Assembly: GCA_033064195.1 (NCBI GenBank)
Contig: JARBJD010000281.1
Coordinates: 1-64,000, forward strand
DNA from: Blattamonas nauphoetae
Lineage: Eukaryota > Preaxostyla > Oxymonadida
Direction of reading: 5' to 3'
Length of the DNA: 64,000 nucleotides
The notes beneath the pieces were generated by a model. It was not told the DNA's origin. It saw nothing but the letters and a program-made list of their open reading frames with translations, and made no database searches. This document shows positions 1-64,000 of the stretch, piece by piece. Position numbers and translations under genes: made by a program. The first letter of the stretch is position 1. Each line of letters begins with the position of its first letter.

Positions 1-678
1 AAACATCAATATAAATCATCTAGAATGTTTAAAACCAGTTTCATTCAATCCACTCAGTCAAAGGAAATGCGAAGCCTTCGATCACCAAACTTGACCGCTC
101 AGAATGGCTTATCTCGACTCGTGACCTCGTTTCATCGCCACTCCACACTACCATTCAGTATTCTCAATCAACATTTGACGCATCAACGACCATTCGAATC
201 AAATCCACCCACTCATTTAAGAACCAACAATCTCTCATCCTCGTTCCGCCCTATGAGATCCTTCAAACACCACCATTTCACTTGATACCGTCGCAAGTTA
301 TAAATCCACAAGGATTGATGTTGATTCTCTGAACGCCTCCCTCGTTCACTGACAACTCGCATCCGACATCGATTGACACGCTCATCACATTCCAACTCTC
401 CGCTTCTCCCTACGAAACCCTCCCCGCCAACATATGCCTGCCTTCTCATGATCACAATATTCTCCATCGCTTGTAAAATCAGATCTCAACAGGTTGTCAT
501 GAACCGAAGCATAAATCCCCACGCAGACTGAACAATATGCATCGACTGCCTCCACAGAAGCCTCAAGAGATCCATTCAACACAATATCATCCACAAAACA
601 TCATAAGTATTTCTCTCGGTTGTCTGCGAACAGGAGTGATTACATCGTCAGCTCTTATCCGCGCGGAATGGGATTTGG
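1..678. other. unassigned, possibly decayed coding
   Basis: No gene can be supported here. Short open stretches exist on both strands, but none has a recognisable motif. The segment lies immediately upstream of a decayed receptor copy on the plus strand, so it may be the ruined N-terminal part of that gene. This is inference from position only. Confidence 0.25.
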
Positions 679-2577
679 GTGAGACGAAAAAACAGAAGAG
701 TTGAACATACTTTAAGAATGACTCCTGCCTGGTGGGAAGTCATTCTCCATCACGCTATTCAAACTGGAATCGAATGTTCGAACAGGCGATGCCTTCACGC
801 TGACTGGAACGATTGCACCAACAGAAATCCAAGCATCGACTCTGCTGACCAAAACACCGAATCCACCCACGACACGCTCTCGTTCGGGACTGATTACGAG
901 ATCACAGTTAGAAGATTGCAAAAATAAAGACGATTGTGGACGAGACAAGAAGACTTTTAGATTCCAGCTGAACCGTTATTTATTGATATTGGGAGAAGGA
1001 TCGTTCACAATTTCATTCGAAAGGACGATGAGACAAGCGGGAGTTTATTTAAATGGATTGTGATGAAGCTGGATGAATCAGTTTAGAAAGGAGCAGCAGT
1101 TTTGTTTCCTTCTGACATCGCAACATTGACATATCGTGATTCATCTCCGAATCATTCCTTCCGAGAACAAGGAACAACCATTGCACAACTCGTCTCGTCT
1201 CCAACTCGGCTGAGCCAGCGACTGGTCCCAACACGACCACTCTCACATTCAGGAGTAGAAACACTGTCAAGTGTGATTCAATAAGATGCCTTCTCGTGTA
1301 CAACACCATCTCCACCATTCCGAGTGGAACACGCCGACGACAAGTTGTCAGTTTCGTGAAACAAGTGAAGATTCTTCTGACAGACACAACGTTCACCACT
1401 CCCTCCGAGCTGTTGCAAGTTGTCGTAGTGACACCGACACATGGCACACTGGAAACTCCTCTGACAGTCTCAGTCGAGTTCAAGGAGGATGAATGGATTC
1501 GGCCAAAAGCTGGATGGAAACAGACCCCTCACACAACTTGGATTTCGGAGAATGGTATTCCGTCTCGGCAGTGCCTTTCGCTCCTCTTTCTGCCCTCGTG
1601 AACAACCCATCCTTCATCAGTTGAAATCCTCAGACCCACACTTCGCAGGAAACTCGCAAACGGAGTCGATTCGAACGACGGTGCATGTGATGAAGTGCCA
1701 AGGTGAGAATGCAACGAGGACAGTTCTGGAGACAGACTTCTACCTTTTCCACAGCTTGTACAAGGATTTGCTATGACGTGACAATAGAACACGACAGACA
1801 AAATTCTGATACAAGTGTCACCACACAAGATTGTATTGATCGACGGCAATGAAGTGTTTCTGTTGATGGCCGACACTGTCCCAACGTATTCTAAGTCGTA
1901 CCAGTCAATCTTCGTTGCCTCTCAGAACGAGAATGGACAGGTGGCACAGGAAGACCAGATAGAACAGAATGACAGCTCCGTCAAACTAAAGCCAAAACAA
2001 CATCTTCCCGCTCGCACAGCAAACACAGCCAAACCAGAATCAAACCCAGCTTCGTTTGGACAGTAGTCGTACGAAGGGAACCAGCTTGCTCAGCTGCCTC
2101 AGAACGACGTTTTTGGCTGCCACAGTCTGCCGGGACTGATGACGGGAGATCGACACTGACATCGTCGTCCATGATGATGAAGGCGAACGAGAACGTGCGC
2201 TGGACCTCACTTGAAGTGACTGGTCGGAAGAGCGGAGTGGACAAGGAGAAGGCAGCGGTGTTCAGTCTGGGGCTGATTCTGTGGGAAATGGAGACCTGAA
2301 CAGTGCCGTTTGGGGAGTTGCACGCGAAGAACGCGCATCGTCAGATTGGAGTGGGTGGAGAGATGCTGATGCGGAAGGTGTGTTCGGAGACCGCGTCGCT
2401 TGTTCGGCAGTGCATCTCGCTGGATCCAACATCGGCCGTGTCACTGGATCATATCGTAAACTCGAAACCTCAATATTAGCAGCAACACGCTCGAATTGGT
2501 TGATGCTGCCGCCAGCCTCGTCTCTCAGACACGACTATTTCTGTGTCACCCACTTCGACCACCGAACTGTAGAATGA
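679..2577 (+). pseudogene. decayed receptor pseudokinase copy (P1)
   Basis: This is a heavily broken copy of the window's receptor family, readable only in pieces in several plus-strand frames. Recognisable pieces in order are an Ig-like module end (DTLSFGTDYEI, near 870-900), a second module with AAVLFPSDIATLTY (about 1095-1130), a TDTTFTTPSE linker (about 1380-1410), and a pseudokinase tail. The tail has SPHKIVLIDGNEVFLLM (about 1818-1870) where intact kinases carry the catalytic loop. It continues with AAVFSLGLILWEMET (about 2250-2300) and VPFGEL followed by CISLDP near 2400-2440. The catalytic HRD and DFG aspartates are not seen, as in the other family members here. Several frame changes and stops separate these pieces, so no functional product is expected. 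The family assignment is secure from the tail; the extent of the 5' part is uncertain. Confidence 0.6.
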
Positions 2578-2865
2578 CCATCTCACTTCACCTTTGTATT
2601 GCACCAGATCCAATACTTCCTTTTCATTATTGATCATTCTGTTTTCTAATGTCCTCATCAGTCAGAATGATGTATTTGGGGAAAGACCGATGTGATCAGA
2701 CCACAACTCGTGTTGTTGCCTGAAGGAGTCTCAATAGCTTTTCACGAAGAGAAATTGTGACCGAATGAACCTTCTGGAGCATATTTCAATCAGTACTCCT
2801 CACAAAATCGATGATTTCTATTGTCCTCCGATCTTTCAAGAAAAATGGGTAATAGTCCTTTCAAA

Positions 2866-3088
2866 ATCCGAAAAATTTAAAAATACGTAACATGGGGTGA
2901 GATGTGAGATTTCTGAAGTAGGAATTCAGTGAGGGTAGTCATTCCGCGCCGAAATGTCTCTGTATCGAGAAAACACCTAAAATATGGGTGAGATCGTCAT
3001 TATGGGATTGATCATTGTTCACAGTCATTGAGAGGACGGATTTGAGTCTATTCATTTCACATTGTATTTCTCTCAATTTCTTTTATAA
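2866..3088 (-). repeat. left arm of 225-bp inverted repeat flanking P2
   Basis: The reverse complement of this stretch closely matches 8573-8803, which lies just downstream of the P2 pseudogene. Shared blocks include the segment around ACATTTCGGCGCGGAATGAC and the block reading CAATGATCAATCCCATAATG. The right-hand copy starts at the 3' end of P2, so this arm looks like the 3' flank of a second, minus-strand copy of the same 3' end that is otherwise missing. The remainder of 2578-3291 shows no gene. Confidence 0.8.
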
Positions 3089-3291
3089 ACATTTGACACA
3101 TGTTAATGCAATTCTCGTGGTCTTTGGGATGTAGTCAACTTGTCGTCAGATAAAGGGAGTTCCATCCTCAACTGTTAGAAATATGATATTTAGATAAACC
3201 TCCTTATCAACTCACTCTTCGAACCTTTCTCACAATCATTTCAATCGCCACGACCCGCAGATGACTTCTTATTAGCACTGGAACACAACTT

Positions 3292-6200
3292 TTGTCCAAA
3301 AGAATTCTCAACGTGGAAGAAACGCATACCTCAACCTTACCCAGTCTTGCCTCGTCCTTCCACCGAAATCGAGCTACTTCAGCTTTTGTTAACTTCGGAG
3401 AAGGTCAGCCCGAAGAAGCTGCTCGAGCAGGTTCTCCACAGATCCTGATAGGCATCCACCCACCAACGCGCGATCCTCGTCCTCACGCGCCTCTTTCACA
3501 ACATCTTCCATGAACCCTCCAATCCTTGCTTCGTCCCTCATCGCTCCGAGCGACTCACCTTTTCCTCATCGACACCACTTCTGTCCAGTTTAACAAACTG
3601 CTTCCTGTCTCTCCTGCAGCGCCCAAACACGAGACAGTGTTGGTGGACACAAGTGTGCGTCTGTTTGACGACAGCATCTTCTTCAACACAGACTTCTCGT
3701 CTCGCTTCCTCTCTCGACACCATCACTTCACTGTCGCGCCTGATCTTCTCCCTCTCACTCTCCTCGTGCCCAACACGTCCTCCCCACTCACATCCACTCT
3801 CCTCTCCAACCTTCCCTCGTCGCAGTCGTTCTTCATCGATCATGGCTACTCAATCTCTGACCACCTCGTCTGCAAGCGCCATCTATATGGAACATCGATT
3901 CGTTCGCTGAATGGTGGAGGACGTCTTCTGAGTCTGAACTCATCCTTTGTCTCGTGCCTGGTGGACGCCACAAACGAGAACATGCCGTTCACAACCCAAA
4001 CTAACCTCACTGCCGACCATTCTCTCTTTTCATTCAAGCTCAGCACATTCAAAGAATGCTCTACAACGGACAGTGGTGGTGCAATCTACTGCTACAAGAT
4101 CAATGTTGATGTCTCAATCGACTCTTGTTCGTTTCAGTCGTGTTCGGCATCCAATGGTGGTGAAGTTATCCTCAAGTATAATCTTCAGAGACCGAACCGG
4201 ACAAGATTTCAGTCTTCTCTCAACCAATCTCCCACCACAATCACCCTCACAGCCCTCACTGGAGAAGTGAAGTGAACGACAGCTGATGTGGAAGTGAGAC
4301 TGAACAAGGAAGTGTCTGGAACATTGCTGGTTGTTGTGTCGAATGTTGAAGGAGAGCGAGTGGAAGTGACAGATGGGATTCCAAACATTGGTCGCGTTTT
4401 GGAGTTCTCGATGCCTTCATGGTCGTCGATTGGATCGTGTTCTGTGTCGATTGGTGAGACTGGACTTCTTCAGACACCTCTCTCCGATTATTCCATCGTC
4501 GCTGCCTTTCTTCCTGGTCACGCAATGTCCTCGCCAACTCCGCAGATCCTGAAAGCAACCTGCCGACTCGGAAATGGAACGAACCATGCGTGGATCCAAC
4601 TGACAGGTCTGAACATCGCTCCTGGGACATACACAGTGACTCTGGTTGGGATGAGAGGATTCTCGTTTGATGTGACATTCAGCGGTGCAACAGATGAGAA
4701 GGGACGAGCACTCTCGGAAGAGACGCCAGTTCGACTGTTCGGAGAAGGCAGCACACTCACCTTCGGCACCGAATACCAGATTGACGCTGTGATTCACCAA
4801 ACAACCAAAGAACAACTCAATTTTGGGGGCCTGATTATCACGTTCACCACTCCTGCGGCCACCAGCAGAATCGTTGAAATGGGAGAGGAGACGCTGACAC
4901 TGCCTCAGAAAGATGCCGTTTCAGTGCCTCTTTCTGGAGCAGACATGAAAGACACAACATGACTCGTTGAGGTCTCTCTCTCGGATGTCGTGCTCGAAGA
5001 ACCACTCTCCGCTGTCTTCTCGGCCAACTCGGGGACACTTGTTGGGAGAGTGTATTCCGCGAGTGGAAGTGGAGTGCCTCTCGAGAATGGAAAGACGTAT
5101 GGAGTTGTGTCAGTGACGAACTCTGAGAAAGACGCTGTCTTGTTCAACCCTTTCTCATTCACTGTCTCAGCCGAGCCAACACGAATCAAATCAATCTCAC
5201 CAAAGCTGAACCGAGAAAAGAGCGAAGTGATTGTTGAACTAGCTGGAGTCAAGTTCTTTTCCTCTCCTGAGCTGTTCATCCATATGAAGAACACAAACAC
5301 TGGTCGAGCATTCTCATCGAGTCTGACAATCAAGAATGCTGAAAGCTGTTCGGTGTCTTTCCCGACAGCTCAGTCTGAAGATGACACCCACCTCCAGTTT
5401 GGACTTGATTATCTGGTGACGTCGATTGCCTCGGTGGATGGGTTGAGCTCATTCTTGTTCAGTGAAGGATTGGAAGTGACTGTTCCTTCTGCTCCAATTG
5501 TCGACACCATCTCTTCGTCTCTCTCTCCCTCGGCACGACCTTCCAAGTCTCGATGACTGGATCACATCTTCCACTGACTGGCTCATTCACAGCGATTCTC
5601 TCTCCCGCAGTGACGATGACTGTGAACTTTGTTGATAGAGTTGGGACAACACCGTGGCTGTCAGATGGGGTGGATGAGATGCAATTGAACACGACATACA
5701 CAATCATTGACCTGGCGAATGACAATGACGTGATTCTTGTGAACCAGAAGACATTCACAACAACACAAGGACCAACTCTGCTCTCGATCGACACACCGAC
5801 ACTGAAGAGCGACAACCTGAATGTGATCGTGCTCACTCTGAATGGTGAGCGAATTCCTCTCAAAGCGACTGTTTCGGAGTTTTGCTCGTCGTTGTGGAAA
5901 AGGATCAGTCGACAGAGATCTCGATTCCTGTGTCGTTCAGCACAAACTGGCTGGGAGGGAGAAGCAGTTGCCTACCCTCTTCCACTTTGAAGTACTCGAC
6001 GGCGTATTCTGTGCTCCGAATGACCAGCACAACTGTCCCTGTTTCAATTCCTTCAACAGTGTCCTTCACAACACCAGCAGCACCCACTCGCATCATCTTA
6101 GCGTTGGGTACACTCGACACTGAAACTTGAGTTTGAGAAATCGTACGTGATCACAGATTTTTGGACTTCTGAACTGAGCATAGTTGTGGACAGTGATGTG

Positions 6201-8592
6201 ACATTCAAAGTTCCAGCTGAACCATCTCGTCTGATTTCGGTAGGATCGGCGACATATTCGAATCAAGATCGGGAAGTGTCGGTGTCTCTGTCTGGAGTGA
6301 AGCTTTCGGGGACATACTGGATTGTTCTTGAAAGCAACACGAGCACTGCCAACGTGAATGTGTCAGTTTCATTCTCAGAATCGGGGATAGGAGAACTGAA
6401 AGGGATTCTTTACTCGAAAGCGTTGCCATTGTCGATGAACATGACGTACGACACGGTGTACAAGATTGTTGGGATGGAAGACAGTTCTCAGAAACCGATC
6501 TTCTTCGAAAGTGGTCTGACCTTCTTTACGATGAAAGAACCAGCTCGTATTGAGGATGGAAAATGTCAACTGAACCCAGTGCGTGACAAATTGATTGTGA
6601 CACTGACTGGTCGAGTGCTGTCACCTGGAGGTTATTCTGTTGTTCTTACTCACTCCGAAGCAAGCAAGTCCAGAACAATCACTGGAAGTGTGAACAGCGA
6701 AGGAAATGTGGAATGCTCTCACTCTGTCGACACGAACGAGGCAGACAGCCTCGTCTTCGAGAGACGTACTCGATCACATCAGCTCATCGCGATGGATCAC
6801 CCATTCATGTCACTTCTGGTCTCACTCTCCAAATCCCTCGTCCTCCAAAAGTGACCGAAGCGATCGTCCATCCGAACATTCTCAGCACAGCCGTGACGAT
6901 TGAACTGTTGGGAACGGATTTGGATATTCAGGGAACTACTCCGTCGCTCTCGTCGATGGACCATCTTTCACGATTCTGATCAACGCTGAAACCAAAGTCA
7001 ACTCTCCTCCACTTTTGATTGGATTGCAGGATACACTCCAGTTCGACACAAACTACACTCTGAAATCAATCACCGATGTCGAACCGGAACGTGACACAGT
7101 TCTTCTCGACAACTCGGTTTGGTTCAAAACAGGAGTAAGGCCAACCAATCTGACACTGCACGTCTATAAGAACCCCAGAAGTGATGAACTGTTCTGTGGA
7201 GAGTCCAGTTCTCCTTGTGCGACAATTGACATTGCGTGGAAGTCTGCAGAAGAATTCGACGATGCAATCGAACTCACTCTTCATCCCATCGAATCGATTC
7301 CTGGTTCCGTCGAAATACCAACTTGCTGGACCAACACTCCGCATTCCTTCTGTTGCATCGATGGGTGAGCGGAAAGGGATGATAGAAGTCAAAGAAGCCA
7401 CGCTCCAGATCAGCGACATCCTTGTCCTGATTGAGAGTGTGTCTGACTCATTCGTGTTTGTGTTTGGAGACTCGAGCAGTGTTCATCTGTCAAGCTGCTC
7501 GATCGTTGGCTCTGCCCAAACATCGAATTGGCAAGAAGGGCCGGAAGACATGTGCAGCTGGGCGAGTGGTTCTGTTCGTCTTGTCGACTGCACAACAACA
7601 ATCGACACAGCAAAACTCACGCATCTCTCACAAGGAGCAATCAACATGAAGGGCGGACATCTTTCGATCCTGGCATGAACATACATTTCCAACACTCCCA
7701 GCAACTCTGTGTTTTCATCCTTCCGACGCAACATTCATTGCTCGAACGCTGGCCACATCTCAATTGAGAGTCAGAGTAGCGGTGATGGGTCGAAGGATCA
7801 TCCGTCGCCGTGGATTTCGCTGAACGACTGTTCACTGTCAGATTCGAAGAGCAATCAGGACAAGAAGAGCAAAGTGTTCTCGATCGAGTTGAGTGGCTCG
7901 GTTCTGATTCCATGTGGATTGTGGCTCGAGATTGTGGAAATTACGAAATCGAAAACAGAAAGAAACACAGCCAAGTTTGAACTGGCATCTGGAACATGCA
8001 AATCAACGTCAGTCCGATCACAGCAACAACATCACTCCCTGAGTTCATCGAAAGACACACTCCTCACCAAGCCAGCGAATGAGCACAAAATGGGGTCGCT
8101 GCAGGGTTGGAGTGTTGTGTCGTCGAGCCCGTCGATAGTTGTGCACCTGGCGCACATTCTGATCCAGTCGCAGTCTGAGTTCTCGCGGATCTGGGAGGCG
8201 TTTGCGAGGATGGGGGAGTGGGGAAGATGCAGGGGATGGTGGTGGACGAAGAGATCGCGAAGCAGGAGAGCGAGAGCCTTCCGGTTGTGAAGTGGGTGAA
8301 CCTGTATGCGGGGAAACTAGATGACCCGTCGTTTGGAGAGTCGTCGGAGGAGGAGCGGCAGGAACTGATGTTGGAGATACAGGAGGACGACGAGCCGCTG
8401 CGGAAGATCCAGGAGAAGAGGGAGAAGGAACAGGAGGGCGAGGAGAAGGACGAGATGCAGCGGAGTGAGTCGGAGTTAGAATCGGAGTTGTGGGAGTCGT
8501 CGTCGGAAGAAGGGTTTGAAGAGGTTGTTCTTAATCTCGTCAACCATTTCGAATCATGTCATTTAACGTCTAATCCTTACAAAAGAACTTGA
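3292..8592 (+). pseudogene. receptor-family pseudogene with exchanged C-terminus (P2)
   Basis: This is a large plus-strand family copy. It begins with a beta-helix (NGGGRLLSLNSSF, about 3910; DSGGAIYCYK, about 4070; CSFQSCSASNGGEVI, about 4125-4170). An array of Ig-like modules with the FTVSAEPTRIKSIS type of linker follows from about 4290 to 7130. The second helix starts with CGESSSPCATIDIAW (about 7195-7240) and runs to about 7930. In-frame TGA codons at 4273 and 4960 interrupt one continuing frame, and further frame changes occur near 5515, 5860 and 6120, so it is not a working gene. After about 8085 the expected membrane span and pseudokinase are absent. They are replaced by a GC-richer charged tail (VVKWVNLYAGKLDDP followed by a long Glu/Lys-rich stretch, 8218-8592) that I do not recognise. 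The start is not defined: no good ATG with a signal peptide is visible. Confidence 0.65.
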
Positions 8593-8803
8593 GAGAAATT
8601 CAATGTGAAATAAATAAACTCTAATCTGTCCTCTTTAAGGCTGTGAACAATGATCAATCCCATAATGACGATCTCACCCATATTTTAGGTGTTTTTCTCG
8701 ATACAGAGACATTTCGGCGCGGAATGACTACCCTCACTGAATTCCTACTTCAGAAATCTCTCATCTCACCCTCATGTTACGGATTTTTGAATATGTACGG
8801 ATT
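8573..8803 (+). repeat. right arm of inverted repeat, 3' flank of P2
   Basis: This matches the reverse complement of 2866-3088 at roughly nine bases in ten by eye. It overlaps the end of the P2 reading frame and holds its presumed 3' untranslated flank. The two arms enclose about 5.5 kb of receptor pseudogene. Confidence 0.8.
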
Positions 8804-8821
8804 ATTGACACCACAATAAAA

Positions 8822-8869
8822 ATGAGTCAGTCCAAAACATCTGAGTCAGGTGACTGGTGCCCATGCCTA
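8822..8869. repeat. terminal fragment of hAT-like MITE
   Basis: The sequence GGTGACTGGTGCCCATGCCT, preceded by two GAGTCAG motifs, also occurs at 15605-15656 with almost the same flanking bases, and in related form at the ends of 11565-11918. Only one end is present here. Confidence 0.5.
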
Positions 8870-11325
8870 TTGGCTTGGGTCGGCATGTCCTCCTCCAAAA
8901 ACCCGTGTCCTCTGACATTGTCCTGTGGAATCGGCTCTTAATTCGGCGATGAGAGGGTTCTGTTCAAAAAAGCATGTAGGTGATGCGATGCAATGTTTTG
9001 GATTCGTTTTTCAGCTCATCGTGCATTTTTACGCTCATTTTCGATGAATCGGAAGCAAAAATAGTGAAACAGGTTCGATCAGGTCAATTGAAAGTTTGAT
9101 GGTCCGATCAACACCCACACATATCAAAACGGCCTCTTCAGATCACCTTTATCACAAAATGGAGAAACAGGAAACAAAAAAATTCGAGTTTTGGTGAAGG
9201 TGATGTCAAACAAACAGCCAGTGCATCCAAAAGCAAATGACACTGGAAATGATGTATGCCACGGGTTTAATCTTCATCGAAGACATCGTGAAAGTCGCAG
9301 AATGCGTTTCATTTTGTGTTCTGGTGTTGAAGCGGGCGAATGTGAAGAGAGATGGCGGGGACAGGCAAAGGCGCAAGAAGACGCTAGGGTGGTTCGAGGA
9401 ATGGAGGAGCTTGATGGTGAAGAAGAACGAGAAAGTATCAAAGAGACACAAAGAAAGGAAGGAAGATCGAACCTGTACAAGTTTAACATTTTGTCTCGTT
9501 CAGGAGAGAGGCTGATAGAACTGGGAGTTGATCTCACCTGAATTAAGATTCGTATGAGATATCGAGTAGAATAGTGTGTTTCCTTTGTTTTAGGATGATG
9601 AGGTTGGATTTGATTTGTCGAGAGATGCTGATTTGGACAAGGGGGATGTTTGTGAATTGGAGGTGAATCAAATGGATGCTTTGGATCCTGTCATGAACTG
9701 TCTGGAGAGAAGTGATCATGCAATGACTTGAATTGATGTGGTGTTTCGTTCTGTGGGATTCTTCACGACCAGACACGTGTGTTGTTGTGGGAGGAGGAGT
9801 GACGGTGAAGGATTCGGTCTCTGATCGTTTGCTGTTCAACTTTGAAGTTTGTTTGCGACAGCCACCTTCCATAGAGTGACGGTGAGGCACAATGAGTCGA
9901 TTTTACTATGACTATCATTTGTTTGGTAAGATCCCAAAGAATAGACAGATCTGAAATAACACGAGAAACAACAAACAAAAATGAACGCAATTGAGAGCAG
10001 ACATGGTTAGAAGGAGGAATGTTGTGATTCATCCGTTATTGTTTGGAGAAGTGAGACTTGTGATTGTCGAATTGAGACACAGAGAGAATCCATCGGTATG
10101 GTGTCTCAGGACGAGGATGGAGAGCGGAAACCAGGCAGAAAATGTATCTGATAAACAAAGAAGATCATAGAGAGTATGAAAAGGGGGTGAAAGAAGGAAG
10201 GAAATCTGAAGAAAAGAAGAGCTCATGAGATGAAGGATTGAATAAGATATTGAAAAAGGAAGAATCGAATAGATGAAGCATGGAATAAATGAAGCAATAA
10301 GTGGCACACTACACTTTCCATATGTTTATCGAACTCCAATTGTGGCGATGGTGTCGATCGAGCCTCGGTTGAGTTCACCATCATGGCTGATGAGAGAGAA
10401 AAGAAAAAACAAGATGTATGAAAAGAAAAGAGAAATGAAGAGGGGAATAGTTCGCAAGAACAAGAAGGGCGCAGACCCTCTTTTCAGTGTTGTGTGAATC
10501 TGTTTGTCCTTGGCCCAATGACTTTTCAAGCACATCTTAACTTTGAATTGCTGATGCGTCTATCACTTCTTTTGTTCATTCCAGTCTCCACTATCCCACG
10601 TCTCCTCACTCTCATCTTGGATGATCCTGTCTTCAGTCTCTCTTTCTTCAACTACTCTTCATCACTTAATGTCCAGTTATGATGTATTCCTTTCATCTTG
10701 TCTCTTCTCTTTGAATGTCTCCTCTTCATCTCAATTCGATAGTGTTTTCTGTCGCTTCTCTTTGTTAAAGCCTCCAACATAGAATCTATCATTGACAAAT
10801 GCGGAGAGAACGGTAAATGAGAAAAGACAAACCATCAGTTCGGAAACGGATATGTGTATCATCTTAGATCTCATTCCATTTTCGTCAGTTCAGATTCCGA
10901 CACGCCCACGTGAACAGATCTTGAATCAATATTCAGAGAATGAGGGAAATATGAGTGGAAAATCATTAAAAGATTATACAGCAAGGCAAAGATGTTCTGA
11001 ATCCAGTCTTCTTCAGGACAGTGGCAAGTGGCGATGAAGACCAACTATATGTCAATTGAAAACGGAAAATAAGGGAAAAAGGGAATAATCAACAAAATTA
11101 GAACAAACTACTTCCATCATTTTTTCAAATTTCATTTCACTTCGACGATCTCAAGTGTCCAATCGATTACAAGAGCCATCGTCTAAAACATGTGAGAGAG
11201 AAAAGTTTGAAGAGAATAAAGAGAAAAGAGTGTACATGGCACCTCTGCCGTTCAGTGTGCTTCGAAAAAAGCGTCGTTTAGCTGATTTTAGGCCAAGCTT
11301 ATAAAAATGTTGGTTTGAGAGGACA
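8870..11325. other. gene-poor interval
   Basis: No coding region can be supported. Open stretches around 9191-9541 (plus) and 9543-9890 (minus) are low-complexity or antisense to each other and match nothing. The interval is A/T-rich with many short runs of A and T. Confidence 0.4.
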
Positions 11326-11492
11326 GATCGGGCCACCATAGGACACGATTGGACAGGACAGGACAATTGTCCTCCCTCGATTTTATTCCTAAATTCAGAC
11401 GCAAGTATTGTGAATGTCTCAAAAAGCTTTCATGTCCTATGGTTTGAGCCCGATTTAGGATTGTCCTATGATTGTCCTATGGTGGGCTGATC
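11326..11492. mobile_element. 167-bp TIR element (MITE-like)
   Basis: The ends are inverted copies: GATCGGGCCACCATAGGACA on the left and the complement of GATCAGCCCACCATAGGACA on the right. Inside are several GGACA repeats, including GGACAGGACAGGACAATTGTC. It has no coding capacity. No clear target duplication is visible, so the exact limits and superfamily are open. A similar GGACAGGACAGG string recurs near 15803-15822. Confidence 0.6.
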
Positions 11493-11564
11493 GACTGCTT
11501 TTGGACAACTTTCGCGATTTTCATCAAAATAGTATGAAAAAACAGTATTGAAATGATTTTGATA

Positions 11565-11918
11565 GGCATGGGCAACAGTCAGTCAAAAGAGACCGAGTCC
11601 AGTCACCGAAATGAATCGAGTCAGTGACTCACCCCATAAGACAAATTCAAGAGGAATCCAGACCCAAAACGCTCCCTTTTCAATTTAACATCACTTCTTG
11701 ATTGATCATCACCTTGTTTTCTTGGTTTTTCTTTCTCAAAAATACGTTCACAATCTCCCTTCTCTTTCAATCGCTTTTTATGGTTTATCTTTCACATTTC
11801 ACACTATTTTTTTAGAAATAGACTCATTTTCAGATGAATCAAACGAATTTAGCCACAAGTCATCACTTCACCCCATACTTTTCTGGAGAGTCACTTTGAG
11901 TCACTGATCCGCCCATGC
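11565..11918. mobile_element. 354-bp TIR element, hAT-like MITE
   Basis: The left end starts GGCATGGGC and is followed by repeated AGTC/GAGTC motifs. The right end is the inverted GCCCATGC preceded by GAGTCACT motifs. The end type resembles hAT-superfamily termini and the fragments at 8822-8869 and 15605-15656. No intact 8-bp target duplication is seen. There is no coding sequence. Confidence 0.5.
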
Positions 11919-13256
11919 AATCATGCAAATAGTCACCAGACTGACTGGACTGTCCGATCTCCTTTTCAACTGATACTCAGCGCGTGCATTGATCAGGTTT
12001 GGAATTCATTATTTTTTACGTTTTTTCGCTATTTGACAAAGGGACACCGATTTTGACCATCAGGAATCGCACACCCAAACTGATGATCCGTATAGAAAAT
12101 AAGGGTAACACTATCATTTGATACTTCTGTATGCTCTCTTGATCTGCATTAGTCATGTTTGATTCTCAGAACATCTCCAGTCTCTCTTCTTGACCAGCCC
12201 AACAGAGCACCGTCTCACTCGTAACTATTGACAGTATTGTGTCCTCAACAATCTCAAGGTTGCTCAACAAAGTATTTTAATGAGAATATTGACAATATTC
12301 TCTGCTCAGTCAACGTATCTCACTCAATATTGACAGTGATTGAACTCAACCAAAGATCTCGACAAAATCTTGACTCATGTCAACATCGTTCCTCATTTCT
12401 CAACAAGAAATGGTATACTGTGAAAAACTTTTGCTTTTGTGGTTCCCCTTCGATGCCCCATCTTTTTGCATCTTTCTTTTCTTCAATGACCCATTCAGTT
12501 TGATCTTCGCGGTTTCTCCCCTAATGTACCACTTAATTGCAGCTTTTGTTCATCCTTTTCTCGACTTCTTCGTCTCTCATCTTTCTCTCTTCACGTAGTC
12601 TCACAAGCTTCGCCAGGCACTCACCATTTCTATCATTGTATGATGATGAAGAGAAACTGTGCCGGCGATGGAAGAATACAGCTCACTCTTTTCCCAAACA
12701 TTACCCCCACTCTGAAAATAACATCCTCTTCCCTCGCAACGTGTCACTCATCAACACTGAACGATCAGGTGGGAAAAATGTCATGATTACTTGTAGACGG
12801 TTCATCCCCATTTGTTCCATCGAAAGTGTATTCTTATTGTGCAAACCATCACTCTTCATTTCATGTGCAGACAGGTGTGTTCGTCGCTGGAGCAAATTAT
12901 TAACTTCGAAGTTCTTTTCTTCTTCCTTGTTATTATTTTCTCATTTATTTGTTCCGTCGCACATGATTGTGTGTTTCCTTCTTTTCAGCCGATTCATGGA
13001 TCACCGTGATCCACACCGCGTTGTTGATGGGAATCTCGTCTTCGAGTTGACGCGCATCTCCTCCTGTGGATGAGCAAGAACAGCCCGAATTGCATCTTGT
13101 TTGTTTGCTTCAAAACCATCAGCTCCACGTTGAACCTGTTAAATCCGTGTTCGTCCCACTTCTGTCGCAGATTGGCCGACAACATTCCTGCCCAGTTTTG
13201 GCTCCGAATGTGATGTGAATTGACCGAAATGAGGACTCGAATGAGATGACCATTCG
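11919..13256. other. gene-poor interval
   Basis: No gene is recognised. Around 12225-12340 there are repeated TTGACA-ATATT motifs in both orientations, giving a small palindromic cluster. Open frames at 12228-12503 and 12537-13073 have no family features. The tail end (about 13000-13075) may already belong to the decayed receptor copy that follows. Confidence 0.35.
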
Positions 13257-14132
13257 ATGAGCCTGATCCTTTGGCTGTCGTTTCTGTTACTCTCGCCATC
13301 TTCAATACGATCCTTTCGACGCAACAACCCACGATCGTCCAAAAGTGATGCTGTGGTGATTGACGTTGTAATATTCGTCCCGTTGCAAGCAATTCTCGTT
13401 TTATCCCTCATTCTTAAGCTTCCTTCGGTTTCACCCATTCACAAGCTTCCTTCGGACCTTCATCCCTCAAACAATCGTCTCTTCAGAAATAAAGATCTCT
13501 CTCTCCAAGGAATCTCTGATACTCAAATTTCAGGCCAGATTGAAGAGGCGGAAACATTGCTTGAAGTCGTTACTTCGTTACTATCACTCAGCAACGTTGA
13601 GATCCTCGCCAATGCAGATTTCTCGATTGCTACGCTTCTAGAATCATCACGCATCAAGATTCAGAGTTCTATCCTGGACTTTGGAAGGGAATTCACCCAA
13701 TTCGTCGCTGATAGGGGCAGGATGACACTAATCGACATCATCATCAACGCTCGCCCCGATCCTGGAAGTGATGGACTTGTCCACGCAGACACCCACCTGA
13801 CCATGGCCAAGTGTGTCCCACAGAACGTGTTTGTTGGTCTGTCTCCAATATTTGGTCCATGTTCGTCCTCTGTGGAAATCTCACTTTCCATCTTCGCTAA
13901 TATCGACCACGCAGTCCCTCTGCCTTATTCGCCAAGCCCACCTGTTCTCCAACCCTCTTCGATCACATCGCTCAAGGCACACTCCACAATTCTCACCTCT
14001 TCGACGATGGTGAACGTGTTCAACGATATCTTCGCTACAATCACGAATGCTCCGATTTTAGGTGAGGTCGTTGCTTTCCCACGATGTCCTATGCGAATAA
14101 CAGACTATCAAATGCGATATGCTCTCAACTAA
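13257..14132 (+). pseudogene. partial receptor-family copy (P3)
   Basis: This is a 291-codon open frame whose central and C-terminal part reads like the beta-helix of the receptor family. Examples are the stretch around LSLSNVEILANADFSIATLL (about 13590-13640) and SSILDFGREFTQFVADRGRM (about 13665-13720), which resemble the helix rungs at 49640-49800 in gene C. The reading frame appears to continue in another frame after 14132 (LTPKNLEITWTALIQQHS, about 14126-14180), which suggests a frame break. No signal peptide, membrane span or pseudokinase tail is clearly attached. The first 40 or so codons are not family-like and the ATG may not be a real start. It is best read as a truncated, decaying member. 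Confidence 0.45.
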
Positions 14133-15330
14133 CACCGAAGAACCTGGAAATAACGTGGACGGCTCTCATTCAACAACACTCGGTCACCGATGAACACTCC
14201 AATCTGGAGTGTGTATTAATTTCAGACGCTGGGCCAACGAGAGATCAGTCTGTCCAGTTGAAGTTGCTGAGAAAAGATGAGAAGCAGACAAGCAAACATC
14301 ATGCCCTATTCCGATCAGATTCTGCAGAAGCACGAACGCTTCGTCCGCTGTCACCTTCGCATTCCCTTTCCTCTCGCTCGGCGTGTCTCCTCGCTCTCCT
14401 TCGGGTGGAGTGTCGAGTGGCTGAGAACTCCCCATTCTGTCTTCGTCGCGAGCGAACTCCCTCGCTCGATACAGGTTGAACACAAACAGCAGCTGCGACT
14501 CGGATTGGGAAGGATACTGTTGTGTGGCGTGCTGGGTGAGGGAGGGCTGTGTCGGCTGGTCGGGAGGAAGGTCGAAAGGAGAGGCGGGGGGAGTGTTGGG
14601 GGTGGCGAAGGAGAGGATGGGAAGGCGGAGCGAGGAAGAAGCGACCATCCCCACAATTCGGAACGGAACCGGCGTACATGGCTGAGACACAAGACAGAAC
14701 AGAATCATCGAAGAGAAGAACAATACAAGAACGAGTGAACACAAACACTCTCACTCTCCCCTCGTCGACTCCCACACAACCGCTACTTCTTTCTCGTCCC
14801 TCGCGTTCCTCAGCCACTGCATCATCACCGCTCGGAACGAGTCAGGCCCAATCAGACTGCTATCCACTGTCTTCGTGTGTTTCAGCCAGCCCAGCATCGG
14901 CCTTTGTCTGGCCTCTTCCTTCTTCGTGGCATCGGTACTTTGAACTGTCTTTCAGTCATCCTGTTCGTCGTCGGAATCGTCGTGAGCGAGTCGACTCCTG
15001 CGACCGACTCGAATGTGAGTTTCCGAACGAGGAGAGAGGAGGGAGCGATGGGACGAGGTGAGCGTGTCTCCGAATGATTGAGACGAAGAAGAGCGAGGAG
15101 AAAAGAGCAGAGACGGGCGATTCTCTTCTTCGTCCTCGTCGTCCTTCGAGACGAAGTAGAGATGCGTAGGACTCAGAAAGACGTCGAATGAGACATTCAC
15201 TGAGAAGAAGGAGAGGAGAGGAGAGAGAGCGAAGGAAGGAGAAGGACAAACGAAGGAAGGCGGAGAACAGACTGTAGATTTCTGTATTTTCGTCACATTC
15301 ACAATAACCACCAAGATTCACTTTCCTTTC
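14133..15330. other. coding-like but unresolved interval
   Basis: GC is higher here and there are long open frames on both strands (minus 14184-14744, minus 14952-15314, plus 14549-15061). The plus strand contains a hydrophobic stretch (LNCLSVILFVVGIVVSE, about 14940-14990) that could be a membrane span continuing P3. The minus-strand frame at 14184-14744 is rich in Ser, Pro and Gln. I cannot decide which strand is coding and do not assign a product. Confidence 0.25.
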
Positions 15331-15604
15331 TCATTCATCAGTCAAGGAAGTTTTCTCTCAAAATTTCACTCGATCTCCTGTTTTCATTTGCATATTTTCC
15401 ATGAATATGTCAGGGTTGTTGTCTGGAGACTCGATCGTTGTGACTCGCCCATGAGGCATAATTTTGATCATTTCGAATTCCTCACTCAACGATTTGTCGG
15501 ATTTCCTTTCAAAAAAGTATGAAAAGAGTACATTATGTGCTCAAACATCTACTGAACCGATCTTGTCACAAATCCACACATTTATTCACTCAATCATGGG
15601 CCAA

Positions 15605-15656
15605 ATCGAGTCAGTCCTTAAAAGTTGAGTCAGGTGACTGGTGCCCATGCCTAGAT
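15605..15656. repeat. terminal fragment of hAT-like MITE
   Basis: Nearly the same 50 bases as 8822-8869, ending in GACTGGTGCCCATGCCTA. The opposite end is not found nearby, so this is a truncated or end-only copy. Confidence 0.5.
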
Positions 15657-15721
15657 TTTGAAATGGAAAATGTGCTTAATACTCTCATCTTTCTCCTCAT
15701 TTTTCATTTTTGCTTTTCACA

Positions 15722-15775
15722 GACAGACGAAGTAGGAGACTGGTTCAATTCCTGTCATCAGCACTTTTATCCAAA
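15722..15775 (+). repeat. tRNA-like 3' half with Pol III B box
   Basis: GGTTCAATTCC at 15742-15752 followed by TGTCATCAGCA matches the 3' half of the tRNA-like module at 57600-57671 (GGTTCGATTCCGGTCATCAGCA region). The 5' half with an A box is not recognisable here. It is probably a remnant of the same dispersed tRNA-derived repeat. Confidence 0.45.
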
Positions 15776-16913
15776 TTGTCCTCCTCTTTTTGGCTGTCCT
15801 GTAGGACAGGACAGGCAGGACATGCGGACCCAAGCCAAAAATAAACACATTTTCTTCGGACAAAAAAGTGCCGTCTGGTCGTGGAGAAATGACCCCAAAA
15901 AGTTTCAAAAAACAAGTGTATTTTCCTATATGGCGATATGAGACACTCTCTATTTTTTTCATCAAATAATTCGAAAACTTTGATTTGTCTCTAAGTGAGA
16001 CCAATTGTGATTTATCCATAACAGATCGTGAAGTATTGACATGGCGTGGATTATTAACCCGACTATCAGTGAGTTGTCTCTAAATCAATCAGTTTATTTT
16101 TCTTCGTTGGATTATTTGTGATACTACTACGAAGATGCATTCTCAAGCAGAATACGTTTACAAATTCGATCTCGAATATAAAATTTTAGCCGAAAAAACC
16201 AGTTTTACTCTCTTTTTAAAAAACGGAAAAAAGTGACATCACAGAAATTGTTACAAAACGAAGAACCACAGACAATTTCAAACTCGATATCCTGTTGAGG
16301 TGTGAGACACAAGCTGAACAAGTTTCCACAAACAGCCCTCTCTAATCACTTTTTCCCAAAAGGAGAATCTTTGTGAATGGTCGACAAAACTCTCAAAGTC
16401 GAAGTCAGGTGAGGTATTTTTGGTGTGAGATCAGAGAGGACGACACTGACCGAGCCAAAAGGGTCTGTCTGTCCAGTTTTACCTCCTGTCTCGCAGAGGA
16501 CACTTTTCTCTCCGATTGAAATTTCATATCACATTCAAGGATACTATTTCTCAGTTTTCTTAATCCACACATTGACACCCTATTTCACCATTATTAGTAC
16601 TTTTTCATTTTTCATTAATTTCTACGTCATAAATCTTCATTACTGATTTTTCTCTTCAAAGTGACATGGATGTGAATCACCCATTTTGGTAGTTCAATCA
16701 AGAAAACTTGGGAACATCCCCTATCTCCTAAACGAGATGTATCTCTTGTTTATTGTGTCTTTCTTATTTTTCCGAAGTGATTCTGGAGTCCACGGTTCCC
16801 ATTCATGGGATCATGCCCTTTGTTCTTTTCTCAATCCTAGAGATTCCACTCTCTCGATACGATACAGTGTGATAAACCGATCATTGAATGCTTTGCGGTG
16901 ATATCGATCTTAT
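15776..16913. other. intergenic, no feature seen
   Basis: A/T-rich sequence without convincing open frames, lying beyond the 3' flank of receptor A. Confidence 0.4.
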
Positions 16914-17425
16914 TTTGAAAATATTGTGTTCATAATGAAGACGAAATGACGGATGGAAAAAAAAGAGAGAAATCAAAACAAGATGATGCAAGAGACATCA
17001 TCCATTCCACAAAAATCATCCGAACCATCCAAAGTGTGTAACAAGGATGAAGAACCGCGAAAAACAGAACCAGATGTGTTGTGACGAAGCGACAATGAAC
17101 AGAGAAACGGCGACACCGAAAGAAAGGCAGTGACTGGTGCTGACCAACGTCAGGGCGCGAGATTGAATCACATCTGGCAGGCCAGCAACCACAGAAAGCG
17201 ATTCACAGAAGATGAATGAGAGTGGGGAAAGGAAGACACCACACATCCATCACAATCAAAAGCAACGACGACGTGAGTGAAAGAGAGATTGTGGGGGAGT
17301 GCGGGCAGAGCCACCAAGCTGCGTGTTGTGAGGTGGATAGTTGAGAAAGAAAAGTTGGCGTTGCGAGTTGGGCAGGAGGCAACAGCCAAGATGAAAACAC
17401 GAAGTGATGTGGACGAAGTGATTGT
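16914..17425 (-). repeat. duplicated 3' flank of receptor A
   Basis: This closely matches 23893-24401. The match marks the left part of a tandem duplication that also includes the receptor genes. Small minus-strand frames inside it are conserved between the copies, but this follows from recent duplication and gives no evidence for a protein. Confidence 0.85.
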
Positions 17426-20400
17426 TCAGTTTGTTTTCGAAGCGAGCTTGTTCAGATGTTTGTCAGACTCAATTGGTGATCCATCCAACTGGTCCAGGAG
17501 CGACGACACTGTTTTCAGTGAAGGACGCTGTGACGCATCCAACGTCAGACACGAATCGATGATCGCCTGCATCTCCTCACTCACCTTCTCCATGTTCGGC
17601 TTCTCTCCCAATCGCAGTCGCCGCTGAGCGGTCTGCTCGTCCACTTCTGCGAACGGCACAAGACCAGTCTCGATTTCCCACAACACCAGGCCAAGACTAA
17701 AAACTGCTGCCGGTTCTGCCTGTGTTGTGACTGTCGATGTATTCACATTCGCAATTTCAGGCGCCATCCATCGCTGAAACTCCTGATTCGATTTCTGGTC
17801 TCCACTGCGTGTCTTCAGGCAGATCCGACCCTGCCCATCAAACAGAACCCAATGCGACGACAGCTTCGTCATGATGTCCACAACAGGCTTCACTTGCGCC
17901 AGCGACACCAGACCCCGCGCAATCTGCTGCTGCACTGACAGCTTGCACAGTTCACGAGTCGAGTCTTTCGAGTGCAGAGCAGAGTAGAGTGTGTCGGTCT
18001 CGTTCGCTGTCGACATTTCGTAGCCATCCCCACACACAACAACTTCCACAAAGTGCGAAATCGAGATTCCTCGAGCTTGATCGAGGCGAGTGTTGTCGGT
18101 GTCCGAGTCGGTTTTGTATTGGGCAGAGGATGCGATGGCGAGAGCGCTGTTGGCTGGCTCCTCGTTGAACTCGTCCACAACAACCTTCTCTTCGTCTATC
18201 GGTTGGATCGCCATTTCTTCCATGTTGTTGGTCAGTCTCTTCTTCTGCTTTCGTCTCCACATAATAACAGCAACGATTACCATCAGAACGAAGAGACAGA
18301 CAAGAACAATGACGAGAGGAAGCCACCATTTCATGTTTTCTTTCACCGATTCCGATCTTCGCTCAGAAAGAGATGTTTGGATTTGGAACGAAGTTGATGT
18401 TCGTTGGTCGTTGCCGAAAATCAGTCGACCTCGCCATTCGTGTTTGTCGGACAGAAGTGAGAACGAGGAGCGGTCGATGGAGAGAGTGATGTTGGTGTCG
18501 GTGAAAGAGGTGGAGGACGATGGATCCATCGGGATTGGGACTGCATTATTTTCCATATCGTTCTTCTGCATTTCAAACACTTCCAGCGACAGACCACACG
18601 GAATCAGTGTCGTTCCAAGAACAACTACATTGAATGTATTATTTTTCTTCTCGAACGTGCTCGTCGAGTTCGGTGAAAGTGTTGGGACGAACAGCGGCGC
18701 GTTCGATTCGACGTCACCGATTGTTAGGGAGCATGCGTCGGCGGAAATCCACGGAGACGACCCATTCGCTCCGTCCCCAACCGTCAGATCGACAATTTCG
18801 ATCTTCCCCTCTTCCGAACAATGGATGTTCCGACGAAGCGAAGGGAACGGGGAGGATGGATGTGTGTTCGACTCAAATGAAGACAATCGCATCTTCAAAA
18901 CACCACCTTTCATCTCGATCGCTCCGGAAGGAAGACGGATGAACTCCGTTTTTGAAATGTTCACATGACAAGAGTTCAACCGAATCAATCCTGTCGTCCA
19001 CGAGCAGATATCGTCTGTGTTCGTCTGGGCAATGGTGGGAAGTGGTTCAACAGTGAAAAGACCATCTTTGAGCTCCATCGTTGCACTGTTTCCGTCCATA
19101 AACACGAAGGTGGGAGAAGTGTTGTGAACGACAACATCCACGTTTCTAAGTTCGAGGAATCCGCTCGTCACCACAATCAATCCAGTGTCCTCCGCGACAG
19201 AGACAGACGACGGAACAATGAGTTTCGGTTCAATGTCCCAACCATTTGAGATGAGAACATGCATCGATTCTGTCACTTTCATTTGCGAGGAGAGAGACGA
19301 CGACTCGAGAATGAGGATCGTCGGACGGAGGAACGAGAATGCTTCGACAATCCGCCACGCCTCGTCCATCGTTTTGCACGGTCTGGCTTCTTCACCACAC
19401 AACGCTGTGTCTGCGCCTGTTTCTGTGTCGACATAGATCTGTGTGATCGACGCTTTATCTGGAAGACTGAATGTCAGTGGTTTATCAAAGAGAAGGTCAC
19501 CGTCGGCAGTGCTGAGTATGGTGACTGTGTCAACTTCGTATTGCGTGCCGAATTGAAGCAAGCCTGCTAATCCAAGTGGCATCTCGTCAGACTTCGCGTG
19601 TGATGTGCTCTCCATTGTGATGATGAAGGAGAGAGTTGTGGTGAGTGTCACTTTGTACTTCTTCCCCATCTCCAAATCTGTTCCCGTGAACGACACAACG
19701 CATCCAGTGGAGGGTGATTGCAGTTTGATCATCTCGAAGCAGTTCAGCCAAATATGTTCCCTTCCTGAACGAACTCACAGTGTATGTCGTACCATACACC
19801 AGTTCAGCATCTGACGAAGGATACAGAACTGCTGATCCTTCCCACTCTCTATTCGACTCGTTGAAAGTCATCGCAATCGTGTGATTCACTGTGTCAGATG
19901 CACGGATCACAACTTTGTACGTCGCCTCTTCATCCAACACTCGACCTGTCATCACAAATCCAATCGTCTTCTTCTCGTCGTCGTATTCTCCTTTAGTGAA
20001 CTCAACAAGTCGCTCTGGTTCTGTCGGCGTTGAGAAGACACATGCAGATTTCTCAATCAGCACAGGCACAGGTGTCGAATCATTATTTCTGTTCATCGTC
20101 TCCACCGAGTATGTGTGTCCATATAGAAGCTGAGGGACAGGATAAAGTGTCACAACGAGTGTGTTCGATGTCGCTGACTCCGCTGTTATCGTCAGCGTTG
20201 TCGAGTGCTCCTCATTCGATCCTGATGGCGCCGTGGGTGTTCCAACAACCAGAATCGAGTAATCTGATCCTACTGTCAAGGCACGAGATGTCAGTGTCAA
20301 CGTCGTTCCATTATCATCATTCTCTGCCGACGTTGAGAGAAGACGAGCTGGTTCGGGTATGATTTCAAACTCTGGGATATCGTCAAAAAACCCTTCAAAA

Positions 20401-23400
20401 GAGCTCGTTCCAAAGAAGAACCCAGCCACTTTGCACGACTTCCCATACACCAGATCACGTGTTGAGGATGTATGGAGAACTGATGATCCCTCCCATTTTC
20501 TGCTTGACGAGTTGTATGTCATATAGACACTGCGCCTGTACATTTGCGATGCCTGCTTCAGACTAACCGTGAACGTTTCATCTTCACCCAACGCTCGACC
20601 TTCCATTTCAAAGAACACGTTTCTGTACTCGCTGTCGTAGTGACTGACTTTGAACCCCGTCAGACGCCTCGGTTCTATACCTGTGGAGAAAGAGCAGTCC
20701 TGTTCGTCAGCCAACACAGACGTCGAGTCACTGGTGTTGTTCATCTCTTTAACAACATAGCGGTGATAGTACAGAAGTTCACCAGGGATCGGATAGAGGG
20801 TTTGATTGATAAAGTTCGATGTGGCCGATGTCGCTGTGAAGGACAGCGTTTTGGTGTGGCTCTCGGTCGGTTCTGATGTCACCGTGGAGGTTCCAACAAC
20901 CTTCATCGTGTATGTTGATCCTACTGTCAGAAGACGGGATGTCAGATTCAGCGTTGTTCCATTTTCAAAACTCTTTGTGGATGTCGAAGCAAGACGAGGC
21001 GGCTCGGGCATGATCACAATATCCGGGAGAGGGTCTCGAAGCAGATCTGTCGTTTCAGATCCTCTCTTGAACGAACTCACTGAATATGTCTGCCCAAATG
21101 CCAGATTAGCTTTTTTCGTTGGAAAGAGAACTGCTGACCCCTCCCATTTTCCGTTCGACGAGTTGTACGTCATCTCAACCGTGTATTTCAGCGTTTTCGA
21201 CAAATTCAGCCCAATTTTGTACGTTTCATCTTCATCAAAAAGCGTCCCGGTCATGTTGAAATACACGTTTTTCTTTTGTTGGTCGTATCTATCAATAACG
21301 AACGAAGTCAGGTGGGGCGGCTCTGACGGAGTGGTGAATGTGACTGTCTCTGTGATGGGGACTTCTTCTTCCATCAGTCCATCTTCCGAGATCCACATCA
21401 CTTTCGTCACTTCGTATTCCGTTTCCCATTCCAGTTTTCCAGGTGCTGTCGACGGATAAAGAGGTGCTGTTCCGGTCAGAACTGTCCAGTCCGACCAAGC
21501 GAGAGAGACGTTTATTTCGTTCTCTCCCTCCTTAACCAGCATCCAATAACTCCCTTTGTCAAGACTTATCCCCCTCAACGTAATCTCTGTCGAGTTCGAA
21601 TCTTTCAGCGGTGACTCTGCAGTGTGTACAGTCGTTGGTGGGAATGCAGATAGCGCCGATGAGTGAGGTATGTATTTCGCGTAGGGAATTTTTCCTTTCG
21701 CTCCGCCCGAATCGACGACTGTTCCGGAATACGACAATTTCTGTGGTTGACCAAACGTGACGTGGACGAGTCGGGGGATATTTGATCCATTCACAATTAG
21801 GATTCTTAGTAACCCCTTGATGGCTTGATCAGTCTTGACTGTCACTGTCGCTTTACCTCCAGATACTGAAACACTCACAGTCTCCGCTTTGTAAGCAGAG
21901 GTGACCTGCGGGATGAGATAGCTGCCATCTTGTTGATCTTTGTTGAAAAATACGTTTTGTTCACCTGACGTAGAATCGCAGAACATGAACATGTCAGAAG
22001 TGATTGCGGTTGAGTGTTTGCTGTTGAAAAACACATCTTTTGCGTATGTTTGGCGGATCGAGCTGCAGTTCCTGAACACACACGACGAGAGAGAGACCGT
22101 CGAATCATCGAAAAACGTGACAGCGCCGCCACGCCCATAAGAGGCCTTACAATCGACAAAAGAACATTCTGAGAGAGTGACTTCTTCTGAGATGAGATGC
22201 ATCGCCCCATCGTAGCCGGCACTGTTGTAGTAGAAAAAGCACTTGTCGATCAACGCTGAGGATGCGTTGGAGACGAAGAGACCACCCCCACAGCAAAAAC
22301 CTTCATAGCTTTTTGTGGAACAAGTCGTGAAAGACGTGTCCGTGACAGAGAATGGGTATCGGGCGTCATTCGGACAAGAGAAGAACACAGCGCCCCCATC
22401 AAAGTCGTCCGCATCGCAGTAGCACTTGTCGAAGCAGCAAGTTGTGATTGTGAGTGATGATGATGGTCCAAGAAGGCTGATCGCAGCCCCTCCTCCCCAA
22501 ATCATCGAGGCCCCTCCACCAATGTCGTTTGCTGCGCGCCCACCAGAATTGCTCTGGAGATTACTGTCATTGATTGACATTGACTTGAATGTGCAGAGAG
22601 TGAACGAGACAGAAGTGAGATCTGATGTGTGGTCGATCGCGAATCGATCAGTGAGTGATTTGGTTCGGTTTTCCAAGGAGAACTCCAAGACGGTGTTTCG
22701 ATCGCGGATGCAGGACGAGAAGGAGGTGTTCAGACACATCACATTCCCTCCCATGTTCGGCGACATCATTCCTGTCCCGCTGTCGTGGTTCGTGCTCTGA
22801 TCAACGCAACTCCCAACCACACGCTGAGAAACTTCACTCCCAAAACGATGCGACTCCAGTGACATCCGAGACGACGATGTAACATTCACAAGACTGCTTT
22901 CGAGGAGACTTGTGTCCACATCCATCGCACAGTCGAAGGCACACTGAGTGCGGAACGCGAAAAGAGGACCAGTCCCAAGCGGAAAGCGCGCATTTGTCAT
23001 CGACAGTCCAACTCCACTAATCGAAAGACTTTGATCTAATTTATCATCTGTTGCGCCATCATTCATCAGATGCATTCCAATGTCGATCTCACGTGCGTTT
23101 TGAGACGTCCCAACGAGCGGAAGAACGAGAGTCGATGTTGATTTGTGAGAGCATTGGATGATCTGGACTTGGCATCCGTGTCCATCCAAGTCATTCGTAA
23201 CGATGAAAGGCGAACATTCTTTGTTCGAAATGATCTCGCTTCCATCGATTGTCAAATCTGACAATGATATCAGACAAGCTGACCATCCAGCTTGTTCCAC
23301 ATCCAGACACCACGATGTCATCCGCAGTGAGCTGTTCTGCACATCCAACAACCACAGCTTGCGATTGTTGCCAATATTCTGATCATGCAGGCTGTTTGTT

Positions 23401-23657
23401 TTGAGAGATGTGATTGACGCTTTTCTTGATTCTTCGCCAACAGATAGTCGTGTCATGCTTCCACGTAATTCCATCCGTGTCGATACGATTGGAAATGAGG
23501 CTGTCGAAAACCATCCGGATTCGAACTGCATCACTGTTTGTTCAGAGTTCCAGTCATTTATGTTTTGGTTCGATGTTTCGGCAAATACGGTTTGAAAATC
23601 CCTGCAAATATCATCCAGGGAGTGAATGACTTGTACTAGCGAGATTAATAGCATCAT
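17426..23657 (-). pseudogene. giant beta-helix/Ig-like receptor pseudokinase A
   Basis: This is a single-pass surface receptor of about 2,070 residues. The start at 23657 gives MMLLISLVQVIHS, a signal peptide. Residues about 280-600 form a right-handed beta-helix (GGAVFF and CSFVDC rungs). From about 600 to 1350 there are Ig/FN3-like modules of about 105 residues in two alternating types, opening EPPHLTSF, EPPRLAST, EPRRLTGF, EPARLLST and EPERLVEF. The first frame runs to 19587. The remainder (19732-17426) is in another frame: the end of the last module, the CGEEARPCKTMDEAW motif, the second helix, a membrane span (about 18270-18335) followed by WRRKQKKR, and a kinase-like tail. The tail keeps RWMAPE and FSLGLVLWE but has MTKLSSHW at the HRD site and no DFG, so it is a pseudokinase. 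One frame break near 19733 separates the halves. It could be a real mutation, a sequencing error or a recoding site; no intron signals fit. Confidence 0.8.
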
Positions 23658-23700
23658 CGGAAATTAAACGATTCGTGTACGATTGCGAGGAAGTGATCTG
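23658..23700 (-). promoter_or_regulatory. conserved 5' flank of receptor A
   Basis: The 43 bases upstream of the ATG are identical to those upstream of receptor B (29438-29480). Beyond them the two flanks diverge, with scattered matching blocks to about 130 bases upstream. The conserved block probably holds the core promoter and short 5' untranslated region. No known element is named. Confidence 0.4.
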
Positions 23701-23892
23701 AAGCTTGGACACCCTTAATTTGCAATCCCACTCACGACTTAATTGTTGGTGGAATTTAGGAATTAAAATGTGAGGGATGGTTTGATCGTGCGTTCATGAA
23801 TCCGTCCCTTCGCTGATCCGATTTTTTTCCTTTCTTTCTCTGTCTGAATGACAGGTCAGTCTTTTCTGACGCTCCACACACTCGTTCTTGAA

Positions 23893-24401
23893 TTGAAAAT
23901 ATTGTGTTCATAAAGAAGACGAAATGACTGAAGGAAAAAAGAGAGAAATCAAAACATGACGATGCAAAAGACATCATCCATTCCACAAAAATCATCCGAA
24001 CCATCCAAGGCATGTATCAAGGATGAAGAACCGCGAAAAACAGAAAACGAAGTATTGTGACGAAGCGACAATGAACAGAGAAACGGCGACACCGAAAGAA
24101 AGGCAGTGACTGGTGCTGACCAACGTCAGGGCGCGAGATTGAATCACATCTCGCAGGCCAGCAACCACAAAAAGCGATTCACAGAAGACGAGTGAAGGTG
24201 GGGAAAGGAAGACACCACACATCCATCACAATCAAAAGCAACGACGACGTGAGTGAAAGAGAGATTGTGGTGGAGTGCGGGCAGAGCCACCAAGCTGCGT
24301 GTTGTGAGGTGGATAGTTGAGAAAGAAAAGTTGGCGTTGCGAGTTGGGCAGGAGGCAACAGCCAAGATGAAAACACGAAGTGATGTGGACGAAGTGATTG
24401 T
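23893..24401 (-). repeat. duplicated 3' flank of receptor B
   Basis: Second copy of the flank at 16914-17425, here lying between the promoter of A and the 3' end of B. It defines the junction of the tandem duplication. Confidence 0.85.
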
Positions 24402-27400
24402 TCAGTTTGTTTTCGAAGCGAGCTTGTTCAGATGTTTGTCAGACTCAATTGGTGATCCATCCAACTGGTCCAGGAGCGACGACACTGTTTTCAGTGAAGG
24501 ACGCTGTGACGCATCCAACGTCAGACACGAATCGATGATCGCCTGCATCTCCTCACTCACCTTCTCCATGTTCGGCTTCTCTCCCAATCGCAGTCGCCGC
24601 TGAGCGGTCTGCTCGTCCACTTCTGCGAACGGCACAAGACCAGTCTCGATTTCCCACAACACCAGGCCAAGACTAAAAACTGCTGCCGGTTCTGCCTGTG
24701 TTGTGACTGTCGCTGCATTCACATTCGCCACTTCAGGTGCCATCCATCGCTGAAACTCCTGATTCGATTTCTCGTCTCCACTGCGTGTCTTCAGGCAGAT
24801 CCGACCCTGCCCATCAAACAGAACCCAATGCGACGACAGCTTCGTCATGATGTCCACAACAGGTTTCACTTGCGCCAGCGACACCAGACCCCGCGCAATC
24901 TGCTGCTGCACAGACAGCTTGCACAGTTCACGAGTCGAATCTTTCGAGTGCAGAGCAGAGTAGAGTGTGTCGGTCTCGTTCGCGGTTGACATCTCGTAGC
25001 CATCCCCACACACAACAACTTCCACAAAGTTCGAAATCGAGATTCCTCGAGCCTGATCGAGGTGAGTGTTGTCAATGCCCGAGTCGGTTTTTAATTGGGC
25101 AGAGGATGCAATAGCACGAGCGCTGTTGGCGGGATTCTCGTTGAACTCGTCCATAATAACCTTCTCTTCATCTATCTGTTGGATCGCCATTTCTTCCATG
25201 TTGTTGGCCAGTCCCTTCTTTTGCTTTCGTCTCCACAGAATCACAGCAACGATCACGATCAGAACGAAGAGACAGACAAGAACAATGACGAGAGGAAGCC
25301 ACCATTTCATGTTTTCTTTCACCGATTCCGATCTTCGCTCAGAAAGAGATGTTTGGATTTGGAACGAAGTTGATGTTCGTTGGTCGTTGCCGAAAATCAG
25401 TCGACCTCGCCATTCGTGTTTGTCGGACAGAAGCGAGAACGAGGAGCGGTCGATGGAGAGTGTGATGTTGGTGTCGGTGAAAGAGGTGGAGGACGACGGA
25501 TCCAGCGGGATGGGGACTGCATTATTTTCCACATCGTTCTTCTGCATTTCAAACACTTCCAGTGACAAACCACACGGAATCAACGTCGTTCCAAGAACAA
25601 CTACATTGAACACATTCTTCTTCTTCTCGAACGCGCTCGTCGAGTTCGGTGAAAGTGTTGGGACAAACAGCGGCGCGTTCGATTCGACGTCATCAACAGA
25701 CAACGAGCAAGTGTCTATTGACATCCATGACGATGATCCATTCACTCCGTCCCCAACCGTCAGACCCACAATTTCGATCTTCCCCTCTTCCGAACAATGG
25801 ATGTTCCGACGAATCGAAGGGAATGGGGAGGATGGATGAGTGTTCGACTCAAACGAAGACGATCGGATCATCAGAACTCCACCTTTCATCTCGATCGCTC
25901 CGGAAGGAAGATGGATGAACGCCGTTTTCAAAACTTCCACATCACACGAGTTCAATCGAATCAATCCTGTCGTCCACGAGCAGATATCGTCTGTGTTCGT
26001 CTGGGCAGTGGTGGTGGAAGATGACTTGACAGTGAGAAGACCATCTCTCAATTCCATCTTTGCGTTGTTTCCGTCCAAAAACACGAAGGTGGGAGAAGTG
26101 TTGTATCATTGTCACCATCCACTGTCGATATTGAAACAAGACGAGCCGGCTCGGGCATGATTTCAAACTTTGGGATTTTATCGAAAAGTAAGTTTCCGAT
26201 GCCCGATTGTGGCTTGAACGAAATTACAGTGCAAGTCTCCCCGTACACCAATTGTCTTGATGATGTCGAAGGATAGAGAACTGATGATCCCTCCCATTTT
26301 CGGTTTGCCGTGTTGAATGTCATGTCAATAGCTAGATAGTAACAGGATGGCTGCTCGAGTACAACTTTGTACTGCACGTTCTCATCCAACACTCGACCTT
26401 CCATTTCAAAGAACACGTTTCTGTACTCGCTGTCGTAGTGACTTAATTTGAACCCCGTCAGACGCTCTGGTTCATCAGGTGTCCAGAAACTACACCAACG
26501 TTTATCAATCATCACACGTGACGAATCATTCTTTCTTGCCATCTTGACAGGAACGTATCCACGATCATAAAGAAGCTGATCATCAGCAAAAGGATAGAGG
26601 ATCCCCGTGAGAGTGTTCGAAGTGGCTGATGTTACTGTTATATTCAGTGTTGCCGTGCGCTCATCAGTCGATCCTGATGGCTTTCCAACAAACTGGATCC
26701 AGTATTCCGATCCGACTGTCAGAAGACGGGATGCCAGAGTCAGTGTTGAATAAGTTTTATTATGCTTTGCTGTGATGTTAGTAAGACGAGGCGGCTCGTC
26801 CATGATGGTGATTTCGGGGAGAGCGTCTCGGAGGAATTCTGTAGTGTCAGATCCCCTTTTGAACGAACTCACTGTGTATGTCTGTCCAAACGCCAGTCTC
26901 TTGTTCGAACCATAAACAACCGCTGATCCATTCCATTTTTGGATTGTCTTGTTGTATTTCATGTCAACCGTGTATTTCAGGTTTGATTTCACATTCAGCC
27001 CTATTTTGTACGTTTCATCTTCATCCAAAAGCGTCCCGGTCATGTTGAAATACACGTTTGCTATGTTCTCGTCATATTCATTGATGACGAACGTCACTAG
27101 CACGGGTGGCTCTGGCGGAGTGGTGAATGTGACTGTCTCTGTAATCGCGACTTCTTCCTCCAACAATCCATCTTCTGAGATCCACATCACTTTCGTCACT
27201 TCGTATTCCGTTTCCCATTTCAGTCTGCCTTCTGCGGTCGATGGATAAAGAGGTGCTGTTCCGGTCAAAGTTTCGAAGTTTGACCAAGCGAGAGAGACGT
27301 TCAACTCGTTCTCTCCCTCCTTAACCAGCATCCAATAACTCCCTTTGTCAAGACTTATCCCCTTCAACACAATCTCCGTCGTGTTCGGATCTTTCAGCGA

Positions 27401-29437
27401 TGACTCAGCAGTGTGAACATTCGTTGGTGGGAATGCAGCCAGCGCCGATATGTGATGTGTGTAGATCGCGTTGGGAAGAATCTCGCTCTGAACGAAACCT
27501 GTTCCGGTTTTCGACAATTTATGCGGCTGTCCAATCGTGACGTGGACGAGTCGGGGGACATTTGATCCATTTTTAATCAGCATTCTCATTAACCCCTTGA
27601 TTGCTTGACAAGTCTCCACTGTCACTGTCGCCTCACCTTTCGAGAATGTGGCAGTAACCTTGTCGACTGTGTAAGACGAAGTGACCTGCGGGATGAGATA
27701 GCTGCCGTCTTGTTTATCTTCGTAGAAATACACGTTCGGTGAGCCTGACGTTGAGTCGCACAACATGAACATGTCAGAAGTGACTTCGGTTGAGAGTATG
27801 CCGGTGAGGTAGACATCCTTTGCGTATGTTTGTTGGCTAGATTTGCAGCTCCTGAACACACACGACGAGAGAGACACCGTTGTGACTTGGAAAATGGTGA
27901 CAGCACCAGCTCGTCCATTCGAGGCCCAACATTCGATGAAAGAACATTCTGACAGTGTCACGATTTCAGAGCGGAGATCAGCAGCCCCGTCGTAATGGGC
28001 CCCGTTGTTATCGAAGAAGCACCTTTCGAGCAGCACAGTCGAAGCGTTGTGGACAAAGAGACTCCCACCACAACACATCCCCTCATAGCTGTCTGAGTAA
28101 CAATAACTGAAAGACGAGTTCGTGATGGAGATAGGGTCGCGGGCGTCAGCACCACAAGAGAAGAACACGGCGCCTCCATCATAGTCATTCGCATCGCATC
28201 TGACGTACTGGAAGAAGCAGGATGTGATTGTGAGAGACGACCTTGCTTTGTTCAGACTGATCGCTGCCCCTCCTCCCCAAATGAAAGAGCCTCCACCGCT
28301 GATGTCGTTCGCTGCTCGCCCACCAGAATTGCTCGGGACATCTTTGTCATAGATGTACATATATTGGAATGTGCAGAGAGTGAACGAGACAGAAGTGACA
28401 CCTGAAGTGCTTTTCAGTACTAATCGATCAGTGATTGACTTGCTTCGGTTTTCGAGTGAGAATTCCATGACGGTGTTTCGATCGCGGATGCAGGACGAGA
28501 AGGAGGTGTTCAGACACATCACATTCCCTCCCATGTTCGGCGACATTATTCCTGTCCCGCTGTCGTGGTTCGTGCTCTGATCAACGCAACTCCCAACCAC
28601 CCGCTGAGAAACTTCACTCCCAAATCGATGCGACTCGAGTGACATCCGAGACGACGATGTAACATTCACAAGGCTGCTTTCGAGGAGACTTGTGTCCACA
28701 TCCATCGCACAGTCGAAGGCACAATGAGTGCGGAACGTGAAAATAGGACCAGTCCCAAGCGGAAAGTGCTGATTCTGCATCATTAGCTCGACGCCACTAA
28801 TCGAAACATGGTCGCGTGATTCTTTGTCGGTTGCGCTATCTGGCATCAGATGCATTCCAAGATCAGTCCCACGCGCGTTTTGAGACGTCCCAACGAGCGG
28901 AAGAACGAGAGTCGATTTCGATGTGTGAGAGCTTCGGATGATCTGGATTTGGCATCCGTGTCCATCCAAGTCATTCGTAACGATGAACGGCGAACATTCT
29001 TTGTTCGAAATGATCTCGCTTCCATCGATTGTCAAATCTGACAATGATATCAGACAAGCTGACCATCCAGCTTGTTCCACATCCAGACACCACGATGTCA
29101 TCCGCAGTGAGCTGTTTCGCACATCCAACAACCACAGCTTGCGATTGTTGCCAATATTCTGATCATGCAGGCCGTTTGTTTTGAGAGATGTGATTGAGGC
29201 TTTTCTTGATTCTTCGCCAACAGATAGTCGTGTCATGCTTCCACGTAATTCGAGCCGGGTCGATACGATTGGAAATGAGGCTGTCGAAAACCATCCGGAT
29301 TCGAACTGCATCACTGTTTGTTCAGAGTTCCAGTCATTTATGTTTTGGTTCGATGTTTCGGCAAATACGGTTTGAAAATCCCTGCAAATATCATCCAGGG
29401 AGTGAATGACTTGTACTAGCGAGATTAATAGCATCAT
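24402..29437 (-). pseudogene. receptor pseudokinase B with internal deletion
   Basis: Tandem paralogue of A, same strand and same start (MMLLISLVQVIHS). The first frame (29437-26048, 1,129 codons) contains the signal peptide, N-terminal domain, beta-helix and about three Ig-like modules. It stops shortly after EPARLVSISTVDGDNDTT. The second frame (26084-24402, 560 codons) resumes at the equivalent of TSPTFVFLDGNNAKMEL in the C-terminal helix and continues through the membrane span (about 25240-25310, then WRRKQKKG) and pseudokinase tail (RWMAPE, FSLGLVLWE, MTKLSSHW at the HRD site). Compared with A about 1.2 kb is missing at 26104, and the join shifts the frame. The expected product is a secreted or untethered ectodomain without membrane span. 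Whether the downstream frame is translated separately is unknown. Confidence 0.8.
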
Positions 29438-29480
29438 CGGAAATTAAACGATTCGTGTACGATTGCGAGGAAGTGATCTG
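29438..29480 (-). promoter_or_regulatory. conserved 5' flank of receptor B
   Basis: Identical to 23658-23700 directly upstream of the ATG. A further conserved block lies about 110-130 bases upstream (TTTGATCGTG, with the following TTCACGAATCCGT nearly conserved). This is likely the core promoter region. No sequence-specific factor is inferred. Confidence 0.4.
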
Positions 29481-29779
29481 AAGATCCGATTCCCTTTATT
29501 TGCAATCCTACATACGGGTTATCCTTTTAGTGGAATTTCGAAATTGAAATGTCACTGATGGTTTGATCGTGTGTTCACGAATCCGTTCCATTGCAGATCC
29601 TCATTTTTTTGGTCCAATTATGGAGACCTCTTTTTTTTTGGACAATATCCAAAATAAGGGTTTGATCCATCAATTCTCATTTCTACCAAGTCGTTTCTGA
29701 ATTCTTCCACAACCCTCACTGGTTTACCTTTTCTTTCATCGTCAAGTCTATTCTTTTTCGTTTTCTTGTGTTCATTGTG

Positions 29780-31129
29780 ATTCTCCGTCCGTTTCAAGAA
29801 AGATCTTCCCGACCTTCAGCCAACAAACTCAGTATGCATATCTTTCAAGCAGGGAATGCATAATCTTGCTTTTAGGTTCCATTCACGGTCGATATACTGT
29901 TGGAAACGTTGAATATGTGGGACGGAACAACGAACATTGTGACTCAATCAATCTGGCACCAGATTCCCAATGTGATATCAGGATTTTGCGAAGCATCGCA
30001 ATCAAACATCAACAAGATTTTGGACGATAATATTCCGATCAACAACCGACGTGCCCTGTCTCAGTCCCTCCACTCCCTCTCCCACTCCCCGTCGTGCGAT
30101 CGAAATGTGAAGCGCCGTGTGGACACACTTCTGCCTCTCATCGACGGCATTTCGGACACGAATTATCTTCTCGTCGAAAAGGGCTTCATCGAGAGTCTTA
30201 AAAGACGGAATCAGACTCTCACAGACGGGATTAACTATATCCAGACCTTTGAGACTGATCTCATCGATCTCAGCTTTTTTGATCTCAGAAAATAACTAGT
30301 GTTCACATTATCATAAAACTCAAAATAACGAGGTAAAAGCCCCACTATCCGTGTTGAATTGTGTTTACATGAACATTCATCGAAATCTTGAGATGAATCG
30401 TCCCACAATAACTCTTCACCCCGATCCGATTGAAGAACTGGATGAATCACGCTTGTTCTTCACAAAATTTCTTAATTCCTCCACAAATGATCTCCTCTAC
30501 CATTTCTCGACGATTATTTCTCTCATAGAGTGATTTATTCCGTAGGTTTCCATTCGTTGTTCAATTGTTCGTTAGTCTTCAAGATTTCTTCTCTTTATCT
30601 CGATCTTCAGTCCTATATTGACTTGGTTAATCTGTCCCTTCCAGGATTTATCTCTTTATTTCCATCTCTCCCAGATAATCTGTCAGTGACCAGTGAGATC
30701 TCAATTGACACGTCGAAGCAGCCTCTCTCGAATGACTCCAAACTCGTTTCTGCGGACTCTCCTCTGATACCGCTCTTTCTTTGATTGCTGATACTGATGA
30801 ACAGATTCTACGATCGCCTCCAATCATCCAGAAATGGTCTGCTGTTTTGGGTTCGTCGTTCTTAACACTGCTGTCTTTGACTGTCACATCGTCAACCGTC
30901 CTCTCTCCACACTATTCCTTACATCCCTGAACGATGCACTGTGACCAAATTGTCTTTCCCAATCTCGACTTTTTGACATCTCCGAATCACATCTCGTTTA
31001 TTTCGTCGAAATGGGATGCGCACCGCATTTCAGCCGTTCGGAGTCATCCACGATTTGATTCAGGATCATCACGCCAGTTGGCTATCCTCTGAATCTTTAT
31101 TCTCGTTCCTGCAACCAAACCGCAAACAC
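29780..31129 (+). pseudogene. left half of an unrecognised interrupted gene
   Basis: A plus-strand open stretch of about 140 codons ends at 30295. It is read through a likely 44-bp intron (29832-29875) and contains the segment around ETLNMWDGTTNIVTQSIWHQ. It is followed in other frames by coding-like pieces (LDLQSYIDLVNLSLPGFISL at about 30595-30655; NRFYDRLQSSRNGLLFWVRR at about 30800-30860). It is helical and leucine-rich, but I do not recognise a domain. Stops and frame changes make a working gene unlikely. The segment ends exactly at a 9-bp target duplication, where a 3.3 kb element is inserted, and presumably continues at 34467. No start codon can be fixed. Confidence 0.4.
29832..29875 (+). 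other. putative 44-bp spliceosomal intron
   Basis: The segment starts GTATGC and ends TTTTAG. Removing it joins an upstream open stretch (KDLPDLQPTNS) to VPFTVDILLETLNMWDG in phase. The small size and sharp borders fit short protist introns. Evidence is sequence only. Confidence 0.4.
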
Positions 31130-34100
31130 GGGTATGTATAGAGACAGATCTGATTTTGTATACGCACAGATCTAAATTTGGTATTCACACAGATCTGCGG
31201 TATACACACAGATCTCGTCCTTGGAGCACTGATAATGTTTTAAAATCACAATTTTATGTGAAAAAGAGGAAGGACTATTGATTTAGTGAGAAAATGTGAT
31301 GGAAAAGTGAAAAATTCAATGATTCGTAAGTCCTGACAGTGAGAACATAATTATGGTCTCTCCCTTCAAAATTTCTCGACTCTGACTTCATTTTACCATA
31401 ATACACCCGTCTCAAATGCATCAGACTCCGCCATGCCTCGAATTGCAGATCTTAATGTATTGACCATCTCCTATATACCAATTTTGTTCATCCTGTCATT
31501 CATGACGCTCCAGATCTGTTTCTACTCATCATATATGACTTTTATGAACGTTTTAGGCAATTATGATGTCTACTTAGTCGTGTTGCACAAATTATTGTGA
31601 CACGAATCGATTGGTAATCAGATCTCGAAATGCATTGTTGTGATGACATGATCTTCGAGAATATGGAGCCAGTTTGAGGAATCACGTTTGAAGACGACAT
31701 TAAAGATGGGTGGATGGACAAGGAACTTGGCTGGGTGGACTAAACAACGAAACCTGCTGGTAGTACGAGCGTCAAACAAGATGGGAGCAAATTTCGGACG
31801 GACAGAGGAACAACCCCAAATCAACCATTTTAATCCCAAGAAAAACAAGGAGACTTCTCTGAGTTGGAAGTTCGAAGACTCACTGGCGCATCTGATACAT
31901 GTCTTCACAAGGAATGATTCCGAACGAATCTGGCAGGAACTTCAATAAGATTTCAACCAACAATTCCACACTGATACTAATGCTGCTACTCATTTATCTA
32001 TGTTGGCTTCGTCCGTTTTCGTTGTTGCTGTGAGTGCAGGAGAAGAAGACAAAGAAACCAGCCTCATCAAAACTGAACTGGTGTGAATAATCGAGGAAAT
32101 ACCAGCTGCAATTGAAGATGGAATTAAACTGACGTCATTGAATGATGTTTTCGTCCACGAGACTAAAGAAGAAAAGAAGGTCTCCCAAAAACAACATGAT
32201 CAAGTCAAGAAGCATTTCTAAGCAAATTGCACTGGTATCAACCTACTTCGTGATTATAAAACCAAACGATGGACTAGTGAATGTCAGATGAACGAAGAAA
32301 TGTGACCACTCGTCAAAGCCCTTCAAAACTCACTCGAACAAGAAATAATCACTTACAATCAGCGAGCAAGGAAACTCACGATCGCATGCGGGACGAAGAA
32401 CAGCAAATGAACAAAAAAACCGATTCCCTCCAACAAATCTGCGAAGATGAATCAAATCGTATGTTTGATGAAGCAGAAAAAGAGATCGAAGAAATCGAGG
32501 ATTATGAGGACAGGAAACGACGAGAATTGGACAGCGAAAGACTCTCCGAGGAGGAGGCGGAGACAGACAAAATTACAGAGCTTCAGAAAGGCCAAGAAGA
32601 TCTCTTCGAACACGTGATTGAAGAAACCATGAACGAACTCGGTGAAAGAGAGGAAGACAGGCCAAAAGAGGAAGGAGAAAGACAAGAGCAGCAACTCGAC
32701 GAGAAACGTTTGAAAGAGAAGCAATTGATGAAAGAGAAAGGAGGAACCAACTCCGAGTCTGCCAAAGCACGAATTTTGGAAAGAAAGGGCCTAAAGTAGT
32801 GTTCGAAGCATCAAAGAAACTCGACCACACAAACTAGAAAGAATTCGTCCAGCTGGTCCCGCTTGCTCAGCTGAAAAACGAGAAGAACACGGAAGGCGTT
32901 TGGAACAATAGAATGACAGCCATTCTGCGCAAAAGGAGGAGCTCATTGCTCTTCTTCAGAAAGTTCGAGATATTGATGCCAAAGTCACTGAACTTGAAGA
33001 AAACAACCAAGAAGTTGCCATTCTTCTCCAAGTTCTCGAAGAGTTCGTGACAAGCATGCTCAGCGATCCGTTCCTCACCGACAAGAGAGACAGAGAGCGG
33101 AGAAGAAATGAACGAACAGAAGACACAATCTTGGCGATGGAACACGGTGACAAGCAAGGCATCGAGCCGGACACACTTGCTGATTCCAAATCCGACGAAG
33201 AATACTCGCTGATGGACCTCGACGACGAAACGAGCACAAATGTTTCTGCTGTCGACGCTCAGATGGATCTCGACGAGAGGAACGAACGCAAACACGACTT
33301 CCGATTCATCATTCCTCAGAAAGACAAACACAAAGAGACAGGAACACCTGGGGATCCGTTTGGAGGCAATTACGTAGGCCCCGACAGCGAGGGATTGGAC
33401 GATCTGAAGCCGTGTGGGGAGGGATCAGAACTGGACTGGGAGAATTCGTCCATCATCGACGCGAATCCTCTCCCGCTCTTCACGTCACCTGTCAATGTCA
33501 CATTCACCGAAGAGAAGATGATGTGGCTCCGAGAACCGTTCTTGTTACAAGATGAACGAAAGGAGATGTTCACAAAGAAGACAAGACGAGTTCTGAACGA
33601 GGAGGGAACACGATTGAACGATGAACAGCAAACCCAACTGACGCTCCAACTCGGAACAAAAGCAATTCACGAGAAGAAAGAACACATCATCTCCGCAAGA
33701 GACGAAGGCGTCGGGAACATCAAGCAGACAATCAACACTCGAGTGGCTAAGACCGACGAGAGACTCGAGCGATACTGCAAAGCTGGCGAAGAGCGCGCTT
33801 ATCAAGCGGCCATCGGCGACTGAGCATCAAGCGATACTGTCTTGGCTGAGTGCACAGAGACGTTGGAAGAATTGGAGCACCGAATGGAGGAGATGCGAAA
33901 GAAGAATATCAAAGCAGAGGTGAAGGAAGAGACAAGCAAGAGCCACATCATTCGAAACAGGAGAAGAATCACACTCGTTTGTCATGTCGGCCAATCACAG
34001 CCCTGCTGCCACAGACAGATCCAACAAAACACTCACCTGAGCAAACCAAACAAGGCACAGCCCTTGAAGAGGAGCCAGAATAGAACCCGATCGTGATCCA

Positions 34101-34466
34101 CAATTTCGGCGAGAAGATCTCCGAAGATGAGTCAGCCAAACTCTCAGAGAGGCTAACTGGAAACATCAACCATTTTCTATGTGTTCTTTCAGAATATTTT
34201 GCGGGGAAGCCAATCTTTCGAAAGTGGCCGCGATCGACCCTTTGAAACAGTTGTTGGATGTGTCTCACCAATCGCTCTCTTTTTTCCTTGAAATTCTTCT
34301 TTTTGTCCGTCTGCATCTATTCTACGTCTTTTTCATTCATTAATAACACATTATAAGCCAAAATAGAGACAATAAGGTCAGATCTGTGTGTATACCGCAG
34401 ATCTGTGCCTATACCGATGGACAGATCTGTGCGTATACAAAATCAGATCTGTCTCTATACTTACCC
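31130..34466. mobile_element. 3.3 kb TIR element with 9-bp TSD, Mutator-like
   Basis: Terminal inverted repeats of about 86 bp (31130-31215 and 34380-34466) begin GGGTA(T/A)GTATAGAGAC and are built of short CACAGATCT/GTATAC units. The element is bracketed by a perfect 9-bp direct repeat, CGCAAACAC (31121-31129 and 34467-34475). A 9-bp duplication with long, complex inverted repeats is typical of Mutator-like elements. No transposase is recognisable. The interior instead carries a coiled-coil coding region (32281-33823), so this looks like a non-autonomous, cargo-bearing (Pack-MULE-like) element. It sits inside a decayed host gene. Confidence 0.75.
32281..33823 (+). pseudogene. coiled-coil protein carried in the Mutator-like element
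   Basis: Two plus-strand frames of 172 and 258 codons, 32281-32799 and 33047-33823, are strongly charged (Glu, Lys, Arg, Asp, Gln). The first reads as a long coiled coil (the region around FDEAEKEIEEIEDYEDRKRR). The second continues the helical style: QKEELIALLQKVRDIDAKVT lies upstream of 33047 in the same frame after one TAG. It then has an acidic linker (SLMDLDDETSTNVSAVDAQM) and a less charged C-terminal part ending KAGEERAYQAAIGD. At least one frame change and one stop separate the two, so it is probably a broken gene. The function is unknown. Because it lies wholly between the element's inverted repeats it may be a captured host gene or element-encoded cargo. Confidence 0.5.
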
Positions 34467-35530
34467 CGCAAACACCATCCAGAAATCGACGAATCAAAGC
34501 AACTCCGGACGACTTATTGATAATCACGGGGTTTGCTCTGCATGTTCCATCGTCAGAGATGGAGCAACTCGTTCCGCAACTGATAACGGCCGTTCTACAG
34601 CGAGCACACATTCCGAAGCGAAACGGAGGGTCAACAGATCTCGCAAATACCGATCTGATGTCGATTATGGAAAATGGCCACTTTGGATCGTCACTGACTG
34701 GAAAGGAAGGATTGGAGAAACCAACGAGGCGCTGTCCAGATATCGCTTTTGGACGACTCAATGATCGCACGATTTCTTGTCCTTTGGACTGTGCATGCGT
34801 TGAATCGCTTTTCAGACGATGAGGAACTCCATCACGCCAACACACCTCCAAACGAGCTCTCTTCTCAACACTGTCGTCACTCTCTTCAGATCGCCGTCCA
34901 TTCCACTCCAAACGACAGAATAGACTCCAGAACTCCGCTGGCACAATCAGAACTGGAATGGCCAACCATCTCGTTCCTCTGCTGGAATTGGATTCCGCAC
35001 TGGCGTTTTGGTCGTTCATCACTTCCAACACAACCAGACGAAGGAATACGAACTCATAATCGATCCCAATTACCTCACAACTGTCTCAGCTGCTGGTTCC
35101 ATCGTTCTAAGAAATCCGAAAGAGCTGATGGGCGGGCTGGGTGGGACGGGAGGCGAACAGGGAGATGGGATGGAGGAGAGGCTCGTTCGAGTGAAGGACG
35201 GAAAGAAGATGCTTGTTCGCAGGCCGAACGATCCACGGAAGGCAGACAAAGTTGATCTTGAAGGCGAGTCCATCGATTTCGTCCCAGGCGAGCAGAACAT
35301 GGAAGAGGGCGGCGAGTTCACAGTGACCATCTCACCAGATTATGTAGAGATGCTCGGAATGAACGGAAACCATGTCCTTCGAAGCTTGAAGCACCCATCG
35401 CCAGGGAAAGAAGAAAGGGAAAGGGGAGTTTCTTTCAATCTAAAGTTGTTTTACTCTCTTTCTACTGTTCATTTTATCTCACTACAACCATTTCGCTTTT
35501 TCATGATTCTTATTTTGACCATTTGACACA
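34467..35530 (+). pseudogene. right half of the unrecognised interrupted gene
   Basis: After the 9-bp duplication a plus-strand frame begins PQTPSRNRRIKATPDDLLII and runs to 34822. Coding character then passes to another frame (TPELRWHNQNWNGQPSRSSA, about 34925-34985) and continues to about 35430. That last frame contains an internal repeat: KEYELIIDPNYLTTVSAAGS followed by IVLRNPK, and EFTVTISPDYVEMLGMNGNH followed by VLRSLK. An acidic, basic-studded linker lies between them. I do not recognise the domain. It is presumably the C-terminal half of the gene whose left part ends at 31129. Frame changes indicate that the gene is decayed or that introns are unrecognised. Confidence 0.4.
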
Positions 35531-35589
35531 ACAATGAGACAAATATAGATACGCCTAATTAAGTCATTGATCTCAGTCCCAAAAACCGG

Positions 35590-35613
35590 AACTGAGATCG
35601 ATCGATCTCAGTT
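35590..35613. repeat. 24-bp perfect palindrome
   Basis: The sequence reads AACTGAGATC-GATC-GATCTCAGTT with no mismatch and no spacer. It is followed by another GATTGATCTCAT and preceded by TTGATCTCAGT, giving four GATCTCA/TGAGATC half sites within about 70 bases. It lies just outside the left end of the 2.8 kb inverted-repeat element. Confidence 0.7.
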
Positions 35614-35924
35614 TCTGCTTGATTGATCTCATGTATCAAAGGTCTGACTATATCCAATCCGTCGATCCATCTATATCCAATCCCACTCGATCAAACCCAT
35701 CAGTCAGAGTTACGGTCTTCTCGGTCCATTCACACTTCACGTCTTTATTTGCATCACTCTTATTATCCAGGAATGTAAAAATGAGAATTCAAACCTATTC
35801 TGCCCACCGAGTTGATTTTTAAAAGAGAGAAATGAAGACAACCAAAAAAAGAAAGAAAAAAGTGAACTGAGAGTAAAAGAGACGATGCGGTTAAGGAATC
35901 ATCGTGTTCCCATCAGATTTCGTC

Positions 35925-37581
35925 CTATTTTGATGATGCAAAGATCACAAACCGCAGAGTCCGCTGAGCAGGTGATCCTTCTTCCATTTCCACCTCCACA
36001 AGTCTCAGATGGCTTAAGCGTGGCAGCGACATCGGTGTGTCGTCTAACAGGAAGGAATGGATCGCCACCTTGGTAATAGACCCTCCACAAAACCGGTTTA
36101 ATTTATAAAACCGGCTTAATTCAGAAAAAAACAGAAGAGTCTTCAGAAATCGGTAGGGAGTTAAAATGAGGTATATAAGATACGAGAGGGAATATCTAAG
36201 GAAAATACTTCAACTGTAAAATGTTTGGACCGCTTTTCCAAAGAAAGGGTTGTTTGATCCACTTAATTCTGTCGTTAATATGACATCCACAAATCACATA
36301 CTTGTCGTTGGATCGTATCACTCTCCAACCTGTCAGCGATTTAGCCGAGTTTAACTCTGTCAATTGCAATCTCCTCAGCATGCCGAACATTGGGATCTCA
36401 AACTCATATTATCACACTTTCACGGTGGAAACGACCGCAGATATCGCTTCGCAAGCACCCACATACGTTGTTACACGAACTCTATCCACTTAACAATCGT
36501 AGGAACACGCAGGACAACCCAAATCATCGACGCAAAGTGGCCAAAATCCCAGCGTTTATTCAGTCACTCGCCTGACCGTCACGCTGGTTTAACTTCGAAA
36601 AGTGGAGGATACAGAGGCACCCGGCGCCTACAATCAAGTCAGGGATGGGGACGGCACAGAAGGGTTTGGACGAGCGGACAACATCTCTCGCAGTCGATGT
36701 GCACCGTCCAGGGAGGAAGTTAGCAAGAAAGAACGACACTCGAGTTGGAGTCGACAATCTAGCAATCGTAGTAGCGACGAGTTCGTTCTTGCCACGGTCA
36801 TATCCCATCTCGACAACGTCCTTCATAAACACTTCTCCAACGTAATACCAACCCTCTGACCACACAAACAATCAGATCCTGCAAGATGGATCATTTTCAT
36901 CAATTCACAATTCCCTCCATACATGTACCCACTACTTGCTGAGGCGACACCTGATCCCACTGCTCAGATCCTCGCAAGTGAGTATGGAATTGATTCGGAG
37001 AAGGATCAGAACAAGACGACGCACTGTCACAACAACTGATGAAAGGAGAGGCTGCATCTAAAGATACTTGTTTTCATTTCCCCATTCTTTGAAATCATTT
37101 TCATGTCATGTCTGAATTACTTCTGAACTTTTCACCCTAAATACCATTGTCAACGTGTAAATAAGAGTATCGAAGAAACAAATATCACACTATTGTTCGA
37201 ATTCTGGGCCTAGTCGAATAAAACCGGTTATTTATATTTTAGCCGGTTTTGTGGAGGGTCTATAAACTGTGTCGTGACCATTGCTGGGTTGTCGATGTTC
37301 GTCAAAGAGAAGGGATTGGCCAAAATGGAAATCTCTTGAGAGTAAAAGAATCGATCAGCTTGTTGTTTCGATGTGAAAGCGAGAATAGAAGGAGAGTGAG
37401 GAACATCACAAGCTTGATCGAGTTTGAAGGAACGATTCATGAACCACGAGTAAGTTTGAGAGAGGAGGAAGCGGAGGAGATTGAACAAGTTTGGTTGGAA
37501 ACAGTCCCTTTCTCGGCAGAGATGAACACAAACGACGATGACGATGACCTGACGAAGATGGACAGAAGCGTTAATCTGCAC
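35925..37581 (-). pseudogene. captured gene fragment, split by nested TIR element
   Basis: A minus-strand frame reads from about 37581 down to 37263 (containing FNLLRFLLSQTYSWFMNRSF and FSLTNIDNPAMVTTQF). It resumes in phase on the other side of the nested element at 36076 (TKVAIHSFLLDDTPMSLPRL) and stops at 35925. The combined piece is about 155 codons, leucine-rich and helical, with no recognised domain. It does not resemble the receptor family, although it abuts a receptor fragment directly upstream on the same strand (37571-38281). The carrier element therefore joins parts of two genes. A complete start is not evident. Confidence 0.5.
36077..37262. mobile_element. 1.19 kb TIR element, TAA TSD (PIF/Harbinger-like)
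   Basis: The ends are TAGACCCTCCACAAAACCGG on the left and its inverted match on the right. They are flanked by TAA at 36074-36076 and 37263-37265. A 3-bp TAA duplication suits PIF/Harbinger elements. Minus-strand frames inside (36560-36871, with WYYVGEVFMKDVVEMGYDRG; 36196-36390) have coding character but no motif I can name. The element sits inside the larger 35644-38452 element, and the frame it interrupts resumes in phase. Confidence 0.7.
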
Positions 37582-38281
37582 TCGCCATTCTCACACTGTT
37601 GAAGCAGACCAGACTCAGTGTTGAACGGGTGGACGACACTTCGAGCATTGACGACTGTTCAGCTGATTCCACAATCTCCATCTTCGTCTTCGAGATCAAA
37701 AGGATTTCTGCAATCTCCCACGCGCGTTCTATCAGGAGACATGAACTTGCTTCTGTTCCACTGTTCTGCTCCGACGTGCCGGACACGTCCGAACACACGA
37801 AGAGTGTAAGTTCTGTCGGTTTTGATGGAGTTGTGATTTCAATTTCTTTCGACGGGATTGTGTCTCCTTCCGAGTTCGACACATCTGTCACACGAAACTT
37901 CGAGGAGAATGAAAGAGACTCGGGAAATCCAAGCTTCACTTCTTCACTCCTTCCCTCCGAACTCGACACCATCACTCCATCAACTGTGAAAGAATGGTTG
38001 AGCGTCAGTGTGAATCGCGAATCCGGAACGAGATTCTCACCAGAAATGATAATCCACATTCGAGTCTTCTGACCATTCGTGTCCACTGACGCTGATAAAA
38101 TCTGAGGCTGGGTGGGAGAGGAGAAAGGAGGATCGAATGTGGGTGTTCCTTCGACAAATCCAGTGTCAGTCCCTTTTGTGATCGACTTGATCGTGTACGT
38201 GTACCCAAATCGAAGAATGACAGACTGGAAAATGCAGAAAGGGCTCCCACCCTGGAGAAAGACTGAATGGAGGTGGATCAC
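37571..38281 (-). pseudogene. captured receptor-family fragment
   Basis: A 236-codon minus-strand frame. It contains the end of one Ig-like module, one complete module (TQPQILSASVDTNGQKTRMW through SNSEGDTIPSKEIEITTPSK), and the entry to the C-terminal beta-helix, SGTEASSCLLIERAWEIAEI. This last piece corresponds to ARPCKTMDEAW in receptor A. The fragment stops before the helix proper and has no signal peptide, membrane span or pseudokinase. It lies between the inverted repeats of the 2.8 kb element and is best explained as a captured piece of a receptor gene. Confidence 0.7.
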
Positions 38282-38439
38282 TGAATTTCCCTTCCTTCAA
38301 TCTGATTCTAGGTTCATTTCTGATTTTGGAATAAAGAAACTGATGCAAATAAAGACGTGAAGTGTGAATGGACCGAGAAGACCGTAACTCTGACTGATGG
38401 GTTTGATCGAGTGGGATTGGATATAGATGGATCGACGGA

Positions 38440-39009
38440 TTGGATATAGTCAACCCGCTCACAGACGAAAATACTCGACTGAAGGCACACTTCCAGCTGA
38501 CAGACCAAGTTCCAGAAGTCTCCAAAGAGGCTGTCGACAACACTATCGACTTCCTGCTGTTCTGCTTTCCCAGCTCAAAAGTCGTCAATCAAACGTTCCC
38601 TCCACACACCACTATCCTCCAAATCAAGCACGTTCTCACTTGTTATCTGAATGTGTCCCCGTATTGTATGACAATCGTGTTCGTGGCTGATGAACTTAGC
38701 GACTCCACCACGCTGTCAGAAATCTCATTCACTGACGTCCACCAACTCAATGTGATTGTCAACGAATCAAACAACCATATCACAGTCACGATTAACTATC
38801 AGGACCATGAAAAGCAGAAGGTGACACTCTTGCGATCTGATAATGTGGATGAGCTGAGAAGACAGATAGCTACGCTGTACAACCTTCATCCCTCATCCAT
38901 CCAAATTGTACATGATGGCAGATCTCTTATCGACTTCAGACACACAATCGAACAGGACGGAATTCATGACGGTTCTGATATCTTCATCATTCGCCAAATT
39001 CTCGGTTAA
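38440..39009 (+). CDS. tandem ubiquitin-like domain protein, 5' truncated
   Basis: The open frame runs to a TAA at 39009 and encodes about 189 residues with two ubiquitin-like folds. The first is roughly residues 48-110 (TILQIKHVLTCYLNVSPYCM, then ELSDSTTLSEI and HQLNVIV). The second is roughly 114-189 (ITVTINYQDHEKQKVTLLRS, VDELRRQIATLYNLHPSSIQ, then IVHDGRSL and SDIFIIRQILG). The C-terminus ends ILG without the GG needed for conjugation, so it is likelier a non-conjugated ubiquitin-like protein or adaptor. No ATG lies upstream in frame before a stop at 38404. The frame begins inside the inverted repeat ending at 38452, so the original start was probably lost or displaced by that element. 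The first internal ATG is near 38668. Confidence 0.6.
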   Translation: MDIVNPLTDENTRLKAHFQLTDQVPEVSKEAVDNTIDFLLFCFPSSKVVNQTFPPHTTILQIKHVLTCYLNVSPYCMTIVFVADELSDSTTLSEISFTDVHQLNVIVNESNNHITVTINYQDHEKQKVTLLRSDNVDELRRQIATLYNLHPSSIQIVHDGRSLIDFRHTIEQDGIHDGSDIFIIRQILG

Positions 39010-39258
39010 TTTCATCTCAATTAGTTCCATGCTCTGATTCTACCAACTGGATTCCATCAAATATTGATTAAACATCAGAAAATGACAATGTGAAAAACTT
39101 CAAGGTTTTTCTTGGATTGGGAAGGGTGAATAGACCGTTCTGTTCAGAATCATAATTTCAATCAAAGTATGGGGCTGAGTTGATCAGACCAAACTTGATT
39201 TTTTCTTTCCTCTGCTCAACAACATCAAGTCCCCTTCCCAATCTTTCGAACTCTCTCC

Positions 39259-41841
39259 ATGTGCCTACTACTCATTTTTCTTTCGATCTCGGGAGTTTCG
39301 CTTTCCTCTGGGACAATTCAACTCACCGATTTTCTAGGGCTGTTTTGTCAAAAGGACAATTATCATGCGATTGATGATATCCTCCACCTGCCTAATACCA
39401 GAGTTACATGCTTGAATTTTGAAGTGATGTCATCGTATCTATCGTTGAATGGACAGAACGACACAACAATCATTGTCGAACCGTCTCGTTCAAACGAACA
39501 TCCCATCTCGACGCAACAACGATCCAATCAACACATCAATCAAAATCGCCTTTTCTCAGTCAGAAATTCAACATTCTCCATCTCCCAAGTAAGAATGGAA
39601 CTCGATCACAAAACGACAAACTCAGAAGTGCTATTTGCCTCGATTTGTTCATCCATTGCTTGTGCATCACATATTGAGTTCATCCGAAGTGGTTGGGGAC
39701 CATTGATGACTCTTAAGAGGATGGAGGAGCTCCCGAACGTGGATTCGTCAATCACGCTCACGAACTGTACGATCCACTCAAAATCAGGCCGAATGGGGGC
39801 AGTTTTGTCCGATGATAGGGGATTGGAGGGACAAGAAAGGATCTTCCTGTCAATTTTGAACAGCAATGCGGAGAACCAACAGATCATTGGACACGATGGG
39901 ATTGGAGTGGGGGAAGGAGCGGACAGAAGACCATTTTTGGGACTTTCAGGAATCTCGACGGCATTCATCGGAATCTCGTTTTGGAATGTTTCGTCGCTTC
40001 CTGGTTCTGTCCCTTCCGCCTCGCCATCGTTTCGCCAACAAATGATTGGGAGCTCGGTTTGGGGAAGCAACAACCATCTGAGCGGATCGACAGTGCGGGA
40101 CATGAACAGTGGAGGGAGTGTGCTGTGTTCGAACACGACATTCAGCTGGTGCAGCACAACATCCGAAGAGCGACCTTCCTCCTCTCAACGCCATCCTTCG
40201 TCACTCTTCTCCAACGAAAATGTTATCACCAACAAAACTTTTGATGGAAGAGATGAAAATGTCAATTACACTCACCGGAACGTCGCAATCACCACAAAAT
40301 TCGACTACTGTACATTCTAAAACATGAACTACGAAACTGAAGAGCATCTGGACGGCGGATCAGCTTTGATTCTCTCCACAGATGCAAATGATCTAACCCT
40401 TCACAATTCCAAATTTATCAATTGCTCAGTTACATGCACAAAAGTGGGTTTGTCCATCGATGGTGGATGCGTTCTCATGAGAGGATCGTTCTCCCATCGC
40501 ATCAGTTCATCTCTCTCCGTCTCGTCATGTTCATTCACTGATTGGTATCCTGGATCTGTGTCTTACAGCTATCCAAACGGTGGTGGTGTTGGAATCTCGT
40601 ACACATCCACGTCTCACTCCATTGTGAACTCCAATTTCACCCTAACCAGAGGAAAGGCACATCATTCCAACGGTGGATTCATCTCCGTCAAAGTTCTGGA
40701 AGACTCTTCTGCGCTTCTCACAATCTCCAACTGCCGTCTGAAGGGAGATGGACTCACAAGCGACGATTGTCTCCACATTCTCAACTGTGCATTCGTGTCA
40801 GGTGGATTGAGCATCTGCGATACCGAAATTGTCAACACAACCTCCGTCTTCAGAATCAAAACAGTCTCGGGAGCCAGACCAATTGTGGTGACACGATCAC
40901 TTTTTGTCAATGGATCGCTGGTGGTTGAATCAGATGTCATCACACAGCACGACCCTCTCCTCATCGTCGACTGCTCTCTGACCCAATTCAGAGTGGAATC
41001 AACCAAATCATCGCCCGACTTCTGTTCTGTCGGAACTGTTTTCAACACACTTCCCAATTCGTCCATGTATGAACTCATCAATCCAGCAGGCCCATGTTTC
41101 ATGATCTTCCAAAGCTGCAAGTTCGAAGGTTGTGAGGCCAGCAGATACGCAATGATATCCTATTCCAAATCCATCTCTCTCACGATGGACACGTGTGTCG
41201 TGAAAGACTGTGTTGCAACAGGATCAAAATCATCGTTGTTCTCTCTTACAAATTCCGCATTCAGGGCATTTTCTTGCAATTTCACCAACCTCACTGGAAC
41301 GTACTCGACTTTGTTTCTCATCGAGACGAATGGGTCTGTTCTTCTGGAAGATTGTCGATTTGAGCTCGAACAGTCAACTCTGGCAGATTTCCGATTCAAC
41401 AAAGCTTCACCTTCTCTTCTCAACACATCTTCGATCGTTGGCTGCACGTCGAATCGGGAGATCAGAATGACAACTGACGGTAAGACTTTGACCAACTGTC
41501 CTCTCTTCACCGTCATTGAGACTCCAAAAGCAAATGATGAGATCAAACTGAAGGTGGACACGGATGAAAATGGAAATCCGATCGAAACGATGGACACACT
41601 TTGGATAGAAATTCAGTCACTTGTGTCAGACAGTTCGACCATCCTATCGCTCTCCGATGGGTCATTCACCGAAAGTGAAATCCTGTCGATCCAAACAGAT
41701 GTGGATATCGTTGGAAACGGGACAGAATCTGTCCACGTCACACTTGACGAATCATCTCGTCCTCACACAACACAGTTGACAGCAGAACTCGAAGTCAAGG
41801 CTGGTGCCAACCTGAAACTTCGCTCGATGACTATTATTCCT
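39259..41841 (+). pseudogene. receptor C segment 1: signal peptide and first beta-helix
   Basis: The ATG at 39259 starts MCLLLIFLSISGVSLSSGTI, a signal peptide. The following 840 codons are beta-helix rungs (GSVLCSNTTFSWC, DGGSALILS, SCSFTDWYPG, NGGGVGISYTS, CKFEGCEASR) and an extended stretch ending LKLRSMTIIP. One TAA at 40318-40320 interrupts an otherwise continuous frame (TKFDYCTF before, NMNYETEEHL after). The segment ends where the DIRS-type element begins. Confidence 0.75.
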
Positions 41842-41898
41842 TTTAAACAAACCGAGGTTCCTTCCAGCGAGATGTGGTCTGTAATGGGCTTCGGTCCA
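41842..41898 (+). repeat. left terminal repeat of DIRS-type element
   Basis: Begins TTTAAACAAACCGAGGTTCC. The next roughly 50 bases are an almost exact inverted match of 46513-46563. Confidence 0.85.
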
Positions 41899-42152
41899 AA
41901 TTGTGAACCGTATGGAAGAGAAACACTTCAATGAGAAACATTAAACTCCCATTTTTTCCAATCACAGGGAAATCCTCAGTGATGGAGACTGTCGGTTACG
42001 ACGAAAGGAAGGAAACAAAAAAGTTAGTGCTTGTAACAGAAAATCCCCAACGGAGAGCAAAAAACTGTTACAAGTCTTGTAAAAAGAGTGTCCCAAAGGG
42101 GGCACGAAGAACTGGTCATCTGCTTCCTCGCGGCTTGTGGAAGCAGGTAAAC

Positions 42153-42225
42153 GAAGGAACCTCGGTTTGTTTAAAGCACCGCCCCTCCGGTAGGTGCATC
42201 CCAAACCTCGGTTCCTTCCAGCGAG
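42153..42225 (+). repeat. internal complementary region of DIRS-type element
   Basis: The first 23 bases complement the extreme left end of the element, and the next 50 complement the extreme right end. They meet at TTTAAA|GCACC. This composite sequence is diagnostic of DIRS-type elements, where it bridges the ends during circle formation. Confidence 0.85.
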
Positions 42226-42320
42226 CCTTGAAAGAATCAAAAAAGGAAAGAAAGAGAAGTGTATGAAGAATATTAATAGAGCATCCCTGCGATGCTGGGT
42301 AATCCACTTCGACATAGCCA

Positions 42321-45260
42321 CTAGTCCTCTGGTAGACCGTGATTCCCCGTCAGGGGCTGCCACCAAGCCGCGGCGAGGGTCGAGCCAGCGCCCTCGTACA
42401 GTACGGGTCTAGCGTAGTACTCGTCAGCTGTCGTGGAGCCAGGGCTCCAACCCACGTGCGCATTGAGCATTCGTAAGCTCACACGTCTCTCCAGACGCAG
42501 GTAGCTGATCGCCGCATGCTTAATCGTGTAGGGGCCGTAGTTCGAAGCCAGACCGAGTTCAGTGAGAACCATCTTGAGCTTGTCGGTGACTCTCTGCTGA
42601 CTCAGTGCTTTGCCGTTCGTAAAGTCAATCCACACTTTGTCGAGTTCCGCGTAGGGAAGGTCCGCGAGCCGTGGTGTAGCTGCCATGACGTTCTGTCGGT
42701 GCTGACGAAGAGCAACGAACGGTGAGTACTCGGGAGGACCCTCGTCCCTGATGTATCGTTGGTGGTATGCTTGCTGGTTCTGCTTCTGCTTGATTGAGAT
42801 GATCACGTGGTTGATGCCGCCGTCGGTCGTGGGCCTCGGCCATTCCACTCGCTTCCATTTCAATGCGAGAAGTTCTTCCCGACGACAACATGAGTATGCC
42901 AAGATCAACGCCATTGTCCTTGTCTGCTGCAGGTCTTCGTCTGAGGCCGCCGCGTCGTAGGAGTCTCTCGCCCAGGCTAGTAGCAGATTGATGTCCCACA
43001 TGTCAGTATAGAAGGGTTGCGTGCTTCGAGGCTTCTTCCTTGCAATTAGTCGCTGCATTGAGCGGAGAGCTGTCTTCTCTTGAGCAAGACATGGATGAAA
43101 GAGCTGCAAGCTTGCTTTGACGTTCGTGACGAGCTGAGGTGGAGAAGTAGGAGCGTCTCTGAAACGTGCCTCGAGGTAGAGTGCAAACTCCGAAAGAATC
43201 TTCTGGATGTTGGTATCCCGATTGATCAGGAAGGGTTCTGAGTAATTTTTCTCTCCACAGAAGGACTCGAAAAGAGTCCAAGCTCGTTTCCATCTGCTCT
43301 GCGACTTGTATCGCCCTTCTTCCAACTGGATCAGGGCCTCCTCCCAATTGTCCGCCTTGCAGAGTCTCCTGAAGAACGGAGAGGGAGGATCGCCGATCAC
43401 TCGAGGAGAGTGGCTAGTATCTGCCCCGGAGGGAGTTTCAGATCTTCGAGTAGAGTGTCGAGAGCCGCCATCTGGGTGTACTCCCCCAATTCCATCTGCT
43501 TGCAGTTCAGTTGACCAAGAAGAGTTGACCAAGGTTGGCCCTTCCACGAAGGGGTGATCAGGACAGACCGCCGAGGCCTCTGAGTGAGCAGCTTCCTCAC
43601 TACCTTCACGATCAGGAGAATGGGAGGGTGAATCAGAAGATCTGTCATCTCTGACCAATTTAGGAACATCACCCCCCTTCCAGCTCCTGCGTCTTCCTCG
43701 GAGAGAGAGAAGAACGCTTCGCATTGTCTGTTCTTGGCGCTCGCGAACATGTCCGTCCGTGGAACGAAGTTCCATTCGACTCTGAGTTTTTCCATTGCTT
43801 GTGGGAGAAGATGATATTCGCCATGAGGCGGGAGGCGAGATAGCGCGTCCGAGATCCCGTTCGCTTTGCCTGGGAGATGATGGATTGAAGAGAGGCGGAA
43901 ATTGAGGCGTTTGAATGTTTCCAGTACAGTTCTGGTAATGTGTAGGAGTGGCTGGCCGGCTCGTTGTCTTCGAAGATTGTGGACTGTCGCAGTGTTGTCC
44001 GAGAGGAAGGAGACGGATTCGACTTGGGCTGACCTGAGATGAGGAGTCGCTGCGAGGAGGGCCTGACGAACAGCGGCTGTCTCTTTCCAGTTGCTTGTCT
44101 GGCTGCGATCCTTGTCGCCCCAGAGACCGTGGAAGTAGACAGTTGAGCCATTCATCTGGAGAACCGCGCCCCAGCCCGTGGGACTGGCGTCCGTTGTAAT
44201 CAGGGCTTGTGCTTCGGTTGGCCTGAAGGAGAGCGGTAGGTTGTGTTTCAGTCTCCGTTTCCAGAATTGTGTCTCTCCCAAGAGTTGGGGATTCAGTTGA
44301 ACTCGTCCCCTCCAACCGTACCTCCTGACCGCAGTCGAGAGAAAGGAGTGGTGCCGTCTGAGATACAGGCTCGTCTCCGGAATTGAGATCCGCAAGAAGT
44401 TGAGGGAGCCGATTAAGCCCGCAAGGCGTTTGACTGGGGTCTCCTCTCTGTTCAGGCACAGCTTCGTGTGCGATTTGAGGTTGCTGCGAATGTTCCTGCG
44501 TCTCGAATCTGTCAGTCTGACCGTCTGCGTTGAAGAGTTGATCGCCCAACCCAAGAATTCCACCTCTTGGCTGGGCTGGAGTCGGCATTTGCTCTCTGAT
44601 ATCACAAACCCAAGCTCGCGGAGTCTGCTGACTGCCCGTTCTGTCTTCGTGCTGGCCTCTTCCTTGGTATCGCTGATCAAGAGCAGGTCGTCCAAATAGA
44701 AGACGATTGAGATATTCAGCTCCGTTCGGAGCGCTTTGACTGCCAGCTTCATTGTATCTGAGAAGGTGTGAGGCGCTGTTGCCAGGCCGAAGGGGAGGGC
44801 GTTGAATTGGTATGTCTTGCCCTGAAACTGGAAACAGAGGTACTTCCTTAGCGGTTCGGCGAGGTGTATGTGAAGATAGGCAGACTGGATGTCCACCGTG
44901 GTCAGCCAAGCTCCCTCCTTGATCAACGGGAAGGCCGATTGTACACTCTCCATCTTGAAGTGTGACGTCCGGATCTCTCGGTTTAGTCTGGAAGCATCGA
45001 TGATCTTGCGATGCTTCCCTCCCTTCTTTCCGACCAAGAAGGTCGGAAGAATGAGGACTGCCGCTGAGGGAGGTATCTCCGAAACTGCCCCGATCTTCAC
45101 CTCCTCTGCGAGTAGCTGAGCATAAATTTCCATCTGTTGAGGGCTGCCGTGGAATGGGAGGGCCGGTTTGAGTTGCCGGAGTCGGTCGGGCGACTCCGGT
45201 TCCTTCCATTCCCAGCAGGCGCCGGATGCTATTAAAGTCTTCCCACCAATACTCTCCCAC
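42321..45260 (-). CDS. tyrosine recombinase frame of DIRS-type element
   Basis: A 979-codon minus-strand frame. The last 330 or so codons are a tyrosine recombinase (SCCRREELLALKWKRVEW, then YTIKHAAISYL and ADEYYARPV near the end). The first two thirds overlap the reverse transcriptase frame in a different register and have the Pro/Ser/Gly-rich composition of an overlapping frame. Such overlap of the recombinase and reverse transcriptase frames is usual in this family. The true start of the recombinase may therefore be well inside the frame. Confidence 0.8.
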   Translation of the reverse strand: MGEYWWEDFNSIRRLLGMEGTGVARPTPATQTGPPIPRQPSTDGNLCSATRRGGEDRGSFGDTSLSGSPHSSDLLGRKEGREASQDHRCFQTKPRDPDVTLQDGECTIGLPVDQGGSLADHGGHPVCLSSHTPRRTAKEVPLFPVSGQDIPIQRPPLRPGNSASHLLRYNEAGSQSAPNGAEYLNRLLFGRPALDQRYQGRGQHEDRTGSQQTPRAWVCDIREQMPTPAQPRGGILGLGDQLFNADGQTDRFETQEHSQQPQIAHEAVPEQRGDPSQTPCGLNRLPQLLADLNSGDEPVSQTAPLLSLDCGQEVRLEGTSSTESPTLGRDTILETETETQPTALLQANRSTSPDYNGRQSHGLGRGSPDEWLNCLLPRSLGRQGSQPDKQLERDSRCSSGPPRSDSSSQVSPSRIRLLPLGQHCDSPQSSKTTSRPATPTHYQNCTGNIQTPQFPPLFNPSSPRQSERDLGRAISPPASWRISSSPTSNGKTQSRMELRSTDGHVRERQEQTMRSVLLSLRGRRRSWKGGDVPKLVRDDRSSDSPSHSPDREGSEEAAHSEASAVCPDHPFVEGPTLVNSSWSTELQADGIGGVHPDGGSRHSTRRSETPSGADTSHSPRVIGDPPSPFFRRLCKADNWEEALIQLEEGRYKSQSRWKRAWTLFESFCGEKNYSEPFLINRDTNIQKILSEFALYLEARFRDAPTSPPQLVTNVKASLQLFHPCLAQEKTALRSMQRLIARKKPRSTQPFYTDMWDINLLLAWARDSYDAAASDEDLQQTRTMALILAYSCCRREELLALKWKRVEWPRPTTDGGINHVIISIKQKQNQQAYHQRYIRDEGPPEYSPFVALRQHRQNVMAATPRLADLPYAELDKVWIDFTNGKALSQQRVTDKLKMVLTELGLASNYGPYTIKHAAISYLRLERRVSLRMLNAHVGWSPGSTTADEYYARPVLYEGAGSTLAAAWWQPLTGNHGLPED
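43397..45133 (-). CDS. reverse transcriptase/RNase H frame of DIRS-type element
   Basis: 578 codons. Reverse transcriptase motifs occur in order: KHRKIIDASRLNREI, LTTVDIQSAYLHIHL, YQFNALPFGLATAPHTFS and IVFYLDDLLLIS (the active-site YLDD). The RNase H part follows with ALITTDASPTGWGAVLQ, ETAAVRQALL, FLSDNTATVHNLR and PGKANGISDALSR. Lengths and order are as expected for a DIRS-type polyprotein. Confidence 0.9.
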   Translation of the reverse strand: MEIYAQLLAEEVKIGAVSEIPPSAAVLILPTFLVGKKGGKHRKIIDASRLNREIRTSHFKMESVQSAFPLIKEGAWLTTVDIQSAYLHIHLAEPLRKYLCFQFQGKTYQFNALPFGLATAPHTFSDTMKLAVKALRTELNISIVFYLDDLLLISDTKEEASTKTERAVSRLRELGFVISESKCRLQPSQEVEFLGWAINSSTQTVRLTDSRRRNIRSNLKSHTKLCLNREETPVKRLAGLIGSLNFLRISIPETSLYLRRHHSFLSTAVRRYGWRGRVQLNPQLLGETQFWKRRLKHNLPLSFRPTEAQALITTDASPTGWGAVLQMNGSTVYFHGLWGDKDRSQTSNWKETAAVRQALLAATPHLRSAQVESVSFLSDNTATVHNLRRQRAGQPLLHITRTVLETFKRLNFRLSSIHHLPGKANGISDALSRLPPHGEYHLLPQAMEKLRVEWNFVPRTDMFASAKNRQCEAFFSLSEEDAGAGRGVMFLNWSEMTDLLIHPPILLIVKVVRKLLTQRPRRSVLITPSWKGQPWSTLLGQLNCKQMELGEYTQMAALDTLLEDLKLPPGQILATLLE

Positions 45261-45306
45261 AGTGGGAGCCTGTCTGACAGTCTCCCAGTTATCTTCGTGT
45301 CCGCGA

Positions 45307-46506
45307 CTAGTTGCCCCCGAACCTGCCGTTCCTGTTGTTCGGGTTCCGACCGTTGTATTTTCCGGGGGGACGGCGGAACCCCCCTCTGGTTGAGAAACTG
45401 GACCCAGTGTTCAAATGCGCGACAACTGTTGGGGCGACCATCTGTGTCGCATGATCCAGGTTCGTGGCGGCGAGTTGGAATGGTTGTGGAGGTGCTACGA
45501 GGAGATTTTCTGCCACCTCCGCCGGTCGCGGAATATCCATTGCTGTAGCCATTGCTCTGAGGTCTGATTGGAATACATAGCGAGCGTGGTGGGAGCGGGA
45601 TGCTGCGTCTGCTGTGTTTAGCATCACGTCAAGGATCTTGGGAAGGATCGCTGAGTTTCCGAGTCTGGACACTGCTTGGTAAACATCGCCCAAGAGAGCG
45701 ACGGAAACAAGAGCTGACTGCGTTGCCATCTTCAATAAATGATCTTGTAGGCCATGTGGGTCTGTAACAGGTGAGATTGTAGCTGCAAATTGGGCTTGTA
45801 CGCCGAGGATCGTCTGCCATCGTTGCGAATCCCTGAACAGCTCGTCACGCAGCTGCGGGGCTAAAATAACATTTGTCCAGTCTCCGGTGAATTTTGGGTG
45901 CCTTCTCTTTAACTTCTGTTTGAATAAACGAGCTGGGTCTGGGGACGGGTGATAGTCTGAAGACGTGGTGTCGAAATCGTAATACGATGAGGAGTCCGAT
46001 GGTATTGTGATTGTCGGTATTGGCTTGCTGCTTGCTTTCTCAGCCTTCTTTCTTCGTTTCGCTTCCGCGTTGAGCTGGGCGATGGCGAAATCTCGCGCTT
46101 TCGCCCTTCTTGTTTTCTTGCGTCTACTGCGCTCGCCCGAAGAATTGCCGCGAGAAGGTGATCGAATATGATGCGGGGATGTCAGGTCTTCGACAGATGA
46201 CTCTGAAGATGAATCTGAAGACGAATCTGTGTCTGATTCTGATCGCGCTTCCGGGCGTTGCCGCTTCACCTTCTTGATTGGGCTCAAAGGCTGCTGGAGG
46301 GGGGCAGCTGTCTGAGCCTGCTGAAGCGTCGGTGAGATGACCAAAGCCGGTTGAGGTGGTTGAATGTCCTCTTTCCTGTCAGCGGAAACGATCGATGGAT
46401 GCGCTTCCACTAATCCCGAATATATGAGATCGATCACGTCCCGAGGAATAGAAGGCAACGGGGCGGACGAAGAAGGTATTGAATTCTCAGAAGTGTTATC
46501 TGACAT
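45307..46506 (-). CDS. gag-like frame of DIRS-type element
   Basis: 399 codons, the first frame from the 5' side of the element. The N-terminal half is Ser/Lys/Arg-rich (SESDTDSSSDSSSESSVEDL, then RSRRKKTRRAKARDFA). The C-terminal half is helical and ends in a Gly/Arg/Asn-rich tail (GFRRPPGKYNGRNPNNRNGR). Position and composition fit the gag-like protein of DIRS-type elements. No zinc knuckle is seen. Confidence 0.65.
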   Translation of the reverse strand: MSDNTSENSIPSSSAPLPSIPRDVIDLIYSGLVEAHPSIVSADRKEDIQPPQPALVISPTLQQAQTAAPLQQPLSPIKKVKRQRPEARSESDTDSSSDSSSESSVEDLTSPHHIRSPSRGNSSGERSRRKKTRRAKARDFAIAQLNAEAKRRKKAEKASSKPIPTITIPSDSSSYYDFDTTSSDYHPSPDPARLFKQKLKRRHPKFTGDWTNVILAPQLRDELFRDSQRWQTILGVQAQFAATISPVTDPHGLQDHLLKMATQSALVSVALLGDVYQAVSRLGNSAILPKILDVMLNTADAASRSHHARYVFQSDLRAMATAMDIPRPAEVAENLLVAPPQPFQLAATNLDHATQMVAPTVVAHLNTGSSFSTRGGFRRPPGKYNGRNPNNRNGRFGGN

Positions 46507-46512
46507 AAGATC

Positions 46513-46593
46513 AATTTAGACCGAAGCCCATTACAGACCACATCTCGCTGGAAGGAACCGAGGTTTGGGATGCACCTACCGGAGGGGCGGTGC
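46513..46593 (-). repeat. right terminal repeat of DIRS-type element
   Basis: The inverted match of the left terminal repeat covers about 50 bases. The outermost 30 bases (ending GGAGGGGCGGTGC) are complementary to the second half of the internal complementary region at 42176-42225. Confidence 0.85.
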
Positions 46594-48538
46594 TCCTCAC
46601 CCTCCACTCCACTTGTCGCAATGAACGAGGAAGGATTCATGTCCGTGAAGATTGTTGTGGTTCGTGACCAGCAGAATCGAACGAAGGAGTTGTTCTGCAT
46701 GTCAGCAGGAACAACTCGCTTCTCCCACTCTCGTTTCTCTTCCATTGATGGTTCGACTGCGTTGATTGTTGTGTCAGGAAGTGGATCAATGTTCCTATCT
46801 GACACTGTCTTCTTGAACATCTCTCGCTCTCACACAGAATCTGTCAGTGGATCAGTGCAAAGTGGGAGTTGTGTGGAGGCAAACACGAGTGGCTTGATCT
46901 CGATCACATTCTGCAAAGTTGGAGGATGCTCATCGAATGGTCGAGCAGGAGCGATTGACATTGTGTGGAACGACACAACGAGCCGAGTTGAAATTGAAGG
47001 ATGCCAATTTGATGAAAACTCGGCGCGATCAGAACTAAACAAGGAAGCGAAGGGAGACGATGTTGTTCTGAAAGGATTCTCAAACGGGCGACTCACCATC
47101 AATTTCACAGCGATTGAGTCCTTCTCCACACTCCCATTCCTAATCAATGATTCCCATCCACACGTTCCACCACCTCACACTCTCCACTTTTCACAGAAAG
47201 GGTTCGACATGCCCCTCGCTTGGTCCTCTCCAAACAGGCTCTGCGAAACTCGCCTGTCTGAACTCACACTCCAATTCCTCCTCGGCTCTCGTCTCCACAA
47301 CAATGTCCACACTGCCATTTTCACCGAGGTCAAGCACAACGAAACGATGATTCCATTCTCTCTCAAAAACGCGTCCGTCAATGTTTATCTGAGAACTGGA
47401 TCGCAAGTCATCGTTACGCAACCCAACAACGAGATATTCGGGACTCTTCTCAACTCATCACTTGAACTTAGATCTCTCAACCTTTCATTTTCAGAGCTCA
47501 AAAACACATCTTTCTCCATCGATCAAGATTCGTCGATTTCACTGAGGGAAGTTGACATCACTTTCATCAAGAAAACACTCACCCATCCTTTCATCAATTC
47601 GACAGGGCGATCCACACTCTTCTGGGTTGTCGACATCGACACCGGTCTCACTCTGAAAAATACCTCTTTTGTGCGACATGTTCGACAGGCGAATGAAGGA
47701 TCATTCATTTGGGACGGCACCCCATTGACATCTGTTTCACTCACGACTCAGCCATTTCTTCATCTCGAAGGAATGAACATTCTTCACATCGAACAAGATT
47801 CTTTTTCAAAAATCACGAACATCAACTCGTCGTGCGATGGAAGTTTTCTGTTCGCAAAACAGTCAAATGTTACCATATCAACTCTGACAGTCTCGTCGTG
47901 CTCGGCACAACGCGGCGGTTTCGCATTCTGCCGTTTGTGCAACGTGACAATCGTGAAGTCTGATTTCACTTCATGTTCAGCACAGCACGGCGGAGTGATC
48001 TTTGTGGAACTCGACAGTGTCTGTCGACTCTCGTCAGATTACACATTAAGCACTTACTCACTCTTCACAAACTGTAAAGCAAACACGAAGGATGAGAATG
48101 GAGTGGCAGTCGGGAGAGGAGGAGCGATTTTTGTGAAAGGAACAACAACTGCGGAGACTCCAGTCAATCTGACACGTATTTTATTTGAAAAGAACTCGGC
48201 AGTGTTCGGAAATGATGTTTTTGTTGAGAACTCTGTTCTGGGAAACCAAGGACCTGATCGTCTGAAGGGATGCAAAGGGGAATCCCGGAGTGATTGGCCT
48301 CACCTCGAAATCGAAGGCATCACAAAAGAAGAAAACGAAGTTGAATGACCACAACTGCCGATTTTCAGTCTCAGAATGCAGAACTCTTCCATTTGCATTC
48401 CGATATCTAGACACTCTCTATCCAAACGACACTGTGTATCTCCATTCTGCTTTTCTGAATGGCAATTTCACCTTTGATTCAATGTCTTTCGAAGACGAAA
48501 ACCTGTTGCTCAGAGGGCAAATCAAAGCTGAGCTGAAC
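46594..48538 (+). pseudogene. receptor C segment 2: beta-helix blocks
   Basis: The frame resumes in phase right after the DIRS-type element (SSPSTPLVAMNEEGF). About 580 codons of beta-helix follow (GGCSSNGRAGAIDIVW, SCSAQRGGFAFC, SCSAQHGGVIFV, GRGGAIFVKG). Near 48345 the coding character moves to the next frame: the old frame ends ENEVE, and the new one reads NDHNCRFSVSECRTLPFAFR, a helix-entry motif. The segment ends at GQIKAELN, where the next insertion lies. Confidence 0.75.
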
Positions 48539-49641
48539 AGTGCGAATCCACGATGACTACGCACTTTTGAGTTTCGTGATAATATGAAAACCATAAAAGT
48601 TATTTGTCTTTGTGATCAATTATCATGTCATCTTTTTCCTGTTTTCGAATCCAGGAGCGTGAAACATGTCATTTTTTCTTTGAGCTGACAATACGTTCTT
48701 GATAGTGAGATGATGGTTATGTGAGAGGGAGATATCTGAGAGAGTTCCTGTTTTGATTCGCGAATATGAACTAGAAAGATCAATAACCGTTTGATCGAGA
48801 TATCCGCTCCTTTTGTCTCCTGGCAAAACAGCACTTTTCATGTGTCTCACACGCTTGTCTAAATGATCTTCATCGAATAAAGTGCTGTTTTCTGACAGAA
48901 AGACTTGCAGAGTCGTCTCAAATAATAACCAATTTCAACTACAGTTGTCCGCTGATGAAAATAGAGTGATAGAATGGTAAGATGTGACTATAGAATCTAT
49001 AAACGATGAATTGAGTGGATGTAACTTGAAAAAGAACGGCAGACTCACGAAGTTTCGTCCAGTTGAGAAAAGAAGGGATATGTGGTGATTCGTCTGTATC
49101 TCTTCAGATTGACTCCATCCATTCTCAGACAAAATACTCCAAATGATAAGTTTCGTTGAAAGCACATTAACGCGTTCCATTATGTACTTCGAATGGAATT
49201 TGGCGAAGAAATGGCATGATTTTGAATAGGCAGTTTGGATGTGCGAATTTTGCAGAAGAATGTGTGAGATGAATTGAAAACATAGAAAAGATGCTGGATT
49301 GTGTTGTCATAGTATCAATTGTTGGGCATAAGGAGGTAATTTAGACATCGACTTTCATCCAACACGTTTCACAACGAGAAAGGCTGTTTTGATGAGATCT
49401 TTTGATCTGAAGGGGACATATTAGAACTTTCTGAATGAGAATCGAGTTGACATGTGGAGAACTGTTTCTCAAAAGTGTTTTCTGTCATGATGAAATTTCA
49501 GAAATGGGCGAGAGAATGTTCAGGAACAAGGAACGAAATGGCAAAATAAAGGTGTGAGACGTGATCTCCTCATCATTATCTTTGTCTTGACTCAGTCTGG
49601 GGTTAATTTGACGATAGTGCGAAGTCATCGTGGATTCGCAC
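48539..49641. mobile_element. 1.1 kb TIR element in receptor C (E2)
   Basis: Ends of about 24 bp are inverted copies (GTGCGAATCCACGATGACT then CGCAC). They are flanked by AAC (48536-48538 and 49642-49644), with a fourth base differing. No coding sequence is recognised, so it is non-autonomous. The receptor frame reads in phase from the left AAC codon to the right AAC codon (KAELN then STVPPASSM). The superfamily is not determined. Confidence 0.75.
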
Positions 49642-51244
49642 AACTCAACAGTTCCACCAGCGTCGAGCATGTTCACAGTTGGGAAGGACACTCGTCTCGC
49701 AATCAACTCCTTCGATTTCATCCATAAATCCAACCATACACTCGTGTCTGTGAATAACCGTGAGAGCTGGTTGGAGATGGTTGGTTGTGAAGTGATCTTC
49801 CAACCAGGGACTTACTCTCGGTCTCTCATCTCGTCGGTTGGAAGTGGACTCTGTCTTGAATCTTTTGACTTCAACATTGGATTCCAGTCAACACGAATTT
49901 CTTTCACTGTCCCGCTGATATCATTTCGCCCAACACCCTCACAAGAAGGAGGACTCGGATCAGCCCCTTTCAAAATGACACGCAGCCAATTCGATAATCT
50001 AAATCTCTTCGAAGCATCGATCATCATCGTCGAGACTTCGGGCAACATCACATTCCAGAATTCAAATTTCACACGACTTCAGACCGATTTGGATGAGGGG
50101 AAATGTCTCTCTTTGAAAGGCAACAATTTCAAACAACAAATCCTTCCTGAGAATTGGGTGAGAAGCTATTCGAAGGACGAACTCGCCGCACATCTCGGCG
50201 AAGACACGTCTCTCGCTGATGAGCACAAGTGGAGAAGAGGATCGCTTGTGTACTGGCTATTCTCGCCTTCTGATGGAATTATTGTGAATGTCAGTGATTC
50301 AACTGCAGTCGATCATCCGAATTGTGGATCAACCGAGTTTGTGTGCACAACACTCGACTCAGCATTAGAATCAGCCTCTCTCAACACTCTCGACGTGATC
50401 ATTCTCTTGTCGCCTTCCTCGCTGGAAAGAACGATGACAGTGGCTGGAACTCGAACAGTTCGATCATCAGACACAACTCAACGAGAGGTCACTGTCACTC
50501 TCGATTCTTCTGTCGCAGTTGATGGAGGGGCTCTCTCCTTCCTCGCCATTCAGTTCACGTGGCTGGGTCGCTCTTCGTCGTTGAATCGGGTTCTCTCTCG
50601 CTTGACTCATGCTCGCTGTCGTCGTTCACACTCGACTCGTCTCCGCTGATCTCTCACGTGGCTGGGTCGCTCTCGCTGATGTCATGTGAGTTGAGTTCGA
50701 TTGATCGCTTGTCTGGAAAAGGATCGATTATGTCGACGGATCTGAAAAGTGGGATGGAATTGACAATTGATGGAGTAAACTTATCGTCGCTGACTTGTTC
50801 GTCAGAATCGCCTGCTGTTCTGCTGAATTTATCGTCGCCCACACCTTCCTCCCAGTTCCCTCCCTTCTCTCTGACCAATCTGAGATTCGATGGAACAGAA
50901 GGGCAAGAGGCGACCGCTCGTTTTGTTGAGATTGTTGGTAGGAACATATCGAGCTTCATTTCTGAGGGAGACACACGATTCGAAGGATCTTATTCGAACG
51001 AGTCGAATGAGAACCATCTCTGGAGCACAGACGAAGACTTACACTTGTCAACCTCGCTGCTGTTCTATCTTCTGAAGCAAGAAGGTCCAGTGAGAGTTGA
51101 GCGAGGAGGGTACGACATGGACAGATGTGGATACAGAAATGTGTGGTGCGGCTCAGTTGAGCGAGCGATTTCAAGAACGACTGACCGTGTACTGTCCGAA
51201 ATTGTGATTTTAGGAGATTCTGATTTGTCATTGGCAGTTTCACT
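49642..51244 (+). pseudogene. receptor C segment 3: beta-helix blocks
   Basis: Begins NSTVPPASSMFTVGKDTRLA and runs as beta-helix with two more helix-entry motifs: HPNCGSTEFVCTTLDSALES (about 50310-50375) and DRCGYRNVWCGSVERAIS (about 51121-51175). A frame change occurs near 50555, where the sequence CACGTGGCTGGGTCGCTCT occurs twice within 100 bases (50557 and 50658), so slippage or unequal pairing between the repeats is a plausible cause. It ends LSLAVS at the hAT-type insertion. Confidence 0.75.
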
Positions 51245-51820
51245 GGCATGGGTCCATTGTGTCTGGTGGTTTTGAAAAGAGTCTGGCTCAACGGGTTCAA
51301 TGTGTCTGGCGGTAGATTTCTGAAGAAATCTGGAAGGTATCACAATATAGTTTTCATATATGGTAGTGATGGGATTCATAGAGAGGGTGTCGAAGGGACA
51401 GAACCACATAAAAGTCATGGAATGATGAAATTCGTCCTGTCAATGGTGATCTGAAAAAACCCCAGGTTTTGACTTTATGGATGGTGATTTTGAAAAATCA
51501 TATGTTTATCACATAATAATGTTCAAAACAGACAATAATCGAAATATAGTGAACCTACAAGTCCAATGAAGTGATAGTTATTAAGGATTTCGAATCGGAG
51601 CCTCACATTCTTGAAGGGCAGATCCTCCCTTGACTGCTCCGCCTGTAGCAACAGTTGGGAAAATAGATGCCAAGAATGTTATCAATCGATTGTGTATGTT
51701 CCAACCCTCAGATGCTCGACTTTTGGAGGTATCTCACCACCAGACACACTGGACCACCGCCAGACATATCGGACCACCACCAGATACAATGGACTTCGCC
51801 AGACACACTGGACCCATGCC
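51245..51820. mobile_element. 576-bp hAT-type MITE in receptor C (E3)
   Basis: Both ends read GGCATGGGTCCA(T/G)TGTGTCT inward and are flanked by a perfect 8-bp duplication, GTTTCACT (51237-51244 and 51821-51828), the hallmark of hAT elements. The right subterminal region repeats CCAGACA/TGGACC units five times. No transposase is present. Confidence 0.9.
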
Positions 51821-53290
51821 GTTTCACTATCAAACAATGTTTCAATCACAAAGGGAGGAGAATCGGCAACTCTCCATGTTGCATCAGCTGGGTCACTGAC
51901 AACCACCGCTTTTCGATCCCTCCTCATCAACGATTTGACAATCTCTCTCCCTCCCATCCAAACAGTCGACGCTGTTGTTGTTGTCGCTCCTTCTGGTTCA
52001 GCGACTCTCAACACAATTGCGGTGACGTCATTGGGATTGAGTGGTGCGACACTTGTGAGGGTGACAGGAGGAGATGCACAAATTCTGAATTTTGTTTTCG
52101 AAACGGAAATGGAAGAGAACACGAATTTGATTGAGATTGTAGGAGGGAAAGTGAGTGTGGACACACTTCGAGTGGAGAATGGGATTTCGTTGAACTCGTC
52201 GATTGTGTGGATGTCGATGGGAAATGTGAGTGTGTCTGGAGTTTCAATTGTTGATGTTCACTCGATTTCGGGTCATCTTGTTGTGGCTTCGGGAACATCA
52301 GCTCGACTCAATGACATCATCCTTTCACACATCTCCTTCTCTTCCACTCCCTTCCTCTTCTCTTCCATCGAATCGTGCTCACTTTTCAACGTTTCGACAA
52401 CCGATTTCTCATCTGGCGTGCTGATCGAAGGGACAGATGTGGAATCACTCGAATTAGACCTTTGTCACTTCTCGGGATCGACGAAATCCAAACCTGAACA
52501 AAACGAGGAAGCGTCTGACTTCTGTTCGTGGATGGACTCTTTCATCACTCTCAACAATTGTTCATCGGCATTCCACTCGGTCGAAATGAAGCATCTTCAA
52601 CAAGGAGCTGTGTCGTTGGTTGGAGGTGACCTGACACTGACTGGCTGTATCTTCCATGACAACACTCCATCGAACATTGACTTCCCTTCACTTCGTCGGA
52701 ATCTGTTCTGTTCAGATGGAAAAGTGTCGATTGAAGCAGTTGGAGGAGGAGATGGTCTTGTGTCGCCTCATCATTGGATCTCGACGCACAATTGCTCAGT
52801 CGAGAAGGAAGACTCGATCCTTCCAACTCCCTTCTTCATCCCAACTCTCTCGTCGGCACAGTCAACTTCCAAGTTCGACAGGAAAGCTAAGACGTATGAG
52901 ATTGTGTTGAAAGGGGAGACATTCATTCCCTGTGGATTGTCACTCGAAGTGTTTGAACGGAAAACGCTCTCCGAATCCGAATTCTCGGAAAGCGGACACA
53001 TTTTTGTGAAATTGGATCCGTCTGAAGTGAAATCGTGGAAAGAAGACACAATCGAACTGTCTCTTCGTCAATCATCGCTCGCTTTGCTCAACACGACACA
53101 CGATCTTCACTGTCGTGTTCTGTTCGGAGAGAGTGGAAAGACAGACTCGTTCTCGCTGACAGGAGTGAAGGGGAACATGTCACAGGCTGGTCGAGTTGTG
53201 TCGATTGTTGTTCCGATTGTGTGCTCCGTCGTTCTCCTCCTCATCCTTCTCGTCGTCGTGCTTGTTCTGGGTTGTCGACGTCACCTCCAA
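51821..53290 (+). pseudogene. receptor C segment 4: C-terminal helix and membrane span
   Basis: The frame resumes in phase at VSLSNNVSITKGGESATL and continues through beta-helix rungs to LRRNLFCSDGKVSIEAVGGG and FIPCGLSLEVFE. Both of these are also found in receptors A and B just before the membrane. A single membrane span (SIVVPIVCSVVLLLILLVVV region, about 53200-53265) is followed by GCRRHLQ, a stop-transfer signal. The segment ends inside that basic stretch, where the 8.9 kb insertion starts. Confidence 0.8.
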
Positions 53291-53573
53291 GACAAACGAG
53301 TGCTCCTCAACACAGCGAGTACCTCGAAGTGGGCTGGCCGATAAAAAGATTCAAAGAAACAAAATAAAAGGTTTTATCTGTTTCCGAATTACCCAACGGG
53401 GAACTAGAAGTTCACAGGTTGGTTTTGCCCTCCGAAGAGGGCTGTTGAGGAAAACAAAAAAGGTTATGTGGGCAAGAAATCCCTAACAGGGAACAAAAAC
53501 TTGCCAAATGGTCTAATGAGACGAGGTGAAGTGAAAAAGCCAGAACTTGCCAGGTTGTGTGGCAGAGTTGCAG

Positions 53574-54629
53574 GTTGAGGAGCACTCGTTTGTCTTGGAG
53601 GAGTTCCCCTTGGTCATAGTCCTCCGATTAGGCCGGACTTGTTCATCAGGTAGGACAACAATACTTTCTAGTTGCATGATAATTTCTTCATTTCGATATG
53701 CGAGTGTTGAGTAAAAATTGGTATTTCTGAGAAGAAAGACACGATCAATGGGTGCTTTTTCAAATCCGAACCTGAATGGACATGCATCACAGTTCTCGGA
53801 GGTCTAAACTCACATCAGCATTGATGTTAGTGATGTGTCTCCACGCTATATTCATAATGTGCACCTTGACAGACCAATTTTGAGGTTGAAAATGTTCTTG
53901 TTTTCATTCTACGAAGGTCTTCTCCGACCCGCAAGAATCACGCATCCGACGACCTTTCTGCAGGATAAAGGTCTTTGGATGTTTGTATCTCTCATTCCTC
54001 TCAATAAGATGGAATCTGTTCACTTCCGGAATGGCATGCTCAACAAGATCTCCAATGGCATTCATCCCAACTACTTGGATCTTGGAATGATGGTGTGTTC
54101 CTCAAACTGCCTTATGATTGCAATTTTAAGGTTTCCTCACTTTTTTCACAGTAGATCCGAGATGAGGCAAACAGAATCTCATTCACATTCTCCATTCCAA
54201 GCAAAAATGATACAAGTCGTCTGAATCCGCTTCAATTGGTTGCGAGAGGCTGAAAACAATCAATTGGCACCCACAAAACTCTCCGTCGTCAACTTCTTCT
54301 TCGATGGATCCATTCTCATCCTCGATGGGGGGATGAACTGAACATACATCTAAATAGTTCCAAATGTTATTTAATCACTTCACCTCTTTGCTCGATTGGC
54401 TATTGTGTGAGAATAGCAAAAATGGATGAGGGAAGTGAACAAATACAATGAATGGTCTGATCGTTCTCAAACTCTTTGTTGAAGCCGTAAAGCGATTATC
54501 AATCAACTTTACAGTCAAATAAGGAGGTATCCTTGACATACCTACCCTTTGTCCGACTTGATGAACAAGTCCGGCTTGGTCGGGGAACTATCACTCCAAG
54601 CCCAAACGAGGGCTCCTCAACACAGCGAG
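53574..54629 (+). repeat. internal complementary region of E4, split in two
   Basis: 53574-53616 complements the left end of E4 and the first bases of the right end. 54591-54629 complements the rest of the right end. The two pieces are separated only by the 974-bp nested element and its TCA duplication. Confidence 0.75.
53617..54590. mobile_element. 974-bp TIR element nested in E4 (E5)
   Basis: The ends are TAGTCCTCCGATTAGGCCGG and the inverted TAGTTCCCCGACCAAGCCGG. Both continue ACTTGTTCATCA(G/A)GT(A/C)GGAC. It is flanked by TCA (53614-53616 and 54591-54593). The 3-bp duplication limits it to superfamilies such as PIF/Harbinger or CACTA, but the termini match neither closely. The 130-codon plus-strand frame inside (53835-54224) has no recognisable motif. 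Confidence 0.8.
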
Positions 54630-57418
54630 TGTTGAAAGGTAAGCTAAAAGAGAGAGAAGTAAAAAAGGAGTAAGCCTTTTCGCTCTTCCTTCCAAGAAAT
54701 GAGAGACTAGGCCGTGACCCCCATCGGGACTGGCACCTCCTGGAGAACAAGTTCTGGTTAAAGATGAAGACAAGAAACAGAGGAGGAGGGCTTGGCGATC
54801 AATCACCCGCACCACTGTCTCCTCGATCAGCCCTCCCCCACTTTGGTCCTCATTGTGCTCACCTCTCGTCCCTTCATCCTCATCTCACTTTCAAATCGAG
54901 AGAGGGCAAGCCTTCACGAGAGTTTCCTTCCGATCCTCCCATGTTGATTGACATTCAAATCAACATTGTTCTATTGATCCACTCGATCGCAATCGCGATA
55001 TCTATTCACCCGTCTCCTTGTTCGCATTTCAAATCGATTCCTTCTCAACCAAGGCGAGAGACCCATTGGTGGCGCCGTGCACTTGCTCCTCTTCCACAAA
55101 CCCCACTCTTTCAATCCAGAGAACAACATACCGAGACTGTGCATCTCCACACTTCACTCCCTCTGTCAACCCCATCTATCACCCTCAAACAAACTCTCTC
55201 CTTCAGACTCTGCACAGTCATCCCTGTGGAGATATTCTCACCCATATAATCCACACATCCAGTTCACTTGCTCCCCATCACTTCGCCAATGGTGATCTTT
55301 TCTTTCCACGACTATCCTCCAAATTGAGAACAAGTGTGGTGATGCGCTGCTCACGTTGGCCACCGACATCTTCTTCACAGTTTCTCACACGTATAAGGAG
55401 GGACGCGGGAAGTACGATGGGCCGAATGCGATCTGGTTATGACAGTTTGTCCTGTGGCATATTCACACTCCCATCGCTGACACCTCCATTTCAGATATCC
55501 ATCTCCCTCATGTCCATTGATTGATGATCCCCTTCATCGAGACTCCTTTCCAAAGAATGTGTCAGCGCATGTTTGAGAAGAGTGACGAACGTTGTTTGTT
55601 GTCAGACATCCACCCTCTGCATTTCGGAGTTCCTCGCCGACACAGCCTCGATCAACAGTGTCCGTATCCGTCGTTGGACATTGGCATGGGTTAAACAGCA
55701 GAGCATTCTGCCCCTTTTTCATCACATCACTCGAAGCTAGCACCTTGGAGAAAAGAAAAGGTCCACAATCTTCCGGGTGTCTATCTCAAGATGACCAAGA
55801 GAACGATGTGGGCAGTTCTACGATTCTCATTCGCAGTCCGAATCCTTCTGATTCCAGAGAATATCTGATTGATTTCAACAGTGTTCTTGAAACGAAGAAG
55901 CAGCCCCTCCTGAACTCGTATTAACTTCGTTTCTGATCCACCCTCCATCGATGTCTTTAATTGAGCTCCAATACTACTTCACTCCCATCTCTACTCAATA
56001 GGACAGTTCGCTTGTTCACAATCCCTGTTCCAAAGGGATCTTTGGAGAGTTGCTCATTGTCGCAACATCGTGATGGGGTGTAGTGAATCTGGTCGTGTTC
56101 TCGTCTGGTCAGTCGAACATGTATTTCGATCCCACCAGCGAGCGGAGTTGACAGAAAATGTACCAGATATCGATTGAGAAAACACTTCAAACTTCTGTTG
56201 AGCGAATGCTGAGTGAGGCGACTGCGATGGAATATCGATCAAAGACGTTTTGATATGGTGGTGTCACGGACCGTCAAATCAGAGATGAAGATGGAAATCT
56301 GGTTCCACTTCTCTTCTCCCAATTCAATCTTCCACGACACCAAACGATCCTTGTGTCGTTGAGGCAATCGAAGATCGGCCTATTACATCTGTCACGGCTG
56401 CCAATCAATTTAGCTTCTGGATCATCTTCCTTATCGATAACGGATCCTCATTTCCTCCTGGGAGAAGTCGCCTCAGAGATTGACACAGAAGACCTATTCC
56501 GTTGATGTCTTCCGCCCTGTCCACACACTGTCCAACTCGACAGGCTTCCTTCTCCTCACTTCGGCATCGCATTTTACTCGCCACGAGCACCTCGTGTTTC
56601 ATTTTGTTGATGCTGTACATGAAGCGAACAGGAAAGGGAGTATGGATTGATCGGTTATTCTGCCACTGGCACCATTGGAGAGGGTAGTTGAGAGATTAGA
56701 TTGAAGACTTGATTTCGACTTGGCCTGATATCACAGTTTCTGAACATTTCACACTTCGATGACCTCCATTCAATTCCTCTTGATAGAGACCGTCCGAGAG
56801 AGGCCTCCCCCTTTTGGTGTGAGGGAGATTGGCACTATTGTGGATGAGAGGACGTTAGTGAGCAGACAGGAGTCGCCGATGTTGGTTGTACTCATCCTCT
56901 CCAAATGTGTCTGTTGTGTAGTTAATGTCGTATCCCGCGAATGTCGCAGACTCGGTGAGTCGGATTCGCTCCTCGTTATCGCTGTCAGGTGCTATCTTCC
57001 CTTTCTGAAGAATGGTCTCACAAGCAGCAAGTTTTCTGAATATACTTCTTGACCACTTCAGGCTTGACTTCCATATTCACTGGTTTTAGAGCCGCTTCAG
57101 AGTGTCGTTCCCAAAGTTCGAGTGAAAGCTCCTCTGTACACCTTCGCAAAGTATTGTTCAAAGTTCGTTCCCGTTGTTCATTGATTGTCCAAGAGTAGTG
57201 AGTTTCTCCTGGGAAAAGTGTTATTTTTCTCGTGCTTCTTGTGTCGAATCTGTTGTGCGTATTTTAAATCCGCTTGAAATTTCTGCTTCACTTCCCGCAA
57301 TTCATTCTTCCGACCGTGCCGAGGGGATTGCAGATCGCAGTGTGTCCTCTCAAGCTCTTTGTGGCTTGAATTTTTAAGTACCACAGGAATGTGGATAGAA
57401 TCGGAACTATCTGCCTTC
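54630..57418. other. E4 interior, unrecognised decayed coding
   Basis: Coding-like pieces occur on the plus strand (for example GDALLTLATDIFFTVSHTYK at about 55340-55400 and DEDGNLVPLLFSQFNLPRHQ at about 56285-56345), separated by interruptions. I do not recognise a domain. No intact gene is supported. Confidence 0.3.
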
Positions 57419-57433
57419 CGGGTACCTCAATTT

Positions 57434-57570
57434 TCAGGGGAAAAACTCGATCACAGGGGAAAATCTCGATCACAGGGGAAAATCTCGATCACAGGGGAAA
57501 ATCTCAAACACAGGGGAAAATCTCAGTCACAGGGGAAAATCTCGGGCCACAGGGGAAGAATCTCATGGAC
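57434..57570 (+). repeat. tandem array of 19-20 bp units
   Basis: About seven imperfect copies of CACAGGGGAAAATCTCGAT. The units drift towards CTCAAA, CTCAGT and CTCGGGC at the inner end. The inverted counterpart (about 60487-60622) has one unit fewer. Confidence 0.85.
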
Positions 57571-57599
57571 AAGGGGATTGAAGGAGAAAGAAATTTTGA

Positions 57600-57678
57600 A
57601 CATGCGTGGTTCAGCGGTAAATGCGTTGGACTTTAACACGGCGGACCCTGGTTCGATTCCGGTCATCAGCATTTTTTT
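57600..57678 (+). repeat. tRNA-like Pol III module (pseudo-tRNA or SINE head)
   Basis: An A box (TGGTTCAGCGG, 57607-57617) and a B box (GGTTCGATTCC, 57650-57660) are spaced as in a tRNA, and a run of seven T follows. The T stem pairs, but the acceptor, D and anticodon stems do not, so a working tRNA is unlikely. It is probably a tRNA-derived promoter of a repeat. Confidence 0.6.
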
Positions 57679-57823
57679 GACTTTTTTGATCTTCCTGAAT
57701 TTCTCACAAATATGTTACATTCTCTTCGTTTAACGACTTTTCGAAACATGAAATGAAACAAAATCTGAATTGTGCGAAGATCCCTCCAAATCTTAGATCC
57801 ATTCCAGTGATCGTTCTCGCTTC

Positions 57824-60253
57824 ACTGTTCGCACACATTGCCTAAATCTATCTCTCCTCATCTGTGACCCTGACCGAGTGACTCTCGTGTTCGATCACAC
57901 ATTCATCTCTCGTTGACAGAGATTCTCTCACTTTTCTTCAAACGGTTGTGTGCATGCAGCTCGACCTTCTAATGACCATAAATGGATGTTTATCTTCAAG
58001 GTTTGTGAGTCTTGAACTCAATTCATCGATGTTTGTCTTCAGGAGAGACGCTTCACTTGTATTAGAACGCAGATTCATTTGCCACTTTCATCCATGGGTA
58101 TGTGCAGGAACAAGATTGAATACATCCTTCTCTCTCTTGAATTGGTAAAGATTTTGTTTTCATTCTCTCTTTCTTTCGAATATGTGTCTCTTCTATCCAT
58201 AACTTCCATTTTCTCGTCTGATCTTCATTCCATATCATTTGTTTCTTCCTCGTTCCTTCAGAGGCGGAAAAGTTACACACAATAATACAGTATCGGCAAC
58301 TTTCAATCAACTGAGGACATCAATCTCGCAAACATCGTCTCCTCTCCAACCATTCACCGGCATCAATGTCAGTGTTGGCACGGGCAAAGCACTGTTCCCA
58401 ACTCTTTGTCAATCGCATCTTAAACTCTTCATTTATTCGGTTGAACAATCAGCTGTCATTCATACCACCACACTCTCTTAATTAGCTGCCCTCGAATCTC
58501 AAGAAATCTTGAGCGGAAACAGTGGATTCACCTCGTCTGCAGAAGCCCTCTCTTCCTTTCAACATCGCTTGGAGTGGTTAACAGGAGGAGTGGATGTTGT
58601 CCAAACGACATTCTCCTTTCAAATACCTCCTGCAACACAAGGATCTTCCACGATCCCTGAAATTGATTCGAACATAGTGATTTCTGTCGCAATCAACCTC
58701 TGAGAACAATCTACGCTTCATTTTGGTAGAATGTAATGTCCTTTCAGTCGAAATAACCATACCCCTCTCCTCGAAGAACAAAGGATCAAATGTATCTTTG
58801 AGAGCGATTTGCAAGGCTTAGAAGAGTACCATTTAACTCCAACATTTGCGGCAATTGTACAAGGCTTCTTAATCTCCGCTATGATGTCAAAGTCCGACAC
58901 CCTTCTCGTTGAAGTGATCAGCGACGAATCTGCCAATGACGAGCGACAAAACGGCTGGAAGCACGCAACGAGTAGAAAATGGGATGAAGAATCGAAAATA
59001 GAAGAGATCGCTCACAAAGGAGCGGACGAATGAGGAGTGGGTCAACGAGGTTCCTGCCTCGTGGACGATCTTTCGTTTTGTAGGGCTTCAATCACATTTC
59101 ATCAAGAATGTGAAAGCATCGGCAGATATTTGAACATGCACTATCTTCCTTTCAGTTTGTTTCGCTTATCAGAACAGTAAACAAAGAGAATGAGCGTGAT
59201 CAGTCACCCACAAGTAAAGTTGACATTTCACACCAATTTGGACAAAGGAACGAGAAAGAGAATCAAAGTAAATGAAAGATCAACGGGATCGTTTCATTTT
59301 CAGTCCATCACACGCTCCTCCTCCTATTTCAGCGCAATCCTCACTCTCTTCTCTTAATTCACACTCCACTTCTCACAATCGCTTCAAAAGTCTCAACACT
59401 TCCTCAAAATACTCAGGCAACACTCTCTGCCAGCTCCTCCTCTCCCACACAGCGAGCGAAGCAGTGTGTGTGCTTCTCGCCTTCTGTGTCGCTCTCCGCG
59501 ATGACGAAGAGGAGGTGATGTGTGGACGAAGGTAGCGACGGCGTGCTGACGAGCGAGATGGCGCAGTCGGAGTCGGAACTTGCTGCGGGCAGTGCTGGTT
59601 TGGGCGATGTTTGGCTGTCGTCGCTCTTTTCGGGGCTTTTTGAGGGGCCGCAAGGGGTGCTTTGGTCGCGACGGGAGGGCGAGGAGTGGGTGGATGGGGG
59701 AGAGTGAGAGGGACGGGAAGGATGGCGTCGGTGGAAAGAGGGACGAAAACGATGCCAGCTTGTTCCTGAGTGAGGAGAAGGTGAAAAAGAGATGAAATCA
59801 TGTGCAGGATAAAATACGCAAACCAAGGAGCGTGAATGCTGACATTTCGACAGTTTTTGTGAGATAATCAAACGAAACAGCTCAGACACAGATTCTCTTT
59901 TCAGTAAACAGCCAGGACGTGTCTGAGGAGTGCGTAGAAACTCTTTCGCATCTCCCCACAAAGGATCTTCAACCTGTAGAAGATTGAAGAAGTGATGATT
60001 CGAACAGTAAAGATTATACCTGGCGAAGACAGGAAGATCATCGATGACACAGCTGAGTCAGTTGGACTCCAGAATCGAGAACAGATCTGGAAATAGATGA
60101 GAAAATGAGGTCAAACAAAGAAAATGAAGATCGTCAGATGTCGGCTGCTCTCCTCCGGACAGGAGTTCCATCTCCAACCTGTGATCATTGCCTATATCTT
60201 TTTCTCCTTTCGATTTCTCTCAGATCAGCGAATACTTAACCGCAGCGAGAACG
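57824..60253. other. foldback spacer, unresolved
   Basis: Plus-strand coding-like pieces occur at about 58239-58703 (EILSGNSGFTSSAEALSSFQ) and 59272-59710 (TASEAVCVLLAFCVALRDDE, followed by a Glu/Gly-rich tail). Some resemble the style of the charged tail of P2, but no domain is recognised and frames are interrupted. Confidence 0.3.
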
Positions 60254-60386
60254 ATCACTGGAATGGATCTAAGATTTGGAGGGATCTTCGCACAATTCAG
60301 ATTTTGTTTCATTTCATGTTTCGAAAAGTCGTTAAACGAAGAGAATGTAACATATTTGTGAGAAATTCAGGAAGATCAAAAAAGTC

Positions 60387-60466
60387 AAAAAAATGCTGAT
60401 GACCGGAATCGAACCAGGGTCCGCCGTGTTAAAGTCCAACGCATTTACCGCTGAACCACGCATGTT
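60387..60466 (-). repeat. tRNA-like Pol III module, inverted copy
   Basis: Inverted counterpart of 57600-57678 with the same A box, B box and terminal T run (seen here as A's). The two copies are practically identical, which points to recent duplication. Confidence 0.6.
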
Positions 60467-60636
60467 CAAAATTTCTTTCTCCTTCAATCCCCTTGTCCAT
60501 GAGATTCTTCCCCTGTGGCCCGAGATTTTCCCCTGTGACTGAGATTTTCCCCTGTGTTTGAGATTTTCCCCTGTGATCGAGATTTTCCCCTGTGATCGAG
60601 TTTTTCCCCTGAGAATTGAGGTACCCCTGCCTTCCT

Positions 60637-62150
60637 CACGACAGCGATGGTGAGATTCCTGTCTCGGATTCGAGGCATCAATGATGGACATGTTCCAGAT
60701 TAGGTTGTCGTGAAATTTCTCACGGTAATCAGGAAGAACATGATTCGATGGAAAATATTGACATGAGGACGGTCCTGGATTGTCTGCATTCCAGTGAGAC
60801 AGTCCATAACAACAGCGTCTGGCTAGCCTGATGATAATCATACATCTTGGTTACGCAGTTTGTGCGAGATAACCATGTGATATCCCTTGTCGTCCCTCCA
60901 AATTTCTGGATTTGGAGGCCACGAGTTGCAGATAACGAATGGGATGCAATTCTTCCCATGAGATCAACTGTCCTCCCAGTATCATCGTTCATAGTTGAAG
61001 AAAACTCGAAGTTGAACCCAGAAACTGAATTGGGACGTCTTAAGTGTCGATCTGGCGTAAAATTTCTCCAGGCGATCGAAATGTTCCATCTGTCGGTCCG
61101 CACCCGTTAAAACCCAACATAAACGATCGTGGTCGATTTATGAAGTCTGATGGACGTCCAGACTCAGCTTGTGTTCGATCGGATCGTCGGACATGATCCA
61201 CTGGTATAGCCTCTTGTATACGAACGTCAATCATCTCTAGAGCTTGTGTTGTGACGCCATGATGTGTATGATTCTTGGGGATGGTGATATGTGCCATCAT
61301 TCTGATTTATCTCCTCACTGGGTGGTGATGTTAATGAGCAGCATTTCCCGAATGAGATTCTCCAGCGTGAGAGAAATTTGGGCGTTGTCCGCATTGTAAT
61401 GTGTTTCGAAGATGAGTCTCGTAATATTATTAACCTTTGAGTTCGTGGGCGCAACTTAACGCATCAACTTGGGTGGGCAACTAGTTCAGTCCTTTGGCAT
61501 AAACATGAGTCCTCGAAACGACTCGGAATTGGCGTTTTGTACGACCTCCCCAGCGATCGGAATGATCAATGTCTTCATTTGTCCAGAGCAGATGTCCGAT
61601 CCCACGGCGTTCGACACGTACGAAATATCGTGTGTCACTGCAAATCGCCTCAAGTGAATGATATTTGATTGTGAGTATCACTCGCATTCGTGTGAAAGGA
61701 CGCTAAACGCCTTGAATCAGTCCTTTCTTGTCGAACGGTGTTTGAACTAGAAACATGGGCTATTCGACAAAATTTTGACTTCTGTGAAAGAAGCTGATAT
61801 AGGGTCCAATGATGTCCGAGATAAGTGACACCCTGCTCCACCTCCTCGTCTTCCTTGTTCGCTGCGCTTGTCGTTTCCCGTCGGTGAATTTTAGTCACCT
61901 GGACTGTCCCTGCATCTTATTTCGGGTTGTTTCGCCTAAGTGAACCTCGTCGCAATCAACTCCAGTGATTATGAGGTGTAGTTTGTGAATGAACTTCTTC
62001 GCTTGAGACAGAAATGACTGCATGGTATTGGAATGACGGAACTGCTAGTTCGTCGTTATGTCCATTCTTGACAAGGAATTGAGAAAAATATTTTGACTCA
62101 CAGCAATATAGTTTTGTAAAAAGACGAGGAGGTCAATATATTTTGTTTTT
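60637..62150. other. E4 interior, decayed minus-strand coding
   Basis: A minus-strand stretch from about 61690 to 60700 has coding character when read across interruptions (pieces such as SLTLENLIREMLLINITTQ and WVLTGADRQMEHFDRLEKFY). I cannot assign it to a family. Confidence 0.3.
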
Positions 62151-62154
62151 AGAA

Positions 62155-62238
62155 TCTCAGATCGGCCAGCCCACTTCGAGGTACTCGCTGTGTTGAGGAG
62201 CCCTCGTTTGGGCTTGGAGTGACCAAGGGGAACTCCAA
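62155..62238 (-). repeat. right terminal repeat of E4
   Basis: The complement of this end matches the left end at 53285-53345. Its outer part also matches the split internal complementary region. Confidence 0.8.
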
Positions 62239-63153
62239 AAGAAGACGATGCAAGAAAAGCCGAAAGCGATGAGCGAGCTGGACGAATGCCAAATAGAGGT
62301 GAAAGAAGAAGAAATGGACGTCAATTCGACCCTCCGACCACTCCTCAACACGTCCGATGTGACACTTAATCCCAACTCTTTCAACATGATCAGCAACGGT
62401 GTCGATCAGAACCACTCGCAATTCTCGTCTCTTCAAGCACGTTTCATCGAACATATCGATGTCTTGAAATGTGAATGCGAGCCAGCTGTGATTCGTGTTG
62501 ATGCGAAGAAGACACTTTACTCAGCACTCCATGTTGAGAAAGCACTTTCACTGCCGAAAACAGAGATCAGAAGACAGTTGGTGGCTGGACTTGAGCGACT
62601 CCTCCAACACAATCCTTTCAGCGACGCCCTCACCCAACTCTCGTCTCACTGGATCCTCGTTGACTCTTCTGGCTCAGTCTGCCTGAAACTGGATCAGAAC
62701 TTGAACGAGACGGATCTGACCGAGCAGCAGATTGCGAATCGGAAGAAGATGAGAGAAGAGGACCATCGTTGGAGTGCACCAGAACAGATCGATGAAGAGG
62801 ACCGAGATCAGAACAAGGACGAGAAAGAACCACAAGCAGAGCAATATGATCCTCTGAAGGCGTCAGTTTTTAGGCTTGGCCTCGTCTTGTGGGAATTGGA
62901 GACTGGTCTTGTGCCGTTTGGGGAGCTGGATGCAGTGAATGCGAGTCGACAAGTGAAAGGAGGCCAAGTGCCACTGATTGAGAATTGTGAAGACCCATCA
63001 TTAGCGTCGATTGTCGAAGCGTGTCTCTCTTACGATCCACACGACAGCCCCTCGCTCTCCACACTCAACACATTCCTCTCGTCCCCACCCACACCACTCG
63101 ATCCTCCTCCACTCCAGCAACAACCAATCGCGTCCATCCCTGTCACCGGTTGA
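62233..63153 (+). pseudogene. receptor C segment 5: cytoplasmic pseudokinase
   Basis: The host frame resumes in phase with LQKKTMQEKPKAMSELDECQ, completing the basic stop-transfer stretch begun before the insertion. It resembles WRRKQKKRLTNNMEEM in receptor A. A 230-residue kinase-like domain follows. It keeps a hydrophobic ILVDSSGSVCLKL strand pair, WSAPEQ (the APE motif) and SVFRLGLVLWELETGLVPFG. It lacks a glycine loop, has LTQLSSHW where HRD is expected, and has no DFG. Catalytic activity is therefore unlikely. The tail is proline-rich and ends IPVTG at a TGA. As an isolated frame it has an ATG at 62248 and could be annotated as a separate small protein, but context shows it is the cytoplasmic end of receptor C. 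Confidence 0.8.
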
Positions 63154-64000
63154 CGATCTTCATCTCATTCTCGTCTGACCATCAGGCACTGACCGTATCT
63201 CATCCAGAGAGTTCGCATCTCTCGGCTGTTCATTTCGAACCTCACATTCATCACACTCGATTTTCCCCGAGTCTCCATTTTTCTCAGATTGAAGGATCAA
63301 TCAATCTTGAGTTTATTTTCACCGCATCGTCTTGAGTTTTCTGACCTATCTGTGGTCTCACTCTTTCCATCTGCGTCGCATAATTCCGCAAGTTTGTGTT
63401 CTCTTCTGTTTACTGAACAGACAGTTGAGTGTGATTCCTCATCCTGTTGGATTGCTCGTCATTCCGATTTCTCTTCTTTTTCATCGTCGTCTCGGTCCTC
63501 TGAGATTGAACACATTTTTGATGTCGTGGATTCCCCTGAATCTCGTATCTTGGCTTCTCTTGCGTCATTTCTTGTTCTGTGCTCACTTCCATACACTCAT
63601 TCACCACTCATCCATCAGGTTCTGTTGGATGAGTGTTTCTTGTGTGCGTCTCTACCAAGCTCTGTTTGTGTGAAATGGGGACTTGTTCTGTTTCCGACTG
63701 GATCATTTCCATTCATCATCAATCTTTTAATACTCCAAAGCTTTTGTCAAAAGCCCAAGTGAGCACGAGGATTATAATGGACATTTTCCCCCTCATTTCA
63801 GCGGCTCCCACTTTCTTGACGAGTGATGCATGAATCAAAGAAAAAGAAATCGAGAAAACAATGGTGGAGTGAATGGAGAGAACATAATGAAAACTATTTG
63901 TGAGAAAATTTTTGAAAACTTGGGACAGCAAGCCCCCGTACCACTTATAAAAAACTTTCGTCTGGTGGATAATTAGTTGTGAATGAGCATCATTCGATGG
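63154..64000. other. 3' flank of receptor C, no gene supported
   Basis: A plus-strand frame at 63289-63762 is open for 157 codons. It is Ser/Leu/Phe-rich without motifs and is overlapped by another open frame, so I do not call it. The rest is A/T-rich. Confidence 0.35.

Follow-up and report, generated by a model that had tools for sequence, protein, structure and literature searches.

Four direct and two nested transposon insertions in one receptor gene of Blattamonas nauphoetae, a probable case of early gene decay

Oxymonads are gut endobionts, and the published assembly of the oxymonad Blattamonas nauphoetae, as its report describes it, was built from Nanopore and Illumina data and has 879 contigs with a total of 88.54 Mb (PMC10703272). 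We have analysed a window of 64,000 nucleotides of this genome (C203:1-64000 in the 88.3 Mb and 837 contigs that were searched), which carries an interrupted receptor gene, C, on the forward strand at 39259-63153. About 8.5 kb of it is host sequence, in five pieces: piece 1 from its ATG (39259..41841), piece 2 (46594..48539), piece 3 (49642..51244), piece 4 (51821..53284, the first 8 bp being a second target copy), and piece 5 (62233..63153), with the juxtamembrane part and the kinase-like C-lobe. The four interruptions that the original prediction had placed in this gene are real, with ends now refined to 41842-46593, 48540-49641, 51245-51820, and 53285-62232.

The pieces belong to one gene. 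In the DNA alignment they line up, in order and collinearly, with an uninterrupted paralog, L059 (C568:242000-251800), which is open from its ATG over 2858 codons. The aligned stretches of C are 39252-41842, 46596-48347, 48345-48517, 49646-51238, 51831-53283, and 62236-63154, with identities of 77–83% per piece and 75% for the one of 173 bp. Around insert 1 the two sequences match without a gap, and L059 is open at all four insertion places of C. The contig of L059 carries another paralog, which is likewise uninterrupted as DNA (one match at 86% covers 1-8567 of the 8591 query positions) and open across the 3.7 kb read. The original prediction had taken the host segments for one gene and had named alignment as the way to recognise segments of different genes; the alignment has placed all of them on one paralog. 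The public protein BLNAU_9124 of this species matches 94% of the L059 frame at 100% identity. Since this public model has 2698 residues and is thus shorter than the open frame, the annotators saw either an intron or another start; in our own reading of the open frame, the L059 gene would have no intron.

Judged from its sequence, receptor C belongs to a family of large beta-helix/kinase-like proteins that has many copies in Blattamonas nauphoetae, and its relatives are publicly labelled right-handed beta helix. The C-terminal kinase-like domain in piece 5 matches PF07714 (1.3e-06; 28.4 bits against a cut-off of 23.1), with only the second half of the profile covered (128-257 of 258). HRD and DFG are kinase motifs, and neither was seen in the aligned stretch of the domain that was inspected. 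Transmembrane families match the paralog, all below their cut-offs, and the end of host piece 4 likely holds a transmembrane stretch. In the annotated paralog P0003 (BLNAU_13430), a stretch of some hundreds of residues appears by eye to be repeated before the transmembrane part.

Two further receptors, A and B, lie in the window (16900-23700 and 23880-29500, minus strand). They are mutually close (main blocks at 80% and 94%). Both have their coding sequence divided between two frames, and B is without ~1.2 kb present in A; they may be broken too, or may have an intron. We have considered them as reference copies for C and set them aside as too distant (~34% over the C-terminal ~550 residues). 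As A and B are only remote relatives, copies suited to a comparison with C have to be taken from other parts of the genome. The window also holds a 2.8-kb stretch between 122-bp inverted repeats of 97% identity (35645-38452), perhaps another mobile element, which ends just within a ubiquitin-like open frame (38407-39009; PF00240, two stretches). Finally, a 5.9-kb stretch at 2895-8771 lies between inverted repeats of ~200 bp and encloses the frames 3514-4275 and 6102-6854. By eye, the former has a repeat style like that of these receptors, and receptor pieces could possibly have been captured here by a mobile element.

Insert 1 (41842..46593, minus strand) is a DIRS-like retrotransposon of 4752 bp with coding frames of 402, 743, and 1029 residues on the minus strand. 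It has a reverse-transcriptase match at 44543-45028 (RVT_1, 2e-24, over the cut-off) and an RNase H match below the cut-off (RT_RNaseH_2, 0.00097), and we take the two together as the reverse transcriptase and RNase H of a DIRS1-like element. The tyrosine-recombinase match is weak (PF00589, E 0.001, 19.3 bits against a curated cut-off of 27.1), and no recombinase match was found for the element among solved structures. Its ends are inverted and are joined by an internal complementary region, in which positions 312-334 complement 1-23 and positions 335-384 complement 4703-4752, both at 100%. There are four other full-length copies in the genome at 98%; in the five full copies read there is no target duplication, and their right flanks share only a T. 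Since no methyltransferase domain came out of the Pfam search of its three long frames (E 0.01), we name the element DIRS-like only.

Inserts 2 and 3, both on the forward strand, are short elements with TIRs and target duplications of fixed length. Insert 2 (48540..49641, 1102 bp) has a 19-bp TIR and a 4-bp target duplication, which carries one mismatch in the window (AACA/AACT) and is perfect in 5/5 other copies; six full copies, the window's included, are found among the 49 matches listed. Insert 3 (51245..51820, 576 bp) has a 12-bp TIR and an 8-bp target duplication, GTTTCACT, and the duplication is perfect in all 12 copies read, including that of the window, among the 42 matches listed. 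Duplications of 8 bp recall hAT-type elements, to which insert 3 may be related.

Insert 4 (53285..62232) is composite. Its outer element, 4a, is DIRS-like and measures 4755 bp without nested elements, and its pieces (53285-53616, 54591-57419, and 60627-62232) are contiguous in L056/L057. Nested in it are element 4b (53617..54590, 974 bp), with the 3-bp target duplication TCA, and element 4c (57420..60626, 3207 bp), with long inverted ends (371-nt arms) and the 9-bp target duplication CTGCCTTCC. The frames of 191, 190, 214, and 172 residues in the insert have no Pfam match, and as no long coding frame was found in 4a, this element is probably non-autonomous. At this site the host exceeds the paralog by one codon, which leaves a 3-bp uncertainty about the element end. 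The original prediction spoke of four unrelated elements. There are indeed four direct sites, occupied by mobile elements with copies elsewhere, but the fourth insert is three elements, so that six insertions are present in total, and inserts 1 and 4a share a common architecture, though their sequences did not match each other in the searches for copies. One more copy of 4a, at ~5433 of L058 (C416), is cut short and followed by TTAGGG-type telomere-like repeats near the contig end.

The original prediction also stressed that the host coding sequence resumes in phase after each element. The pieces do stay in phase, but this is not a sign of tolerance, since it follows from any clean insertion. 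That is, setting aside an element and one target copy restores the old frame whatever the length, so the phase shows only that there have been few further indels, and a special in-phase mechanism was rejected on this ground. The insertions in C are clean. Left in place, three of the four shift the host frame (insertion length plus target duplication, modulo 3, is 0, 2, 2, and 2 for inserts 1-4), and every forward frame of every element has stops, 7 to 124 per frame.

Besides the insertions, the host sequence shows the one stop and two frame changes that had been predicted. The stop is an in-frame nonsense codon, TAA, at 40318-40320 on the forward strand, where the aligned paralog residue is Q; the frame changes are a 62-bp deletion at 48347 in piece 2 and a loss of 40 bp, in two parts, at 50558-50562 in piece 3. 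The remaining small gaps in the base alignment of C are compensated nearby or lie at piece ends. Residue comparison shows that P0003 keeps both of the stretches absent from C, P0046 the first, and P0010 the second (the annotated P0010 protein differs around the first), and L060 is open over both. As far as tested, the deletions are therefore C's own. Compared with its uninterrupted paralogs, C thus carries four direct insertions, one nonsense codon, and two frameshifting deletions as disabling changes. When the public proteins were searched with host pieces 1 and 2, one of the two gave BLNAU_20210 (512 aa; window 40321-41934), which begins after the nonsense codon and ends inside insert 1. Starting past the one and running into the other, it is a chimeric gene model.

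Most of the elements are young. We have compared the changes private to the window copy for inserts 1, 2, 3, 4a (middle part), and 4c. There are none in insert 2 (0/1102 sites, 6 copies) or insert 3 (0/576 sites, 12 copies), two in the middle part of 4a (2/2822 sites, 4 copies), and three in 4c (3/3148 sites, 7 copies), where each set of copies includes that of the window. Insert 1 shows 75 private changes in 4730 sites among 5 copies, and its four full-length relatives show 6-14. We do not accept all of these 75 differences as a measure of age, since they are mainly synonymous in two parts of the element: 19/22 in the 402-residue frame, which partly overlaps the RT frame, and 20/24 in the section of the 1029-residue frame that is free of overlap. 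This suggests that the differences arose mostly before landing, as the lineage diverged while active. The bias is weaker in the overlapping frames (18/33 in the RT frame and 22/51 in the whole 1029-residue frame), so that part of the changes could be later decay, and insert 1 could be the oldest insertion.

The host sequence gives two further measures. On host pieces 2 and 3 (1106 codons), dN/dS is 0.39 for the C branch (bootstrap 0.31-0.48) versus 0.48 for two open paralogs (0.39-0.58), and between C and L059 over all pieces it is 0.40 (2743 codons). The dN/dS of C is not raised over its paralogs. One nonsense codon corresponds to ~0.4% neutral change, with a 95% range of about 0.01-2.2%.

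Other paralogs are interrupted too. At 14 loci, including the window, insertions of at least 300 bp were counted by hand from match coordinates (23/504 candidates scored in the match list), C255, C523, and C679 being left aside as partial or internally duplicated, and C19, C832, C252, and C57, which came up in the search for a second copy of C, as outside the match list used. There are 11 insertions in total; five loci are hit (window 4, C258 3, C127 2, C210 1, C4 1) and nine have none, and since C445, C428:36933, C127, and C4 are incomplete, the counts are lower bounds. If 11 insertions are thrown at random on 14 loci, one locus receives at least four with P = 0.08, and a variance over loci as large as observed has P = 0.014. 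The four hits put C at the high end without making it a clear outlier in the family, as another copy has three. The largest insertion of C258 contains a reverse-transcriptase match (C258:52593-53048). For 23 element copies, three of the window included, the frame spanning the empty site has 41 to 1000 residues, a range shared in part with the flank controls, and we draw no conclusion of coding-frame enrichment.

Based on the above analyses, receptor C has very probably been inactivated recently and has then collected young transposons, in an early stage of ordinary gene decay. In this course of events, the gene would have become dispensable, or the first insertion would itself have inactivated it. 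Transposons with near-identical copies in the genome, namely two DIRS-like retrotransposons and two small TIR elements, would have inserted independently, and two further elements would have landed inside the second DIRS-like element. The alignment of the host pieces would be preserved because these events are recent. The loss of function, this order of events, and the neutrality of the insertions are what we infer from the state of the sequence. The original prediction left a choice between rapid accumulation after recent loss and tolerance of the insertions. The former is favoured, given the 0-3 private changes in four elements, the single nonsense codon, and the dN/dS that is not raised; the latter finds no support, given the element-borne stops in every forward frame and the frame shifts by three of four inserts.

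It is unlikely, though worth weighing, that the region is an insertion hot spot, or that the elements prefer this family, as opposed to landing in an arbitrary neutral stretch. Of the six elements, two lie nested within the fourth insert, the 576-bp element of insert 3 is also present in the paralog C210 (C210:47019-47594), and the insertions are more clumped over the loci than random (P = 0.014). Against this, the 576-bp element has different 8-bp target duplications in the 12 copies read. The clumping fits dead copies collecting insertions, which would yield the same pattern as a hot spot, and a hot spot is compatible with recent inactivation followed by insertion.

Much less probable is that the gene tolerates its elements, which would be spliced from the transcript or excised from the DNA by a programme, with the protein still being made. 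GT..AG pairs do occur near every junction, 27/59 of them frame-preserving, and a dN/dS that is not raised would suit a working gene. However, chance alone would make one third of such pairs frame-preserving, a share that 27/59 exceeds only a little, and the pairs depend on one another. The nonsense codon and the two frameshifting deletions sit outside the elements and would remain after their removal, and the BLNAU_20210 model, obtained with one of the two host pieces searched, enters insert 1 instead of bridging it. Introns at the junctions were rejected, since L059 is open there and the GT..AG scan is uninformative. That the elements are removed from RNA or DNA precisely enough for some receptor product to be made, so that transposons would here be at an early step towards becoming introns, is even harder to credit. 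About as improbable is an assembly artefact, in which element sequences were misjoined into an intact gene: although the first assembly, according to its report (PMC10703272), was built from long error-prone reads alone, and the repeats are near-identical, a misjoin would not create target duplications, which match at inserts 3, 4b, and 4c and with one mismatch at insert 2, the DIRS-like inserts have unduplicated ends like their other copies, and no second, empty copy of C was found among 40/42 candidates scored, the next-best long match of piece 2 being at 81%.

Overall, with recent loss followed by accumulation as the better reading, receptor C is an ordinary, though instructive, example of how a gene begins to die. 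It is a well-preserved record of this stage in a genome rich in young transposon copies, since it can be set against a collinear paralog without interruptions and shows four direct and two nested insertions with little further decay. The public protein BLNAU_20210 is a piece of such a gene and runs into a transposon, and the paralog set could serve to measure insertion rates in broken versus unbroken copies. The main text of PMC10703272 has no word beginning with "transpos", and literature searches found nothing on this locus, which does not establish the case as unpublished.

Compared with DIRS1-like retrotransposons, whose architecture is described in PMC3266345, inserts 1 and 4a are alike in inverted ends, an internal complementary region, and no target duplication; the region complementary to both ends is seen fully in insert 1, and in 4a for the right end. 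Insert 1 is also alike in its RT, and its weak tyrosine-recombinase match lies below the curated cut-off; it differs in that the methyltransferase domain was not found, while 4a differs in that no long frame was found. Inserts 2, 3, and 4b resemble non-autonomous TIR DNA transposons in their TIRs, target duplications, and near-identical copies elsewhere. At the level of the gene, the closest likeness is to transposon-riddled pseudogenes of multicopy gene families: C is a broken copy among uninterrupted paralogs with several independent and nested insertions. It differs in carrying four direct and two nested insertions in a host frame that is almost clean, and it is the most densely hit of the 14 loci counted.
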